Assembly (NCBI RefSeq): GCF_011397635.1
Contig: NC_064756.1
Location: 14,670,317 to 14,734,316 of the forward strand
Reading direction: 5' to 3'
DNA length: 64,000 nucleotides
Source: Epinephelus fuscoguttatus
Lineage: Eukaryota > Chordata > Actinopteri > Perciformes > Serranidae
Numbering within the stretch: position 1 is the stretch's first letter; every line of letters starts with the position of its first letter. The notes beneath the pieces are model-generated. The model searched no databases. It saw only the letters and a list, made by a program, of their open reading frames with translations, and was not told where the DNA came from. The translations under genes were made by a program, and so were the position numbers. Below are positions 1-64,000 of the stretch, piece after piece.

Positions 1-907
1 AAATATTGGCAATCATGTCCGCCTGGCACAAACCACATGTTTTGGACAACTGTGAAGTGACAGAATGTTCCAGCATCATGGTTCTTATATTGCCAGATTC
101 CAGAGAGTCCCCTCTTCATATATGGCAGAATATGTCAACTTCCAACTTGCTATGGTGAGATACATGTAAAAATGTAAGAATTTAGTAACACAGATTTGTT
201 TTTTTCATTGATATAAAAATTAATATAAAATACAGGCACATAGAAGGACATGAAATGATGGCAAATCTGGTTAGCCCAAAAACAAGATATAGCATTTGTA
301 TGTAGCCTTTATAATGACTGTGATATGAGCTTAAAAGTAAAGGCAGTAAAATACCCCAAAACCCCTAGGGCCCATAGGGTTAATATCATTTAATATTTCA
401 AAAGAACGCTTTATTATTAGCGTTAGCTACTAGCCGTTAGCTCATCGATAACGTAACAGATAGATATATAAACGTAACGGACTACAAATGTGGCTATCGG
501 CTAATTGATAATAGTTAAATGCCTAACGTAGACGTGCGTCACCGACTCGCCAGCCAGGTAAACGTTTATTCTAACAGTTTAATACCGTTTAATACTTCAA
601 AACGGGAGCTTTGTCTTGTCAACAACGGCAGCACCACTCGCCATGTCTGGGTGGAGATATTTTGCATTTAAGGCAGATGAAAGTGGAGTTATGTAAGATT
701 ATGTGTAAAAATAAATACACAGTAAACCTTGATATGATCCAAACTGAGTTTTGTGATCCCTTGCACCCCTGTTGAATATTGACACAGAATATCTGATGTG
801 ATTTGGCATGAAATATAGCTTAACTTAACAGTTTCAGTGTTCAAAGGACAGCCATGTGACATGACATTTATTAAAGCTTGTAATGTCTGGGCATTATTAC
901 AGCAAAG
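1..907. other. Upstream flank, no gene recognised
   Basis: No convincing coding exon is visible. An ATG near 643 opens only an 18-codon frame. A GC-containing stretch around 500-640 lies about 300 bp upstream of the first recognised coding exon and could hold the promoter or 5' UTR, but no TATA box or other core element is distinctive. The sequence near 360-383 ends in a CCC...GGG palindrome followed by TTAA, which may be the end of a TTAA-type element that starts outside the window. Confidence 0.4.
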
Positions 908-1016
908 ATGACTGAGAGGAGGAGGAGAAAGACTCCTGATAAGGATGCTGTAGAGCACATTATTCGCGGAGAAGACAAACCCTTCCTAGAAGGAAGATTT
1001 ATTAACACATTTAAAG
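908..1016 (+). CDS. Exon 1 of SET-recombinase gene (pre-SET segment)
   Basis: An ATG at 908 opens a frame of 36 codons that ends in phase 1 at a consensus donor (AAAG|GTAAG at 1017). The peptide starts MTERRRRKTPDKDAVEHI and continues with GEDKPFLEGRFINTFK, which resembles the short segment just N-terminal to the SET core in KMT5A-like fish proteins. The first residues are basic and could act as a nuclear localisation signal. The first base of the next exon completes a Gly that starts the GRGVF motif, so the phase match confirms the junction. The start codon is chosen because it is the first in-frame ATG of the exon; a further 5' exon cannot be excluded. Confidence 0.72.
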
Positions 1017-2225
1017 GTAAGTTTTTCATCCAGTATACCATTGTTTGTTTCTATTAGTGTAGTCACCTTACAGTTGTAGTTAAAGATACTCTGTTATGTA
1101 TTTGTTAATGAAAGTGTTAAATAGCTCTATATTCTGACAGTGATCACAGTGAGCCCATTTACATGCACACTAATAAACTGATCATTATCTGATTTCTGGA
1201 GTTAACTGAATACTCAAGTCGTGTAAACAGCATAATGCAGTATGTTTTATCAGATAACAGGCATTATCAGATTATGAAAAATCAGACACTCTTTGATTTT
1301 TGCCCAATAATCCATTTATTCAGTGCATGTATACCGTTTAACCCTCATCCTACCGACATATTTTATATACATGGACTACCGACTGGGGTCCTGGGGACCC
1401 CAAGAATAAACTACTTTAAGAAACAACTATCATAGCAAATTGTTAACTTGTTTCTTCTCAAAACTTTACTAGTGATGTAGTACATGTCATCTGAGGGGAA
1501 AAAAACAAAGATTATTATTATTTTAGGAAAGTTAGTTAATTTGCATTTGGTTTCTTTAAACCATTAATGTCCACAATGGAATTTTATAATTTCCTTTACA
1601 GCACATAAAGTACTAACTAAACTGAGTACAAGTCCATTGAAATTTTTCAAATTGGTCAAAGAATGAGGCTACAGTGCAAGTTTTTAACACTGTGCAGAGC
1701 TTATAGACATATTATATTGTATTCCTGTGGGCTAAAATGAGTGACTAGTGACTAAATACAGTATGATACAGAAATGTCTGTATCTCAAAATCTACATTAG
1801 TTATATCAAATGCTTGGTACCAATGGATTCAGAACAACTACATTTTCAACAACATTTGCTTTGATCCTGGCTAAATCTGATATTTAGCATGTTAAATGAA
1901 TGTCAAACTTATTTTAGTGTTTTTTTTTCATCAAGTCAGCTTTGTCTACCAATTAAGGCATGGTAAATATGTGAAATCAAAAATTTTGATTTTGTCATGT
2001 GTAGCCACATGTCTTGACAGTTTCCACAGCAAATTTTGTTTTCACCTTTAACAGAAAACATTCTGTAGGGCCTTTTCTTAACATACTAAATATAATTAAA
2101 TATAGTCATAGTTGTTAACAGGTTAAAAAAAAAGACAGATTCTGTGTCTGAGTCTAAATTAGGACTCATGGCAACCATGAACTCAGTAAATAGTTCCATC
2201 TATTAGAAGTACATTGGCAGAATTA

Positions 2226-3850
2226 CAGTACAGGCCAAAAGTTTGGACACACCTTCTCATTCAATGCGTTTTCTTTATTTTCATGACTATTTACATTGTA
2301 GATTCTCACTGAAGGCATCAAAACTATGAATGAACACATGTGGAGTTATGTACTTAACAAAAAGGTGAAATAACTGAAAACATTTTTTATATTCTAGTTT
2401 CTTCAAAATAGCCACCCTTTGCTCTGATTACATCTTTGCACACTCTTGGCATTCTCTCAATGAGCTTCACGAGGTAGTCACCTGAAATGGTTTTCCAACA
2501 GTCTTGAAGGAGTTCCCAGAGGTGTTTAGCACTTGTTGGCCCCTTTGCCTTCACTCTGCGGTCCAGCTCACCCCAAACCATCTCGATTGGGTTCAGGTCC
2601 GGTGACTGTGGAGGCCAGGTCATCTGCCGCAGCACTCCATCACTCTCCTTCTTGGTCAAATAGCCCTTACACAGCCTGGAGGTGTGTTTGGGGTCATTGT
2701 CCTGTTGAAAAATAAATGATCGTCCAACTAAACGCAAACCGGATGGGATGGCATGTCGCTGCAGGATGCTGTGGTAGCCATGCTGGTTCAGTGTGCCTTC
2801 AATTTTGAATAAATCCCCAACAGTGTCACCAGCAAAACACCCCACACCATCACACCTCCTCCTCCATGCTTCACAGTGGGAACCAGGCATGTGGAATCCA
2901 TCCGTTCACCTTTTCTGCGTCTCACAAAGACACGGCGGTTGGAACCAAAGATCTCAAATTTGGACTCATCAGACCAAGGCACAGATTTCCACTGGTCTAA
3001 TGTCCATTCCTTGTGTTTCTTGGCCCAAACAAATCTCTTCTGCTTGTTGCCTCTCCTTAGCAGTGGTTTCCTAGCAGCTATTTGACCATGAGGCCTGATT
3101 CGTGCAGTCTCCTCTTAACAGTTGTTCTAGAGATGGGTCTGCTGCTAGAACTCTGTGTGGCATTTATCTGGTCTCTGATCTGAGCTGCTGTTAACTTGTG
3201 ATTTCTGAGGCTGGTGACTCGGATGAACTTATCCTCAGAAGCAGAGGTGACTCTTGGTCTTCCTTTCCTGGGTCGGTCCTCATGTGTGCCAGTTTCGTTG
3301 TAGCGCTTGATGGTTTTTGCGACTCCACTTGGGGACACATTTAAAGTTTTTGCAATTTTCCAGACTGACTGACCTTCATTTCTTAAAGTAATGATGGCCA
3401 CTCGTTTTTCTTTAGTTAGCTGATTGGTTCTTGCCATAATATGAGTTTTAACAGTTGTCCAATAGGGCTGTCGGCTGTGTATTAACCTGACTTCTGCACA
3501 ACACAACTGATGGTCCCAACCCCATTGATAAAGCAAGAAATTCCATTAATTAACCCTGATAAGGCACACCTGTGAAGTGGAAACCATTTCAGGTGACTAC
3601 CTCTTGAAGCTCATGGAGAGAATGCCAAGAGTGTGCAAAGCAGTAATCAGAGCAAAGGGTGGCTATTTTGAAGAAACTAGAATATAAAACATGTTTTCAG
3701 TTATTTCACCTTTTTTTGTTAAGTACATAACTCCACATGTGTTCATTCATAGTTTTGATGCCTTCAGTGAGAATCTACAATGTAAATAGTCATGAAAATA
3801 AAGAAAACGCATTGAATGAGAAGGTGTGTCCAAACTTTTGGCCTGTACTG
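2226..3850 (-). mobile_element. Tc1-like transposon copy A
   Basis: The element begins CAGTACAGGCCAAAAGTTTG and ends with its inverted complement, flanked by TA on both sides. TIRs are long (about 200 bp or more), including internal copies of the CACCTTCTCATTCAATG motif. It holds a broken transposase on the minus strand. It is nearly identical to copies B and C, so all three belong to one recently active family. Confidence 0.93.
2387..3437 (-). pseudogene. Tc1 transposase, frameshifted (copy A)
   Basis: The minus-strand reading starts MARTNQLTKEKR at 3437 with the paired helix-turn-helix DNA-binding region (VWKIAKTLNVSPSGVAKTI, then the GRPR hook), and ends GGYFEETRI at 2387. DDE motifs are visible: WSDESKFEIF, FQQDNDPKHT and NPIEMVWGELD, with DD34E spacing. 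The frame breaks near 3090, where an A is missing relative to copy C, and again near 2845, where the C-run is one base shorter than in copy C. The intact family protein would be about 340-350 residues. It cannot encode a full transposase as written. Confidence 0.92.
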
Positions 3851-4888
3851 TACGTGCTTTTGACTGGGGTCCCCTGGGACCCCAATACACAAGTATTTTT
3901 AAAAATCACTAATCAAAACAGAAACAGTAAACAATCATGACATCATTAGGAACAAGTTGACTGACAAAGTGAGATATGACAAAAAGTATACCTCTGGGGA
4001 GGGTTAATCTGGTTTCTCTTGTTTTATAAATCTGTGCATAAGCAAAATGCAAAAGCGTATGTAGATAAAACGCGAGAAGAACGCGAGCAGAAGCAATTAG
4101 TTGAAATTTTTCTATGCGGTATGCAGTTTCATCGTATCATTAAAGAATAGACAACTAAGTGTTTTGCTAGTTAAGATAGTTTTAGTGATTAAAAATAGAT
4201 CAACAATATATTTGCAAGGATAAAGTACCAGACAGATGTCGTTTCGATGGTTACCATGCGTAGAGAGCCTAGCGGAGCTGTCATGAACAGCACAGTGAGT
4301 CCCCACACTGATACTGTAAGTTATACGCGGAAGGTAGCATCTACGTTCATGCAACTATGCCCGGCACAAGCAGAATGTTTCTCCCCATCCCCTTGCCTCT
4401 TTTTTGCACATGCTCTGAAATGAACAACACACACAGACCATCATCTGCTTGTGGAAAGAAATCCAACTATTGACTAAATCATGTAAACGTTTTTTTTCTG
4501 TTAACACCATACAGAAGTACATGCAAACGTGTTGAATCAGATTATTAACATTACTAGAATATTCACAGATATCAGATTATTGTGTGCATGTAAATGGGCT
4601 CACTGATAGTGTTTGGTCTGTGACACAGATCCCTCAGTCACACTGCTTTGCAGTAAACAGAGTTTTAGATTCTCCTTCTCCCCTACTGCGTCTATCTAAT
4701 CAGGTGAGAAAGAGTAGTGCTGCGATTTGATAAAAATGCGATTGCGATTATGGTGGACAATATCGCGATTACGATTACAATATAATTACAATAAAATGTA
4801 ATGAATAAATGGTATCATGAGTCTTTTGCTTGATTCAGTGTTTCCTTCCCTACATTATATTAGGGGGGCACTGACCTGACCTGACATA

Positions 4889-6505
4889 CAGTACAGGCCA
4901 AAAGTTTGGACACACCTTCTCATTCAATGCGTTTTCTTTATTTTCATGACTATTTACATTGTAGATTCTCACTGAAGGCATCAAAACTATGAATGAACAC
5001 ATGTGGAGTTATGTACTTAACAAAAAAAGCTGAAATAACTGAAAACATGTTTTATATTCTAGTTTCTTCAAAGTAGCCACCCTTTGCTCTGATTACTGCT
5101 TTGCACACTCTTGGCATTCTCTCCATGAGCTTCAAGAGGTAGTCACCTGAAATGGTTTTCCAACAGTCTTGAAGGAGTTCCCAGAGGTGTTTAGCACTTG
5201 TTGGCCTTTGCCTTCACTCTACGGTCCAGCTCACCCCAAACCATCTCGATTGGGTTCAGGTCCGGTGACTGTGGAGGCCAGGTCATCTGCCGCAGCACTC
5301 CATCACTCTCCTTCTTGGTCAAATAGCCCTTACACAGCCTGGAGGTGTGTTTGGGGTCATTGTCCTGTTGAAAAATAAATGATCGTCCAACTAAACGCAA
5401 ACCGGATGGGATGGCATGTCGCTGCAGGATGCTGTGGTAGCCATGCTGGTTCAGTGTGCCTTCAATTTTGAATAAATCCCCAACAGTGTCACCAGCAAAA
5501 CACCATCACACCTCCTCCTCCATGCTTCACACTGGGAACCAGGCATGTGGAATCCATCCGTTCACCTTTTCTGCGTCTCACAAAGACACGGCAGTTGGAA
5601 CCAAAGACCTCAAATTTGGACTCATCAGACCAAAGCACAGATTTCCACTGGTCTAATGTCCATTCCTTGTGTTTCTTGGCCCAAACAAATCTCTTCTGCT
5701 TGTTGCCTCTCCTTAGCAGTGGTTTCCTAGCAGCTATTTGACCATGAAGGCCTGATTCGCAGTCTCCTCTTAACAGTTGTTCTAGAGATGGGTCTGCTGC
5801 TAGAACTCTGTGTGGCATTCATCTGGTCTCTGATCTGAGCTGCTGTTAACTTGCCATTTCTGAGGCTGGTGACTCGGATGAACTTATCCTCAGAAGCAGA
5901 GGTGACTCTTGGTCTTCCTTTCCTGGGTCGGTCCTCACGTGTGCCAGTTTCGTTGTAGCGCTTGATGGTTTTTGCGACTCCACTTGGGGACACATTTAAA
6001 GTTTTTGCAATTTTCCAGACTGACTGACCTTCATTTCTTAAAGTAATGATGGCCACTCGTTTTTCTTTAGTTAGCTGATTGGTTCTTGCCATAATATGAA
6101 TTTTAACAGTTGTCCAATAGGGCTGTCGGCTGTGTATTAACCTGACTTCTGCACAACACAACTGATGGTCCCAACCCCATTGATAAAGCAAGAAATTCCA
6201 CTAATTAACCCTGATAAGGCACACCTGTGAAGTGGAAACCATTTCAGGTGACTACCTCTTGAAGCTCATGGAGAGAATGCCAAGAGTGTGCAAAGCAGTA
6301 ATCAGAGCAAAGGGTGGCTATTTTGAAGAAACTAGAATATAAAACATGTTTTCAGTTATTTCACCTTTTTTTGTTAAATACATAACTCCACATGTGTTCA
6401 TTCATAGTTTTGATGCCTTCAGTGAGAATCTACAATGTAAATAGTCATGAAAATAAAGAAAATGCATTGAATGAGAAGGTGTGTCCAAACTTTTGGCCTG
6501 TACTG
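4889..6505 (-). mobile_element. Tc1-like transposon copy B
   Basis: It has the same TIRs as copy A, starting CAGTACAGGCC at 4889 and ending at 6505, with TA on both sides. It carries a disrupted minus-strand transposase. Confidence 0.93.
5052..6092 (-). pseudogene. Tc1 transposase, frameshifted (copy B)
   Basis: The reading runs from MARTNQLTKEKR at 6092 to the GGYF..ETRI end at 5052. The helix-turn-helix region and first catalytic Asp (WSDESKFEVFG) are readable, as are FQQDNDPKHT and NPIEMVWGELD, but in different frames. Deletions relative to copy C include bases lost near 5757, near 5500 (the segment after GGGGVMV is shortened) and near 5205. It is about 1041 bp against 1050 in copy C. Confidence 0.9.
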
Positions 6506-6943
6506 TAGTTATTGTTATGGACAGACAGTGTGTCAATGACCATCAACAGACTGAGCACAGTCAAACATGCTGCTCACACAGCAGCGCAGCACGGCACTGT
6601 ACACACAGTGGAGCGAGCCTGTGTTGCGTTCAGGCGTTGTCACGTAAATGACAAATTCCAGCACGCCATAGCACAACACAGCAGCATGTCAAGTGGGCCG
6701 AACCCGATCAAAATTGCTCAATATTTCATTTGTTATGAAGTCCATGATTTCCCTGTGACACTTACAAATGTTTGCTTAACTGTGCTTGGATGTTGTTTTA
6801 TGAGGCTCTGGCAGCTTTCAGTTGTCTCTTTGTCTTTAACGTTACACGGCTCGGCTTTCTCTCGCATGCTTATTCCTCATTTTCCCTGTGCTGTCTCGAG
6901 TGTTGATATAGATTGGTCATGTTGCCGCGGGGCGGGGCGCTTT

Positions 6944-7250
6944 TAACTTTTAAACTTTTACACAGCATGTCTTTCAGGTACGCGACGTTGGACAGAAAGG
7001 CGTGCTGTATAAAATTTAAAGTTAAATCGCCACGTCCGTCTCAATGCTGATATAGATTGGTCGTGTTGCGCGGGATGTGGCTATTTTAACTTTTAAACTT
7101 TTACACAGCATGTCTTTCAGGCACGGCGACGTTGGACAGAAAGGCGTGCTGTGTAAAATTAAAGTTAAAGTCACTCACGCCCCGTCTCTCAGTGGCGACT
7201 TTAACTTTTACACTTACACAGCATGTCTGTTCAACGTCGCCATACCTGAA
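6944..7250. repeat. Short internal tandem/inverted repeats inside the hAT-like element
   Basis: A segment beginning TTTAAACTTTTACACAGCATG and running to GGCGTGCTGT..AAAGTTAAA occurs at about 6947-7014 and 7092-7170. A third, partial copy in altered order follows to about 7245. Each copy is roughly palindromic (ACAGCATG/CGTGCTGT). The longest reading frames here are chance products of this repeat. Confidence 0.6.
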
Positions 7251-7761
7251 TCCAAAGTTTTGCCATGTAACAGACATTTTTTTTGCCACCAACTCAGGCT
7301 GTTCATGGTCGAGCTCATGCTCTTTTTCAGCGTCTGTGTTGGTCACTGCTGCACGCCGGCTGCACGCGCCAGGATAGCTTGTGGGCGTGATGTCAATAAA
7401 CTCCACACACTACAGGAGAGGCAGTCACGTTCACAGGCACACACGTTAACATTTATTTAGCCTACATTGCAAATCGCAGCCTTTTATGCGGTTATATAAT
7501 CGCACAGCCTGACATCGCGATTGCGATTAGATCAATCGTGCAGCACTATAAGAGAGCGGGCAAAATTATAGAAAGTTATCCCAAACCATCAAACCACTTA
7601 CAGCTGCTTTAACTAATCCTTTAAATCATCTTCAAGTTAAAAAGTGTCATGTTACTATTAATTAACACATTAACATGCAAGTGTAGAGTTTATTATAGAT
7701 AGGATTCAATGTTGATTGTGCAAATAAAAAAATGTTCACCAGATGTACTGCTTGTAATATA

Positions 7762-8829
7762 CAGTATCTCACATAAGTGAGTACACCTCTCTCATTTTTG
7801 AAAATGTTTCATTATATCTTGTCATGTCAACACTATAGAAATGACACTGTGATATAACTTAAAGTAGTCAGTGTACAGCTTGTATAGTAGTATAGATTTA
7901 CCTTCCTCTGAAAATTATGTAAAACACAGCCATCAACATCTAAACAGCTGGCAACATAAGTGAGTACACCCCACAGTGAACATGTCCAAATTGTGCCTAA
8001 AGTGTCAATATTTTGTGTGCCAACCATTATTATCTAGCACTGCCTTAACCCTTTTGGGCATGGGACAGCTGTCTTGGTGCTCTTCACCAAGGTGCCACAC
8101 ATGCTGAAAGAGCACCAAGACAGCTGTCCCTTGCCTACAGTCAAGTATAGTGGTGGCAGCATCATGGTTTGGGGCTGCATGAGTGCTGCCGGCTCTGGGG
8201 AGCTCGGTTCATTTAGGGAAACATGAATTCCAAGCAGAGCATGATCGTCCCTCTTCAGAAACTGAGCTGCAATGCAGTTTTCCAACATGATAATGACCCA
8301 AAACACACCTAGTAGATGACAACTGCCTTGCTGAGGAAGCTGAAGGTGAAGGTGATGGACTGGTGATGGACAAGTATGTATCCAGCCCTAAACTCACCTG
8401 TGCACCTGTGGGCCATCCTCAAGCTGAAGGTGGGGTAGCGCTGTCTTCACATCCATCTGCTCCATGATGTCATCATGGAGGAGTGGGAGAGGATTCCTGA
8501 AGCAACCTGTGAGCTCTGGTGAACTCCATGCCCAAAAGGGTTAAGGCAGTGCTAGATAATAATGGTTGGCACACAAAATATTGACACTTTAGGCACAATT
8601 TGGACATGTTCACTGTGGGGTGTACTCACTTACGTTGCCAGCTGTTTAGATGTTGATGGCTGTGTTCTGAGTAATTTTCAGAGGAAGGTAAATCTATGCT
8701 ACTATACAAGCTGTACACTGACTACTTTAAGTTATATCAAAGTGTCATTTCTATAGTGTTGTTCCATGAAAAGATATAATGAAATATTTGCAGAAATAGG
8801 AGGGGTGTACTCACTTATGTGAGATACTG
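7762..8829. mobile_element. Internally deleted Tc1-like element with long TIRs
   Basis: The ends read CAGTATCTCACATAAGTGAG and its inverted complement, with TA duplications at 7760-7761 and 8830-8831. The TIRs extend about 290 bp, from 7762 to about 8055 and from about 8535 to 8829, ending in a TTAACCCTTTTGGGCATG palindromic segment. Between them are transposase remnants on the + strand: TVKYSGGSIMVWGCMSA around 8140-8190 and HDNDPKHT around 8288-8310. It is a non-autonomous Tc1 derivative of a different family from copies A-C. Confidence 0.88.
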
Positions 8830-9049
8830 TATGTGGGCACCCCATCCAGATAAAACCCACATTTATTTAATAATGTAAACCAATTTCCTACATGCCATAT
8901 ACCCATACATTGTCTTCCTTTACCTCTTAAAATAAGATTTGCTTTCATTGTATGGCTTATATGAACTGATTGTAATTGTAAGTCTTTTCATTTTTTCATT
9001 TTATTCTGGATTGTAGTCATTAACATTTTGTTTTATTATTTATATTATT

Positions 9050-9232
9050 GATGGCTAAATGAAGCCTAATGAAGCATGTTCTTTATTTTCTGAGCCCACT
9101 AGTTGGCACTCATTGCTTAAAGAAAGAGGCTCAAAGAATGGCAATTCAGTGTGCTTTCAACCTTTTGATGAAAAAAAAGCGCCATCTAGTGGGCTCAGAA
9201 AATGCTTCACGAGGCTTCATTTGGCCATCACT
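9050..9232. mobile_element. Short hairpin MITE
   Basis: TGGCTAAATGAAGCC at about 9052 is matched by the inverted GGCTTCATTTGGCCA at about 9230. A second inverted pair, GAGCCCACTAGTTGGC and GCCATCTAGTGGGCTC, lies inside. The roughly 180-bp unit can fold as one imperfect hairpin. Two short overlapping reading frames over it are not genes. Confidence 0.65.
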
Positions 9233-9403
9233 AATTTTTATTAACAGCACTTACTAACTCTGTTTTTTTTTAAGGCGCTTATAAATTGTTGTTGTCGGTC
9301 TTCCTCTCTGTCTTAATGTCTCTTTGAAAAGAAGCCATAAATGAGGTTGGTGGTCTTAGAAGTAGCAGCTTATGTTAATGTTTTCTTTCTTTCTTTTCTT
9401 CAG

Positions 9404-9542
9404 GGAGAGGTGTGTTTACACAGGAATACATCGAACCAAAAAGTTTTGTGGTGGAGTACAGGGGAGTTTTGTCCCTGAGTGTAGGAGCAGATGACAAAAG
9501 CAAATATATATTCGATTTCATGTGGAATGGGAAGCGCTACTG
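9404..9542 (+). CDS. Exon 2: SET domain N-terminal half
   Basis: The acceptor is a polypyrimidine tract ending CAG at 9403, and the donor is TG|GTAAG at 9543. The 139-nt exon enters in phase 1 and leaves in phase 2. The translation starts with GRGVF, the glycine motif of SET domains that helps bind S-adenosylmethionine, followed by FVVEYRG and then FDFMWNGKRY. This order matches KMT5A/SETD8, which monomethylates histone H4 Lys20. The frame is intact with no stop. Substrate specificity cannot be read from sequence alone. Confidence 0.85.
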
Positions 9543-11762
9543 GTAAGTTTGCTGCTTGTTCATTTACTCATATGTTTTTTTTCAAAGTGTTACTCCTCTT
9601 ATTTGAAGTTGTAGTTTTATTTGTGGGTACATTTAAAAACAAATGCTGGACCAAAGTGCTTTACAGAGAGATTGAAATTGTAGGACTATTTGATTGATGG
9701 GTTGGCATCTGGTTGTCAGTGTTTCCCCTAAAAAAAAAAAAAAAAAAAAAAAAAATTGGCACTGGACAGCGTGACCAGTTGGTTTTCAATTTACCGGACA
9801 AATGTTTGAAATTACGGTCAAATATTATCTGAATTTATTGAGCCTAAAAATAATTGATATGCAATTGATAGGCATGTCAGTATATAATCTTTTTTATTGA
9901 AAAGTCAGTAATTTCAAATAAAATGAGTCCTGTCAATTAACTCAGTGAGTAAATTGAATAAATAAATAAATATTGCAGAAGCCTGCACTCTTCTAACATG
10001 AACATAAAGAAACTGAAGGCCTATACATACAGATAAAACAATTTGCAAACAAATAAACACATCTAGACTGGCTCATACCATTTAAATACACAGCATGCTG
10101 CCAATTTGAAATCAAATCATGTCCGTTCGCTATATGCGATTGAAATATAATGGAATAAAAACTCTTTGAAAACAAACAGGGAAAATCCCTTAATCTATTT
10201 CTGGCTCATGACAATTTACTTTTTACGCATTTTTGCAGCAGTTTAGTCTGCAGCTGCTGATTTAAAAGAAAATGTGCCGAGTGTCTCTTCACAACTTGCA
10301 ATATGCATTTAATGCAATCTTTGCAACAACTTATATAATCTTTGATTATATAGAGAGATTATTTTGCTGTAACTGAATTTTCTATCCATACAGAGGAGGC
10401 ATACTTTATATCAGAATCCTGCGGGTCCAATTTTCAAGATCCGTACAAAACCGCACCGAACCGCAAACCCGCATCAGGCCAATTAGTACTGCAACCCGGT
10501 CCAACCCGTTGAAACACGACCCGCAGCCCAACCCGTAACCCGGATTTAAAGTAATCATTTTGGGTCATATTGACTGAATATTGAACAGCATATTGCCACA
10601 GTTAAGGTGCCAGTAAGTAAACAACGACCTGAATGAAGCAGCTCTCACAATAAAAACATGACTTCAGCTCCATCATCAACCCTCTGTGTTCTTCTCCCAT
10701 ACGAGTGTAAAAGCACTTGTTTGTTACGTTTAACGCTTTTAAACTTTTAATCTATGTAAAGGAACTTTACATGTGTAATAATAGACTTACTTTCTGTCCA
10801 GAGCAACGTTCAGCAGTTACGAGCCGTCACGTGTTTTTAGAATCCATCGAGGAGAGAAGTAATGTAAAGTGATAGTTGTACGTTTTATCCACTTACTTCT
10901 CAAATACCTAAATAATTATTCGCTTGTTAGACGGTGGTGGCAGCCATGTGTCGCCCAATCACAAATTGTGTTAATAGATTGTGAAACGCGTGTAAACAGC
11001 TGAACCAATGACCGTTGCGAAATAGCGGAAGCGATCCTCAGAGAGTAAATAATGACCGAGATATCTGTAGTTTACCGAACTAACTAACAAGATTAGTTTT
11101 TAGCTCAATTATTATTTTTTTATATTAATTTTGATGTGTTTATCTAAAACCCGCGATCCGACCTGCATATTATTTTTTCCACCCAGATACGAACCGGAAA
11201 ACATTTTTAAAAAACATCGCAAATCAGCGGGTACCTGACCCAGTGCAGGACTCTGCTTTATCTATAGTTAAAGTTATAAGGCATCTTTGAGTATCATTTA
11301 AGTATGTCGAGGCGGAGCCGAAAAATAGTGTTCCATTTCTAAAATAAAAAATGTGAACACAAATCTGTGTTAAATGTTTGTCAGGTACAAATGCTCTTGT
11401 AATGGGGTCCTGTGGGCAGAAGGTCCTAGGATCACCCCGACCACCCTCACCCACCCCCACCCCGCGCAAAGCAAAAAAACTAGAAACACTGACAAATGAG
11501 AGGGTGTTAAATCATATGATGAAGTAACCAACTGTTTTGGAAGAGAAATGACAAGACTGCAGCTGTCTACACAAACAAGCGCTTTTGTTGCACAATATGC
11601 TAGTGAGAAAAGTGTAATAGTATACGTATGTGTTTTTAAAAAAGTTTGTGTTTTACATGAAAGCCAAGGCTGGGCTGAAGGTCTTTTTTCTCTCATGACA
11701 ATTTAAGAATTTAACCCCAAGCAAAGTTTAAAGTTTTTTTTTCTGGTCTATTTGTCTCACAG
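9543..11762 (+). other. Intron 2
   Basis: The intron runs between the two SET-domain exons, with a GTAAG donor and a pyrimidine-rich CAG acceptor. It contains a 26-base A run at about 9730-9755 and a hAT-like element at 10412-11255. Nothing coding was recognised at 11264-11762. Confidence 0.7.
10412..11255. mobile_element. hAT-like non-autonomous element (844 bp)
   Basis: The left end CAGAATCCTGCGGGTC and right end GCAGGACTCTG are inverted matches. The flanks CTTTATAT (10404-10411) and CTTTATCT (11256-11263) are an 8-bp target-site duplication with one mismatch, as expected for hAT. Subterminal regions are rich in ACCCG/CGGGT motifs. No transposase frame was seen. Confidence 0.78.
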
Positions 11763-11954
11763 CATAGATGCTTCAAAAGAGGATGGAACACTGGGACGAC
11801 TAGTGAATGATGATCACATACAGCCCAACTGTAAAGTCAAAAGAATAATGGTCCAAGGAAAGCCACACTTGTGTCTTTTTGCTGTCAAGGAAATCTTTCC
11901 AGGCGAGGAGATCACATATAACTATGGCGATTCCTCTGGCCATGGCGCTCAATG
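11763..11954 (+). CDS. Exon 3: SET domain C-terminal half, with probable one-base phase error near its end
   Basis: The acceptor is TCACAG at 11762 and the donor is ATG|GTGAG at 11955. The exon reads CIDASKEDGTLGRLVNDD, then QPNC, GKPHLCLFAVKEI and EEITYNYGDSS. These are the core SET motifs: the asparagine motif corresponding to NHSxxxNC, and the ExxxxY/DY motif that forms the pseudoknot and lysine channel. After GDSS the frame reads GHGAQW and leaves in phase 2, whereas every cassette exon downstream is open only in phase 0. Read one base off, the same bases give P-W-R-S-M at exactly the place where KMT5A-like fish proteins have PWR, and the exon then ends in phase 0. A single base is therefore probably missing near 11936. 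Spliced as it stands, translation would stop about ten codons into the next exon. Confidence 0.85.
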
Positions 11955-12062
11955 GTGAGATAAGGGTCTCATGTTCTGTTAATGACAGTGTTAACTATAA
12001 TTTATTTTATACAACAGTTATTTTGAGTAATTTGATTGGTCAAGAGTGGGGCTGGGCGGTAC

Positions 12063-13259
12063 CTTTTGAGGTGAATATGAACATAATTATCGCCTGTCTT
12101 TCTTTCTTAAAGACCACTAAGTGATAGTGCTGCCAGTCAAGTGATTAAACAGTACATTTCCTCTTTACAATTTCAGGCACCCGGTGAAGAACAATCTCAC
12201 CCGAAGTTGAGAGGAAGTGAGCCAGGCTCAGAAAAGGCAAGTTGTAGTTTGTGCCATCATAGTTAGTTTGCTTTATGTGTCACCTTCAATACAGTAGAAT
12301 TGGTTTTGGTCTTTAGAATTTTATAGTACAAGCTCATTATTCCGGTCTTCCTTCTTCCCTGCTGACTATTAACTGACATTTCTGCCATACTCATGGCCAG
12401 TGTTGTAACACAGTGTTTGCAGAATGAAAATGAATTATTTTAGCTTAAAATAAACTCACATTTGTGCCTGTCATTGACTCAGTCACAGGAGGTGTGCAGC
12501 GGTCGTGATTTGATGACAGAGGTCAGGGCAGCTCCGTCAACATTAAAGGATGACATTGTAAGTTGACAGTATTCTTGTAATATCATGATTTTACTTCTAG
12601 ACATAATACTGTTTTGTTTGATCTTATGACTGTGCTCAGAAGTCTTCACACTTTTGAATGTTGTACACTACATGTACCTGCCACAGCACAGGACTGTCAG
12701 GACAAAGTGTCCTGTAAGGACAGTAGGAATTGGGTGTGTGTGTGTGGTTATGTCAGAATGTACTTAAGAGGACATTTTCCTAATCAGGCATTCAGGTATT
12801 GGGTTTGTGGTGGGGTGTGTATTAGGCCTTCATGCATTTCTTTATATAATGGGTGTCAGAAGTTGGTGATGTATGTTCAGGGTTTCCATGGTCATATTAA
12901 ACCTGAAAAAGCTGAAGAATATCAAATGATATTCTAGACCAGGAAAGTCCTGAAGGTATTGAGGTCTTATACCAGGGTTCCCACGGTCATGGAAAACCTG
13001 GAAAAGTCCTGGAATTTTGTTGTCTGCAGTGTAATTAATTAGGCTATCTTACTGTAATCATTGGCACACGAGCTCCTATTTCCTGAAACTTCCTCCAGGA
13101 CCTCTAAAATCTTCTCCAGGTCATGGAAATTATATTATGGGTCCTTGAAAAGTCATGGAAAGGTTTTGAAATTGTGTCTGTGAAAATGTGTGGAACCCTG
13201 TTATTTGAAAGTAATGGAATTTTGTTGTGTATAATGACATTGTTACAGTAATCTTTCAT
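12063..13259 (+). repeat. Array unit 1 (exons 12177-12236 and 12483-12557 intact)
   Basis: The 60-nt exon encodes APGEEQSHPKLRGSEPGSEK in phase 0. The 75-nt exon encodes a peptide starting SQEVCSGRDL and ending STLKDDI, also in phase 0. The other two phases hit stops in both exons. It carries the odd-type markers AGAGGAAG in exon 1 and GATGACATT at the end of exon 2. The 45-residue product is polar and has no fold I recognise. Confidence 0.85.
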
Positions 13260-14457
13260 CTTTTGAGGTGAATATGAACATAATTATCGCCTGTCTTTCT
13301 TTCTTAAAGACCACTAAGTGATAGTGCTGCCAGTCAAGTGATTAAACAGTACATTTCCTCTTTACAATTTCAGGCACCCGGTGAAGAACAATCTCACCCG
13401 AAGTTGAGAGAAAGTGAGCCAGGCTCAGAAAAGGCAAGTTGTAGTTTGTGCCATCATAGTTAGTTTGCTTTATGTGTCACCTTCAATACAGTAGAATTGG
13501 TTTTGGTCTTTAGAATTTTATAGTACAAGTTCATTATTCCGGTCTTCCTTCTTCCCTGCTGACTATTAACTGACATTTCTGCCATACTCATGGCCAGTGT
13601 TGTAACACAGTGTTTGCAGAATGAAAATGAATTATTTTAGCTTAAAATAAACTCACATTTGTGCCTGTCATTGACTCAGTCACAGGAGGTGTGCAGCGGT
13701 CGTGATTTGATGACAGAGGTCAGGGCAGCTCCGTCAACATTAAAGGATGATATTGTAAGTTGACAGTATTCTTGTAATATCATGATTTTACTTCTAGACA
13801 TAATACTGTTTTGTTTGATCTTATGACTGTGCTCAGAAGTCTTCACACTTTTGAATGTTGTACACTACATGTACCTGCCACAGCACAGGACTGTCAGGAC
13901 AAAGTGTCCTGAAAGGACAGTAGGAAGTGGGTGTGTGTGTGTGGTTATGTCAGAATGTACTTAAGAGGACATTTTCCTAATCAGGCATTCATGTATTGGG
14001 TTTGTGGTGGGGGTGTGTATTAGGCCTTCATGCATTTCTTTATATAATGGGTGTCAAAAGTTGGTGATGTATGTTCAGGGTTTCCATGGTCATATTAAAC
14101 CTGAAAAAGTTGAAGAACATCAAATGATATTCTAGACCAGGAAAGTCCTGAAGGTATTGAGGTCTTATGTCAGGGTTCCCACGGTCATGGAAAACCTGGA
14201 AAAGTCCTGGAATTTTGTTGTCTGCAGTGTAATTAATTAGGCTATCTTACTGTAATCATTGGCACACGAGCTCCTATTTCCTGAAACTTCCTCCAGGACC
14301 TCTTAAATCTTCTCCAGGTCATGGAAATTATATTATGGGTCCTTGAAAAGTCATGGAAAGTTTTGAAATTGTGTCTGTGAAAATGTGTGGAACCCTGTTA
14401 TTTGAAAGTAATGGAATTTTTGTTGTGTATAATGACATTGTTACAGTAATCTTTCAT
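13260..14457 (+). repeat. Array unit 2 (exons 13374-13433 and 13680-13754 intact)
   Basis: Both exons keep length and frame. Even-type markers are present: AGAGAAAG in the 60-nt exon (Gly to Glu relative to unit 1), CAAGTTCATT in the intron, and GATGATATT at the end of the 75-nt exon. Confidence 0.85.
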
Positions 14458-15651
14458 CTTTTGAGGTGAATATGAACATAATTATCGCCTGTCTTTCTTT
14501 CTTAAAGACCACTAAGTGATAGTGCTGCCAGTCAAGTGATTAAACAGTACATTTCCTCTTTACAATTTCAGGCACCCGGTGAAGAACAATCTCACCCGAA
14601 GTTGAGAGGAAGTGAGCCAGGCTCAGAAAAGGCAAGTTGTAGTTTGTGCCATCATAGTTAGTTTGCTTTATGTGTCACCTTCAATACAGTAGAATTGGTT
14701 TTGGTCTTTAGAATTTTATAGTACAAGCTCATTATTCCGGTCTTCCTTCTTCCCTGCTGACTATTAACTGACATTTCTGCCATACTCATGGCCAGTGTTG
14801 TAACACAGTGTTTGCAGAATGAAAATGAATTATTTTAGCTTAAAATAAACTCACATTTGTGCCTGTCATTGACTCAGTCACAGGAGGTGTGCAGCGGTCG
14901 TGATTTGATGACAGAGGTCAGGGCAGCTCCGTCAACATTAAAGGATGACATTGTAAGTTGACAGTATTCTTGTAATATCATGATTTTACTTCTAGACATA
15001 ATACTGTTTTGTTTGATCTTATGACTGTGCTCAGAAGTCTTCACACTTTTGAATGTTGTACACTACATGTACCTGCCACAGCACAGGACTGTCAGGACAA
15101 AGTGTCCTGTAAGGACAGTAGGAATTGGGTGTGTGTGTGTGGTTATGTCAGAATGTACTTAAGAGGACATTTTCCTAATCAGGCATTCATGTATTGGGTT
15201 GGTGGTGTGTATTAGGCCTTCATGCATTTCTTTATATAATGGGTGTCAGAAGTTGGTGATGTATGTTCAGGGTTTCCATGGTCATATTAAACCTGAAAAA
15301 GCTGAAGAATATCAAATGATATTCTAGACCAGGAAAGTCCTGAAGGTATTGAGGTCTTATACCAGGGTTCCCACGGTCATGGAAAACCTGGAAAAGTCCT
15401 GGAATTTTGTTGTCTGCAGTGTAATTAATTAGGCTATCTTACTGTAATCATTGGCACACGAGCTCCTATTTCCTGAAACTTCCTCCAGGACCTCTAAAAT
15501 CTTCTCCAGGTCATGGAAATTATATTATGGGTCCTTGAAAAGTCATGGAAAGGTTTTGAAATTGTGTCTGTGAAAATGTGTGGGAACCCTGTTATTTGAA
15601 AGTAATGGAATTTTTGTTGTGTATAATGACATTGTTACAGTAATCTTTCAT
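14458..15651 (+). repeat. Array unit 3 (exons 14572-14631 and 14878-14952 intact)
   Basis: Both exons keep length, frame and splice sites. The odd-type markers match unit 1. There is a small deletion in the downstream intron near 15195. Confidence 0.85.
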
Positions 15652-16843
15652 CTTTTGAGGTGAATATGAACATAATTATCGCCTGTCTTTCTTTCTTAAA
15701 GACCACTAAGTGATAGTGCTGCCAGTCAAGTGATTAAACAGTACATTTCCTCTTTACAATTTCAGGCACCCGGTGAAGAACAATCTCACCCGAAGTTGAG
15801 AGAAAGTGAGCCAGGCTCAGAAAAGGCAAGTTGTAGTTTGTGCCATCATAGTTAGTTTGCTTTATGTGTCACCTTCAATACAGTAGAATTGGTTTTGGTC
15901 TTTAGAATTTTATAGTACAAGTTCATTATTCCGGTCTTCCTTCTTCCTGCTGACTATTAACTGACATTTCTGCCATACTCATGGCCAGTGTTGTAACACA
16001 GTGTTTGCAGAATGAAAATGAATTATTTTAGCTTAAAATAAACTCACATTTGTGCCTGTCATTGACTCAGTCACAGGAGGTGTGCAGTGTCGTGATTTGA
16101 TGACAGAGGTCAGGGCAGCTCCGTCAACATTAAAGGATGATATTGTAAGTTGACAGTATTCTTGTAATATCATGATTTTACTTCTAGACATAATACTGTT
16201 TTGTTTGATCTTATGACTGTGCTCAGAAGTCTTCACACTTTTGAATGTTGTACACTACATGTACCTGCCACAGCACAGGACTGTCAGGACAAAGTGTCCT
16301 GAAAGGACAGTAGGAATTGGGTGTGTGTGTGTTATGTCAGAATGTACTTAAGAGGACATTTTCCTAATCAGGCATTCATGTATTGGGTTTGTGGTGGGGT
16401 GTGTATCAGGCCTTCATGCATTTCTTTATATAATGGGTGTCAAAAGTTGGTGATGTATGTTCAGGGTTTCCATGGTCATATTAAACCTGAAAAGCTGAAG
16501 AACATCAAATGATATTCTAGACCAGGAAAGTCCTGAAGGTATTGAGGTCTTATGTCAGGGTTCCCACGGTCATGGAAAACCTGGAAAAGTCCTGGAATTT
16601 TGTTGTCTGCAGTGTAATTAATTAGGCTATCTTACTGTAATCATTGGCACACGAGCTCCCTATTTCCTGAAACTTCCTCCAGGACCTCTTAAATCTTCTC
16701 CAGGTCATGGAAATTATATTATGGGTCCTTGAAAAGTCATGGAAAGTTTTGAAATTGTGTCTGTGAAAATGTGTGGGAACCCTGTTATTTGAAAGTTATT
16801 GGAATTTTGTTGTGTATAATGACATTGTTACAGTAATCTTTCA
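15652..16843 (+). repeat. Array unit 4 (60-nt exon 15766-15825 intact; second exon 16071-16144 frameshifted)
   Basis: Even-type markers are present. The 60-nt exon is intact. The second exon is 74 nt because CGG is replaced by TG near 16087, which shifts the frame if the exon is used. Splice sites remain. Confidence 0.82.
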
Positions 16844-17651
16844 TCTTTTGAGGTGAATATGAACATAATTATCGCCTGTCTTTCTTTCTTAAAGACCACT
16901 AAGTGATAGTGCTGCCAGTCAAGTGATTAAACAGTACATTTCCTCTTTACAATTTCAGGCACCGGTGAAGAACAATCTCACCCGAAGTTGAGAGGAAGTG
17001 AGCCAGGCTCAGAAAAGGCAAGTTGTAGTTTGTGCCATCATAGTTAGTTTGCTTTATGTGTCACCTTCAATACAGTAGAATTGGTTTTGGTCTTTAGAAT
17101 TTTATAGTACAAGCTCATTATTCCGGTCTTCCTTCTTCCCTGCTGACTATTAACTGACATTTCTGCCATACTCATGGCCAGTGTTGTAACACAGTGTTTG
17201 CAGAATGAAAATGAATTATTTTAGCTTAAAATAAACTCACATTTGTGCCTGTCATTGACTCAGTCACAGGAGGTGTGCAGCGGTCGTGTGATTTGATGAC
17301 AGAGGTCAGGGCAGCTCCATCAACATTAAAGGATGACATTGTAAGTTGACAGTATTCTTGTAATATCATGATTTTACTTCTAGACATAATACTGTTTTGT
17401 TTGATCTTATGACTGTGCTCAGAAGTCTTCACACTTTTGAATGTTGTACACTACATGTACCTGCCACAGCACAGGACTGTCAGGACAAAGTGTCCTGTAA
17501 GGACAGTAGGAATTGGGTGTGTGTGTGTGGTTATGTCAGAATGTACTTAAGAGGACATTTTCCTAATCAGGCGTTCATGGTTTGTGGTGGGGGTGTGTAT
17601 TAGGCCTTCATGCATTTCTTTATATAATGGGTGTCAGAAGTTGGTGATGTA

Positions 17652-19277
17652 CAGTACAGGCCAAAAGTTTGGACACACCTTCTCATTCAATGAGAAGCCT
17701 TTATTTTCATGACTATTTACATTGTAGATTCTCACTGAAGGCATCAAAACTATGAATGAACACATGTGGAGTTATGTACTTAACAAAAAAAGGTGAAATA
17801 ACTGAAAACATGTTTTATATTCTAGTTTCTTCAAAATAGCCACCCTTTGCTCTGATTACTGCTTTGCACACTCTTGGCATTCTCTCCATGAGCTTCAAGA
17901 GGTAGTCACCTGAAATGGTTTCCACTTCACAGGTGTGCCTTATCAGGGTTAATTAGTGGAATTTCTTGCTTTATCAATGGGGTTGGGACCATCAGTTGTG
18001 TTGTGCAGAAGTCAGGTTAATACACAGCCGACAGCCCTATTGGACAACTGTTAAAATTCATATTATGGCAAGAACCAATCAGCTAACTAAAGAAAAACGA
18101 GTGGCCATCATTACTTTAAGAAATGAAGGTCAGTCAGTCTGGAAAATTGCAAAACTTTAAATGTGTCCCCAAGTGAGTCGCAAAAACCATCAAGCGCTAC
18201 AACGAAACTGGCACACATGAGGACCGACCAGGAAAGGAAGACCAAGAGTCACCTCTGCTTCTGAGGATAAGTTCATCCGAGTCACCAGCCTCAGAAATGG
18301 CAAGTTAACAGCAGCTCAGATCAGAGACCAGATGAATGCCACACAGAGTTCTAGCAGCAGACCCATCTCTAGAACAACTGTTAAGAGGAGACTGCGCGAA
18401 TCAGGCCTTCATGGTCAAATAGCTGCTAGGAAACCACTGCTAAGGAGAGGCAACAAGCAGAAGAGATTTGTTTGGGCCAAGAAACACAAGGAATGGACAT
18501 TAGACCAGTGGAAATCTGTGCTTTGGTCTGATGAGTCCAAATTTGAGATCTTTGGTTCCAACCGCCGTGTCTTTGTGAGACGCAGAAAAGGTGAACGGAT
18601 GGATTCCACATGCCTGGTTCCCAGTGTGAAGCATGGAGGAGGAGGTGTGATGGTGTGGGGGTGTTTTGCTGGTGACACTGTTGGGGATTTATTCAAAATT
18701 GAAGGCACACTGAACCAGCATGGCCACCACAGCATCCTGCAGCGACATGCCATCCCATCCGGTTTGCGTTTAGTTGGACGATCATTTATTTTTCAACAGG
18801 ACAATGACCCCAAACACACCTCCAGGCTGTGTAAGGGCTATTTGACCAAGAAGAAGAGTGATGGAGTGCTGCGGCAGATGACCTGGCCTCCACAGTCACT
18901 GGACCTGAACCCAATCGAGATGGTTTGGGGTGAGCTGGACCGCAGAGTGAAGGCAAAGGGGCCAACAAGTGCTAAACACCTCTGGGAACTCCTTCAAGAC
19001 TGTTGGAAAACCATTTCAGGTGACTACCTCTTGAAGCTCATGGAGAGAATGCCAAGAGTGTGCAAAGCAGTAATCAGAGCAAAGGGTGGCTATTTTGAAG
19101 AAACTAGAATATAAAACATGTTTTCAGTTATTTCACCTTTTTTTGTTAAGTACATAACTCCACATGTGTTCATTCATAGTTGTGATGCCTTCAGTGAGAA
19201 TCTACAATGTAAATAGTCATGAAAATAAAGAAAACGCATTGAATGAGAAGGTGTGTCCAAACTTTTGGCCCGTACTG
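17652..19277 (+). mobile_element. Tc1-like transposon copy C, inserted in array unit 5
   Basis: It belongs to the same family as copies A and B, in the opposite orientation. It begins CAGTACAGGCC and ends with GGCCCGTACTG, flanked by TA. The target lies in the intron following the second cassette exon. This copy has the longest uninterrupted transposase segment of the family in the window. Confidence 0.94.
18065..19114 (+). pseudogene. Tc1 transposase, near-complete but frameshifted (copy C)
   Basis: The start MARTNQLTKEKR is at 18065. The N-terminal helix-turn-helix frame breaks near 18150, and another base is missing in the CCC run near 18230. From 18332 a 260-residue frame is open to the stop at 19114 and includes the whole catalytic domain: WSDESKFEIF (first Asp), FQQDNDPKHT (second Asp) and NPIEMVWGELD (Glu). 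The usual SPDLNP before the Glu reads SLDLNP here. The DD34E cut-and-paste transposase family is certain. Activity is unlikely without an intact DNA-binding region. Confidence 0.93.
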
Positions 19278-19342
19278 TATGTTCAGGGTTTCCATGGTCA
19301 TATTAAACCTGAAAAAGTTGAAGAATATCAAATGATATTCTA

Positions 19343-21021
19343 CAGTCCCTGACAAAAGTCTTGTCGCTTATCCAAGTTGTAGGAACAACAAATAATAACT
19401 TGACTTGTAGTTGATCAATTGGAATCAGAAATAGCTTATATGAAAGGCAAAGGCCTCTAGATTATGCTTATTATACCAAAATAAAGTTGTGTGCCATTCA
19501 CTGAGTTCTATCATTTAATTAGGACAGAAAGGTCAGATCTTGCTTGGACAAAAGTCTTGTCGCATACAAAAATAATGTACTGTAGAAATGATACTTTCTG
19601 TTGAATACACAAACATGCTCCAATAACATCAGAACATAAAGTCATGGTGCCTTGGGAAAAAGAATTAATATCGTGTATGACTCCCATGAGCTTGGAGGAC
19701 TGCATCCATACGTCTCGGCAATGGCTCAAATAACTTATTGATGAAGTCATCTGGAATGGCAAAGAAAGCAGTCTTGCAGGACTCCCAGAGTTCATCAAGA
19801 TTCTTTGGTTTCATCTTCCAAGCCTCCTCCTTCATCTTACCCCAGACATGCTCAATAATGTTCATGTCTGGTGATTGGGCTGGCCAATCCTGGAGCACCT
19901 TGACCTTCTTCACTTTCAGGAACTTTGATGTGGAGGCTGAAGTATGAGAAGGAGCACCATCCTGCTGAAGAATTTGCCCTCTCTTGTGGTTTGGAATGCA
20001 ATGGGCAGCGAGAACCTCTTGATACTTCAGGCTGTTGATGTTGCCATCCACTCTGCAGATCTCTTGCACACCCCATACTGGATGTAACCCTAAACCATGA
20101 TTTTTCCTCCACCAAACTTGACTGCTTTCTGGGTGAATCTTGGGTCCATGCAGGTTCCAACAGGTCTTCTGCAGTATTTGTGGCAATTGGGATGCAGTTC
20201 AATGGATGATTCATCAGAAAAATCAACCTTCTGCCACTTTTCCACTGTCCATCCTTTCTGCAAGCTGTGGGCCTTGGCAAATGCAACACGATTCTTTTGT
20301 TGTCTTCTGTTTAATGCTGGTTTGTGAGCAGTAATTCGGCCATGGAGACCATTGCGTGAGAGAATTCGACAAACTGTTCTGGTAGATACAGGGGTTTCTG
20401 GTGACCAGTTCTGATGTAGCTCTGCTGCAGTTGAAAAAGGGCTGGCCCTGGACTGCCGAAGCAACAAACGGTCCTCTCTAACAGTTGTGTTACAGGGTCT
20501 GCCTGACCTGGGCTTGTCATGAACGTCACCAGTTTCTTCAAATCTTTTTATCCTCTCCACTTGACGTTTGGATACACTGAAGATGTCTGCCACCTCAGCA
20601 GCAGACTTGGTCTTCAGGCTCTTGATGATCAGCACTTTGGTCTGTGGTTGAATCTTTGGCATGTTGTCAGCGGTCAGGTTGCACTTCACATGAAGGTCTG
20701 GTGTGCTGGGGTTCTTGTTAGACACACCAGGGAATGTGTTAATTACAGTATTTGTCACAGGTGGAGCTCTAATCTGTGATTGGTTGAATCGTTTAAAGAC
20801 ACGACAAGACTTTTGTCCAAGCAAAATCTGACCTTTCTGTCCTAATTAAATGATAAAACTCAATGAATGACACTCAACTTTATTTTGGTATAATAAGCAT
20901 AATCTAAAGGTCTTTGCCTTTCATATAAGCTATTTCTGAACCCAATTGATCAACTACAAGTCAGGTTATTATTTGTTGTTCCTACAACTAGGATAAGCGA
21001 CAAGACTTTTGTCAGGGACTG
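19343..21021 (-). mobile_element. Tc1-like transposon copy D, a second family, inserted in array unit 5
   Basis: The TIRs start CAGTCCCTGACAAAAGTCTT and extend over 200 bp with internal repeats of ACAAAAGTCTTGTCGC, flanked by TA. It lies about 65 bp from copy C in the same array unit and represents a different Tc1 family. Confidence 0.94.
19665..20653 (-). pseudogene. Tc1 transposase, disrupted (copy D)
   Basis: The reading begins near MPKIQPQTKVLIIKSLKTK on the minus strand, with a helix-turn-helix (AAEVADIFSVSKRQVERI) and a GRP hook, then FSDESSIELHPN (first Asp). A stop interrupts the frame right after GGGKIMV near 20090, where Trp is expected, and a frameshift follows near the G-run around 20070. 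The other frame continues with ILQQDGAPSH (second Asp) and SPDMNIIEHVWG (Glu), ending at 19665. It is a full-length family relic with two clear disablements. Confidence 0.9.
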
Positions 21022-21108
21022 TAGACCAGGAAAGTCCTGAAAGTATTGAGGTCTTATGTCAGGGTTCCCACGGTCATGGAAAACCTGGAAAAGTCATGGA
21101 ATTTTGTT

Positions 21109-21766
21109 GTTGAGAGAAAGTGAGCCAGGCTCAGAAAAGGCAAGTTGTAGTTTGTGCCATCATAGTTAGTTTGCTTTATGTGTCACCTTCAATACAGTAG
21201 AATTGGTTTTGGTCTTTAGAATTTTATAGTACAAGTTCATTATTCCGGTCTTCATTCTTCCTGCTGACTATTAACTGACATTTCTGCCATACTCATGGCC
21301 AGTGTTGTAACACAGTGTTTGCAGAATGAAAATGAATTATTTTAGCTTAAAATAAACTCACATTTGTGCCTGTCATTGACTCAGTCACAGGAGGTGTGCA
21401 GCGGTCGTGATTTGATGACAGAGGTCAGGGCAGCTCCGTCAACATTGAAGGATGACATTGTAAGTTGACAGTATTCTTGTAATATCATGATTTTACTTCT
21501 AGACATAATACTGTTTTGTTTGATCTTATGACTGTGCTCAGAAGTCTTCACACTTTTGAATGTTGTACACTACATGTACCTGCCACAGCACAGGACTGTC
21601 AGGACAAAGTGTCCTGTAAGGACAGTAGGAATTGGGTGTGTGTGTGTGTGTGGTTATGTCAGAATGTACTTAAGAGGACATTTTCCTAATCAGGCGTTCA
21701 TGGTTTGTAGTGGGGGTGTGTATTAGGCCTTCATGCATTTCTTTATATAATGGGTGTCAGAAGTTG
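21109..21766 (+). repeat. Array unit 6, 5'-deleted (second exon 21385-21459 intact)
   Basis: At about 21108 the intron tract ending ATTTTGTTG of unit 5 joins directly to the second half of the 60-nt exon (TTGAGAGAAAG), so the acceptor and first third of that exon are lost. The 75-nt exon at 21385-21459 is intact. Upstream markers are even-type; markers from the 75-nt exon onward are odd-type, so the unit is a mosaic. Similarity to the array ends at about 21766. Confidence 0.82.
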
Positions 21767-22002
21767 GTACTGCTCAGAAGTCTTCAGAAGTGTTTTTACC
21801 CTATGTTAAGGGTTTCCAACACTGATCATTACTGATATATACCTTATTGGTTCCTCAGTGCCACCATAGTGTTACCTGCTCACTTGTCAGCTGTTTGGAC
21901 CATTGTGAAGATTGCACAGGACCTGTCTCCAGTCTAAAATGGCTTGGTCTCACATGCAAATGTTCGTATTCATGTCACTCAAACAGTTTTTGTTGTTGTT
22001 GT
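21767..22002 (+). other. Junction after the array, nothing recognised
   Basis: Unit similarity stops at about 21766. A short piece near 21772 (CTCAGAAGTCTTCA) repeats a unit motif out of place, suggesting a rearranged array end. No exon with consistent phase was seen. Confidence 0.4.
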
Positions 22003-22010
22003 CTTTAGTG

Positions 22011-23555
22011 TAGCGCTGCACGATATGAGGAGAATCTGCAATGTACTGTAACACTGTTCAGTATTGCGATGACAATAAGGTTGTATATAAGCTCTACAGT
22101 TCCTATGTCGTTCTCTTTTAATAGGTATACTGCTAGACCCCAAAATCGAATAGTCCATGCCCACTGAATAATGAAATAAATGATTTCAAACGTGTTTTTA
22201 TTAAACTCCAACTCCATTTGACATGAATTCTCCTGTAAATCAGCATCATATCAGTTTGACCTGTCGCCTCAGCTACACAGGCTAAATAAACAGTGCTTGA
22301 CTATAAGGTTCATATTTTATACAAGACAACAGCTTTCATTAAAGATCAGTCAGATACAGTCAGGGCTTCACATCTGATGTTATTTTAAGAATCCTCACAT
22401 CCCACTGACCACAAGTCTTTGTGTTGCTAAATACTTCAATAATTAAACCGTCCAATATTAATATACAGTAGACTCTGTATAGTTTATGATGAATATATTC
22501 AGTCTCTGAAAACTAAACTTCACCATCAGTCACACAACATGTTTCTGTTCACAGAATAAACCTTCAGATCAGACAAATACAATCTTAATCTCTAAAATTC
22601 ATCAAAAATTAAAAGTTTATCTAAAACGTCATCTTGTTGAGTTGACATCTGAACCAGTCAGCTGTTAGATCAGGTGAGAGCCAGGCGGTGCAGTCGGTGG
22701 AGAGCAACTGCAGCGCCTGGCTCTAAAAACTGCGGCCGTCAGAGCAAGTCGGGATGAAGTTGGACACAAAACTAACCGGCATGCATTGTGCGCCGATCGC
22801 CGGTGATCGAATCTGCACAGGCCTGGCTCATCTCGAACGAACCTAGTGTTTGGGTGCACACCTAGCTAAAAGCAAAGGTACTGTGGTGTCTGAACACCAT
22901 GACAAAACACCAATCATACAAATCAAATGAGGAGTTGGATTTATTCATTTATTTCATTTGTGTTGATTGTGTCGTTGGTCTTAAATTTCATTTCAAGTGG
23001 CATTAAAAAAGTCTTAAAAAGTCTTAAATTTAACTTGCCTTAAGCTCTAGGAACCCTGTAAAGTATCTTAGCCCTTAAGAGAGCTCCTAAAGTGAAACAG
23101 TGTTAGGAGGAGGAGGAGGAGGCTTCAGAGTTTCAGAGGAGAAAATGGCAGAAATACAAAGAGGAAGGAGAAATATCCTCCAAATGTCCTCAGCATTATC
23201 GACTTGCGACAGTGCACGTCCATAAAACGTCTCTCCTGAATCCAAAATAATTCCAAGTAGCAAAAGTACTGTGCTTGTTCACAACAACTTCTTCATATTT
23301 TCCTTGCTCCTCTCTCCTTCCTACTTGTTCACCTCCAGCAAATGACACATGACCTGACAGGGTAGCTGAGGCTTCATCTAATTAGCCAAACGGTGTCTAG
23401 GGCTTCCCAAATGCTCACATGCTGAGTGTAAATGCATGGCACGAGTATTAACACTGATTTTTCATTCATCGCAGTTCAGGCGGTCTTTACGATGCGTTTA
23501 TCTTGCATGTTCATATCGCGATGACGATGAAAATGCGATTTATCGTGCAGCCCTA
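22011..23555. mobile_element. hAT-like non-autonomous element with perfect 8-bp TSD
   Basis: CTTTAGTG flanks both sides (22003-22010 and 23556-23563). The ends are TAGCGCTGCACGATATG and the inverted ATCGTGCAGCCCTA. The length is 1545 bp. No transposase frame was recognised inside. Its end sequence resembles that of the 4715-7548 element, so they may share a mobilising hAT family. Confidence 0.88.
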
Positions 23556-23634
23556 CTTTAGTGCAGTTTTTATGTTAAATTAAAACAAAAGCATTAGCAC
23601 AACTTGCTAACTTTTCATTTCAATGTGCTTTTAG

Positions 23635-23687
23635 TGTGTTCAAGATCCTGGCACAAATCCTGCTTTTTCAAGAAGAATCAGTCGCTG
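23635..23687 (+). CDS. Possible small exon of the SET-recombinase gene
   Basis: A candidate acceptor (GCTTTTAG) and donor (CTG|GTATGT) bound 53 nt. Read in phase 0 it gives CVQDPGTNPAFSRRI and leaves in phase 2, while the next exon needs phase 0, so either a base is missing or the exon is not real. It lies just after the hAT target duplication and 117 bp before the central exon. Confidence 0.35.
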
Positions 23688-23804
23688 GTATGTTCATTTT
23701 CCTTGGTTCCATTTTAAATTTGATTTTAAAGTGTTCTTGGTGTCGGATTGTGACTTACACAGTAGTAGATTTTGGGGTTAATATAAGCTCTTTTTTCTGC
23801 ATAG

Positions 23805-25887
23805 GATGTTATACCCGATGAGATTGTTTCTGACTCTGCAAGTAGTGATGGCTGTTCCTCTGGTGATCTCTACATAGCTGACACTGCACCAAGGTCTGAT
23901 GGATCCAACTCTGATGAAGATGTTGTAACTGACACTGAACTATTTAGTGATAGTGAGGATCTAAACCTACCACATCGCAAGAGTGGACCAGTTGACTCAC
24001 TTTCTTCCCAGGAAAGGACAAAGACAGTCCTGCAACCTATATCCTGCATGGAACAGGAGGACAGGATGCTTCCAACTCTGGCAGAGTTGGCATTGATGAT
24101 GACTTCATACCTGATAGTGAACCCTGTTCTGATGTTGATGATCCTACTACAAGTAATACCCAGACTCTTCCAAGAAGTACAACAGAGTCTTTTCTACTGA
24201 GACTGCAGCAGCACCACAAGTCTCTTCTTGCACATCAAAAATTACTGCTATGTTTGCAAAACACCTCAGTCTAAAATATCTCACCTTAAAAGCATGAGAA
24301 AGTAGAGCCTGATATTGCTGAAGCATTCTCATTCCCTAAGAACTCAAAAGAGAGAAAGAGGTTACTTGAGAAGTTATGGAACAAAGGTAATTATGAACAT
24401 AATCAAGAAGTAATGCGTAAACATGATGGACAATTGAAACTGAAAAGAAGACCAGGACCATCAAAATCTCGTGAATGCCAAAACGCATGTGCACTGTGCA
24501 TATTGTAAAGGCCTGTTTATCCGTAAAGAGCTGTGGCGCCACTCGCATAGATGCTCAGTCAAAGATGGTCTCAGAAACTGAAGCTATTTCTAAGACCAAA
24601 GCCTTAGTTCTGGCAGATATTGCAGAGTCAACATACAGCCAAGCAGTGTCCCCTGGAGTGTGGAAGATCCTTGGAAAGATGAGGGACGATGAGGTAGCAT
24701 CTGTAGTCCGTAATGACTTCCTCATATTGCAACTGGGCCAGTCTCTCTACAACAAGCATGGGAATGATCCAACAAAATTTGAGTACATCAGAACAAAGGC
24801 TCGGGAAATGGGCAGACTGTTGTTAACCTTAAGGAAAAAATATTCTATATTTAGCTTCGAAGATGCTGTAAAACCAAACAATTTTTACAAAATCGTTGGA
24901 GCTGTCAGAGAAGTTGCTGGATATGATGAAGAGAAGCACTCCTATTGTACACCCAGTCTTGCCCTGAAATTGGGACACTCGCTGAAGAAGATTGGTGACA
25001 TTATTCTCTGCAGGGCCATCGCAGCAGAGAATGAAAATTTGATTAAAGCAGCGGAACGATTTACACAACTCTGCACAAAAGAATGGGCAGGACAAGTCTC
25101 CCACACTGCACTGGCTACTTTGAGCAAGTCAAAGTACAATAAACCATCCACCATACCATTCACAGAGGATGTGCAGCTTTTGCACAAGCACCTGGAGGAA
25201 AAATCGGCTGCCGCCATTGCAGACCTGAAAGAGCATGAGTCTCCACAGGCGTATGCAGAAGTTGCTAGGGTGACACTTGCTCAGATCATCCTCTTTAACA
25301 GACGTCGTGAGAAGTCTCAAAATGTCACTTGAGTCATTCAAGAAAGAGACCAGACTGAGCTCCATAGTGATGTAGCTGCTAGCCTGTCACCGTTTGAACA
25401 AAAGTTAGCCCAGCACTTCAGCAGGGTAGAAATTATCGGCAAAAGAGATAGGAAAGTTGCTGTTTTGTTAAACCCTGAGGCTGTCAGTGCAACAACACTT
25501 CTTGTAGAAAAAGAGATGCATGTAATGTGCATAAGGATAATCCCTTCCTATTTGGACGACCACAGTGCCACTCCATGAGCTACTACAGGGGACAGGACTG
25601 CATAAGAAAGTTTGCAAGTATGTGTGGTGCAAAGAATCCTGATAATCTGAGGTCTACATATCTTCGCAAGCACATTGCAACAGTGTCCCAAATACTCAAC
25701 CTCAAGAACAATGAGCTGGACCAACTGGCCAACTTTTTGGGCCACGATATACGAGTCCACAGAGACTTTTATCGTCTGCCGGAGGCAACTATAGAAATGG
25801 CAAAAATCACAAAGCTTCTACTTGCAATGGAGAAAGGAACTCTTGCAAAATTCCAGGGAAAGTCTCTTGACGAGATTGAGCTTGAAG
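23805..25887 (+). pseudogene. Central exon: acidic region, zinc-finger-like clusters and tyrosine-recombinase-like domain, multiply disrupted
   Basis: The acceptor is CATAG at 23804 and the donor GAAG|GTATGTG at 25888. Reading segments in turn gives the following. First comes an acidic Ser/Asp-rich part (DVIPDEIVSDSAS, DDDFIPDSEP). A first finger follows, NYCYVCKTPQSKIS then HLK..HE, near 24240-24300. Then comes SFPKNSKERKRLLEKL, and a second finger, HCAYCKGLFIRKELWRHSHRC, near 24492-24554. A long helical part occupies 24580-25260. The C-terminal domain has tyrosine-recombinase signatures: box I-like FNRRREKS (25291-25314), LRSTYLRKHIAT (about 25647-25682, compare HxLRHTFAT), and LGHDIRVHRDFYRLP (about 25736-25780) with the Tyr nucleophile. 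Frame changes occur near 24010, 24190, 24288, 24488, 24560 and 25510, with an in-frame TGA at 25330. The family resembles Crypton-type recombinases; mobility or host function is unknown. Confidence 0.8.
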
Positions 25888-26152
25888 GTATGTGGTGGTA
25901 ACAACACTCTTAATGGCTCTTCTCAAAAGAATAATATTTTACTACAGGATCAATTACAAAACAAAGTAGTGAGACTAAAGAAATACAACGGTATTTTGGA
26001 CATTTTTTAAATTGGGAAGATGTAAATTCAGACTTTTTAGAATATAAAAAGTAAATATGCCTCAATGTTTTGGTACATGATACAGAAACATGTCAGGTGT
26101 ACAAACTTGCAGCAACAATTATTTTTATTTTTTGCATCAATCATTTCTTTAG

Positions 26153-26365
26153 ACGAATTGGACCCAGAGCTGGGTGATGGTGATGGTGATGGTGATGACG
26201 ATGGCGATGGCGATGGTGACAACGATGACTACGATGGTGGTGTTGGTGACGATGCCGGTGGTGATGGCGGTGGTGATGACGATGGCGGTGGAGGCAGTGA
26301 AGGCAGTGGAGGCAGTGAAGGCAGTAGAGATGACGGAGATGGAGTTGATGGGTCCGGACTAAGTG
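26153..26365 (+). CDS. 3' exon: Asp/Gly-rich low-complexity linker
   Basis: The acceptor is CTTTAG at 26152 and the donor AGTG|GTATGT at 26366. The phase matches the preceding exon end (phase 1). The translation begins DELDPELGDGDGDG and runs through Asp/Gly and Gly/Ser/Glu repeats to SGLSG, with no stop in 71 codons. The DNA is an imperfect (GATGGY)n repeat, so this linker probably grew by slippage. Antisense frames over it are low-complexity shadows. Confidence 0.7.
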
Positions 26366-26544
26366 GTATGTACTGAATATCTTCCAGTATACATTCATGG
26401 TATATTTTGGAGTAAGGACCATATTCAGATTCCCTTATGTTGCTTTAATACTACCACAAAGTCAGCAAGGTACACAGTCAATAAATCAACAATGATAAGA
26501 GTCAAGTACGTGGCATGGTTTCCGCATTTAAGCTATCAGTGTAT

Positions 26545-26650
26545 GAATGTGGTGTGAATGGGTGAATGATAGACCAGTATTGTAAAGTGCTTTGAGTAGT
26601 TGATAAGACTAGAAAAGGGCTATATAAGTACAGTCCATTTACCATTGATC
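26545..26650 (-). repeat. Fragment of a dispersed fish SINE/LINE-tail repeat
   Basis: The motifs GTAAAGTGCTTTGAGTAG and GGGCTATATAAGTACAG are the well-known tail of a dispersed fish repeat. A longer copy in the other orientation lies at 43010-43290. Confidence 0.6.
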
Positions 26651-26698
26651 ACTTAACTTCAATTGATGCTGAAGGCCTTTTTTGTATTCTTTCACCAG

Positions 26699-26743
26699 AA
26701 AATCAAGAAATGAAGACGCCTGAAGAGGTCACCAGCTCCTCTG
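26699..26743 (+). CDS. Small 3' exon
   Basis: A 45-nt phase-1 exon bounded by CACCAG and TCTG|GTAATG, encoding ENQEMKTPEEVTSSS. The phase and splice sites fit the chain of 3' exons. Function is unknown; it is probably a flexible linker. Confidence 0.6.
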
Positions 26744-26769
26744 GTAATGTGTGGGAAAGCCTTATGGAC

Positions 26770-27357
26770 GGGCTCCACCGGGCACGTCAGCGGCGTGACA
26801 CGTCTGCAGCGCGAGTCCCGTAGCAGCTCGCCACCCTGTTAATCAATTACAGTGGCTCCACTGGCAACGGGAGCGGCACGACAACCCCCGTCTGTCGCGC
26901 GACAACTCTCTATTTTACACGGCTCTTCTATTTTTGTCGCGCTATGCTCCCCTATGCGACCCTCCAGCAGATAAAAACTACATGAAATAGTGTGCTAAAC
27001 GAGCAGAATGTGTTTTTAATTGAATAAACCATTTTCAGAGGTGATATATGATTTTTTTTTTTTTTTCATGCATTTACTCATGTTTATCCGTGACATTGTG
27101 TAAATGTCCGTGGCGGACATTTGAAAGCGAGTAGATGACAAACAGTAGCCTACAGTAAACTTGTAGATAACTCAAATATATGTAATTACTTAGGTGGGAA
27201 ATGCTTTAACATTTCATGCAGCCTCTCGGCTCGGCAAACGGTAAACAACCCCGTTGGCTTCTCTACGTGCCGCTTCCGTACGCGGTCAGTGGAGCCCAAA
27301 TGAATACGCCGCGACGCTACGCTGACGTGACGCTTACGTTTGCAGCCGGTGGAGCCC
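26770..27357. mobile_element. Candidate MITE with GGGCTCCACCGG ends
   Basis: GGGCTCCACCGG at 26770 and its inverted complement CCGGTGGAGCCC at 27346-27357 bound a 588-bp segment that is richer in CpG than its surroundings and contains further GTGGAGCC motifs inside. No clean target duplication was found. It lies in an intron of the gene. Confidence 0.5.
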
Positions 27358-27759
27358 GGCCGTTACATTGCCCTTGCTATATTGCAGGCAGCGTTACTGT
27401 GCTGTATGTATTCTAAACGGGGGGAGAAATCAGATTTAAGTTTTGCTTTTAAACTACCTTTAGCTCTCATAATGGGTGTAAATTATATAAAATGCTGTCA
27501 GGGGCCTGTACTACAAAGGGACTTTAATATACTTAGAATATGTTCAGTGTTATTTGTTAAATTTGCCTCTAATGTTCACTGTTCATATGGATCCAGATTG
27601 TAGTATTATAGTATAAGTTATTAATTGGATATATCATTACTTGTTACTTTGCAGTTAGAATGGAATCAAACTTAAGGAACATAAATATGTTGCTTGTAAT
27701 GGATGTTAAAAAAAAGTTCAGATTGAAGAAGTTTACAATTTTAATTTTTTTTTCCTTAG

Positions 27760-27810
27760 AGAAAAGAAAAAGAATGGAATCTATCCAGGATGTGGCCAAG
27801 AGTTACAAAG
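27760..27810 (+). CDS. Small basic 3' exon
   Basis: A 51-nt exon, acceptor CCTTAG and donor AAAG|GTACAG, phase 1 in and out, encoding EKRKRMESIQDVAKSYK. The KRKR cluster is a plausible nuclear localisation signal. Confidence 0.62.
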
Positions 27811-29019
27811 GTACAGTTTTTATTTGTTTAAAGTTGTAGTAATGATTCAGAGGGTATTCTAGAAATCGGGTTTAGTGAACAGTCTTGAATTTGTTAACCT
27901 TATGATGAGGTAAACTGCATTTTCAGGACCATAGAGGGTGACGACTTAAGCTTTGGATCACTTACTATGTTTGGTGTCTTTCAGACCACATTAGCAACTT
28001 TTTTCTTCAAATAAGCGGCTTACAACATATCAAGTTACTTTTTGGACAGACCTTGCTTCGACTCCTTGAAGGCAGCCTCTGGTATTTCTCAGTGAATGAG
28101 AGCTGATGTGGCCCTCTAACTGTTTGGTGAGACAGACCCAGACAGATACGTGAACATAATGACCAAACTCTGATTCGTTTTTACTCTAAATTAATTACCT
28201 TTACTATCTAAGTTTGATTTTATGCTATCAACATAGACAGTTAATAATAGTGAATTTATTCCAGTGCATGATCATTCCTCCAATTCCAGTACATGATCAT
28301 CTCTATTTTGTAACAGATTTAACCACCTCACCTAGCTATGAGGCGGTGATTGGATTACATGCATTTCTATATTCTTCTTTTTTTTTTTTTTTTTTAAATA
28401 TTTGTTGGTTAGGTGGCCTTTATTAAAGTGGAGAAAATAGGAAATGCAGGGAAGAGAGTAGGAATGACATGAAGTAAATGGTCCGTCCGGTCAGGAATTG
28501 AATCGGGACCTGCTCTTCAGAGCGCTAGCACCCATGTGGTCTGCGACCTAACCACTCGACTACCGGTCACCCCCGCATTTCTGTATTCTAAAAGCTGTCA
28601 CAGTTGACCATCAGCTGTGCCTGTTGACAATGCTGTAACTTTTCCCTTCAAACATTCCACAACAGCTAAGTCCAATCATGAATGCTTACTCTTGACAGAG
28701 TCATGTCATGTCCTCATAAAGTCAGTCCATATCAAAGTTAACACCAAAGCACTACTACCAAATCTTGATTGGATAGAAGTTTTTTTTTTAATCTGGATGG
28801 GGGTGGGATTCATATTGAGTGCATGCATAGTGACGTGCAATTTCATCTAGTCCTTCAAAATTGTAGAGTTGTCTCTCTTCACATCTTCATATAATTTTAG
28901 GGATCAAGTTCAAGTTACAGCTTATGTTCAATAAATAGCATTGTTTCGTTTGGAAAATAAACTTCTCCACAAATGGTTTGTACTAGCTATTCTAACAAAA
29001 TCATGTATTGGTTCTCCAG
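27811..29019 (+). other. Intron between small 3' exons
   Basis: It contains a T-run near 28378-28395 and a SINE-like segment at about 28414-28577. No further exon with fitting phase was identified. Confidence 0.5.
28414..28577 (-). repeat. tRNA-derived SINE-like repeat (variant)
   Basis: The minus strand shows a tRNA-like A-box region (inverted ACCTAACCACTCGACTACCG) and a B-box-like segment (inverted AATTGAATCGGGACC), followed by a body ending in a run next to poly-T. Its layout matches the copies at 51966-52156 and 63352-63503. Confidence 0.6.
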
Positions 29020-29067
29020 GGCAAAAGAAACTGTGTACAACCCAGAGTGTGGTAACCAGCTCCAAAG
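29020..29067 (+). CDS. Small 3' exon
   Basis: A 48-nt exon, acceptor CTCCAG and donor AAAG|GTAGGA, phase 1 in and out, encoding GQKKLCTTQSVVTSSK. It fits the phase chain into the terminal exon. Confidence 0.58.
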
Positions 29068-29369
29068 GTAGGACTCCATCCATCCTTGCAGCTACATTTG
29101 GGGACCAAAATTTCCCCAGCAGTACACTGCACACTGACTGATAAAACAACAACAACAACAACAAAAAAACGAATACTCGACTAAAGAAATCTCAGTCGAC
29201 TACGGGATCTCCAACTATTGATTCGAATATTCGACTATCAGGGGACAATCCTAAACATTTGTAACCTACATTTCAGTGGCTCCGAAGTTATTTCAAGAAA
29301 ATATAAATTAAATTGTAACAGTTATTGTCTTCCCTATCTTAACATATACAATTTTCTTTTGATTGACAG

Positions 29370-29599
29370 AGGTCAAATCGTCAAGAAGATGTGTGAAAAG
29401 GCCATGGAGCAAGGTTGAAGTCAGTGCTGTTATGAAACACTTCAAAATACATATCGCTAAAGGACACCTTGCATCAAAGTTGGAGTGTGAGCAGTGCAAG
29501 CGCGCTGAGCACCCTGTTTTGACAGACAGAACTATTCAAAACATTCGCGATTTTGTGAGGAACAGGGGTGTTATGTTCAAACGAAATGGGGTGAAATAG
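29370..29599 (+). CDS. Terminal exon: Myb/SANT-like C-terminal domain
   Basis: The acceptor is TTGACAG at 29369 and the TAG stop ends at 29599. The phase-1 junction gives EVKSSRRCVKRPWSKVEVSAV, then a helical stretch HFKIHIAKGHL, a CEQCKRAE Cys pair, and IRDFVRNRGVMFKR. The R-P-W-S start, aromatic spacing and basic end resemble the Myb/SANT-like C-terminal segment that, from memory, ends many fish proteins with the recombinase-like domain. It probably binds DNA or chromatin. The frame is intact. The preceding basic residues may add nuclear targeting. Confidence 0.72.
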
Positions 29600-30549
29600 C
29601 CTGAGGTTGTGGGTGGGTTTTTCCCGCACTTTATTCTTGTGCAATGGACCTCCTGTCCCACTCAATTTTTGTTTACATCACAATGTTTTACAGTTTGCTC
29701 AGGGCAGTAATTGTTGCTTTAAGTTGCTCTGCACTTTATGTTAATATTACTTGGCACTTAAATTTGTTTTGTTAACAATGTCAGTTAAACATTTGTACAA
29801 GTTGTAAAAACTGTCTAAAACTAACACTGTTAGAGTGGGTAGTGAGGGGAAATAAAGAAAGACATTACCTTTTCAAGTTCAATGTGTTTTCAGTATGTTC
29901 AAAATTTGGTTATCGTAGAAACTTGTATATCGGCCATAACAGCAATGTTAATATTGGTTATCGGTGTCGGCCAGAATTTTCATATCGGTGTATATTAAGG
30001 CAGCCTTATACCTATTCTTTGTTCTACACTTTATTTTACTTGGCACTGTAATTTGTATGTTTTACTTGGCCCTTCAAAGGGGTAGTTCAAATTTTATGAT
30101 GTTGGGTTTTGTGAGACCCTTATAACAGAAATATTTATTTAAAAAAAGCTGCTGAGTGTTACATTTTATTTGAGAAATGCCCATTTTATTCAATAAAATA
30201 AATTCCACTGATGAGGCAAAACATTGAGCACCATTGTGTAGGGTGCGGTGCTTACACCAGTGTAGTTCTTTACAGTCATTCTTGGTGTAGATGTCCCTTA
30301 CAGGTTTAAAAAGATGTGAATTATGCCCATTAATACCAGTGTGTCTCATAACTGATTCAAGGATAATTTATCATCATTCTAGGACATGAGGGTGAGGGTA
30401 CATGAAAAGAACGAAATTTAGTAGTCAAGGTCCCAAAAAAGCAGCAGACAATATAAAAATTAGATCAAAGTTGAACAGTAAAGATTAAGCAGAGGAAGAC
30501 AATTGATTGAAAGTGCATTCGGTGCCAATAAATATTGTGATATATAAAA
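29600..30549 (+). other. 3' UTR candidate and flank
   Basis: An AATAAA lies about 250 bp after the stop (near 29850). Simple AT-rich sequence follows. No gene was seen. Confidence 0.45.
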
Positions 30550-30830
30550 TATGATGATGCACATGCTTCCTCCTAAGGGGAGGAGGTTGAACAGTCCATG
30601 GGTGGGATGAGAGGGGTCCATCAGAATGCTGGCAGCTATGTTCCTACATCTGCTGATGTAAATGTCTGTCGCTGATGGGAGGCAGTTGATGGTGATCCTC
30701 TGTGCTGATATCACTACCTGCTGCAGAGCCTTTCTTTCTACAGCAGAGCAGTTTCCATACCACACAGTGGTGCATGATGTCAGGATGTTCTCCACTGCAT
30801 ATCTGTGAGAAAGTTGTCCAGCCTCTCTAC
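30550..30830 (-). pseudogene. LINE (L2/CR1-like) reverse transcriptase C-terminal fragment
   Basis: The minus-strand frame reads VENILTSCTTVWYGNCSA, KALQQVVISAQRIT, TDIYISRC and DPSHPTHGLFNLLPLG. This is the conserved tail of the reverse-transcriptase ORF of fish non-LTR retrotransposons (ITAWYGN..., DPSHPAHGLF..LPSGRRY). Everything upstream in the element is missing here, so it is a truncated relic. The final R-R-Y expected after LPSG reads differently. Confidence 0.82.
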
Positions 30831-30899
30831 TGATAGTCATGACTCACTTTGTGCTAGCTGTGGCTTATGACAGAAATTCAGTCAGGAATATTTTTGCAG

Positions 30900-31065
30900 T
30901 GTCACTCATACACCTGGCCCAACATTATTGCCAGCATTGTGTTTAATAGTCAGATTCAATTATCCATATAAAATGCTCAATTGATTTAACCTTTCAAAAT
31001 GCCAGTGTACTCATACACCTGGCCCAACATTATTGCCAGCATTGTGTTTAATAGTCAATAAAATG
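30900..31065 (+). repeat. Direct duplication of about 43 bp
   Basis: The segment beginning CACTCATACACCTGGCCCAA near 30903 and ending TTTAATAGTCA recurs at about 31012-31056, roughly 107 bp away. It immediately precedes the minisatellite at 31180. Confidence 0.75.
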
Positions 31066-31179
31066 CAATTTAAACCAGTGTTGTCAAAATGCAGGTAGTT
31101 TACATTTCTCATAAGTCTTGCAGTTAGGTACTTTTTCTGTGATTGATTGCCATTTTTCACTTGTGTGTGTAATTTAAAC

Positions 31180-31800
31180 CAGTGTTGTCCTCATAATCAC
31201 GGGTTTTGCTCTGATTGTGTATGTTTGTGTGTGGGTCATTTTAATTTAAACCAGTGTTGTCCTCATAATCAAGGGTTTTGCTCTGATTGTGTGTAGGTGT
31301 GTGTGGGTCATGTACAGTTAAACCAGTGTTGTCCTCATAATCCAGGGTTTTGCTCTGATTGTGTATGTGTGTGTGGGTCATGTACAGTTAAACACGTGTT
31401 GTCCTCAAAATCAAGGGTTTAGCTCTGATTGTGTGTGTGTGGGTCATGTACAGTTAAACCAGTGTTGTCCTCATAATCAAGGGTTTTGCTCTGATTGTGT
31501 ATGTGTGTGTGGGTCATGTAGAGTTAAACCAGTGTTGTCCTCATAATCAAGGGTTTTGCTCTGATTGTGTGTGGTGTGTGGGTCATGTACAGTTAAACCA
31601 GTGTTGTCCTCATAATCAAGGGTTTTGCTCTGATTGTGTGTGTGTGTGTGTGGGTCATGTACAGTTAAACCAGTGTTGTCCTCATAATCCAGGGTTTTGC
31701 TCTGATTGTGTGTGTGTGGATAATGTACAGTTAAACCAGTGTTGTCCTCATAATCAAGGGTTTTGCTCTGATTGTGTGTGTGTGTGGGTAATGTCCCAAC
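31180..31800 (+). repeat. Minisatellite, about 60-67-bp unit, about 10 copies
   Basis: Each unit contains CCAGTGTTGTCCTCATAATC followed by AAGGGTTTTGCTCTGATTGT, a short (TG)n of variable length, and GGGTCATGTACAGTTAAA. Length differences between units come mainly from the (TG)n part. Reading frames on both strands across it are shadows of the repeat. Confidence 0.92.
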
Positions 31801-31805
31801 AAACA

Positions 31806-32042
31806 AGTGTGGGGTCAGGAAACGCCTTCTCCCGCCCCGTCCTCATAGTCCGTAAAATGTCAGGTTTTCATATCTTCAGATTCTTTGACAATAATTTAAT
31901 TCTAAGTAGACAGAAACATTTCTAAATTTTTTTGGACCATTTTAATCTTTCTTGCATCTCTCTGGGACAAAGGGAAAGGTGGGTCCCCATAAACCATGAC
32001 TGAGCTGGTATGGGAAAAGTGTCCTCATAATCCGCCCATACC

Positions 32043-32087
<45 letters not shown>

Positions 32088-33579
32088 ATTCTGGGCCGGC
32101 ATTCATTAAATATGTTATAACTCACATTATGCTGCTAATTAACAAACATAAACTGCTTTCTTTCTTCATCTTGTCTTTTATTTCCGTCTATCTCGCACTG
32201 TTGTTGTGCAACAGAGGCGCAGGGAGAGGCGAGAAACCTGCAGAATCTCTAACCAGCGTTGAAAGGAGAGCGGCACCCAGACAGGATGAGAAAAGCAGAC
32301 AAAAGTCATGAACGTGAATTCCTAGGGTGAGAAACGAAAAGTGTGACGGCGTGCCCTATCCCTTGTAGCAAAGATGGATGGAACATGGGAGGGAGAAAAG
32401 GAGGAACAGAGGAGGATGAATGATGTGAGAGGGCTGTGGCTTGTTGAAGTATTCATGAGAGGTGCAGGGAGCGGAAAGTGGATGGGATTACAGACTTTTT
32501 TTTCCTTTTTTTCAGTGAAGAAAGAATAATTTTCACTGACATTCATTAACCAAATTGGCACCAGTTAAAATGTAGAGGCAGGCTGGGGAAAAAAAAGATG
32601 TCAAATATGGCAATATCTTGGGAATATGTTTGATTGAATGGAGGTGTAATATGAAGAATGGTGTTGCTGCCACCTTCATTTCCCACAATTTCCCTTTGTC
32701 AATTACAATATACAGTGAACAGTGGGTTTCTTTTGTGCATCCAGGGTCTCATTAGAAAAATTCTTTCCATTTTCTGCACAGAGAATAACAGGTGAATGAC
32801 AGTTTGGGCCCCTTTAGGCCCTAGATTGGCCTTCCCTGTTTGATTTATTAGCACAGACAGGAGCAACTGCACAGGAAAATATCTAGCTCTTTGGCAAAAG
32901 GTCATCAGTACAAGCCTGTGTACATAAAATTTAAAGTCCCCTCTCCACTCAAAAATGTGTTTAGCATCCTGTTGCCTGACTTGGGTATTTGACCTTCACT
33001 GTGCAGAATGATGTATGTGCAAAACTGGTGCTGGAAAGCTGTTTACACATTCACCTGCCAGAGGGGGAAAGTTAATCTGCGGTCACCCTGAATTTTGTTT
33101 AAAAATGTTTGAATTACAGTCCAGTATGCAACTTACGCAGGTAATGAAGGATAATAATAAGTGACTAGCCTCTTCTCTATCTGCTCTTCTGCTACTGTAT
33201 AGGTGACCTCCAACCTTGCTCAGTCTCCCCATGAATTGCTCAAACCATGTTCCTGTCATATCTGACCTTCTCCCCCCCCTCTGAGTACATGTAGTTTGGA
33301 CAGTTTGCTTCTGAAACATTGAGAGCTGTTTGTCAATGCTGACTGATAAAGTGAAAGTAGAACACCTGTGTGTATGTGTGTGTGTATCGGTGTGGGTCGT
33401 CTATATTTCAGTGCCGTAACCTCTTCTTCTTATCCTCTCGTTTCTCTTGGCCTTGTTTTATTCATTCAGCCTCGGGGTGATGATAACAGCAGCAACAACA
33501 AGAGCAACACGGAGAGAGAGGGAGAGAAGCATACACATACCTATACAGAATATGCAGATAACACAAATGCAAATATATA
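31806..33579. other. No gene recognised
   Basis: It holds a (TG)n microsatellite at about 32046-32085, a purine-rich tract at 32375-32420, and otherwise unremarkable sequence. Confidence 0.5.
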
Positions 33580-34700
33580 CACTCACTGGCCACTTTATCA
33601 GGGTACACCTTGCTAGTACCAGGTTGGACCCCTTTTGGCTTCAGAAGTGCCGTAATCCTTTGTGGCATAGAAGGCAACAAGGTGCTGGAAACATTTCTCA
33701 GAGACTTTGGTCCATACTGACATGATAGCATCACACAGTTGCTGCAGATTTGTTGTCTACACGTCCATGATGTTCCACTACATCCCAAAGGTGCTCTACT
33801 GGGTTGAGATCTAGTTGGAGTTGGCTTCCATTGGAGTTCAGTGAGCTCAGTGTCATGTTCAAGAAACCAGATGATTTGAGCTTTGTGACATGGTGCGTTA
33901 TCCTGCTGGAAGTAGCCATCAGAAGATGGGTACACTGTGGTCATAAAGGGATGGACACGGTCAGCAACAATACTCAGGTAGGCTGTGGTGTTTAAATCAT
34001 GCTCAGTTGGTACTAAGGGGCCCAAAGTGTGCCAAGAAAATGGATGGATCCATGCTTTCATGTTGTTTACACCAAATTCCGACCCTACCATCTGAATGTG
34101 GCAGCAGAAATCCAGACTCATCAGACCAGGCAACGTGTTTCCAATCTTCTATTGTCCAGTTTTGGTGAGCCTGTGTGAACTGTAGCCTCAGTTTCCTGTT
34201 GTTAGCTGACAGGAGTGGCACCTGGTGTGGTCTTCTGCTGCTGTAGCCCATCTGCTTCAAGGTTGGACGTGTTGTTGGTTCAGAGATGGTCTTCTGCAGA
34301 CCTTGGTTGTAACCAGTGGTTATTTGAGTTACTGTTGCCTTTCCATCATCTTGAACCAGTCTGGCCATTCTCCTCTGACCTCTGGCATCAACAAGGCATT
34401 TTCACCCAGAGAACTGCTGCTCACTGGATATTTTCTCTTTTTGGGACCATCCTCTGTAAACCCTAGAGATGGTTGTGTGTGAAAATCCCAGTAGAATACT
34501 TAGACCAACAACCATACCACATTCAAAGTCACTTAAATCACCTTTCTTCCCCATTCTGATGCTCAGTTTGATCTTCAGCAGGTTGTCTTGACCATGTCTA
34601 CATGCCTAAATGCATTGAGTTGCTGCCATGTGATTGGCTGATTAGCTATTTGTGTTAACGAGCAATTGCACGGGTGTACCTAATGAAGTGGCCAGTACAC
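33580..34700 (-). mobile_element. Tc1-like transposon copy E (third family)
   Basis: The left end CACTCACTGGCCACTTTATC and the right end GAAGTGGCCAGTACAC are imperfect TIRs, with TA on each side. The 1121-bp body carries a broken minus-strand transposase. End divergence suggests an older insertion than copies A-D. Confidence 0.85.
33600..34554 (-). pseudogene. Tc1 transposase, disrupted (copy E)
   Basis: The reading starts MGKKGDLSDFECGMVVGLS at 34554, with a stop after SSEQQFSG near 34395. It resumes as CLVDARGQRRMARLVQDD with the GYSSRRP segment and AWSDESGFLL (first Asp), then shifts frame near 34010. It continues FQQDNAPCHKAQ (second Asp) in another frame and later loses the frame around the expected Glu motif near 33790 (DLNPVEHLWDVV is in yet another frame). 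At least one stop and two or three frameshifts are present. Confidence 0.87.
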
Positions 34701-34959
34701 TAACAGATACAAACAACAATACAGCAACAGAGGAAATAAGACAGAGGAGAGCTAGGACTAAGTCAAACTTTACAGCTGTGACTGCCCTTAACAAAAAAGT
34801 GCAAATCTGTTTCCAAATAAGAAGTGTGTGGCTGCATAATTAGCCAGGCATCCAGCTGCAGCATCAGTTCAGAAACTTGCACAACATGTACACATACACA
34901 GTGGCGTGCACAGACTTTTTTAAGGGCAGGGGCGAAAAGAATAAAAAAGGACACTTTAA

Positions 34960-36125
34960 CGCGCGTTTTGGCTCCCAGGAGGGCACTTCAGTGTGCGTTT
35001 TGGCTCCCAGGAGGACACTTTAACGTGCGTTTTGGCTCCCAAGAGGGCACTTCAGTGTGCGTTTTGGCTCCTAGGAGGGCATTTTAGTGCACGTTTTGGC
35101 TCCCAAGAGGGCACCTTAGCACGCGTTTTGGCTCCCAGGAGGGCACTTCAGTGTGCGTTTTGGCTCCCAGGAGGGCACTTTAGCACGCATTTTGGCTCCT
35201 AAGAGGGCACTTTAGCGCGCGTTTTGGCTCCCAGGAGGGCACAATAGCGCATGTTTTGGCTCCTAGGAGGGCACTTTAGTGCGCGTTCTGGCTCCCAGGA
35301 GGGCACTTTAGCGTGCGTTTTGGCTCCCAGGAGGGCACAATAGCGCATGTTTTGGCTCCTAGGAGGGCACTTTAGTGCGCGTTCTGGCTCCCAGGAGGGC
35401 ACTTTAGCGCGCGTTTTGGCTCCCAGGAGGGCACAATAGCGCATGTTTTGGCTCCTAGGAGGGCACTTTAGTGCGCGTTCTGGCTCCCAGGAGGGCACTT
35501 TAGCGTGCGTTTTGGCTCCCAGGAGGGCATTTTAGCGTGCATTTTGGCTCCTAAGAGGGCACTTTAGCACGCGTTTTGGCTCCCAGGAGGGCACTTTAGC
35601 GCGCGTTTTGGCTCCCAGGAGGGCACAATAGCGCATGTTTTGGCTCCTAGGAGGGCACTTTAGTGCGCGTTCTGGCTCCCAGGAGGGCACTTTAGCGCGC
35701 GTTTTGGCTCCCAGGAGGGCACAATAGCGCATGTTTTGGCTCCTAGGAGGGCACTTTAGTGCGCGTTCTGGCTCCCAGGAGGGCACTTTAGCGTGCGTTT
35801 TGGCTCCCAGGAGGGCATTTTAGCGTGCATTTTGGCTCCTAAGAGGGCACTTTAGCACGCGTTTTGGCTCCCAGGAGGGCACTTTAGCGCGCGTTTTGGC
35901 TCCCAGGAGGGCACTTTAGCATGCATTTTGGCTCCTAAGAGGGCACTTTAAGGCGCATTTTGGCTCCCAGGAGGGCACTTTAGTGTGTGTTTTGGCTCCC
36001 AGGAGGGCACTTTAGTGCGCGTTTTGGCTCCCAGGAGGGCACTTTAGCACACGTCTGGGCTCCCAGGAGGGCACTTTAGCGCGTGTTTTGGCTCCCAAGA
36101 GGGCACTTTAGCGTGCGTTTTTCAA
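34960..36125 (+). repeat. 32-bp minisatellite, about 36 copies, with 96-bp higher-order structure
   Basis: The unit is TTTTGGCTCCCAGGAGGG plus CACTTTAGCGCGCG with substitutions. Spacing of GAGGGC between neighbours is 32 bp. A variant with CACAATAGCGCATG recurs at about 35241, 35337, 35433, 35625 and 35721, that is at multiples of 96 bp, so three-unit blocks were amplified. Because 96 is divisible by 3, long chance frames appear on both strands. Confidence 0.95.
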
Positions 36126-37242
36126 CAATTAGCCCCCCCCCCGGGCACACCACTGCACATACATGCACTTTGATTAGTAGCATGAAGGACTGACACACAT
36201 TTATATAATTCACTGGTAATAGGGGAACAAGGAATGGGCATGAAAAATTAATTTCCAACCATTACACTGGTTAAATAAAAGAGGATTTGTTAGACGCCTG
36301 CAAACAGAGAGAGTGTTCACACAGTCACTGTGATCTCTCTTTAAGTGTCTCGGTGTGTGTGTGTTTGTTTTGGGGGTGTGCATGTGCTGTGTTTGGTCGA
36401 GACAGGGAGGAAACACAGGAATGAGGCTGCTCCCCTTTTTGGGGCACATTTGATGTCTTGGTATTAGAGGATGGAATGGAAAAACAATTATAACCACTTT
36501 ATTCACCTCTTCATTTTGAGCAAAAAGCCAATTTTGTGTGTTTGCGTGCAAGTAAGTGTGCACGTTTACAAAATCCGCCTAGTTCCCACTATCAGCACCA
36601 TGGACAGTGCCACAGGGATCAACATTATGGCATTCCCTCTACTTTTCATAGGAATATTAGAACAAGGTAATAACCTGTTCTCTCGTCAGATGCCAAATTG
36701 GGATTGCCACAGGTTTACTGAATGTATTATGTTCTTTGATTTCCAATTAAAAGACCATTTGGGCAATCATCTGTGTGGCCCAAAGTTTCAAATAAAGTAA
36801 TAACACTTTCAGCTTGGGATTCAAAGGGGGGACAGGAGTTGGCTACGGCTGTGATAAGCTCCGTGAAGCTACTGGCAAGAGCTGATGCTGATAAGAAAGA
36901 GTAATATGAGACACGGCCAGTGAAATTTTCACCCATTCCTATTGCTTTTAAATCAATTCCATGCCAAGCACAGTACTACAACTGATACAGAAAAGAGTTT
37001 GGCAAATGCCACTGCTTCTCTATTTCTCTGTCACTTCATAGTCAGCTTAGGACTACACTGTGAAAAATCAACTGAGGAAATATAAAGTTGGGGGTGGGGG
37101 TGGGAGGGGTGGGGGGAGCATTCCTTTGCTTTGCTTTTAAACAGTAAAGACAGATGACAAAGATGCTATTTTGCTAATGATAACTCTGGTTTGCTGATGG
37201 AGTTTTCTACTATGTTATATGCCAGGCTGGGTTTTCTTGGTA
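36126..37242. other. No gene supported; one weak exon-like segment
   Basis: A frame at 36600-36666 reads MDSATGINIMAFPLLFIGIL and is followed by a GTAATA donor-like site. It looks like a signal-peptide exon but has no confirmed partner exon. A G-rich run lies at 37090-37118. Confidence 0.3.
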
Positions 37243-37760
37243 ACACTTTACTTGAAGGTATCTACATAAGGGTGACATGACACTGTCATAACTATGACAT
37301 GTCGTATCCTGCCAGACGTCTATCTGACCGAGTGTTAGAATCGGTCTGTAACCTTGGACATCTAATTATAATAATCATTATGTCAACTTGTCATAAACAC
37401 AAAAAGAGGTGCATTTTTTTTTTGTTAATGTCAAGTTGTTATGACAAAGACATCTTCTGGTAATGTCATCCTGGTGATGTCAAGTTGTCATTATAAGGAC
37501 ATCCCAAACAAATTTAATGTCAACTTGTCATGACAAAGACAACTTCTGGTAATGTCACTTTAATTAATGTCAAGTTGTCATAATCAAGACAACCCAAACA
37601 ATGTCAACTTGTCATTACAAAAACCGAATGACACTTAATGACAGCAGTCATAAACATTTATCACATGTACATAATGTTTATAACAAATTCATGACAGTGT
37701 CATATCATAGTTATGACAGTGTCATGTCACTCTTATGTAGATACCTTCAAGTAAAGTGTT
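37243..37760. mobile_element. MITE with long inverted ends (about 518 bp)
   Basis: ACACTTTACTTGAAGGTATC at 37243 is matched by the inverted GATACCTTCAAGTAAAGTGT near 37759. Pairing continues inward through TACATAAG..GACATGACACTGTCATAACTATGACA. The centre holds degenerate direct repeats of AATGTCAACTTGTCAT with GACAAAGACA. It is non-coding. Confidence 0.85.
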
Positions 37761-39185
37761 GCAGTTTTTTTTTTTCTCTCTTATATAGCATGTGTTTTAG
37801 ATTGACTACTTTACCCAGGCTAATCCAATTATATTGTATTACCATATAATACATCGCCCTCCCTCATGCTGGTAACACAGAGGAGCATATTCGCACACAC
37901 CTCTCATTATTCAATACCTTCTCCTCCACTCCTCCTTTTCCATTTTTCCTATTGTGTCTGTACAAGGGTTGCAATCATTGTAATGTGTTGTAATCACATT
38001 TGGCTAATTGGGAATTCAAGGGGGTAGTTATGGAGCAATATGGGGTAGTGCGGGATATTTGAGGTTGTCGGTGACACATTCGAGTTCCCCTACTCCCGCT
38101 CTTCTCCTTCCCGCGATCTCCCACGATTTCTCTGCCTCCCTCCCTCCCTCTCTCCATGTCCCTTCGCCTGACTCTATCACAGCCTGGTCTCCATCGTGCT
38201 GATAGATTATAATGATCTTTAATTAGATCTAAATATAACGATAGGCGCTCAGTGCCATCAGTGCCTCTCTCTGTGAAGACTGGCTATCATTAGGACGGGT
38301 AATAGGAGGAAAGAAAAGAGGTGGAGAAAGACTGGGGGTGGATGGGGGGCCACAGAGGAGACAAGGAGAGAAAGAAAGCACAAGTACAGAGGGGAAATGA
38401 AAATTGGAGTTTGAAAAGGTGATTGGAAAGATCCGAGCAACTTCAAGAAACGTGGAGCAATTTACACCAAAGAGGTTTTATGGGTATTCAACAGATCTAT
38501 CACGCATATCAGTAGTCTATTAAACAGGTTTTTTACCCCATTTTTTCTCACCCTAACTCTTTATTTCCCCTGAACGGGATGAAATTAAAGCTTTCCTCTC
38601 CTTTCTCATTTCCTAGTATACAAAAGGTTTACAATTAATGATGGAATTGTTTTGTTTTTGATTTATTTATGTACTCCCTTTGGTTGAGAACTCTCCTCAG
38701 TCAAGAAATCAACACCTGGCTCTTATCTTCAAAGCAATAAAGCAATGCATGCCATCAGTTTATTAGCATTAAGTGACTCTGACAGTCACTTATCTGATTC
38801 AAACAAGTCATCGAGCAGGTCTTTACTCCCTGACTCAGTTGATCAGAGATGCCTTTGATGACATTATTGGTTACTCTACGTGCTGCAAGTTGGATGGGCT
38901 GCAAACCTTTCATGACATCATCAGGTCTCCAGCATTGTGGTTCATAAAACAACATGACCGTCCTAACTTGATTGGGTTTGTTTGAATTTCCACATGCTTG
39001 TTGCCTAATGTTTTGGGATGTTAAGTGCTGTAGTTTCCTTTGTGTCAAGGGTTTATCTCCAGGGTAGCATCAAGTGTAGCTGAAAACTCAAATTCATTAT
39101 TGTATTAAGGAATTTAATATGTAGTAATCCAAGTCCAACTGTATGACAACAAATGCTCTAATGCCCTTAAGAGGACATATGATCC
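37761..39185. other. No gene recognised
   Basis: Non-coding sequence with a purine/pyrimidine-rich region around 38130-38400. Short frames here lack coding features. Confidence 0.45.
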
Positions 39186-39189
39186 TAGA

Positions 39190-40385
39190 TCAGGAGTCAG
39201 CAGCCTTTTTTTTATCAAAAAAGCCACTGTCTGTCTGAAGCCAAAATATATATCTGTGCCGTATAGTGAGGGCAACGCAGCCCTTTTAATCTAAATTAGC
39301 CTATAAACATTCCTAATAGGTCTAAATGAGCATCTATTAATATGTTTTACAACAAAGTAGCTACTCTGCAGTGTGGTAGTTATGATTATTTGGGACTTAA
39401 ACTTTGCAGCATAACAAATCTGTCCACTCACTATGAAATTTTCTATTTTCTTCCAAGACCTTACTTTTTTGGATTTGGGATCAATAGCTAGCCTCACTAA
39501 GGGGACTCAAGACTAGCCATTGCTACTGAGATTCGGCAAATTTTAGGAAACGGCACCAGGTTATAGACATGCAATACACATTGTTGACGGGATGTTAAAT
39601 TCAGTGTATAGGCTACATATTTATACAATTGAAAATGTAAGAATTGCTTTAGGGCTACAATGAGTGGGTTTACATGGACAGTTTAATTCCCTTTTCATTC
39701 GGAATGAAAGTTCATTCCTATTAAAAGAGATCTTTTTTGTTTCCTTGCCCTTCTGGCGCAATGACGTATAGCGTGCGTAGCAACGGGCTGAGATAGAGCA
39801 GTCGGACTTGTTGCACTCACCGGTTTCCATTCGCCAAAGCACGGTCCTCTATCTCCCTTCTTCGACCTTCTACCTCTCTTCTCCTCCTCAACAGACGAAG
39901 CATTAGCAGAACAAGGTTGTTGTTGTCGTACTGCTGCTTCAAGAGTATAAGCAAAACAAGCCCGAAAAAGGCACTAAGAACGGCGTCATCAAGCATCTTG
40001 TTATCCGGAACGAAGACTACAGTGTTTTCTTCCGGTAAACGTAAACACATAACATCCGCCCCGCCCCCTATCCAATCAGAAACCTTCCCTGTCCCAAACC
40101 TTGTGCGGACCCGAATACAGGCGATTAAAGGGCGACTAAACTGATCTCTGTGTAAAACCTCATTCAGATCGAATATTTCCCATGTAAACTACCTGGAAAG
40201 ACTTCAATTCCAAATGATTTCATTTAGATTTATTTCATTCTGAATGAGAAGCCATCATGTAACCGCACCCAATGTTAAAAAACAACTGTTATTCATTTCC
40301 ATATAGTTTCTTGTCAAAGCCACAGGGAGCCACTGGAGAAGGGCTAAAGAACCACATGTGGCTCCTGAGCCACAGGTTGCCTGCC
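39190..40385. mobile_element. hAT-like (Charlie-type) MITE halves with a second MITE inside
   Basis: The left segment AGGAGTCAGCAGCCTTTTTT with GCCACTGTCTG, and the right segment GGAGCCACTG...CCACATGTGGCTCCTGAGCC ending CACAGGTTGCCTGC, are inverted-related ends typical of a dispersed hAT family that mimics 'agagccgcatgtggctc'. An inner element runs from about 39663 (TGAGTGGGTTTACATGGAC) to about 40270 (inverted GTAACCGCACCCA). No transposase was seen. Confidence 0.6.
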
Positions 40386-40389
40386 CTGC

Positions 40390-41453
40390 CCGAGACTAAA
40401 ACATGGCAAAAGAGTGGAGGAGGATCGGTGCACTGTAAGGCAGCACCAACTGTGCCTCTATGCCTTTCATTTTGTGAGGGAGCTTAAGTATCATACAAAC
40501 ATTCATAAATGATGATAAGGTGCTTGTGTGTATCAACAAGTGGATTGGTGCTGCACCTGCTTAACGTGGATAATGCACAGGACTGAGCTGAGCTTGAAGG
40601 TGGAGCTCTCAATTTACTGGTGGATTTATGTTCAGCCCGAACGTATGGCATTAGGCTTTGAGTACTGACTGAAATACTGAGATTGTGGACACAAATGACT
40701 TAAATTAGGCTTATTTACTGGGTGTCATCTGAGCGAAGGAATTCAGAAGGAGCTTTGTGTAGAACTGCTGCTCCACTGAGTTGAAAGGAGGCAGTTCGGG
40801 GGAATTTAGGCATCTGATCAGATCCCCCCCAGGATGCCTCTCTGTAGAGGCATCTGGGATCTCCCTGGAGGAGTTAGAAAATGTGGTTGACGGTTATCAC
40901 TCTGTGCATATGCTGTTAAAAACTGAAATATGTGGTTGTATGTAAACATATTGTCTAAACCACAATATGGGTCTTTTAAAATCAGTAAGACTAAAGGGAA
41001 AATTGGACCATCTGTGTTCTTTAGATAGCTGTATGAACACAGAAAAGACACTAATGAGTGCAGGCTGAACCCTCTACATAATGTTTGGATGCTGTAGTAG
41101 CTCCACTGCTGCATAAACAATTGTATAATGTCTTTTTTTAACATATTTGTCCATGACCATTTCATGTCACCAGATATTTGCAATTATAATTGCCCCATAA
41201 TGTGCATGAACCAATTTATTTTCAGTTCAAAAAGGGAGAGCTGTGTTCACAGAAAGAGGCAGAGACAGAGCAACATTTCCTGCTCCAGTGTAGCACGTGA
41301 CAACATTAGAACAAAGTTCTTTGCAACAAACAAATGTAAACTCAAAGACTCTCTGACCAGACTAACATGCAGCGTCTACTTGGAGAAAATAGTGTCAGCA
41401 CCATAGAAGCAGCACGATAATGTCAAAACATGTCACAGCCAAAGAAACAACCA
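40390..41453. other. No gene recognised
   Basis: It includes a short inverted pair around 40822-40852 (GATCCCCCCCAGGATGCC / GGCATCTGGGATC). Nothing coding was supported. Confidence 0.4.
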
Positions 41454-42945
41454 ACACAACAACATGTGGTATTCATCTCCTTACACCTCACAGCTTTTCA
41501 TTTACTCCTATGTGTTTTGTTTGTTTGTTTTTACAGTTGATATCTATGATTTAGTATAAATGTACTGTTGTTAATTGTAATGCAGATGTACACACACACA
41601 CACACAACAAATAACAGCTGGAATTCATTCCCTCACAGCTCACACCCTTCCTTCTCATTTACTCCTATACATTATGTGTTTTTGTTTGTTTGTTTGTTTG
41701 TTTTTACAATTGAGATCTATTCTTTACTATATAATGACGAAAACTCTGTGTGTGGGTGTCTCTATGTCTCTGTTCCACGTTTTTCTCCGCACTGACTTGG
41801 TTAATCCATGTGAAATGTGGCACAGTGGTAGAGGGTCATGGGAGGATGCAAATGAAGCAATATTACATCAATTGGCCAAAGGGGGGCGCTATAGCAACCA
41901 AGTGAAATTGCAAACTTTGAATGGGCATATCTCATGCCCCGTATGCCGTAGAGACATGAAACATGAAACTGCACAGAGATGCCTCTCCTCATGAGGAACA
42001 GATTTGTCTCAAGAACCCATAACTTCCGGTTATACAGATTTTCCGCCATTTTGAATTTTTTGAAAAACACTTAAAATCGATCTCTTCCTAGGAAGTTTGA
42101 CCGATCTGCATGAAACTGGGTGAACATAATCTAGGGACCAATATCTAAAGTTCCCTCTTGGCAAAAGTTGGAAAACTTACTAAAACTGAGCTTCTATAAG
42201 GCAATGAATATTGCGGAGGGCGTGGCTCATCACATAAAGGTGTATAACATCTCAAGGGTTTCACCCATCACCACGCAACTTTGTAGGCATATGACCACAC
42301 ATAATCTGAGGGGACCCCTCCATTATTGACCCCATCAAACAAAATGGGGGCGCTAGAGAGCTAATTTCTTATCTAGGCCTAACCGCCATATGGATTTTTA
42401 CTAAACTTGGTAGATATGTAGAACAGGACGCCTCAAGGTGACTGGAGAAATTTAACTCTAATTGGCAACTGGGTGGCGCTATAACAACAGAAAAATGCTT
42501 AAAAATGGCTAAAATGCGACCGATCGCTGTGGCTCCCCCTGTGGACCAATGTTGTTGTTTTTGTTTTCTCTAATTTTTGGTATGACTAAGTCATGGTATG
42601 GTATGCTGTACATAATCACGGAAACTGTCAGTGTGTCATTCTGTCAGTCAGTCATTCTGTCTGTCCCACGTTTTTCTACTCACTGACGTGGTCAATCTAT
42701 GTGAAACTGCACATAGGCATTGAGGATTGGCATAGGTAGAAGGTGACAAAGCTACCAGTGGGTATGGACTAGTGATTTTATATTGATATGTTGTTAATTA
42801 CCATGCAGATGCACACACACATCAACACATAGCAGCTGGAATTTATCGCCTCACAGCTCATACTCTGCCTTTTTACTTTTCTTCTCTACCTCGTGTTTTT
42901 TGTTTGTTTTGTTTTGATGTACAATTGATACCTTTGATTTTGTAT
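41454..42945 (+). repeat. Cluster of dispersed fish repeats with partial duplications
   Basis: A segment with GCAGATGTACACACAC, CAGCTGGAATTCATTCCCTC, CTTTTCATTTACTCCTAT and a (TTTG)n run occurs fully at about 41568-41740, partly at about 41475-41560, and again diverged at about 42790-42945. Between them lies a repeat-like region with recurring GGGCGCTATAGCAACC / GGCGCTATAACAAC motifs and 'CATGAAACTG' phrases. The CCCACGTTTTTCT...CACTGAC phrase occurs at about 41775 and 42665. No coding capacity was recognised. Confidence 0.65.
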
Positions 42946-42947
42946 GA

Positions 42948-42960
42948 TATATATATATAT

Positions 42961-43002
<42 letters not shown>
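42948..43002 (+). repeat. (AT)n/(AGAT)n microsatellite
   Basis: A short AT dinucleotide run is followed by about ten AGAT repeats. Confidence 0.95.
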
Positions 43003-43003
<1 letters not shown>

Positions 43004-43009
43004 CATTAA

Positions 43010-43290
43010 ATGGATGGTAAATGGAGCTGCACCTTTCTAGTCTTCTTACCTTCTTACCACTCAAAGCACTTTTTATACTATGAGACACATTCACCCATTT
43101 ACACACACATTCACACACTGGTGGCCGAGGCTACCAGACAAGGTGCCACCTGCTACTAAGTGTTTTTTAACATACTCACACACTGATTGAACAGCCATCG
43201 GGAGCAAAAAAGTTGGGGTTTGGTATCTTGTTCAAGGATACTTCGACATGCAGACTGAGGAGCCGGGGATCGAACTGCTGATCTTCTGAT
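43010..43290 (-). repeat. Dispersed fish SINE/LINE-tail repeat
   Basis: The + strand shows the inverted tail ATGGTAAATGGAGCTGCACC, CTCAAAGCACTTTTTATAC, CATTCACCCATTTACACACA, CACACTGGTGGCCGAGGC and GGGGATCGAAC. This is the same family as the fragment at 26545-26650. Confidence 0.7.
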
Positions 43291-43534
43291 ATGAATCACT
43301 TATATATACAGCACACACCCACATGCACAAAGAATAATCTCTCAAACACACACCCTGTATATATTATTCTAAAAATATATACTTCTACTATATTTTCATG
43401 TGATCAGTCGTTAATTTTATTCACAATATTTCAATTGTAATTGTGCTCTGGCAACACGTGTCACATGTCATGCCAACAGAACCTATTGAATTGAATTGAA
43501 TTCACTTGAATTGGAATGAGAGAAAAAGAGGCCG

Positions 43535-43565
<31 letters not shown>

Positions 43566-43672
43566 GGGAGAGGGAGGTAGGTAGGCTGGACATTTATCTA
43601 GACTAGACATCTTGTATTATGACTAATTGGCAGGCTCTTTACCTCTTGAGTTTGGTGTGAGTGCTAGATCTG

Positions 43673-43716
<44 letters not shown>

Positions 43717-43725
43717 TGCATGCTC
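43535..43725 (+). repeat. Microsatellites (GACA)n and (TG)n
   Basis: A (GACA)n run lies at about 43537-43565, and a (TG)n run of about 19 repeats at about 43675-43713. Confidence 0.95.
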
Positions 43726-45997
43726 ATTTTATTATCATTACAGATGGTCCATGAGCACACTTGTGTCTGGGTATCATCAGGCGAAGAACAAATACAAATC
43801 AAAATGATTCATCCTTTCCACTCTCCTCCTTCTGCCTCAGCTCATCTTCTCCTCTCCTTCACTGGCTTCACCTCCTCATCAAAATCAATAGGTTAGTGTT
43901 ACCCAGTGTATTTCATTTACTTTCCCTGGTTCCTTTCAATTCTTCACGCGTTTTCCTGTCCAACACATTTCTCCCTCCCTCTCTTTGTTTGTCAGGGTTA
44001 GTGGAATCGACCCTGTCTGTCCAATCACTTGGCATAGCAGCCTGTTGTGACCCATTGCATGTCGTTCCTCTGTAACAGGAGGCCATGTGTCAAGATGCCT
44101 AGATCCTGTCCTTCAACCACCAGCAGTGATAGACAGTGTCTTTGAGCAAAACACCAAACCCACTCAATCTCTTTAATTTGCTCTGCTTCAAAATGTCGGA
44201 TTAAGAGGAAATGTTCAGTCTCCATAAACCCTTCATTTTGTCATCATCACTGCTATTTCATGCATTTCTCCATCCCGCTGCTTCACTCTGTGTGGCGTCT
44301 CGCTTTCTCTATCCTACACTCTGTTCTCTATAATGTTTCTTTGACTATAAATGCTGGCTTATATAAAAAATTTTGAACCATAGACAGCACCACAGGGAGA
44401 GAGACACAAAACACAAGAGGCTCCGGAAGCTATAAAAATGTAAAAATGGCAGAATAACTTTGATACTTCTATCACCCCCAGAGAGTGCCAGTTTGTTATG
44501 TCCAGAATAACTTATCATACACTTTCTTTGCTTATGTTTCAAACTTTCCATCTCATAAAGACACACATGTCAAATCTCATTGTGAGGGAACATGTGAAGC
44601 GCTGGGCCTGCCACTTTTACGTGTATTATTTTCATTGAGCTGTATGCACAGTATAAAATCCCTCCTGTCCAGCGAATGCATATTTTAAACATACAGTAGT
44701 GTGTATGGTGCTGTATGCCAATGTGCTGGTGTGTGCAACCACACTCACACACCATATGAAGCACACATCCCAGAGCTTGCTTATTTGTAACACAGCACCA
44801 ACGCACAAGGGAGAAATAAATGTGATGTGAGATGCTGCAGTACATTCTCAGGAAGTCCCCTGTTACTTCCTTGTTGGATTAATAGCAACCCCTTCCCCAG
44901 TACCTATGTATTACCATGGGATGAGTGTGTGTATAGGCATTTGTGTACTGTATGTGTGTGCGTGTCCAACTCTATATGTGAACCTCGTTGTGTCTATGGT
45001 GTTGTCAGAGTACTGCAATTTCTGACATTGATACAATGCCTTGAAAAATACCAATTTTGATACCATGAGGAAAAAATGACTGAGGGCATATATGTTAGAA
45101 TATTCATTTGAAGATAAATACCATGAAACTTCAATTAGGCCTAATATTCAAAGCTTTTATTTGCTCAACAAACTCAGCCAGCGCATATTTAGCACAGGTG
45201 CCTGTATGGGACAGGAAATAATCAAGGAATGGACACATATTTTGATTTTTTGACCGCTTCAGATGTAGAAAGTCATCACTATTTTTCCATCTCTCTTGTT
45301 TTGCATGCCTTTAAATCTGAATGAATTACCCTTTGCTGCTCATGGTTTCAGTTAAATGAACTAAACAACTGAATTGTGGAGAATCTAACTGAGCTTAAAA
45401 TGTGTACCATGCCCATATTGACAAAAGATTAAACTAACCAATCTAAGCAGCTCAGCACCAGCTCAAGTGGGAGGCCAACAACCAGGTGAGCCTGAAGAGG
45501 TTTTATACATCCAAAGAACCAGAAACAACCAGATTTGGCATGTACTCAAGTCCTGTGTTTATTTGTCAAAATGTGTAGCCATAACCAGCAACTAAAAGGC
45601 TCTCACTGTTTAATTCACTGGTTCCCAACTGGTCCAGTCAGGCGATCAGCATTCTCGGAACCCACCAGACATTCAAGTCATGAATTCCTCATTCACAATA
45701 CTCTCCCAGAAATCCTTTATCCTCACACATAAGGACTTTGCCTTTGGAATACCACTCGCTCTCTTTGCCTTCGGTTGTAGACTACTGCAGTAGCAGTAGC
45801 AACCAAAATGATAGTTCCACCTCACAAGAGATTTGGAATGTCCATCTTCTGCAAACAAAGTGGAGTCTCGCGGGACGAAATTTTACGAGAATTACGGCTC
45901 ATACGCAAAACACCTTTTTAATGGAAACACCTGCAAGTCACAATTGTACTTTGTCGAAACTTATATCGCATTTATTTTGCGCAAAACTGTAATGTAA
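43726..45997. other. No gene recognised
   Basis: Short frames are present but none has a recognisable domain, codon pattern or paired splice sites that I could support. Confidence 0.4.
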
Positions 45998-46228
45998 ACG
46001 AACTCATAGAGACAGACATTCACACTCACATTCACACCTACGGGCAATTTAGAGTCACCAGCTAACCTGCATGTCTTTGGACTGTGGGAGGAAGCTGGAG
46101 TACCTGGAGAAAACCCACACTGACACAGGGAGAACATGCAAACTCCACACAGAAGGGCTGCCCCACCCCAGGAACCCTCTTGCTGTGAGGTTACAATGCT
46201 AACCACTGCACCACCGTGCTGCGCCCTT
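45998..46228 (-). repeat. tRNA-derived fish SINE (tail-truncated)
   Basis: On the minus strand the head reads GGTGGTGCAGTGGTTAGCAT, followed by TCACAGCAAGAGGGTTCC. The body is TTTGCATGTTCTCCCTGTGT, CCTCCCACAGTCCAAAGACA and GTGAATGTGAGTGTGAATG. The A-box-like head and order are as in the copies at 57617 and 59755. The far tail (CTGGGATAGGCTCCAGC) is missing. Confidence 0.82.
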
Positions 46229-49200
46229 TAATTGAGGTTCAGCTTTTAATTCAAGTTTTATGGTATAGCAAGGCTCTAACATTATGGCCACAACTTTTCT
46301 GCTCTTGGTTAGTGGCAGAGAATAGCAGCATGGCTGTGATAAACACTGACAATAAGATAAAGCGAGAAAGTGCAGCTGGTACAGGTACTGCATAAAAAAT
46401 ATTTAGGATTGATGTGCATAAAGAAACCGGTATTTTTGTATGTGTAATACACATTATTGTTCTGTATAATCTCCAATAGTGCTGTAAAAATGTAATGTAG
46501 ATACAATTCAGTTAGTAGTCAGCTAAGAAATGGTATATTCCCATGTTCCTGTGTCTCATAAATTGTTTTTGACAGTGTGTTTGTGTTGCCGGCGCCTGTA
46601 TGCAAGTACGCCTCAGAGGGGGGAAAAAAGTAAGATTGTAAATGAGAGGCAGTAGGGTGCACTAACAATGTTTGATAAGACCTGGGGTTCCAAATGATCA
46701 CTCCTCTGTCTTTCCCTTTCTCTCCTCCACTCTGGAACTCCCACTTCACCTCTCCTCCACTCTCTCCCACTGCTTTCTCCCCACACCACGTTGCTGTGGG
46801 TAATTTAGCAGCAGCAGGATATGCCTTGAAGCTCTCAGCCACAAACAGATAAAGACATGAATGCGCACACATACATACACACATACACATTTTCTTCAAA
46901 TTAGACACAGTGTTCCCGGCTCAACTTTCCAAAACACTTAAGAAAGTTTTCTGCATGAACTTTTCTCCGAAAGTCAGAGTGCAGGAGGAGGTCCCTGTTA
47001 GGTTTCCGACGCACATGGAGAGGGGCAGCCCGGAAAGCTTTGCCTTTTATAAAAGCTAAAGTTTCTACAAACAGGCAAAAAGCTTACTCTACCAGTAGTC
47101 GAAATGCTTACGGTGCAGAGAGACATAAAAAATGTAAATAAACATAACCCCACGAACGCACACACAGACATACTTGTGTACGCACAAATACACACGCAGG
47201 CGCACAGATGTGAGTGCGTTCACACACATACATACACACAGTTAAACATCTGATGCATTAATCTTCTCCTTTGTTGTATGAAAAAGAGAGGGGGAAAAAA
47301 GCAGTGGTAAAAAAGAGCATATGTTCGCTTATTTCCTTGTTTTATTTCCTTTGTGTCAGGCCGTCCCTTATGAGGTTATGACTTCATTAAAATAGAACTA
47401 AGATCATAAGCTAGACTCACAAATTATGTTCCAATTGCCTTGTTCAAATGAGTCAGCAATAATGCAGAAAAGTTGAGTCTGGATAGTGTTTACAAAAAAA
47501 TATATTATAAGCAGAAGCATCTTAGGTAATGCCATTCAAATGTACAGTGACATCCTACTTTTGGTTTGAATTGGGATGTGGGCATGTGTTAATGTGGGGG
47601 AGGGGGAGTGTGTGAGTTTGAATACGTGAGCAAAGATAATTACACATCAAAAGCAGCCAGACCTGATGGGGAGTGCTGCTCGCGTTAATAGACTCACATT
47701 TAATGTTTATGAGTCAGCTTTCTTTTGATGACTGCTCACATGCCCCACACCAAATCCCTCCTCAGATGTTCCCCAACACCAGCACTGTGAGTAACGCATA
47801 AAAGTAACTGTACTGTAATCAAATCATTTGTGCTGTGTGTTAAGTTTTAACAATACCGTTACCGAACAACCATCATAGCTGTGACTTGCGTTACCATCTG
47901 TATCTTATAGCCATTTTCCAAGAATCCTAATTCATCCTTTCATCTCATCTTACCTTCAAGTCATATGATGCCTATTATATGTACAGTTACAGCATTCATA
48001 AACCATAAAACCGTCAAAGGTAAATGATGACTAAATATGTTATTTTGCAAAGATCTCTGACTGCAGTAACACTGGTTAGAATAAAAAAAAAGGCCCAACT
48101 GGACAAGATTCAACCCGTTCTCATTCTGAAGTCGTCAAAGGGGCTGTACACGTGCCGCGTTTTTTGCATGCTCAAATTCATTGTTTTCAATGAGGACGCG
48201 TGGCAGGTGAGCTCAAACGCCAGAGCAGTGCCATCGCAGTGCAAACACATTCCCAAGTGTCTATTTTTAAGGGCCGTAGGCTGCACCCTGAGATAAACCA
48301 AGTCCAACGTTTGGAATGCAGCAGTGTGCGCCACGTCATGTGACGAGGACCAACCAATCACAACCAGTGCTTAATTTGAGCCGGAATGTACTGGAACGCG
48401 TACCAGGATCTTTTCAGAAAAGGCCCTGGTGCGTTCCGGAACTAATTTGCATGGGTCTAGAACTTTTCACATCTAAAAACTAAATACAGTATTCGCTGAT
48501 ATCACTAGTGTTGCAGGGTATACTGGTAATGGTAGACCGCGGTACTACAATTCCACAGTAGCCTACATATGATAGTTCAAAGTCCAGTCGCAAGACGATG
48601 AGTGTCCATGCGCCATCGCGGCGCGCGCTGGTCAATAACGGCACCTGGCACTCAATATGCTGCTGTAGTGGTTTGTTTTCCAGGCACGTGAGTATCTTTG
48701 AGCAGTGAAAGTTATTATTTATTTATTTTTACTTGTCGGCAGTGATTTGTTTTCCACAGAGCTCTACGTGCCAGCATTTTACTCGCATTTGCGACTAAAA
48801 ATAATTTTGTGCGCGCAAATTAAATCATTCAGCTCGCTGTGTGAGTACAGATTTCAACCAGCAGCAGAAAAGAAAATCAAATCCTGCCGGTTGTGGGGTG
48901 AACGGGGGTCACAGACAGGATACGGTGGTCAAATACGGCAGAGGCTCATAGTGCTCTGCGCCGCAACATAACGGCTTACCGGTGAGTCCGACTCCAAGTC
49001 CAGTAATTTCCTCTTTGTTGGTGTCATGACTGCCCAGTAGTACCTGGACAACTGAGCCATGGCGGCACACAGGTATGTGGCATGTCAGAGGAGAAACGAG
49101 CGGTTAACATTTCTCTCTTTGTGGCAGGCAACGGTCCACAAACCTCACCGCACTTTAGGGACTGTTCTTTACTTACGAAGGGACTGTTCTTTACTTATGA

Positions 49201-49989
49201 AGGGACTGTCAGGGGAGGAGGGTGGTTGGTTGATTTTTATTTTATTTATTTATTTTATTTTGATCCCCCTATGTTAATCACTTATTGATGCTGTTTTTGA
49301 AGTATGAATAAGTCAATAACTAATTTATTCCATTGAAATAACATTGATGTATTATAGAAAAGTGATTTATCTTTTTATAAATGACAAAAGGCACATCTGC
49401 CTCATTTTTGCTGTGGTATCCTGATACTACTCAGAACCATGATATTTTCACTGGTATCGTACCGTGGGTCCCAGTGTTGGTACGGTGACAACACTAGATG
49501 TTACAACCATTCCATTCGGAGTTGCGCAGTGAGGCAGCTCGGGTGCCGCTTAAAAAAGTGTTCCCCCACTTTTGGGAGTGGGGGAACACTGCTCTCTCAG
49601 AGGCCCAAAGTGTTCCCCTACTTCTAATTTTATATCAGTCTGTGGTAAATATGAAAAAGGTTTGCTGGAGCTTTTCATCTGTCGCATGGATGATATGGGT
49701 ACACATAATAGGCCTACACACGAAAAGCGCCAGGAAGAAGATGAGCTCTGCACTCTGCACTGTAGGGTTTCAGGTGAATAGGCTACGATACAGTACTTCT
49801 TAAGGTTACTTAGCAACCTCAGACGCAACCTACCGCCGCACTCTTGAAAGCTGGTTATAAAAAGGCACTGAAATAGTGCCCATGCTTGGCCTTGTGTTTT
49901 CTAGGCAGTTAGAGATGCAGCATGTGTACAGCCCTAAATACTGCCATTTGGTCAGTGGGGTGGGTGTCGCTGCCGGAAAACAACATAGC
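46229..49989. other. No host gene recognised
   Basis: It includes a palindromic segment at about 48380-48445 (GGAACGCGTACCAGG / CCCTGGTGCGTTCC), a duplicated GGACTGTTCTTTACTTA near 49160-49200, and a perfect 14-bp-stem hairpin at 49557-49590 (AGTGTTCCCCCACT, 6-base loop). The region around 48100-48360 is more GC-rich and may be a MITE. No exon was supported. Confidence 0.4.
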
Positions 49990-49993
49990 TTAA

Positions 49994-51715
49994 CCTTTTA
50001 TGACCTACCATAGAACAAGTCCACCAGAGAATATCTTTACAATTTTACCTGCTGTAGGGTCATTTTTTGGAGTATTTTAATATGCTATACATCAATACAA
50101 CCCTTAAATCCCATATTTTAATAATATGTGTGGACATATGTCCATACTAATGAAAGAAATTGCTATAAAGTGCAATAAACCACAAAAAAAAGAAAATTGT
50201 TTTTGTTTTTAACACATATTTTTCAAAATACAGAAATATGATGGCTGTATCCCTCAAAATTGTAAATGTAAAAAAGTTGCACAAAATCCTTTCAAACCAC
50301 AGAAAATTTATTTTGAGTGTTTTCATAACTTAATTTATGAGATACACTCATTTTTATAAAATGTGACAAAAACGAAAGTTAAATGCACATAGTGCACAAT
50401 TAGCAAAAATACAACATGTACATCAAAATAAACTATTTACAACAGAACAACCAAAGTTCAAAGTCAAACATTACTTTTCAGTAGCACCAGGGGAGCTGTG
50501 ATAGGTCTTGTGACAGTTCCTGTCCACGATGAGCAATATTTTTGCTGCATTTTTATTGGTGGTGGCACACAGTGTTTTGATGGCAGCCCGGGGAAAGTAC
50601 ATCCTGAACAGCTCAGAAGGAGAGGGATTGTCCACATACTGTGATAGGGGTGGCTGCACACCTGGCCTCCTTTTGGGCAGAAAATGTGGTAGGGGATGTG
50701 GCAAGATGTCAGGCTCCTTTTCGGTTCTCCAGCCAGCTGCATCACCAGGGAGTGTCTCTGACCTGGAGCCTCTGTTTGCTGGAGACCGACTCCTTCCTCC
50801 CCCTCTGCCTCCCTCCAGGGTGCAGGGTGAGGAGACCCCCACTTCCTCCTCCTCATCATCGTCAACTCTGCATACAGATGTTACACAGTGTGTTAGATGT
50901 GTTCAACATGAGAGTAATACAATAATGGTGTGTATTTAGTGCAAAATGCTTTCAGTTGTGTTACATATATATTTTCTTTACTTTAACTTAAAAACAAACA
51001 ATATTTCATGAATATATACATACATGTCATAGGAGGGATCTCTCCCTTTGATGAGGTCGGCTTCATCTCCACTTTTGGCAGAATCCGGACCAGATGAGTG
51101 GACTGAATCTTCATCCGACGCTGTAATTAGCTCGAAAGCTTTGTGTCGGGAGAAAAGCTGTTTCGCGCGTCCGGGTTGTTGCGGTTCCATAAATATATGT
51201 GTGCGAGTGTGTGGTGAGTGTCTGGTGTGTGTGTGTGTGTGTGGTGAGTATCTATGTGTGTGTCTAAGTGTTGTTGTGAAAGAGTAAAATACAAAACGAG
51301 AGCGAGTGTGTGACGCTGAGAGAAATATTTACCGCGGAAGAAAGAGAGGAATTTCCCTGGAAATGACGTCACTCCTTGTTGCCGGTAGTGTTGCGAGAAA
51401 GACACGCAAGAAAATCACATGACAGTTCATGCTCACAACGTGCTGACGTTTAGTCCAACATAGGAAGTGCTGTGAATACCCGCGATCAGGATTATAATGT
51501 TTTTGTTCTTAGCGCTTTTTACTGTTTTTCCACAAACCTATCAGTGCAAGGAAACAGCACTCTGGGACATGATGAATGCATGGTAAGTTAGAGTAACTCC
51601 TCTGGTTTTAAATGCAAAAAGAATTATTGCTCTATCTTATTTGGTTGCAATTCTACCGGCATTTAAATATCAATATGTAAATGGGATCGCGGACGCTCCT
51701 GTCGGTATTAAAAGG
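49994..51715 (-). mobile_element. Internally deleted piggyBac-like element
   Basis: TTAA flanks both sides (49990-49993 and 51716-51719). The ends begin CCTTTTATGACC and, inverted from the right, CCTTTTAATACCG. The 1722-bp interior holds a two-exon minus-strand ORF that looks like the start and end of a piggyBac transposase with the catalytic middle missing. It is non-autonomous. Confidence 0.78.
50471..51190 (-). pseudogene. Truncated piggyBac transposase-like ORF, two exons (51190-51024, 50867-50471)
   Basis: Exon 1 starts MEPQQPGRAKQLFSRHKAFE and is followed by an acidic stretch (ASDEDSVHSSG). Its donor is ACAT|GTATGT on the minus strand. The acceptor TGCAG before 50867 restores the frame to VDDDEEEEVGVSS. 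Exon 2 continues with a proline-rich part, then FLPKRRPGVQPPLSQYVDNP and SELFRMYFPRAAI, which match the N-terminal region just before the catalytic domain of piggyBac transposases. It then jumps to DRNCHKTYHSSPG, resembling the C-terminal Cys-rich finger end, and stops. The total is about 187 residues. The DDD catalytic region is absent, so it cannot transpose, but the intact reading frame and splice phase are notable. The proline-rich part is not diagnostic. Confidence 0.68.
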
Positions 51716-51965
51716 TTAAGGAGCTGAACGGTCCCCATAGGACAGGTGGGAGGGGTGGTGGATGGGTCAAACAAACACTGGACTTTCACCCAGGCTGCCT
51801 GGGTTCACATGCCATATTATTACAGAGCCAAACCTAAAACTAGCCACATGCGTTTGTTGCACAAGGAAATAAACATAAATGTGGTATTTCACTGACGTAA
51901 GTTTATTTTGAAAAGACTGTGTCCATCTAATGTGTTGGAACTGTACATTTCCTGTGCAAAATGAT

Positions 51966-52156
51966 GTCTTTAAAGGTTATTTTTGTGGCTTTCTGCCTTC
52001 ATTAGATAGGACAGTCTAAGCATGAAGGTGGAAGAGAGGGGGGATGACATTCAGCAAAGGGCCACAGGCTGGGATTGAAACCCCAGCCGCTACAGCATGG
52101 ACATTGCCTTTGTCTATGGGACACCTGCGCTACCCACTAAGCCACCAGGCTCCCCA
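51966..52156 (-). repeat. tRNA-derived SINE (GACATGCAGCAAAGGGCCAC family)
   Basis: The + strand reads GATGACATTCAGCAAAGGGC, CACAGGCTGGGATTGAAACC (inverted B box) and GCTACCCACTAAGCCACCAG (inverted A box), ending in GGCTCCCC. The body next to the tail has GGCTTTCTGCCTTCATTAGA. It is the same family as 63352-63503. Confidence 0.78.
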
Positions 52157-53074
52157 GGAGGTTTATTTCAAAGACACAAGCCATGTAACAGGTGTAAATT
52201 GACACAGCGTCCCAGCAGATGCAGCCAGGATACCTAGTGAGTCATATGTATACATCAAAAGTCCACTGAACAAGCGGCAATATGTGACAATTTGAGAATA
52301 TGGTGCAAGATTAACGAGCATTCAGATGATGAAACAGGTTTTAAACAAGCCGACAGTTTTGCCAAATTAGCCACCACCTTATTTGGAGGAAAAACAAAAT
52401 ATGTCTCTTCTAACTGATAACGCTGCATTCGTCATGTCTGTGCTTACACTACAGCAGTGCAAGGAACAATTACTGCCTGGCTGATTTCTCATGCTCAGAT
52501 ATCTTGTTTTGAGCCAGTTGAAGAATCTCTGGAGGCTCTGCTCTTCACCTAACTAACCCACTTCAGAGCTCCCCTCTGGCAACAAAGTCCACTCAATCAA
52601 AAAGGCTTTGTCAAGGAAATACTGTGATTGTGTTTTCACTGTGCATCCTGCTGTTGTCACTGCTGCTGGCACGCCGTGATTCTGAGCAAACAGTTCATTA
52701 TAAACAGTGTTACTCATTAAAGTCGTCCTTTAAACCTGGATAACCAGTGTTTTTCTGCACGCCACGTCTTCAGCACTGTCGGCTCATTAGACCTGGGTCT
52801 TTTAACACATGCAGTGACATCTTGAGTCATTTGAGAATGCTGAAGGATAAGGTTCATGGCTTCACTTTGCATTAAGGAGCTCTTCATTCCCCATATGGCT
52901 ATTTGTGTATCGATTACTCTCCCCATGTTACACTGCATTTATGAGGAAAGCTCTTGCATGGCCTCTGTGAACGAAGAATCCAGAAACTTTTTGATTAACT
53001 GACACAATTGGCAACCGCATTTAGCAACAGGAAAACTATATCAGAAACACCCATTTACAAACTTGCACTCATCC
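52157..53074. other. No gene recognised
   Basis: No coding features were supported; a (CATC)n run at 53073-53088 begins the next repeat. Confidence 0.4.
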
Positions 53075-53605
53075 ATCCATCCATCCATTTATTTTTATAT
53101 GCTTATCTGGAGCTGAGACCCGGGGGCAGCAGTCCAAGCAAAGCACTCCAGACGTCCCTCTCCCCAACAACGCTTTCCAGCTCCTCCTGGGGGACCCCAA
53201 GGTGTTACCAGGCCAGAAGAGAAATATTTAATCCCTCCAACATGTTCTGGGTCTGCCCCGGGGCCTCTTACCGGTGAGACATGCCCGGAACACCTCTAAC
53301 AGGAGGTATCCTGATCAGATGCTTGAACCACCTCAATGCGACGGAGCAGCGGCTCTACTCCGAGCTCCCTCCGGATGTCCGAGCTCCTCACCCTGAGCCC
53401 AGCAACCCCACGGAAAAAAACTCATTTTGGCTGCTTGTATCCGTGACCTCATTCTTTCAGTCACTACCCAGAGCTTGTCACCATTGGTGAGGGTTGGGAC
53501 GTAGATGGACCAGTACATCAAAAGCTTCGCCTTCCGGCTCAGCTCCTTCTTCACCACGATGGTCCAGCACAGCGCTCGCAACACTGCAGAAGCTGCACCA
53601 AACTG
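53075..53605 (+). repeat. Dispersed teleost repeat (probably LINE-related, non-coding part)
   Basis: Phrases such as CTGGGTCTGCCCCGGGGCCT, GGAACACCTCTAACAGGAGG, ACCACCTCAATGCGACGGAG and CAGCGGCTCTACTCCGAGCT occur in order in a repeat found many times in fish genomes, as I recall. It starts in a (CATC)n run. Frames over it are degenerate. The exact class is not certain from sequence alone. Confidence 0.65.
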
Positions 53606-55402
53606 CTCCATTCTACCCTTACTCGTGAACAGTTTAATCCAAATCTAATTGATCCATATGCTCAGTACTTCCCCAAGCAGACAGCACTTGCCAACAGAGG
53701 GCTGAACAGAAACTCATCTGTGCTCTCTTCAAAGCCAAACTCCACCAAACCAAACCTCTAATTCTACCTCACTGAACACTGGAGCTGCTGGTCTACTGCT
53801 GCCTCAATCACTTAGTTTTTTTGTGTACTGTGTGACTGGTGTTTTAAAGGGTAGTTTGAGTCACTGAACACACACACACACACACACACCCATGGCAGCA
53901 GGCTACCTTGCAAGGTGCTGACCTGACCAAAGCAGAAGTGCTTTAAAATATAGTGTCTGTAATCTCCATATGATGCAGGCTCTGAAAATACTCTTGACTG
54001 TATAAACTGAAGGGGAAACCCCTAAATTTCAAGAGCTGCAAAGTTAATTTCTGTTTCCTCTAGATGGTCTCTCAGTAGCTAATTCACTGTGTTAAGTATG
54101 CCATGGTGGTGATTTTCTAAAGATTTGCATTAAGAAGATATTAAGCCTTAAAGTAAATGTGTGTTTGCCTTGATTTATTCAAGCTATCACACTCTGCAAC
54201 AGTAGATGCTGCTCACTCGACCCACCCCAGCTCCCCTCAGGCTCCACCACACTGGCCAAATTCAGATTTCCTGGCTTTAAACAACTGCCAAGAGGGCAGT
54301 GAGCAATAAACCAGTCTGCAGGCTTCAAAGCATCCCTTCACACAGGGCTATGAGTGACGTCAGGGATGCTAAGTCCATGTCATTAAATATATGGCCTCCG
54401 TTCGGTTATTCAGAGAGAGCGAGTAATAAACAGAAGCACTGTGGTTTTGGTGGTAGAAGTGTTTGTGTGTGTGTGTGTGTCTCTCTCTCTCCCTCATAAT
54501 CATCGCCTACTCCATCTCATTGACCCAGCACAGTGCAGAGAGAGCCCAGAGCACAGCATGAGTCATACCAGCTGATCCAGGGTCTGCATTTAATCCCACG
54601 CTCCATTGCGCTGAAAAAGGAGCGGTGCCTCGCTGATCTGAACTGAGATCTGCACAGGCACAACACTGTCTTCGCAGCCAGTGGAGCCTTGTAACACACA
54701 CATGCGCTCACACACATACAGTAATGTGATTATATTACAGTCCTTATCAGAACATCCCATCATTATATGGCAAAGGTGTTTTTATATAAAGCAGATCTAA
54801 GAAAAAAGTAACTTTTATTTGATAGTAAATGGTCTCAAGTGGCATTCAGAGCTCAAAAAATCAAGTTTAAATCAAAGACCACAGTGTGTGTGCGTGTGTG
54901 TTTCTTTGTGTACTGTGTACCTTTGTACAGTTGCCTCTATTGGAGTCTACAGTTAATTTTCTCTCAAGTTTCTGCACTCTGTGATCTAGTTTCTTCATTT
55001 TTTTTTCTTACCCTACTCTCTTTTTACTTTATCATGCTGACAGTTACTTTCAACATTTCCATTTAAGGAGTAAACTAGCCGTCCACTCGTCGTATCCAGG
55101 GATGTTTGTGTTTGCGTCTATGGTGCATGTGTGTTAGCGTGCATGTCTGTAGCTGCTTGTGCGATAGCAAGTGCGTATGAGGCAGCAGTGCCTATATGCT
55201 CTGACATGGGATAATGACACAAAAGCCATCTTTTCTTAAACCCATCTCTACTGTACCTCTGTTACCATGGTAACTCCTTCCCGATCTAGGATAGTCCTGT
55301 CTCCTCCTTTGTCACCATTACCCCCCTTACACTTTATAATCTCTGCCCCCCTGCTTATTCAACTGTAACTCAGCGTCTTGGCACTAATAACAGTAACTGG
55401 TT

Positions 55403-55456
<54 letters not shown>

Positions 55457-57600
55457 ATGCACATGTGTGTGTGTGTGTGCCAGTTTAAGGGGGGGACGTC
55501 CCACTATTTACGCAGCTCAGTGTCAGTAAAACTGAAATCCAGCATCAGCGTTTTGACATAGAGCTGCACCCACACACACACATACTTAAAGTCACGCGCA
55601 CACACTCACAGACAAGCACTCTGAGAAACTTCTACTTGAGGTGATGTAGTGTCTTGTAGTTTCCATGGTAACATCCAGGGAGCGAATCAAGGAGGAGGCC
55701 CAACATAACAAAAGGGAACACTGCCCCCCCATGACTAGTGAGAGGAGGAAAACAGAAGGACAGAAAGAGAGAGGAAGAATGGAAAAAACAGAGCACGGTG
55801 ACGGTGGGGAAAAGCGATGCTGTGTCAGAACGAGTCTGAGAGCTGCTCCAAGTCTGTGAATGACACAAGGATGCTCCAGCACGCATGCATCTCTCCCTGT
55901 CCTGAACCATGACTCCAGACTATATAATAACCGAATATAACCGTGAGTCCTGAGCCAGCATTGTGTTCGCTTGCGTTCTCAGTGCTGAGATCGATCACTT
56001 CGGCTCAAAGCCTGCAGGAACACTGGTGAACTCCTGTTGCTTAGTGGAAAATCCCTCGCCTCAGTTCCCCGAGGTATGTCTAGCCATCCTGCTTTGATCT
56101 TTGTCTTTCCGCTGAAGCTACAGGCAAGGCACCAGTCGATGTCTCTACACCTGTATTCAGGCCTTAAAGGTAGGGCTGGGCGATATGGCACGATAAAAAT
56201 GTTCATGTCAGTCTATTATTATCACGATAAATGTCATATCATTATTTCTTTCAAGTTTAAAAGCTAATTTTTGCTCTTGAGGTAAAATGAAGAAACCAGA
56301 TGTTTAGCTGTGGTTTGAACAGTGGAACATGTCATGAATCTGAGGTAGATTCAGAACAGTTATAGTCAAAATAATGTCAATAAATAAAGCAATAAATGGA
56401 CAAGAAATCGTAATTCTGGTCAGCAGCAGCATGCCAAAACTTTTGTACAGATAATTTAAAACATTTCTAAGTGTTTCAGCTGACAGTGTTCACGTAAGAG
56501 ATAAAAGAAAAATCTTAGCTGTGGTCTGTGTGGGTTTGAAATACATTTCTGCCGTTTCTCAATATCTCAAAAGACAGACTTTGATGATGTCGTGAAGTAA
56601 TGTGGGGTCATGTGATCCAATGTGCCTCAGGCAGAAATTATGTTCACAGATGACATATATCACTCCTCCCCCTTCTGTAGGGAGGAGAGCTGAAACAAAG
56701 GACACTGACAGCAATATTCACCTTCTTTAGGTCCACTATTACAGGTGCACTAGTTGCATGTGCCATATCATTCTTCAGTATCATGTTCACTTGTCAATGT
56801 AGTGCAATATCATTTCTTCCCAGTGCAATACTACACTTCACTATAACATTGATTATCAGGAGCAGTCTGTTTATTTTTTAGTAACTCTTGGACTTATTGC
56901 ACTCCTATTGTTACTTTATTAGGCACTGGTTTTTGCTTCTGCTCCTTGAAAACACTTCTATCTTGTACATTTTGTCAGATATTCAATACTCTGGGCCCAG
57001 TGAGTAACCCTGACCTAGTGAACCCACTTGTGGTCTGGTTGTTACTGGTTGTGAATCGTTAAATTTGTGGTTACTGTGCTTAGTGTCACTGTAATCTGAA
57101 GCATTCTGTGGCACAAGAATTTCCTTCAAGTAAAAACAAGTTCTATTAAATTGAATTGAATTGAGTTAATGTATTAAAGTTTCGCTCACTTTAGTTCAGG
57201 TTATTCATGTAATTCCATTCTAATGAAATACTGCAAGCCAGTATGTGAACTTGCTAACCTACTATTAGTGTTAGCTGTGTCGACTATCTATACAGCTATT
57301 GTAGCTAATGTCCTGTGGCAAATTAAATCATGGGATAGTCCAGGGCTGTTATACATGGTCAAACGGTCATACTAAAAATAACTTATATTTACTTATATAT
57401 TACCATACCTGTAAGCTTGGGGCCTAATCTCGTCTTCTTCTTCTTCATCTTCTACCACTAGTACTTTTTCTCTCTACTAGCACATCGGTGGTTAAATTAT
57501 ATTGAGCGTTTGTTATATTGTTATGGAGGACAATTATATCAAGGTACCTACTGTTATCATTTGAACATCCAGCTCTACTTGTAGGTATTCTCTACCATTG
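53606..57600. other. No host gene recognised; microsatellites and one hAT end
   Basis: It contains (CA)n at about 53868-53889, (TG)n with CT run at 54463-54491, a long (TG)n at about 55405-55455 and again to 55480. A hAT-type terminus, TAGGGCTGGGCGATATGG, lies at 56171 followed by ATCACGATAAATGTC, but no matching right end was found, so it is probably a truncated element. No exon was supported. Confidence 0.5.
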
Positions 57601-57616
57601 ATAATCAAAACTATTA

Positions 57617-57953
57617 TCCATCTATCCATTTTCGGGGGGGGGGGGGGGCTATCCCAGCTGACATTGGGCGAGAGGCGGGTACACTCTGGACAGGTCACCA
57701 GACTATCACAGGGCTGACACATAGAGACAGACAACCATTCACACTCACATTCACACCTACGGACAACTTAGAGTCACCAGGTAACCTGCATGTCTTTGGA
57801 CTGTGGGAGGAAGCTGGAGTACCCAGAGAAAACCCATGCTGACACGTGGAGAACATGCAAACTCTGCACAGAAGGGCTCCCTCCTGGGATTGAACCAGGA
57901 ACCCTCTTGCTGTGAGGCAACAGTGCTACAACAACTACACCAACCCGCCACCT
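57617..57953 (-). repeat. tRNA-derived fish SINE (full body)
   Basis: The minus strand reads from the head (inverted AACTACACCAACCCGCCACC) through TCACAGCAAGAGGGTTCCTG, GGGTTTTCTCTGGGTACTCC and CTGTCCAGAGTGTACCCGCC to CAGCTGGGATAG and a C-run of about 15 bases, then ATGGATAGATGGAT. It is the same family as 59755-60118. Confidence 0.85.
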
Positions 57954-58280
57954 CTGCTCTATAGGTGTTTACCCTTTTGTATATGGAATATAGGAACAGG
58001 AGGAATAGGAGTAGGTCTTTTGGTTATCATAAGAGGGTCTTCAAGAAAAAGCAACACATACAATAGTCAGTGTGAGAAGTGGAGAGAAATTCAAAAGCAG
58101 ATTAATGTAACATGATGAAAATAACTGAAAATGGAACCTAATGTTAGGAATGATTGATTGTGAATAATTAAAACAAATTGCATGCTAACGATGAACGTAA
58201 TCAATGTCACTGGCTCACAGAATGTAAACACTACAAATGGGGCCATCTGTATTAAAATCCTGAGGTTCTTGTATGATTAC

Positions 58281-58315
<35 letters not shown>

Positions 58316-59754
58316 ATGTACATAAAGGAAAAAAATAAAGCGAGTGATGGAGACATCAAACGATAGAGCCGTAATGTTTTCTCAGTATCTTCCCTCACTA
58401 AAGAGCGGGTGCTATCAAAGTAAAGGTCAGCACCTGTTTTTGAAGACATCTCATGCAAATTAAACATCACAAGACTGTGAAATTGTAAGACTTGTAGTAT
58501 CAACAGCAGCCTCCTTCTTTGTGTTTATACTACATGCACTTTAAAAATGTGCACAACATAAACAGGATAAATAAAAATATGTATTTCGGTGTTTACAGCC
58601 TAAAAGAAGTCTCACTTTAGAGTAACACCTTTGTAACAGCATCTTAGCCGGTAGAGAGAGCACATTTCGCGAGGTGTGAAAAACCAAATGATGTTGTTGG
58701 TGAGAGAGCATATGGTGAGTTTAAGTTAGACTCAACCTATTGGTGACATGGGAGAAGGTGTTGGGAAAGTTGGGAAAAGACGGTGACAGAAACTGTTCTC
58801 TTTTCTTTTCCTTCCTTGTGTTTGGCCCCAATTTAACATGCGAGCATATACACACATATACACGCTGTCTTTGACACAGACGCACGTGCAGTGTTGCGAA
58901 ACGAGCTAATTGAAGTGGACATGAGAAAAGCAAAAGCTGTCGCAGCTAATTGAGACAAATGAAGCTGGCGGTGATCAAGGGATAAGCAGCCTGTTTCAAT
59001 GTCACTCCAACAAAGAGAGAAGGCCGAGGTAGACATGGAGCCAGAGCACAGAAACACAACATGTTACACATGACCCATACGCTGTGGCTCAATGTCACGG
59101 CGCCTGAGCTTGACTCGCAATCATTTGCTGTACGTTGAAGCAACGTAAATGTTGAGTTGGTTCCTTATGTTTTGCCATTTTATCAACCATCTTACACCTA
59201 GTAAAAAAGTCAAAAATAAATGAATATATATCTGTTCTTTTATTCATTTCCGCTGACAGCGGTGGATATAGCCTACAGTCATGCTATTCCCCTACACCTA
59301 GATACACTTATTAAAATCTCTCTAAACAATGTCATTTTAATGTCCAGGCCTCAAAATTCAGGTGAGAGGAGAGAGAGTAGCTCTGAGTTGATCCAAAATT
59401 GAATAAACATGAATTATTTATCACCGTGCACTCACACTAATTAGCTTTATGAGCAGTAGCGAGGGCTTTTCTGACATTTTGTTTTTGCCCCAGGTTTTGC
59501 CTCTCAGGCAACATGCAGGTTGTTCCATCTTATTGGTGGAGGTTGTTAGGGTCATATGCAACCTGAGAGGAAGGCTGAAAAAAAGTCCCATTACTTTCTC
59601 TGCATGTTTTGGGGAAAGAAAAGAAAAACTAAATAATGTTCTCCATAATTTTAATTGCAGTTAGTTTCTTCTGAAAAGATACCAGAAATGAACATCAGTC
59701 AATTATGAGGCAGTAAAGGGCAGTGATCTTTAGAGTATGGATGGAAATGCTTTT
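57954..59754. other. No gene recognised
   Basis: A (CA)n microsatellite lies at about 58281-58313. No coding exon was supported. Confidence 0.4.
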
Positions 59755-60118
59755 TGGTGGCAGAGTGGTGCAGTGGTTAGCAGTGTTGCTTCACAGCAAG
59801 AGGGTTCCAGGTTTGAACCGTGAGGTGGGTGAGTCCTTCTGTGTGAAGTTTGCTTGTTCTGCCTGTGTCAGCGTGGGTTTTCTCTGGGTACTCCGGCTTC
59901 CTCCAACAGTCCACAGAGATTAATTAGGTGACTTTAAGTTGTCTGTAGGTGTGAATGTGAGTGTGAATGGTTGTCTGTCTCTATGTGTCAGCCCTGTGAT
60001 AGTCTGGTGACCTGTCCAGGGTGTATCCCGCCTCTCACCCAATGTCAGCTGGGATAGGCTCCAGCCCCCCCCGCGACCCTCAGCAGGATAAGTGGTCATG
60101 GAAAATGAATGAATGAAA
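59755..60118 (+). repeat. tRNA-derived fish SINE, near complete
   Basis: The head GGTGCAGTGGTTAGCAGTG resembles a pol III A box region, and GGTTCCAGGTTTGAACC a B box. The conserved body (GTGTGAAGTTTGCTTGTTCT, GGGTTTTCTCTGGGTACTCC, GTGAATGTGAGTGTGAATGG) follows, then the LINE-like tail CAGCTGGGATAGGCTCCAGC, GCAGGATAAG and a GAATGAATGA repeat. It is one of three copies in the window. Confidence 0.88.
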
Positions 60119-63100
60119 GGAAATTCTTTGTGCATTTCTATTCTACTCCTCTTCATACACTTGAGCAAAGTACAAATTTTGAGTGCAGTGACTTGTGTGA
60201 TATCCCATTATAATATAACAAAGTAGCTTTTATTCTGTGTGTTTATCCGCTGACATCAAACCTATAATCTTTTACATCAGCATGCTGTCATGAATCAAAA
60301 GATATGACCATGCTTCAACCATAGCTCTGCACTATCAGTGCCTCCAGGATTTCGCAGGCTTTTTCTGGGATAGTTGTGGCCTAAAATTTCTGATTTCACG
60401 GCAGCTTTTCTAAAAAATTGCTATGAAAGTTGCGATGTTTTAAACATATATTGTGCCATGAAATTGAAAGAAACAGTGAAAAAAAAGTAGTTTGTTCGTA
60501 TTGTTTTTTTTTTTGTTGTTGTTGTTTTTGTTTTTTGCTTTGTTTTGTATAATTCATTAAAAAACAAGGGAACTTGTTCCAGGGGGATTAAAATTGAACT
60601 CTGATGTGTTTCCAAAAGGGCTCAGTTCTTACAAGATATGCTTAATTTTTGAAATGCCCCCAAATGTACCTCTTCTTTTATAAAAGCAAAATCTTTTTGA
60701 TTTACTATTGAATAAATCAAATTTGAAAACATCTGTCATATATCTGTTTAAAAAGTTCATTTTCCATCCTGGCACACACATAGTCACTCACATGCACACA
60801 ACTCGTCACGTTAACAGGCAAGCACACCTCCCTTACTTTGCAATTATAATAAACTGATTTCCACTAATTTCAGGCATTCTCCGAACATGTCTCGTGGTAG
60901 AAAAGTGTTTGTCAATGGATGGTTTTCATTTGTGTTGCACTTCAATAATGCACGGGGTGCAGTTTACCCCTTCTCTTTTGAAGAACATCAGGGAATTGTT
61001 TTGCATCGGCTGTAGCAGTAATTTTTGTTGGTAAATGTGAGACATTAGAATAACACATCTGCTTCTTCATACCATAAACAAAGAAGTGAATGTGGTGACA
61101 TACGTCCATTACATTTGTGTGGAGGACTGCCATGATTGGTGGAACTCACGGGAGGCTCGTCAAAATTGCACTGTCACGCAGAATTCACTGAGATTGGTTG
61201 AATTTGCGTTAACTGTTGTGACCGTAACATTGCAAATTCCTGGAGGGACTGTTGATCACAAGAGTACACACGGTGAAGCCAACCAGTCCTCTCACTCAAA
61301 CAAGACGTCACAAAGATGTTTGAAGGGCAGTCGAAGGACTATCAAATTCCATATTCCTGATTCACATCTTCTGTATGTGTATCTTTTAAATATACAAACA
61401 CTAACCCTTACAAATATATTATTTTTGAATAAATCAGTTGGACACAGTTTGCCTTCATGGCACAACACTGAGTAGTCATTAGTTCTGGTGAGCACTGGGC
61501 GGCCTTAATCTGCCTAATTGCTCTGCATTTAGAGGTGGGATATAAATGAGGCATTCAGCAACACAATAACTAATGCATTTGACCCTACTGGTCAATAGCC
61601 ATACGTTAGACTGATGTCAGTGGGAGACTCTAATTAGGCTACAACACTATCCCAATAGACAATCTATAGCTACAGTATCTATCACAGGGTAAAGCGGGAG
61701 AGCAGGGGGAGAATGGCAGAAGGTGGACAAACGATAAAGAAAGAAATACAAGTTTAGTCTATAACTTGACAGGAGACTGAGATTTGTATTACTGCACAGG
61801 CCACTTTTTTACCAGAGAGAGACAATCATAACAAATGTGGCGGCCATAGGGAAGATGAGAGGGCAACCAACAGAGATGGGGAAATATGAATAAAGAGAGA
61901 TGAAAACAGTGATACTGTTGAAGGCGGGGCAAATAGACCGATACTGAAGTGGAAGTTAAAGAAAGACGACCAGAAAGAGAAGGGATGTCGAAGTTTCACT
62001 TAAAACTCTGCAGTCTCTCACTCCTTCCCTTCTTCTCTTGTCTCTTTGTCCGCCTCTCTGTCCCTTAATGTGCAAAAACAGATGTGGTAACATCTTCCGC
62101 TACATTAGATCAGAAATGATTTCTGGCTGTACGCTGGCGTCAGATGGTAACACTATTCATAGACAGCTTTAAATAAAAGCAGATCAGTTATTCAATCCGA
62201 GACACGAGCTCAATACAGAGAAATGGAAATGCAGTTTCCCATAGCGGGGAGTGTGTTCATGTGTGTAACTGTGCAGAAATGTGGGTGGCTCTTTGTTTCA
62301 TAAAGGTGTGTGCGCACACAAATGTCAAAGGTGCTCCGTGAACGTGCCTGTTGTTGCAAGACTGACTTCAGGTGAACACATATCTCAGTTTTTATGCAAA
62401 TTGAGCTTCCTTGCCCGTGGATGTGTACGTGGTTGTGTGTGCGTGTGTGCGTGCTCGTTTATTAGCTCGCACAGTCACCCACTCCTTTTTAAAAATAGCA
62501 GCCTCTTGGCTGAGGCTGTCAGCAGCAATGAGAAAATAAGGAGTTCCATCCTGAAGGTAGCAGCCTTCATGATACAATAAGGATAGGGTGACTGAGGGAA
62601 CACACTGACACACACACAATTACTTAAAATGGATGCAGCTATAGTCGCCATAAAAGTCCATGTTAGCTGACAGACTCTAACAAAACTGTTGCACAAAATA
62701 TGTTATTATTTAGAATATAATTTACACAGACGTATTATATATTACTTTTGCCCTGATACTCTCCTCACTGGATTGTGTAAGGAACACCAGGCAACTAAGA
62801 CAGGAGCTTATGCTGCTATGGTTACCGTATGTTTGTACCCAAATGTTTTAAGTTGATTTCATACTGTTGATAATACACAATACGCAGCCCTCTTAAAGAC
62901 ACAGTTTGTAAATTTTATTTTGTCATGTGCTGAAACTGTTAACATCTACACAGAAGTACATGACAGGTAGTCTCCTCCCGTTGCTTGAGCTTCAGATGGA
63001 AAGTACAGCAGCTCTCAGGAAACAACCAGGCTGAGCCAAGGAGTCCCTAAAGCAGCTGTCAATCATGTCAATCTCTGCTTGTGAACTGCAGTCAAACTGC

Positions 63101-63351
63101 CAAACTAGGCAGCGTGGATCAAATACGAATCACAATTCTGTCACAGACTGCATATTTTTCACCTCCAATGATTTCAGAAACATATTTAAGTGTACTGTTT
63201 AGCTGTTAAGTGAGAAGGTTTGCTCCCGTCTGTGGGTGTCAACAGTCTGATAACAAACTTTCTAAATTTCCTGCTAAACAGTACACTGAAATGTGTTTCT
63301 GAAAACATTTGAGTCCAGAAATTGGCAGCTCAGCAACAACATCTTGATTCT
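60119..63351. other. No gene recognised
   Basis: It contains a TTG/T-rich run at 60500-60545 and otherwise ordinary sequence. Short frames (for example at 61086-61475) lack a recognisable domain. Confidence 0.4.
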
Positions 63352-63503
63352 TTTTTTTTTTTTTAAGATATTTTTTGGGGGCATTTCAGCCTTTAATCGA
63401 TAAGACAGACAAGCGTAAAAGGGGGAGAGAGAGAGGGAGTGACATGCAGCAAAGGGCCACAGGCTGGAGTCGAACCCGGACCGCTGCGGCAACAGCCTTG
63501 TAC
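63352..63503 (-). repeat. tRNA-derived SINE (GACATGCAGCAAAGGGCCAC family)
   Basis: It starts with a T-run on the + strand, then CATTTCAGCCTTTAATCGAT, GACATGCAGCAAAGGGCCAC and TGGAGTCGAACCCGGACCGC (inverted B box). Confidence 0.78.
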
Positions 63504-64000
63504 ATGGGGCATGTCCTGTTTCCAGCCTCGCTTCCCCTGGAATTAAATGCAATTTCACCCACTCGCTCTCTGCTTGTACATACCAGCTCCCATAGCAGCT
63601 CTTTTTCTCTGCTCCTATGGCAGCTCAACTCCTCTCTTCACCATTGATGCATAAAGAGAACTCTGTAGCTTTTGCTGTGTCTCTTGTGTGACAAAGAATG
63701 GATGAGGAGAGAATTGCTGTTGAGGTCCAGAAATATCCCGAGCTTAAACGACCCCCTGTCATTATAAGGGTCATTATCAAAATACGGTGATTTTCCAAGT
63801 CAAAAAAGTAAAAAAAATTAATTCAGTTTTCACAAATGTAATTTAATGGGAAGTATTTATTAGCATGTTGACCATGTTAACAACTGTAATGGACAACTAG
63901 AACATTTGTCTTTTTTAAAAATTTTTATGTTTTTTATAAGGCGTACTTAGTTTTCTGTCATTGGTGTTACCACACTTTTGGTTATAATTACAAGATTCAT
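63504..64000. other. No gene recognised
   Basis: Nothing beyond simple sequence was identified up to the window edge. Confidence 0.4.

What the first reader, a model, noticed from the sequence alone, without database searches (positions are those of the whole stretch)
908..29599. KMT5A-like SET methyltransferase apparently fused to a Crypton-type tyrosine recombinase and SANT-like tail
Exons for a SET domain, zinc-finger-like clusters, a tyrosine recombinase signature (RRREKS, LRKHIAT, LGH..Y) and a Myb/SANT-like end lie in order on one strand with compatible intron phases. A histone methyltransferase joined to a transposon-type DNA recombinase would be an unusual architecture: either a mobile element that writes chromatin marks or a domesticated host factor. 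Domain calls rest on visible motifs; the single-transcript claim is inference.
Basis: partly seen in the sequence, partly recalled or inferred. Interest (0 to 1): 0.9.

Follow-up and report, generated by a model that had tools for sequence, protein, structure and literature searches.

The report
Fish transposon fusing methyltransferase and recombinase
A mobile DNA element of roughly 30,000 bases in a fish genome appears to encode one protein that joins a histone-methylating domain to a DNA-cutting-and-joining recombinase, and nearly identical copies sit beside TG repeats on several chromosomes; we did not find such a combination described in the papers we searched.

Summary
Window exons from the ATG at 908 to the stop at 29599 lie in order on one strand. 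They encode a KMT5A-like SET domain, zinc-binding segments, a tyrosine recombinase (YR) and a small helical tail. In this genome 25 of 50 YR loci have a SET exon within 20 kb, all on the same strand; 0.1 is expected by chance. Of 120 listed homologues (375 found), 67 match SET and both YR parts; those with names are teleosts and one frog. One AlphaFold model matches SETD8 over residues 7-151 and XerH over 414-819.

It is a mobile element of about 27-38 kb. Copies share exact ends; 6 of 6 left and 9 of 9 right junctions read abut TG, as runs of five or more units except one left end with two. Two copies with the same deletion of the YR core sit at unrelated sites.

Not shown: RNA spanning SET and YR, enzyme activity, the SET domain's role, or Crypton membership. 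The window frame is broken by small indels that look more like assembly error than decay, which is not proven.

The parts
1..32046 (+). Part of the mobile element inside the window; its first base (TTGG...) lies 1,640 bases before window position 1, at C5:14668677
   Evidence: Left breakpoint shared with the C1, C6b, C19 and C20 copies, C10 added; left-end query matched in nine places; same right end in 9 of 9 copies read; coordinates
32021..32046 (+). Right terminus GTCCTCATAATCCGCCCATACCTGTA; its first 13 bases match the reverse complement of GGATTGTGAGGAC near the left terminus in 12 of 13 positions
32047..32087 (.). TG tract at the right junction, read as target site
   Evidence: 9 of 9 right and 6 of 6 left junctions read abut TG; 5 of 6 left ones have five or more TG units, C10 has two
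31174..31794 (+). 72-bp tandem array with nine copies of the motif GTCCTCATAATC (one with a mismatch); candidate binding sites, by inference
   Evidence: 11 motif matches in the window, 0.22 expected
908..1016 (+). Exon 1: start codon and N-terminus of the SET part
9404..9542 (+). Exon 2: SET domain, first part
11763..11954 (+). Exon 3: SET domain core with YNYG; one base shorter than in the C21 copy, which reads on as YNYGDSSWPWRS
12177..12236 (+). Exon 4, 60 bases, GC donor; first of five near-identical copies (others at 13374, 14572, 15766 and, one base short, 16959) in a 1.2-kb tandem array; a partial sixth at 21109-21149
   Evidence: the Sparus aurata homologue P0024 has a tandemly repeated 24-residue unit at the corresponding place
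21859..21990 (+). Exon with C1/PHD-like zinc-binding residues (3' end not fixed)
   Evidence: in homologues weak C1_1 matches below the curated cut-off in 4 of 7 (E 2.2e-5 to 0.014); the window piece alone has no Pfam match
23635..23687 (+). Short linker exon
23805..25887 (+). Main exon: acidic linker, two C2H2-like zinc motifs, tyrosine recombinase
26153..26365 (+). Acidic low-complexity exon
26699..26743 (+). Short exon
27760..27810 (+). Short basic exon
29020..29067 (+). Short exon
29370..29599 (+). Last exon: helical tail and stop codon
2224..3853 (-). Nested Tc1-like transposon, not part of the system
   Evidence: DDE_3 and HTH matches
4880..6507 (-). Nested Tc1-like transposon, not part of the system
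   Evidence: DDE_3 and HTH matches
17957..19114 (+). Nested Tc1-like transposon, not part of the system
   Evidence: HTH_Tnp_Tc3_2 and DDE_3
19665..20845 (-). Nested Tc1/mariner-like transposon, not part of the system
   Evidence: HTH_Tnp_Tc3_2 and DDE_3

Best explanation
A vertebrate DNA transposon of about 27-38 kb that moves by a tyrosine recombinase and encodes one multi-exon protein: SET methyltransferase (KMT5A-like), C1/PHD-like zinc motif, repeated linker, two C2H2-like motifs, tyrosine recombinase, acidic stretch, helical tail. Proposed working: zinc motifs and tail bind the GTCCTCATAATC motifs clustered at both ends; the recombinase joins the ends into a circle and inserts it into TG tracts by crossover within short TGTG identity; the SET domain methylates a histone or other lysine near the element, to ease expression, escape silencing or choose target chromatin. 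Shown: domain order, fold assignments, shared ends, TG at the junctions, dispersed near-identical copies, copies with the same recombinase deletion at two loci. Inferred: single transcript, circle, binding sites, movement in trans of the deleted copies, any catalytic activity. Role of the SET domain: conjecture.
Against: No RNA was examined. 25 of 50 YR loci had no SET hit within 20 kb, and six of the ten loci read showed none within about 10 kb upstream, so not all members have a SET domain, or it was lost or missed. The C6a copy with 100% YR identity has no SET in the stretch read. 51 of 120 homologues match YR without SET (44 without and 7 with the tail). The usual H of the recombinase HxxR box is T in 49 of 56 sequences. 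No empty site was seen. The TG tract on the right could belong to the element; the C10 left flank has only TGTG. In the window the frame is broken, and two of 38 codon changes among seven copies are stops.
Confidence: 0.82

Rival explanations
1. A host gene family (domesticated SET-recombinase factor) spread by ordinary duplication, not a self-moving element.
For: Many homologues are annotated as single genes, some with isoforms. A tandem pair of SET-YR units lies on C17. One C17 unit has an open 661-residue recombinase frame; in my reading of its translation two of the catalytic arginines are lost, as expected of a domesticated copy.
Against: Five left breakpoints coincide by BLAST, a sixth by eye, and nine right ends stop at the same base with different flanks. 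All 15 junctions read abut TG. Copies with the same recombinase deletion sit at two unrelated loci.
Confidence: 0.12
2. Two neighbouring units, a SET gene and a recombinase gene, misjoined by gene prediction but carried together in one element as separate proteins.
For: No RNA seen; in the window about 12 kb separate the SET exons from the main recombinase exon; recombinase-only proteins and loci exist.
Against: In the C21 copy exon 3 reads through to its donor and its length gives the phase of exon 4, which has no stop; proteins of distant fishes and a frog join the parts in the same order; an intermediate zinc exon is shared.
Confidence: 0.1
3. A retroelement of the DIRS or Ngaro kind, which also use tyrosine recombinases.
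For: Tyrosine recombinase; DIRS and Ngaro are known from vertebrates (PMC3212892, section 3 read).
Against: No reverse transcriptase or RNase H among 20 window ORFs scanned (a selection of the 135 ORFs) nor in seven homologues; the gene keeps introns.
Confidence: 0.03

Closest known systems
Crypton DNA transposons (PMC3212892: outline with abstract, sections 3 and 8, and part 1 of section 4 read)
   Same: Tyrosine recombinase as the only own transposition enzyme found; no long terminal inverted repeats; non-autonomous derivatives; a circle is proposed for them.
   Different: SET domain, C1/PHD-like motif and helical tail (animal Cryptons are described as having no C-terminal domain and no terminal repeats); many introns; about 27-38 kb; TG at the junctions. 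No DUF3504 match in seven homologues.
SETMAR, SET fused to a mariner transposase (PMC8704517, start of abstract in search listing)
   Same: A SET methyltransferase in one protein with a transposon recombination enzyme.
   Different: The SETMAR fusion is a gene of anthropoid primates with a transposase called inactive; here the enzyme is a tyrosine recombinase and the fusion lies inside dispersed element copies.
KMT5A/SETD8
   Same: Nearest SET domain by sequence and fold; the tyrosine before YG-type glycine is kept.
   Different: Embedded in a transposon protein; the N-H of the KMT5A motif is N-D here; substrate unknown.
Endogenous nimaviruses of crustaceans (PMC10871703, passages read)
   Same: Large elements, some with C2H2-bearing tyrosine recombinases, that enter simple repeats (telomere motif).
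   Different: Viral gene sets; no SET fusion in the passages seen; the (AT)n-inserting ones use a DDE enzyme.
DNA transposons with a TET/JBP dioxygenase in fungi (PMC12730594, abstract read)
   Same: Transposons that carry an epigenetic enzyme, proposed to help escape silencing.
   Different: Acts on methylcytosine; other transposon superfamilies; other hosts.
CryptonV (name only, seen in passages of PMC5753468)
   Same: A Crypton group in the Repbase classification; that V stands for vertebrates is my guess.
   Different: Repbase could not be read here, so overlap with this element cannot be excluded.

Membership tests
Tyrosine recombinase (YR) superfamily | YR catalytic fold | tested here: met
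Tyrosine recombinase (YR) superfamily | Catalytic residues: R, K, R, H/W and Y boxes | tested here: met
   Of 56: R 51, K 55, R 49, H 50, Y 55; the box-II H is T in 49 of 56; which of three neighbouring arginines is the first catalytic one was not settled; in the window the first box is disturbed by indels
Crypton | YR as sole transposition enzyme, no RT or DDE of its own | tested here: met
   20 window ORFs scanned: only Tc1-like matches, which I read as nested insertions; not every ORF was scanned
Crypton | Crypton-type YR sequence (DUF3504-related) | tested here: inconclusive
   No DUF3504 or phage-integrase Pfam match in seven homologues; no Crypton YR was compared directly
Crypton | Short terminal direct repeats of 4-6 bp (fungal, oomycete and diatom groups) | tested here: inconclusive
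   TGTG or longer TG at both ends, but the target is itself a TG repeat
Crypton | No C-terminal domain (animal Cryptons as described in PMC3212892) | tested here: not met
   Tail exon 29370-29599 and three confident helices in a homologue
SET methyltransferase, KMT5A-like | SET fold and sequence | tested here: met
SET methyltransferase, KMT5A-like | Methyltransferase activity on H4K20 | not testable with these tools
   Needs protein work
DIRS/Ngaro retrotransposons | Reverse transcriptase and RNase H | tested here: not met
   None among 20 ORFs or seven homologues; a selection, and the assembly's indels could hide a broken frame
SANT/Myb | SANT/Myb domain in the tail | tested here: inconclusive
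   No SANT hit for the window tail; three confident helices in a homologue; the tail was not folded or searched alone

The most novel reading that the evidence does not exclude
A so far undescribed class of large vertebrate transposons, present from bony-tongued fishes to a frog, whose recombinase carries its own histone methyltransferase and so writes chromatin marks at its ends or targets while inserting into TG microsatellites; it was recently mobile in this species.
Probability: 0.5. Interest if true: 0.92.

Novelty: new variant of a known kind. Interest (0 to 1): 0.82.

Why it matters
It would join a chromatin-writing enzyme and a site-specific recombinase in one mobile protein, a natural counterpart to SETMAR that travels with its element. 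It makes a question testable: does a transposon use its own histone methylation to insert or to escape silencing? It offers a vertebrate recombinase with defined ends and a simple target (TG repeats). It would also explain a large, unnamed set of SET proteins in fish gene annotation and warn that many may be transposon genes, possibly including sex-linked or early-embryo SET genes reported in carp and zebrafish (a lead only, not tested).

Tried and rejected
Rejected: chance neighbourhood of SET and YR. Not favoured: pseudogene decay of the window copy. In the 2.1-kb YR exon of seven copies there are 49 substitutions and 47 indels (38 deletions, 9 insertions) against the column majority; 16 of 38 deletions lie in homopolymer runs of four or more, where about 6.5% of bases lie, while 11 of 38 lie outside any run. 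Each copy has 4 to 11 frame-changing indels against the other copies, 57 indels in all by that count, and the majority frame has no stop over 698 codons. I read this as mostly assembly error, not proven. Of 38 codon-level changes 22 were nonsynonymous, 14 synonymous and 2 stops, against 69, 28 and 3% expected without selection: no clear sign of selection since the copies spread.

Led nowhere: scan of viral contigs with the family profile, 96 pattern stretches, none a relative; Rfam and tRNA scans. Foldseek against viral models gave mostly SET proteins near the top and, lower, recombinases. Whether the diverged SET-YR subfamilies also end in TG could not be read. The second homologue search, with the frog protein, was not made, so the taxonomic range rests on one list of 120 of 375, in which unnamed entries tell no species. 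Paper searches; no listed title or start of abstract describes a SET-YR fusion. The library lacks most subscription journals, and Repbase could not be read.
Full report
The window lies on contig C5 (14670317-14734316) of a 1.05-Gb genome held as G000. That it is a teleost is my inference from the homologues.

OBSERVATION. The joined SET exons match Pfam SET (E 4.4e-18); the nearest solved proteins are KMT5A/SETD8 (E 1.6e-17). Mapping the Sparus aurata homologue P0024 and six others onto the window recovers, collinearly on the plus strand, exons from 908 to 29599. Splice sites were checked; the donor of the zinc exon was not found. A 60-base exon sits in each of five units of a 1.2-kb tandem array, one of them a base short; P0024 has a tandemly repeated 24-residue unit at the corresponding place. 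A C1/PHD-like zinc exon lies near 21859-21990. In the window exon 3 is one base shorter than in the C21 copy, which reads YNYGDSSWPWRS to the donor in the phase that exon 4 needs.

FAMILY IN THIS GENOME. The YR N-part has 70 matches and SET exon 3 has 57. Merged, these are 50 YR and 54 SET loci. 25 of the 50 YR loci have a SET locus within 20 kb, all on the same strand; 0.10 pairs are expected. In 24 the nearest SET is upstream; the other belongs to a tandem pair on C17, whose units each have an upstream SET. The other 25 YR loci had no SET hit in range. Of ten loci read over 20 kb, four showed SET exons upstream of the YR and six did not. Both searches scored limited candidates, so the counts are lower bounds.

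HOMOLOGUES. The search found 375 proteins and listed 120. Against window pieces (BLAST E up to 1), 67 of 120 match SET, YRN and YRC, 66 of them in that order; 46 of the 67 also match the tail. 51 match YR without SET (44 without and 7 with the tail), and 2 match SET, ZF and YRN without YRC. These are predicted proteins. Several are named as isoforms; I infer, but did not see, RNA support. SET and YR distances correlate (r 0.72 in 38 proteins; 59 of 67 passed a coverage filter and 38 of those a redundancy filter; permutations at most 0.23). Shared species history also contributes to that.

MOBILE ELEMENT. Window 1-1400 matches nine places at 97-100%, the window included. The left-end query matches nine places, eight from base 1 and C10 from base 7. 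The stretch 29600-31002 matches nine places at 97-100%. Seven copies have both parts: C5, C19, C13, C6b, C10, C20 and C1, spanning about 27-38 kb by my arithmetic; the window copy is about 33.7 kb. Five left breakpoints coincide by BLAST, C10 was added by eye. Left junctions read TG then TTGGTTTCTCCGGATTGTGAGGAC in 6 of 6; C10 has only TGTG, C5 five TG units, the others longer runs. Right junctions read GTCCTCATAATCCGCCCATACCTGTA then a TG run in 9 of 9 (C19 begins with an extra G). Flanks differ: by BLAST between the window and four left and three right flanks, by eye for the rest. TG or AC tracts outside the element cover about 213 of the remaining 31,900 window bases, so TG at every junction is not chance. 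The C1 and C10 copies lack window 24471-26582, the YR core, with the same edges, yet have different flanks. I read this as a derivative moved by a recombinase supplied elsewhere. The C6a copy matches only from window 21728 on in the stretch read. Motif GTCCTCATAATC occurs 11 times within one mismatch near the right end (0.22 expected) and four times within two mismatches near the left end.

STATE OF THE COPIES. YR exons of seven copies differ by 0.62% on average in substitutions but carry 4-11 frame-changing indels each. With 49 substitutions against 47 indels and deletions concentrated in homopolymers, assembly error is the likeliest cause; two stops made by substitution also occur among the seven. 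Whether any copy is intact cannot be told. The low divergence points to recent movement.

MECHANISM AND LIMITS. Circle formation, binding of the motif by zinc fingers or tail, and any role of the SET domain are inference from known YR elements (PMC3212892, section 3 read: YR sites typically have 11-13-bp inverted arms with a 6-8-bp spacer). Here the 13-base arms would lie further apart than that, so the real core may differ.

LITERATURE. Ten searches listed no paper whose title or start of abstract reports a SET-tyrosine recombinase fusion. Leads seen in passages: zebrafish chromosome 4 region-2 SET genes (PMC11075544) and the male-specific SET gene setdm of gibel carp, cited in PMC9945428, PMC6211105 and PMC8448357. 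Whether they belong to this family was not tested. A 2008 survey of zebrafish SET genes (PMC2200798, passages) shows no such fusion in the passages seen.

VERDICT. Real, unusual and not found in the library searched; a new variant of YR transposon. The fusion (as gene structure) and mobility are well supported; the function of the SET domain is open.

Noticed in passing
window 1-394: Part of a very abundant repeat (1425 first-look candidates, 40 scored) sitting inside the element; the same repeat lies about 7.5 kb upstream of six YR-only loci, where the match ends at 394 rather than about 383. Unexplained.
   Followed up: partly
C9:45988881-45998608 (G000): A second SET-YR subfamily (tails at C14, C12, C1 and C9, 96-100% alike) has a C9 member with SET and tail about 8.5 kb apart and no YR hit, possibly another recombinase-less derivative.
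   Followed up: no
C17:13583147-13597335 (G000): Two tandem SET-YR units; by my reading the recombinase of one has lost two catalytic arginines while keeping an open 661-residue frame, a candidate for domestication.
   Followed up: no
window 34948-36121: 32-bp minisatellite, 36.7 copies, about 2.9 kb outside the element.
   Followed up: no
Foldseek viral library: A SET protein of a fish adomavirus (Symphysodon discus adomavirus 1) is among weak structural matches; its relation to these SET domains was not tested.
   Followed up: no
window 402-578 and about 1,084 to 906 bases before window position 1: A roughly 178-bp stretch near the left end is present twice in nine copies, the second copies matching at 87-92%, flanking the abundant repeat.
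   Followed up: no
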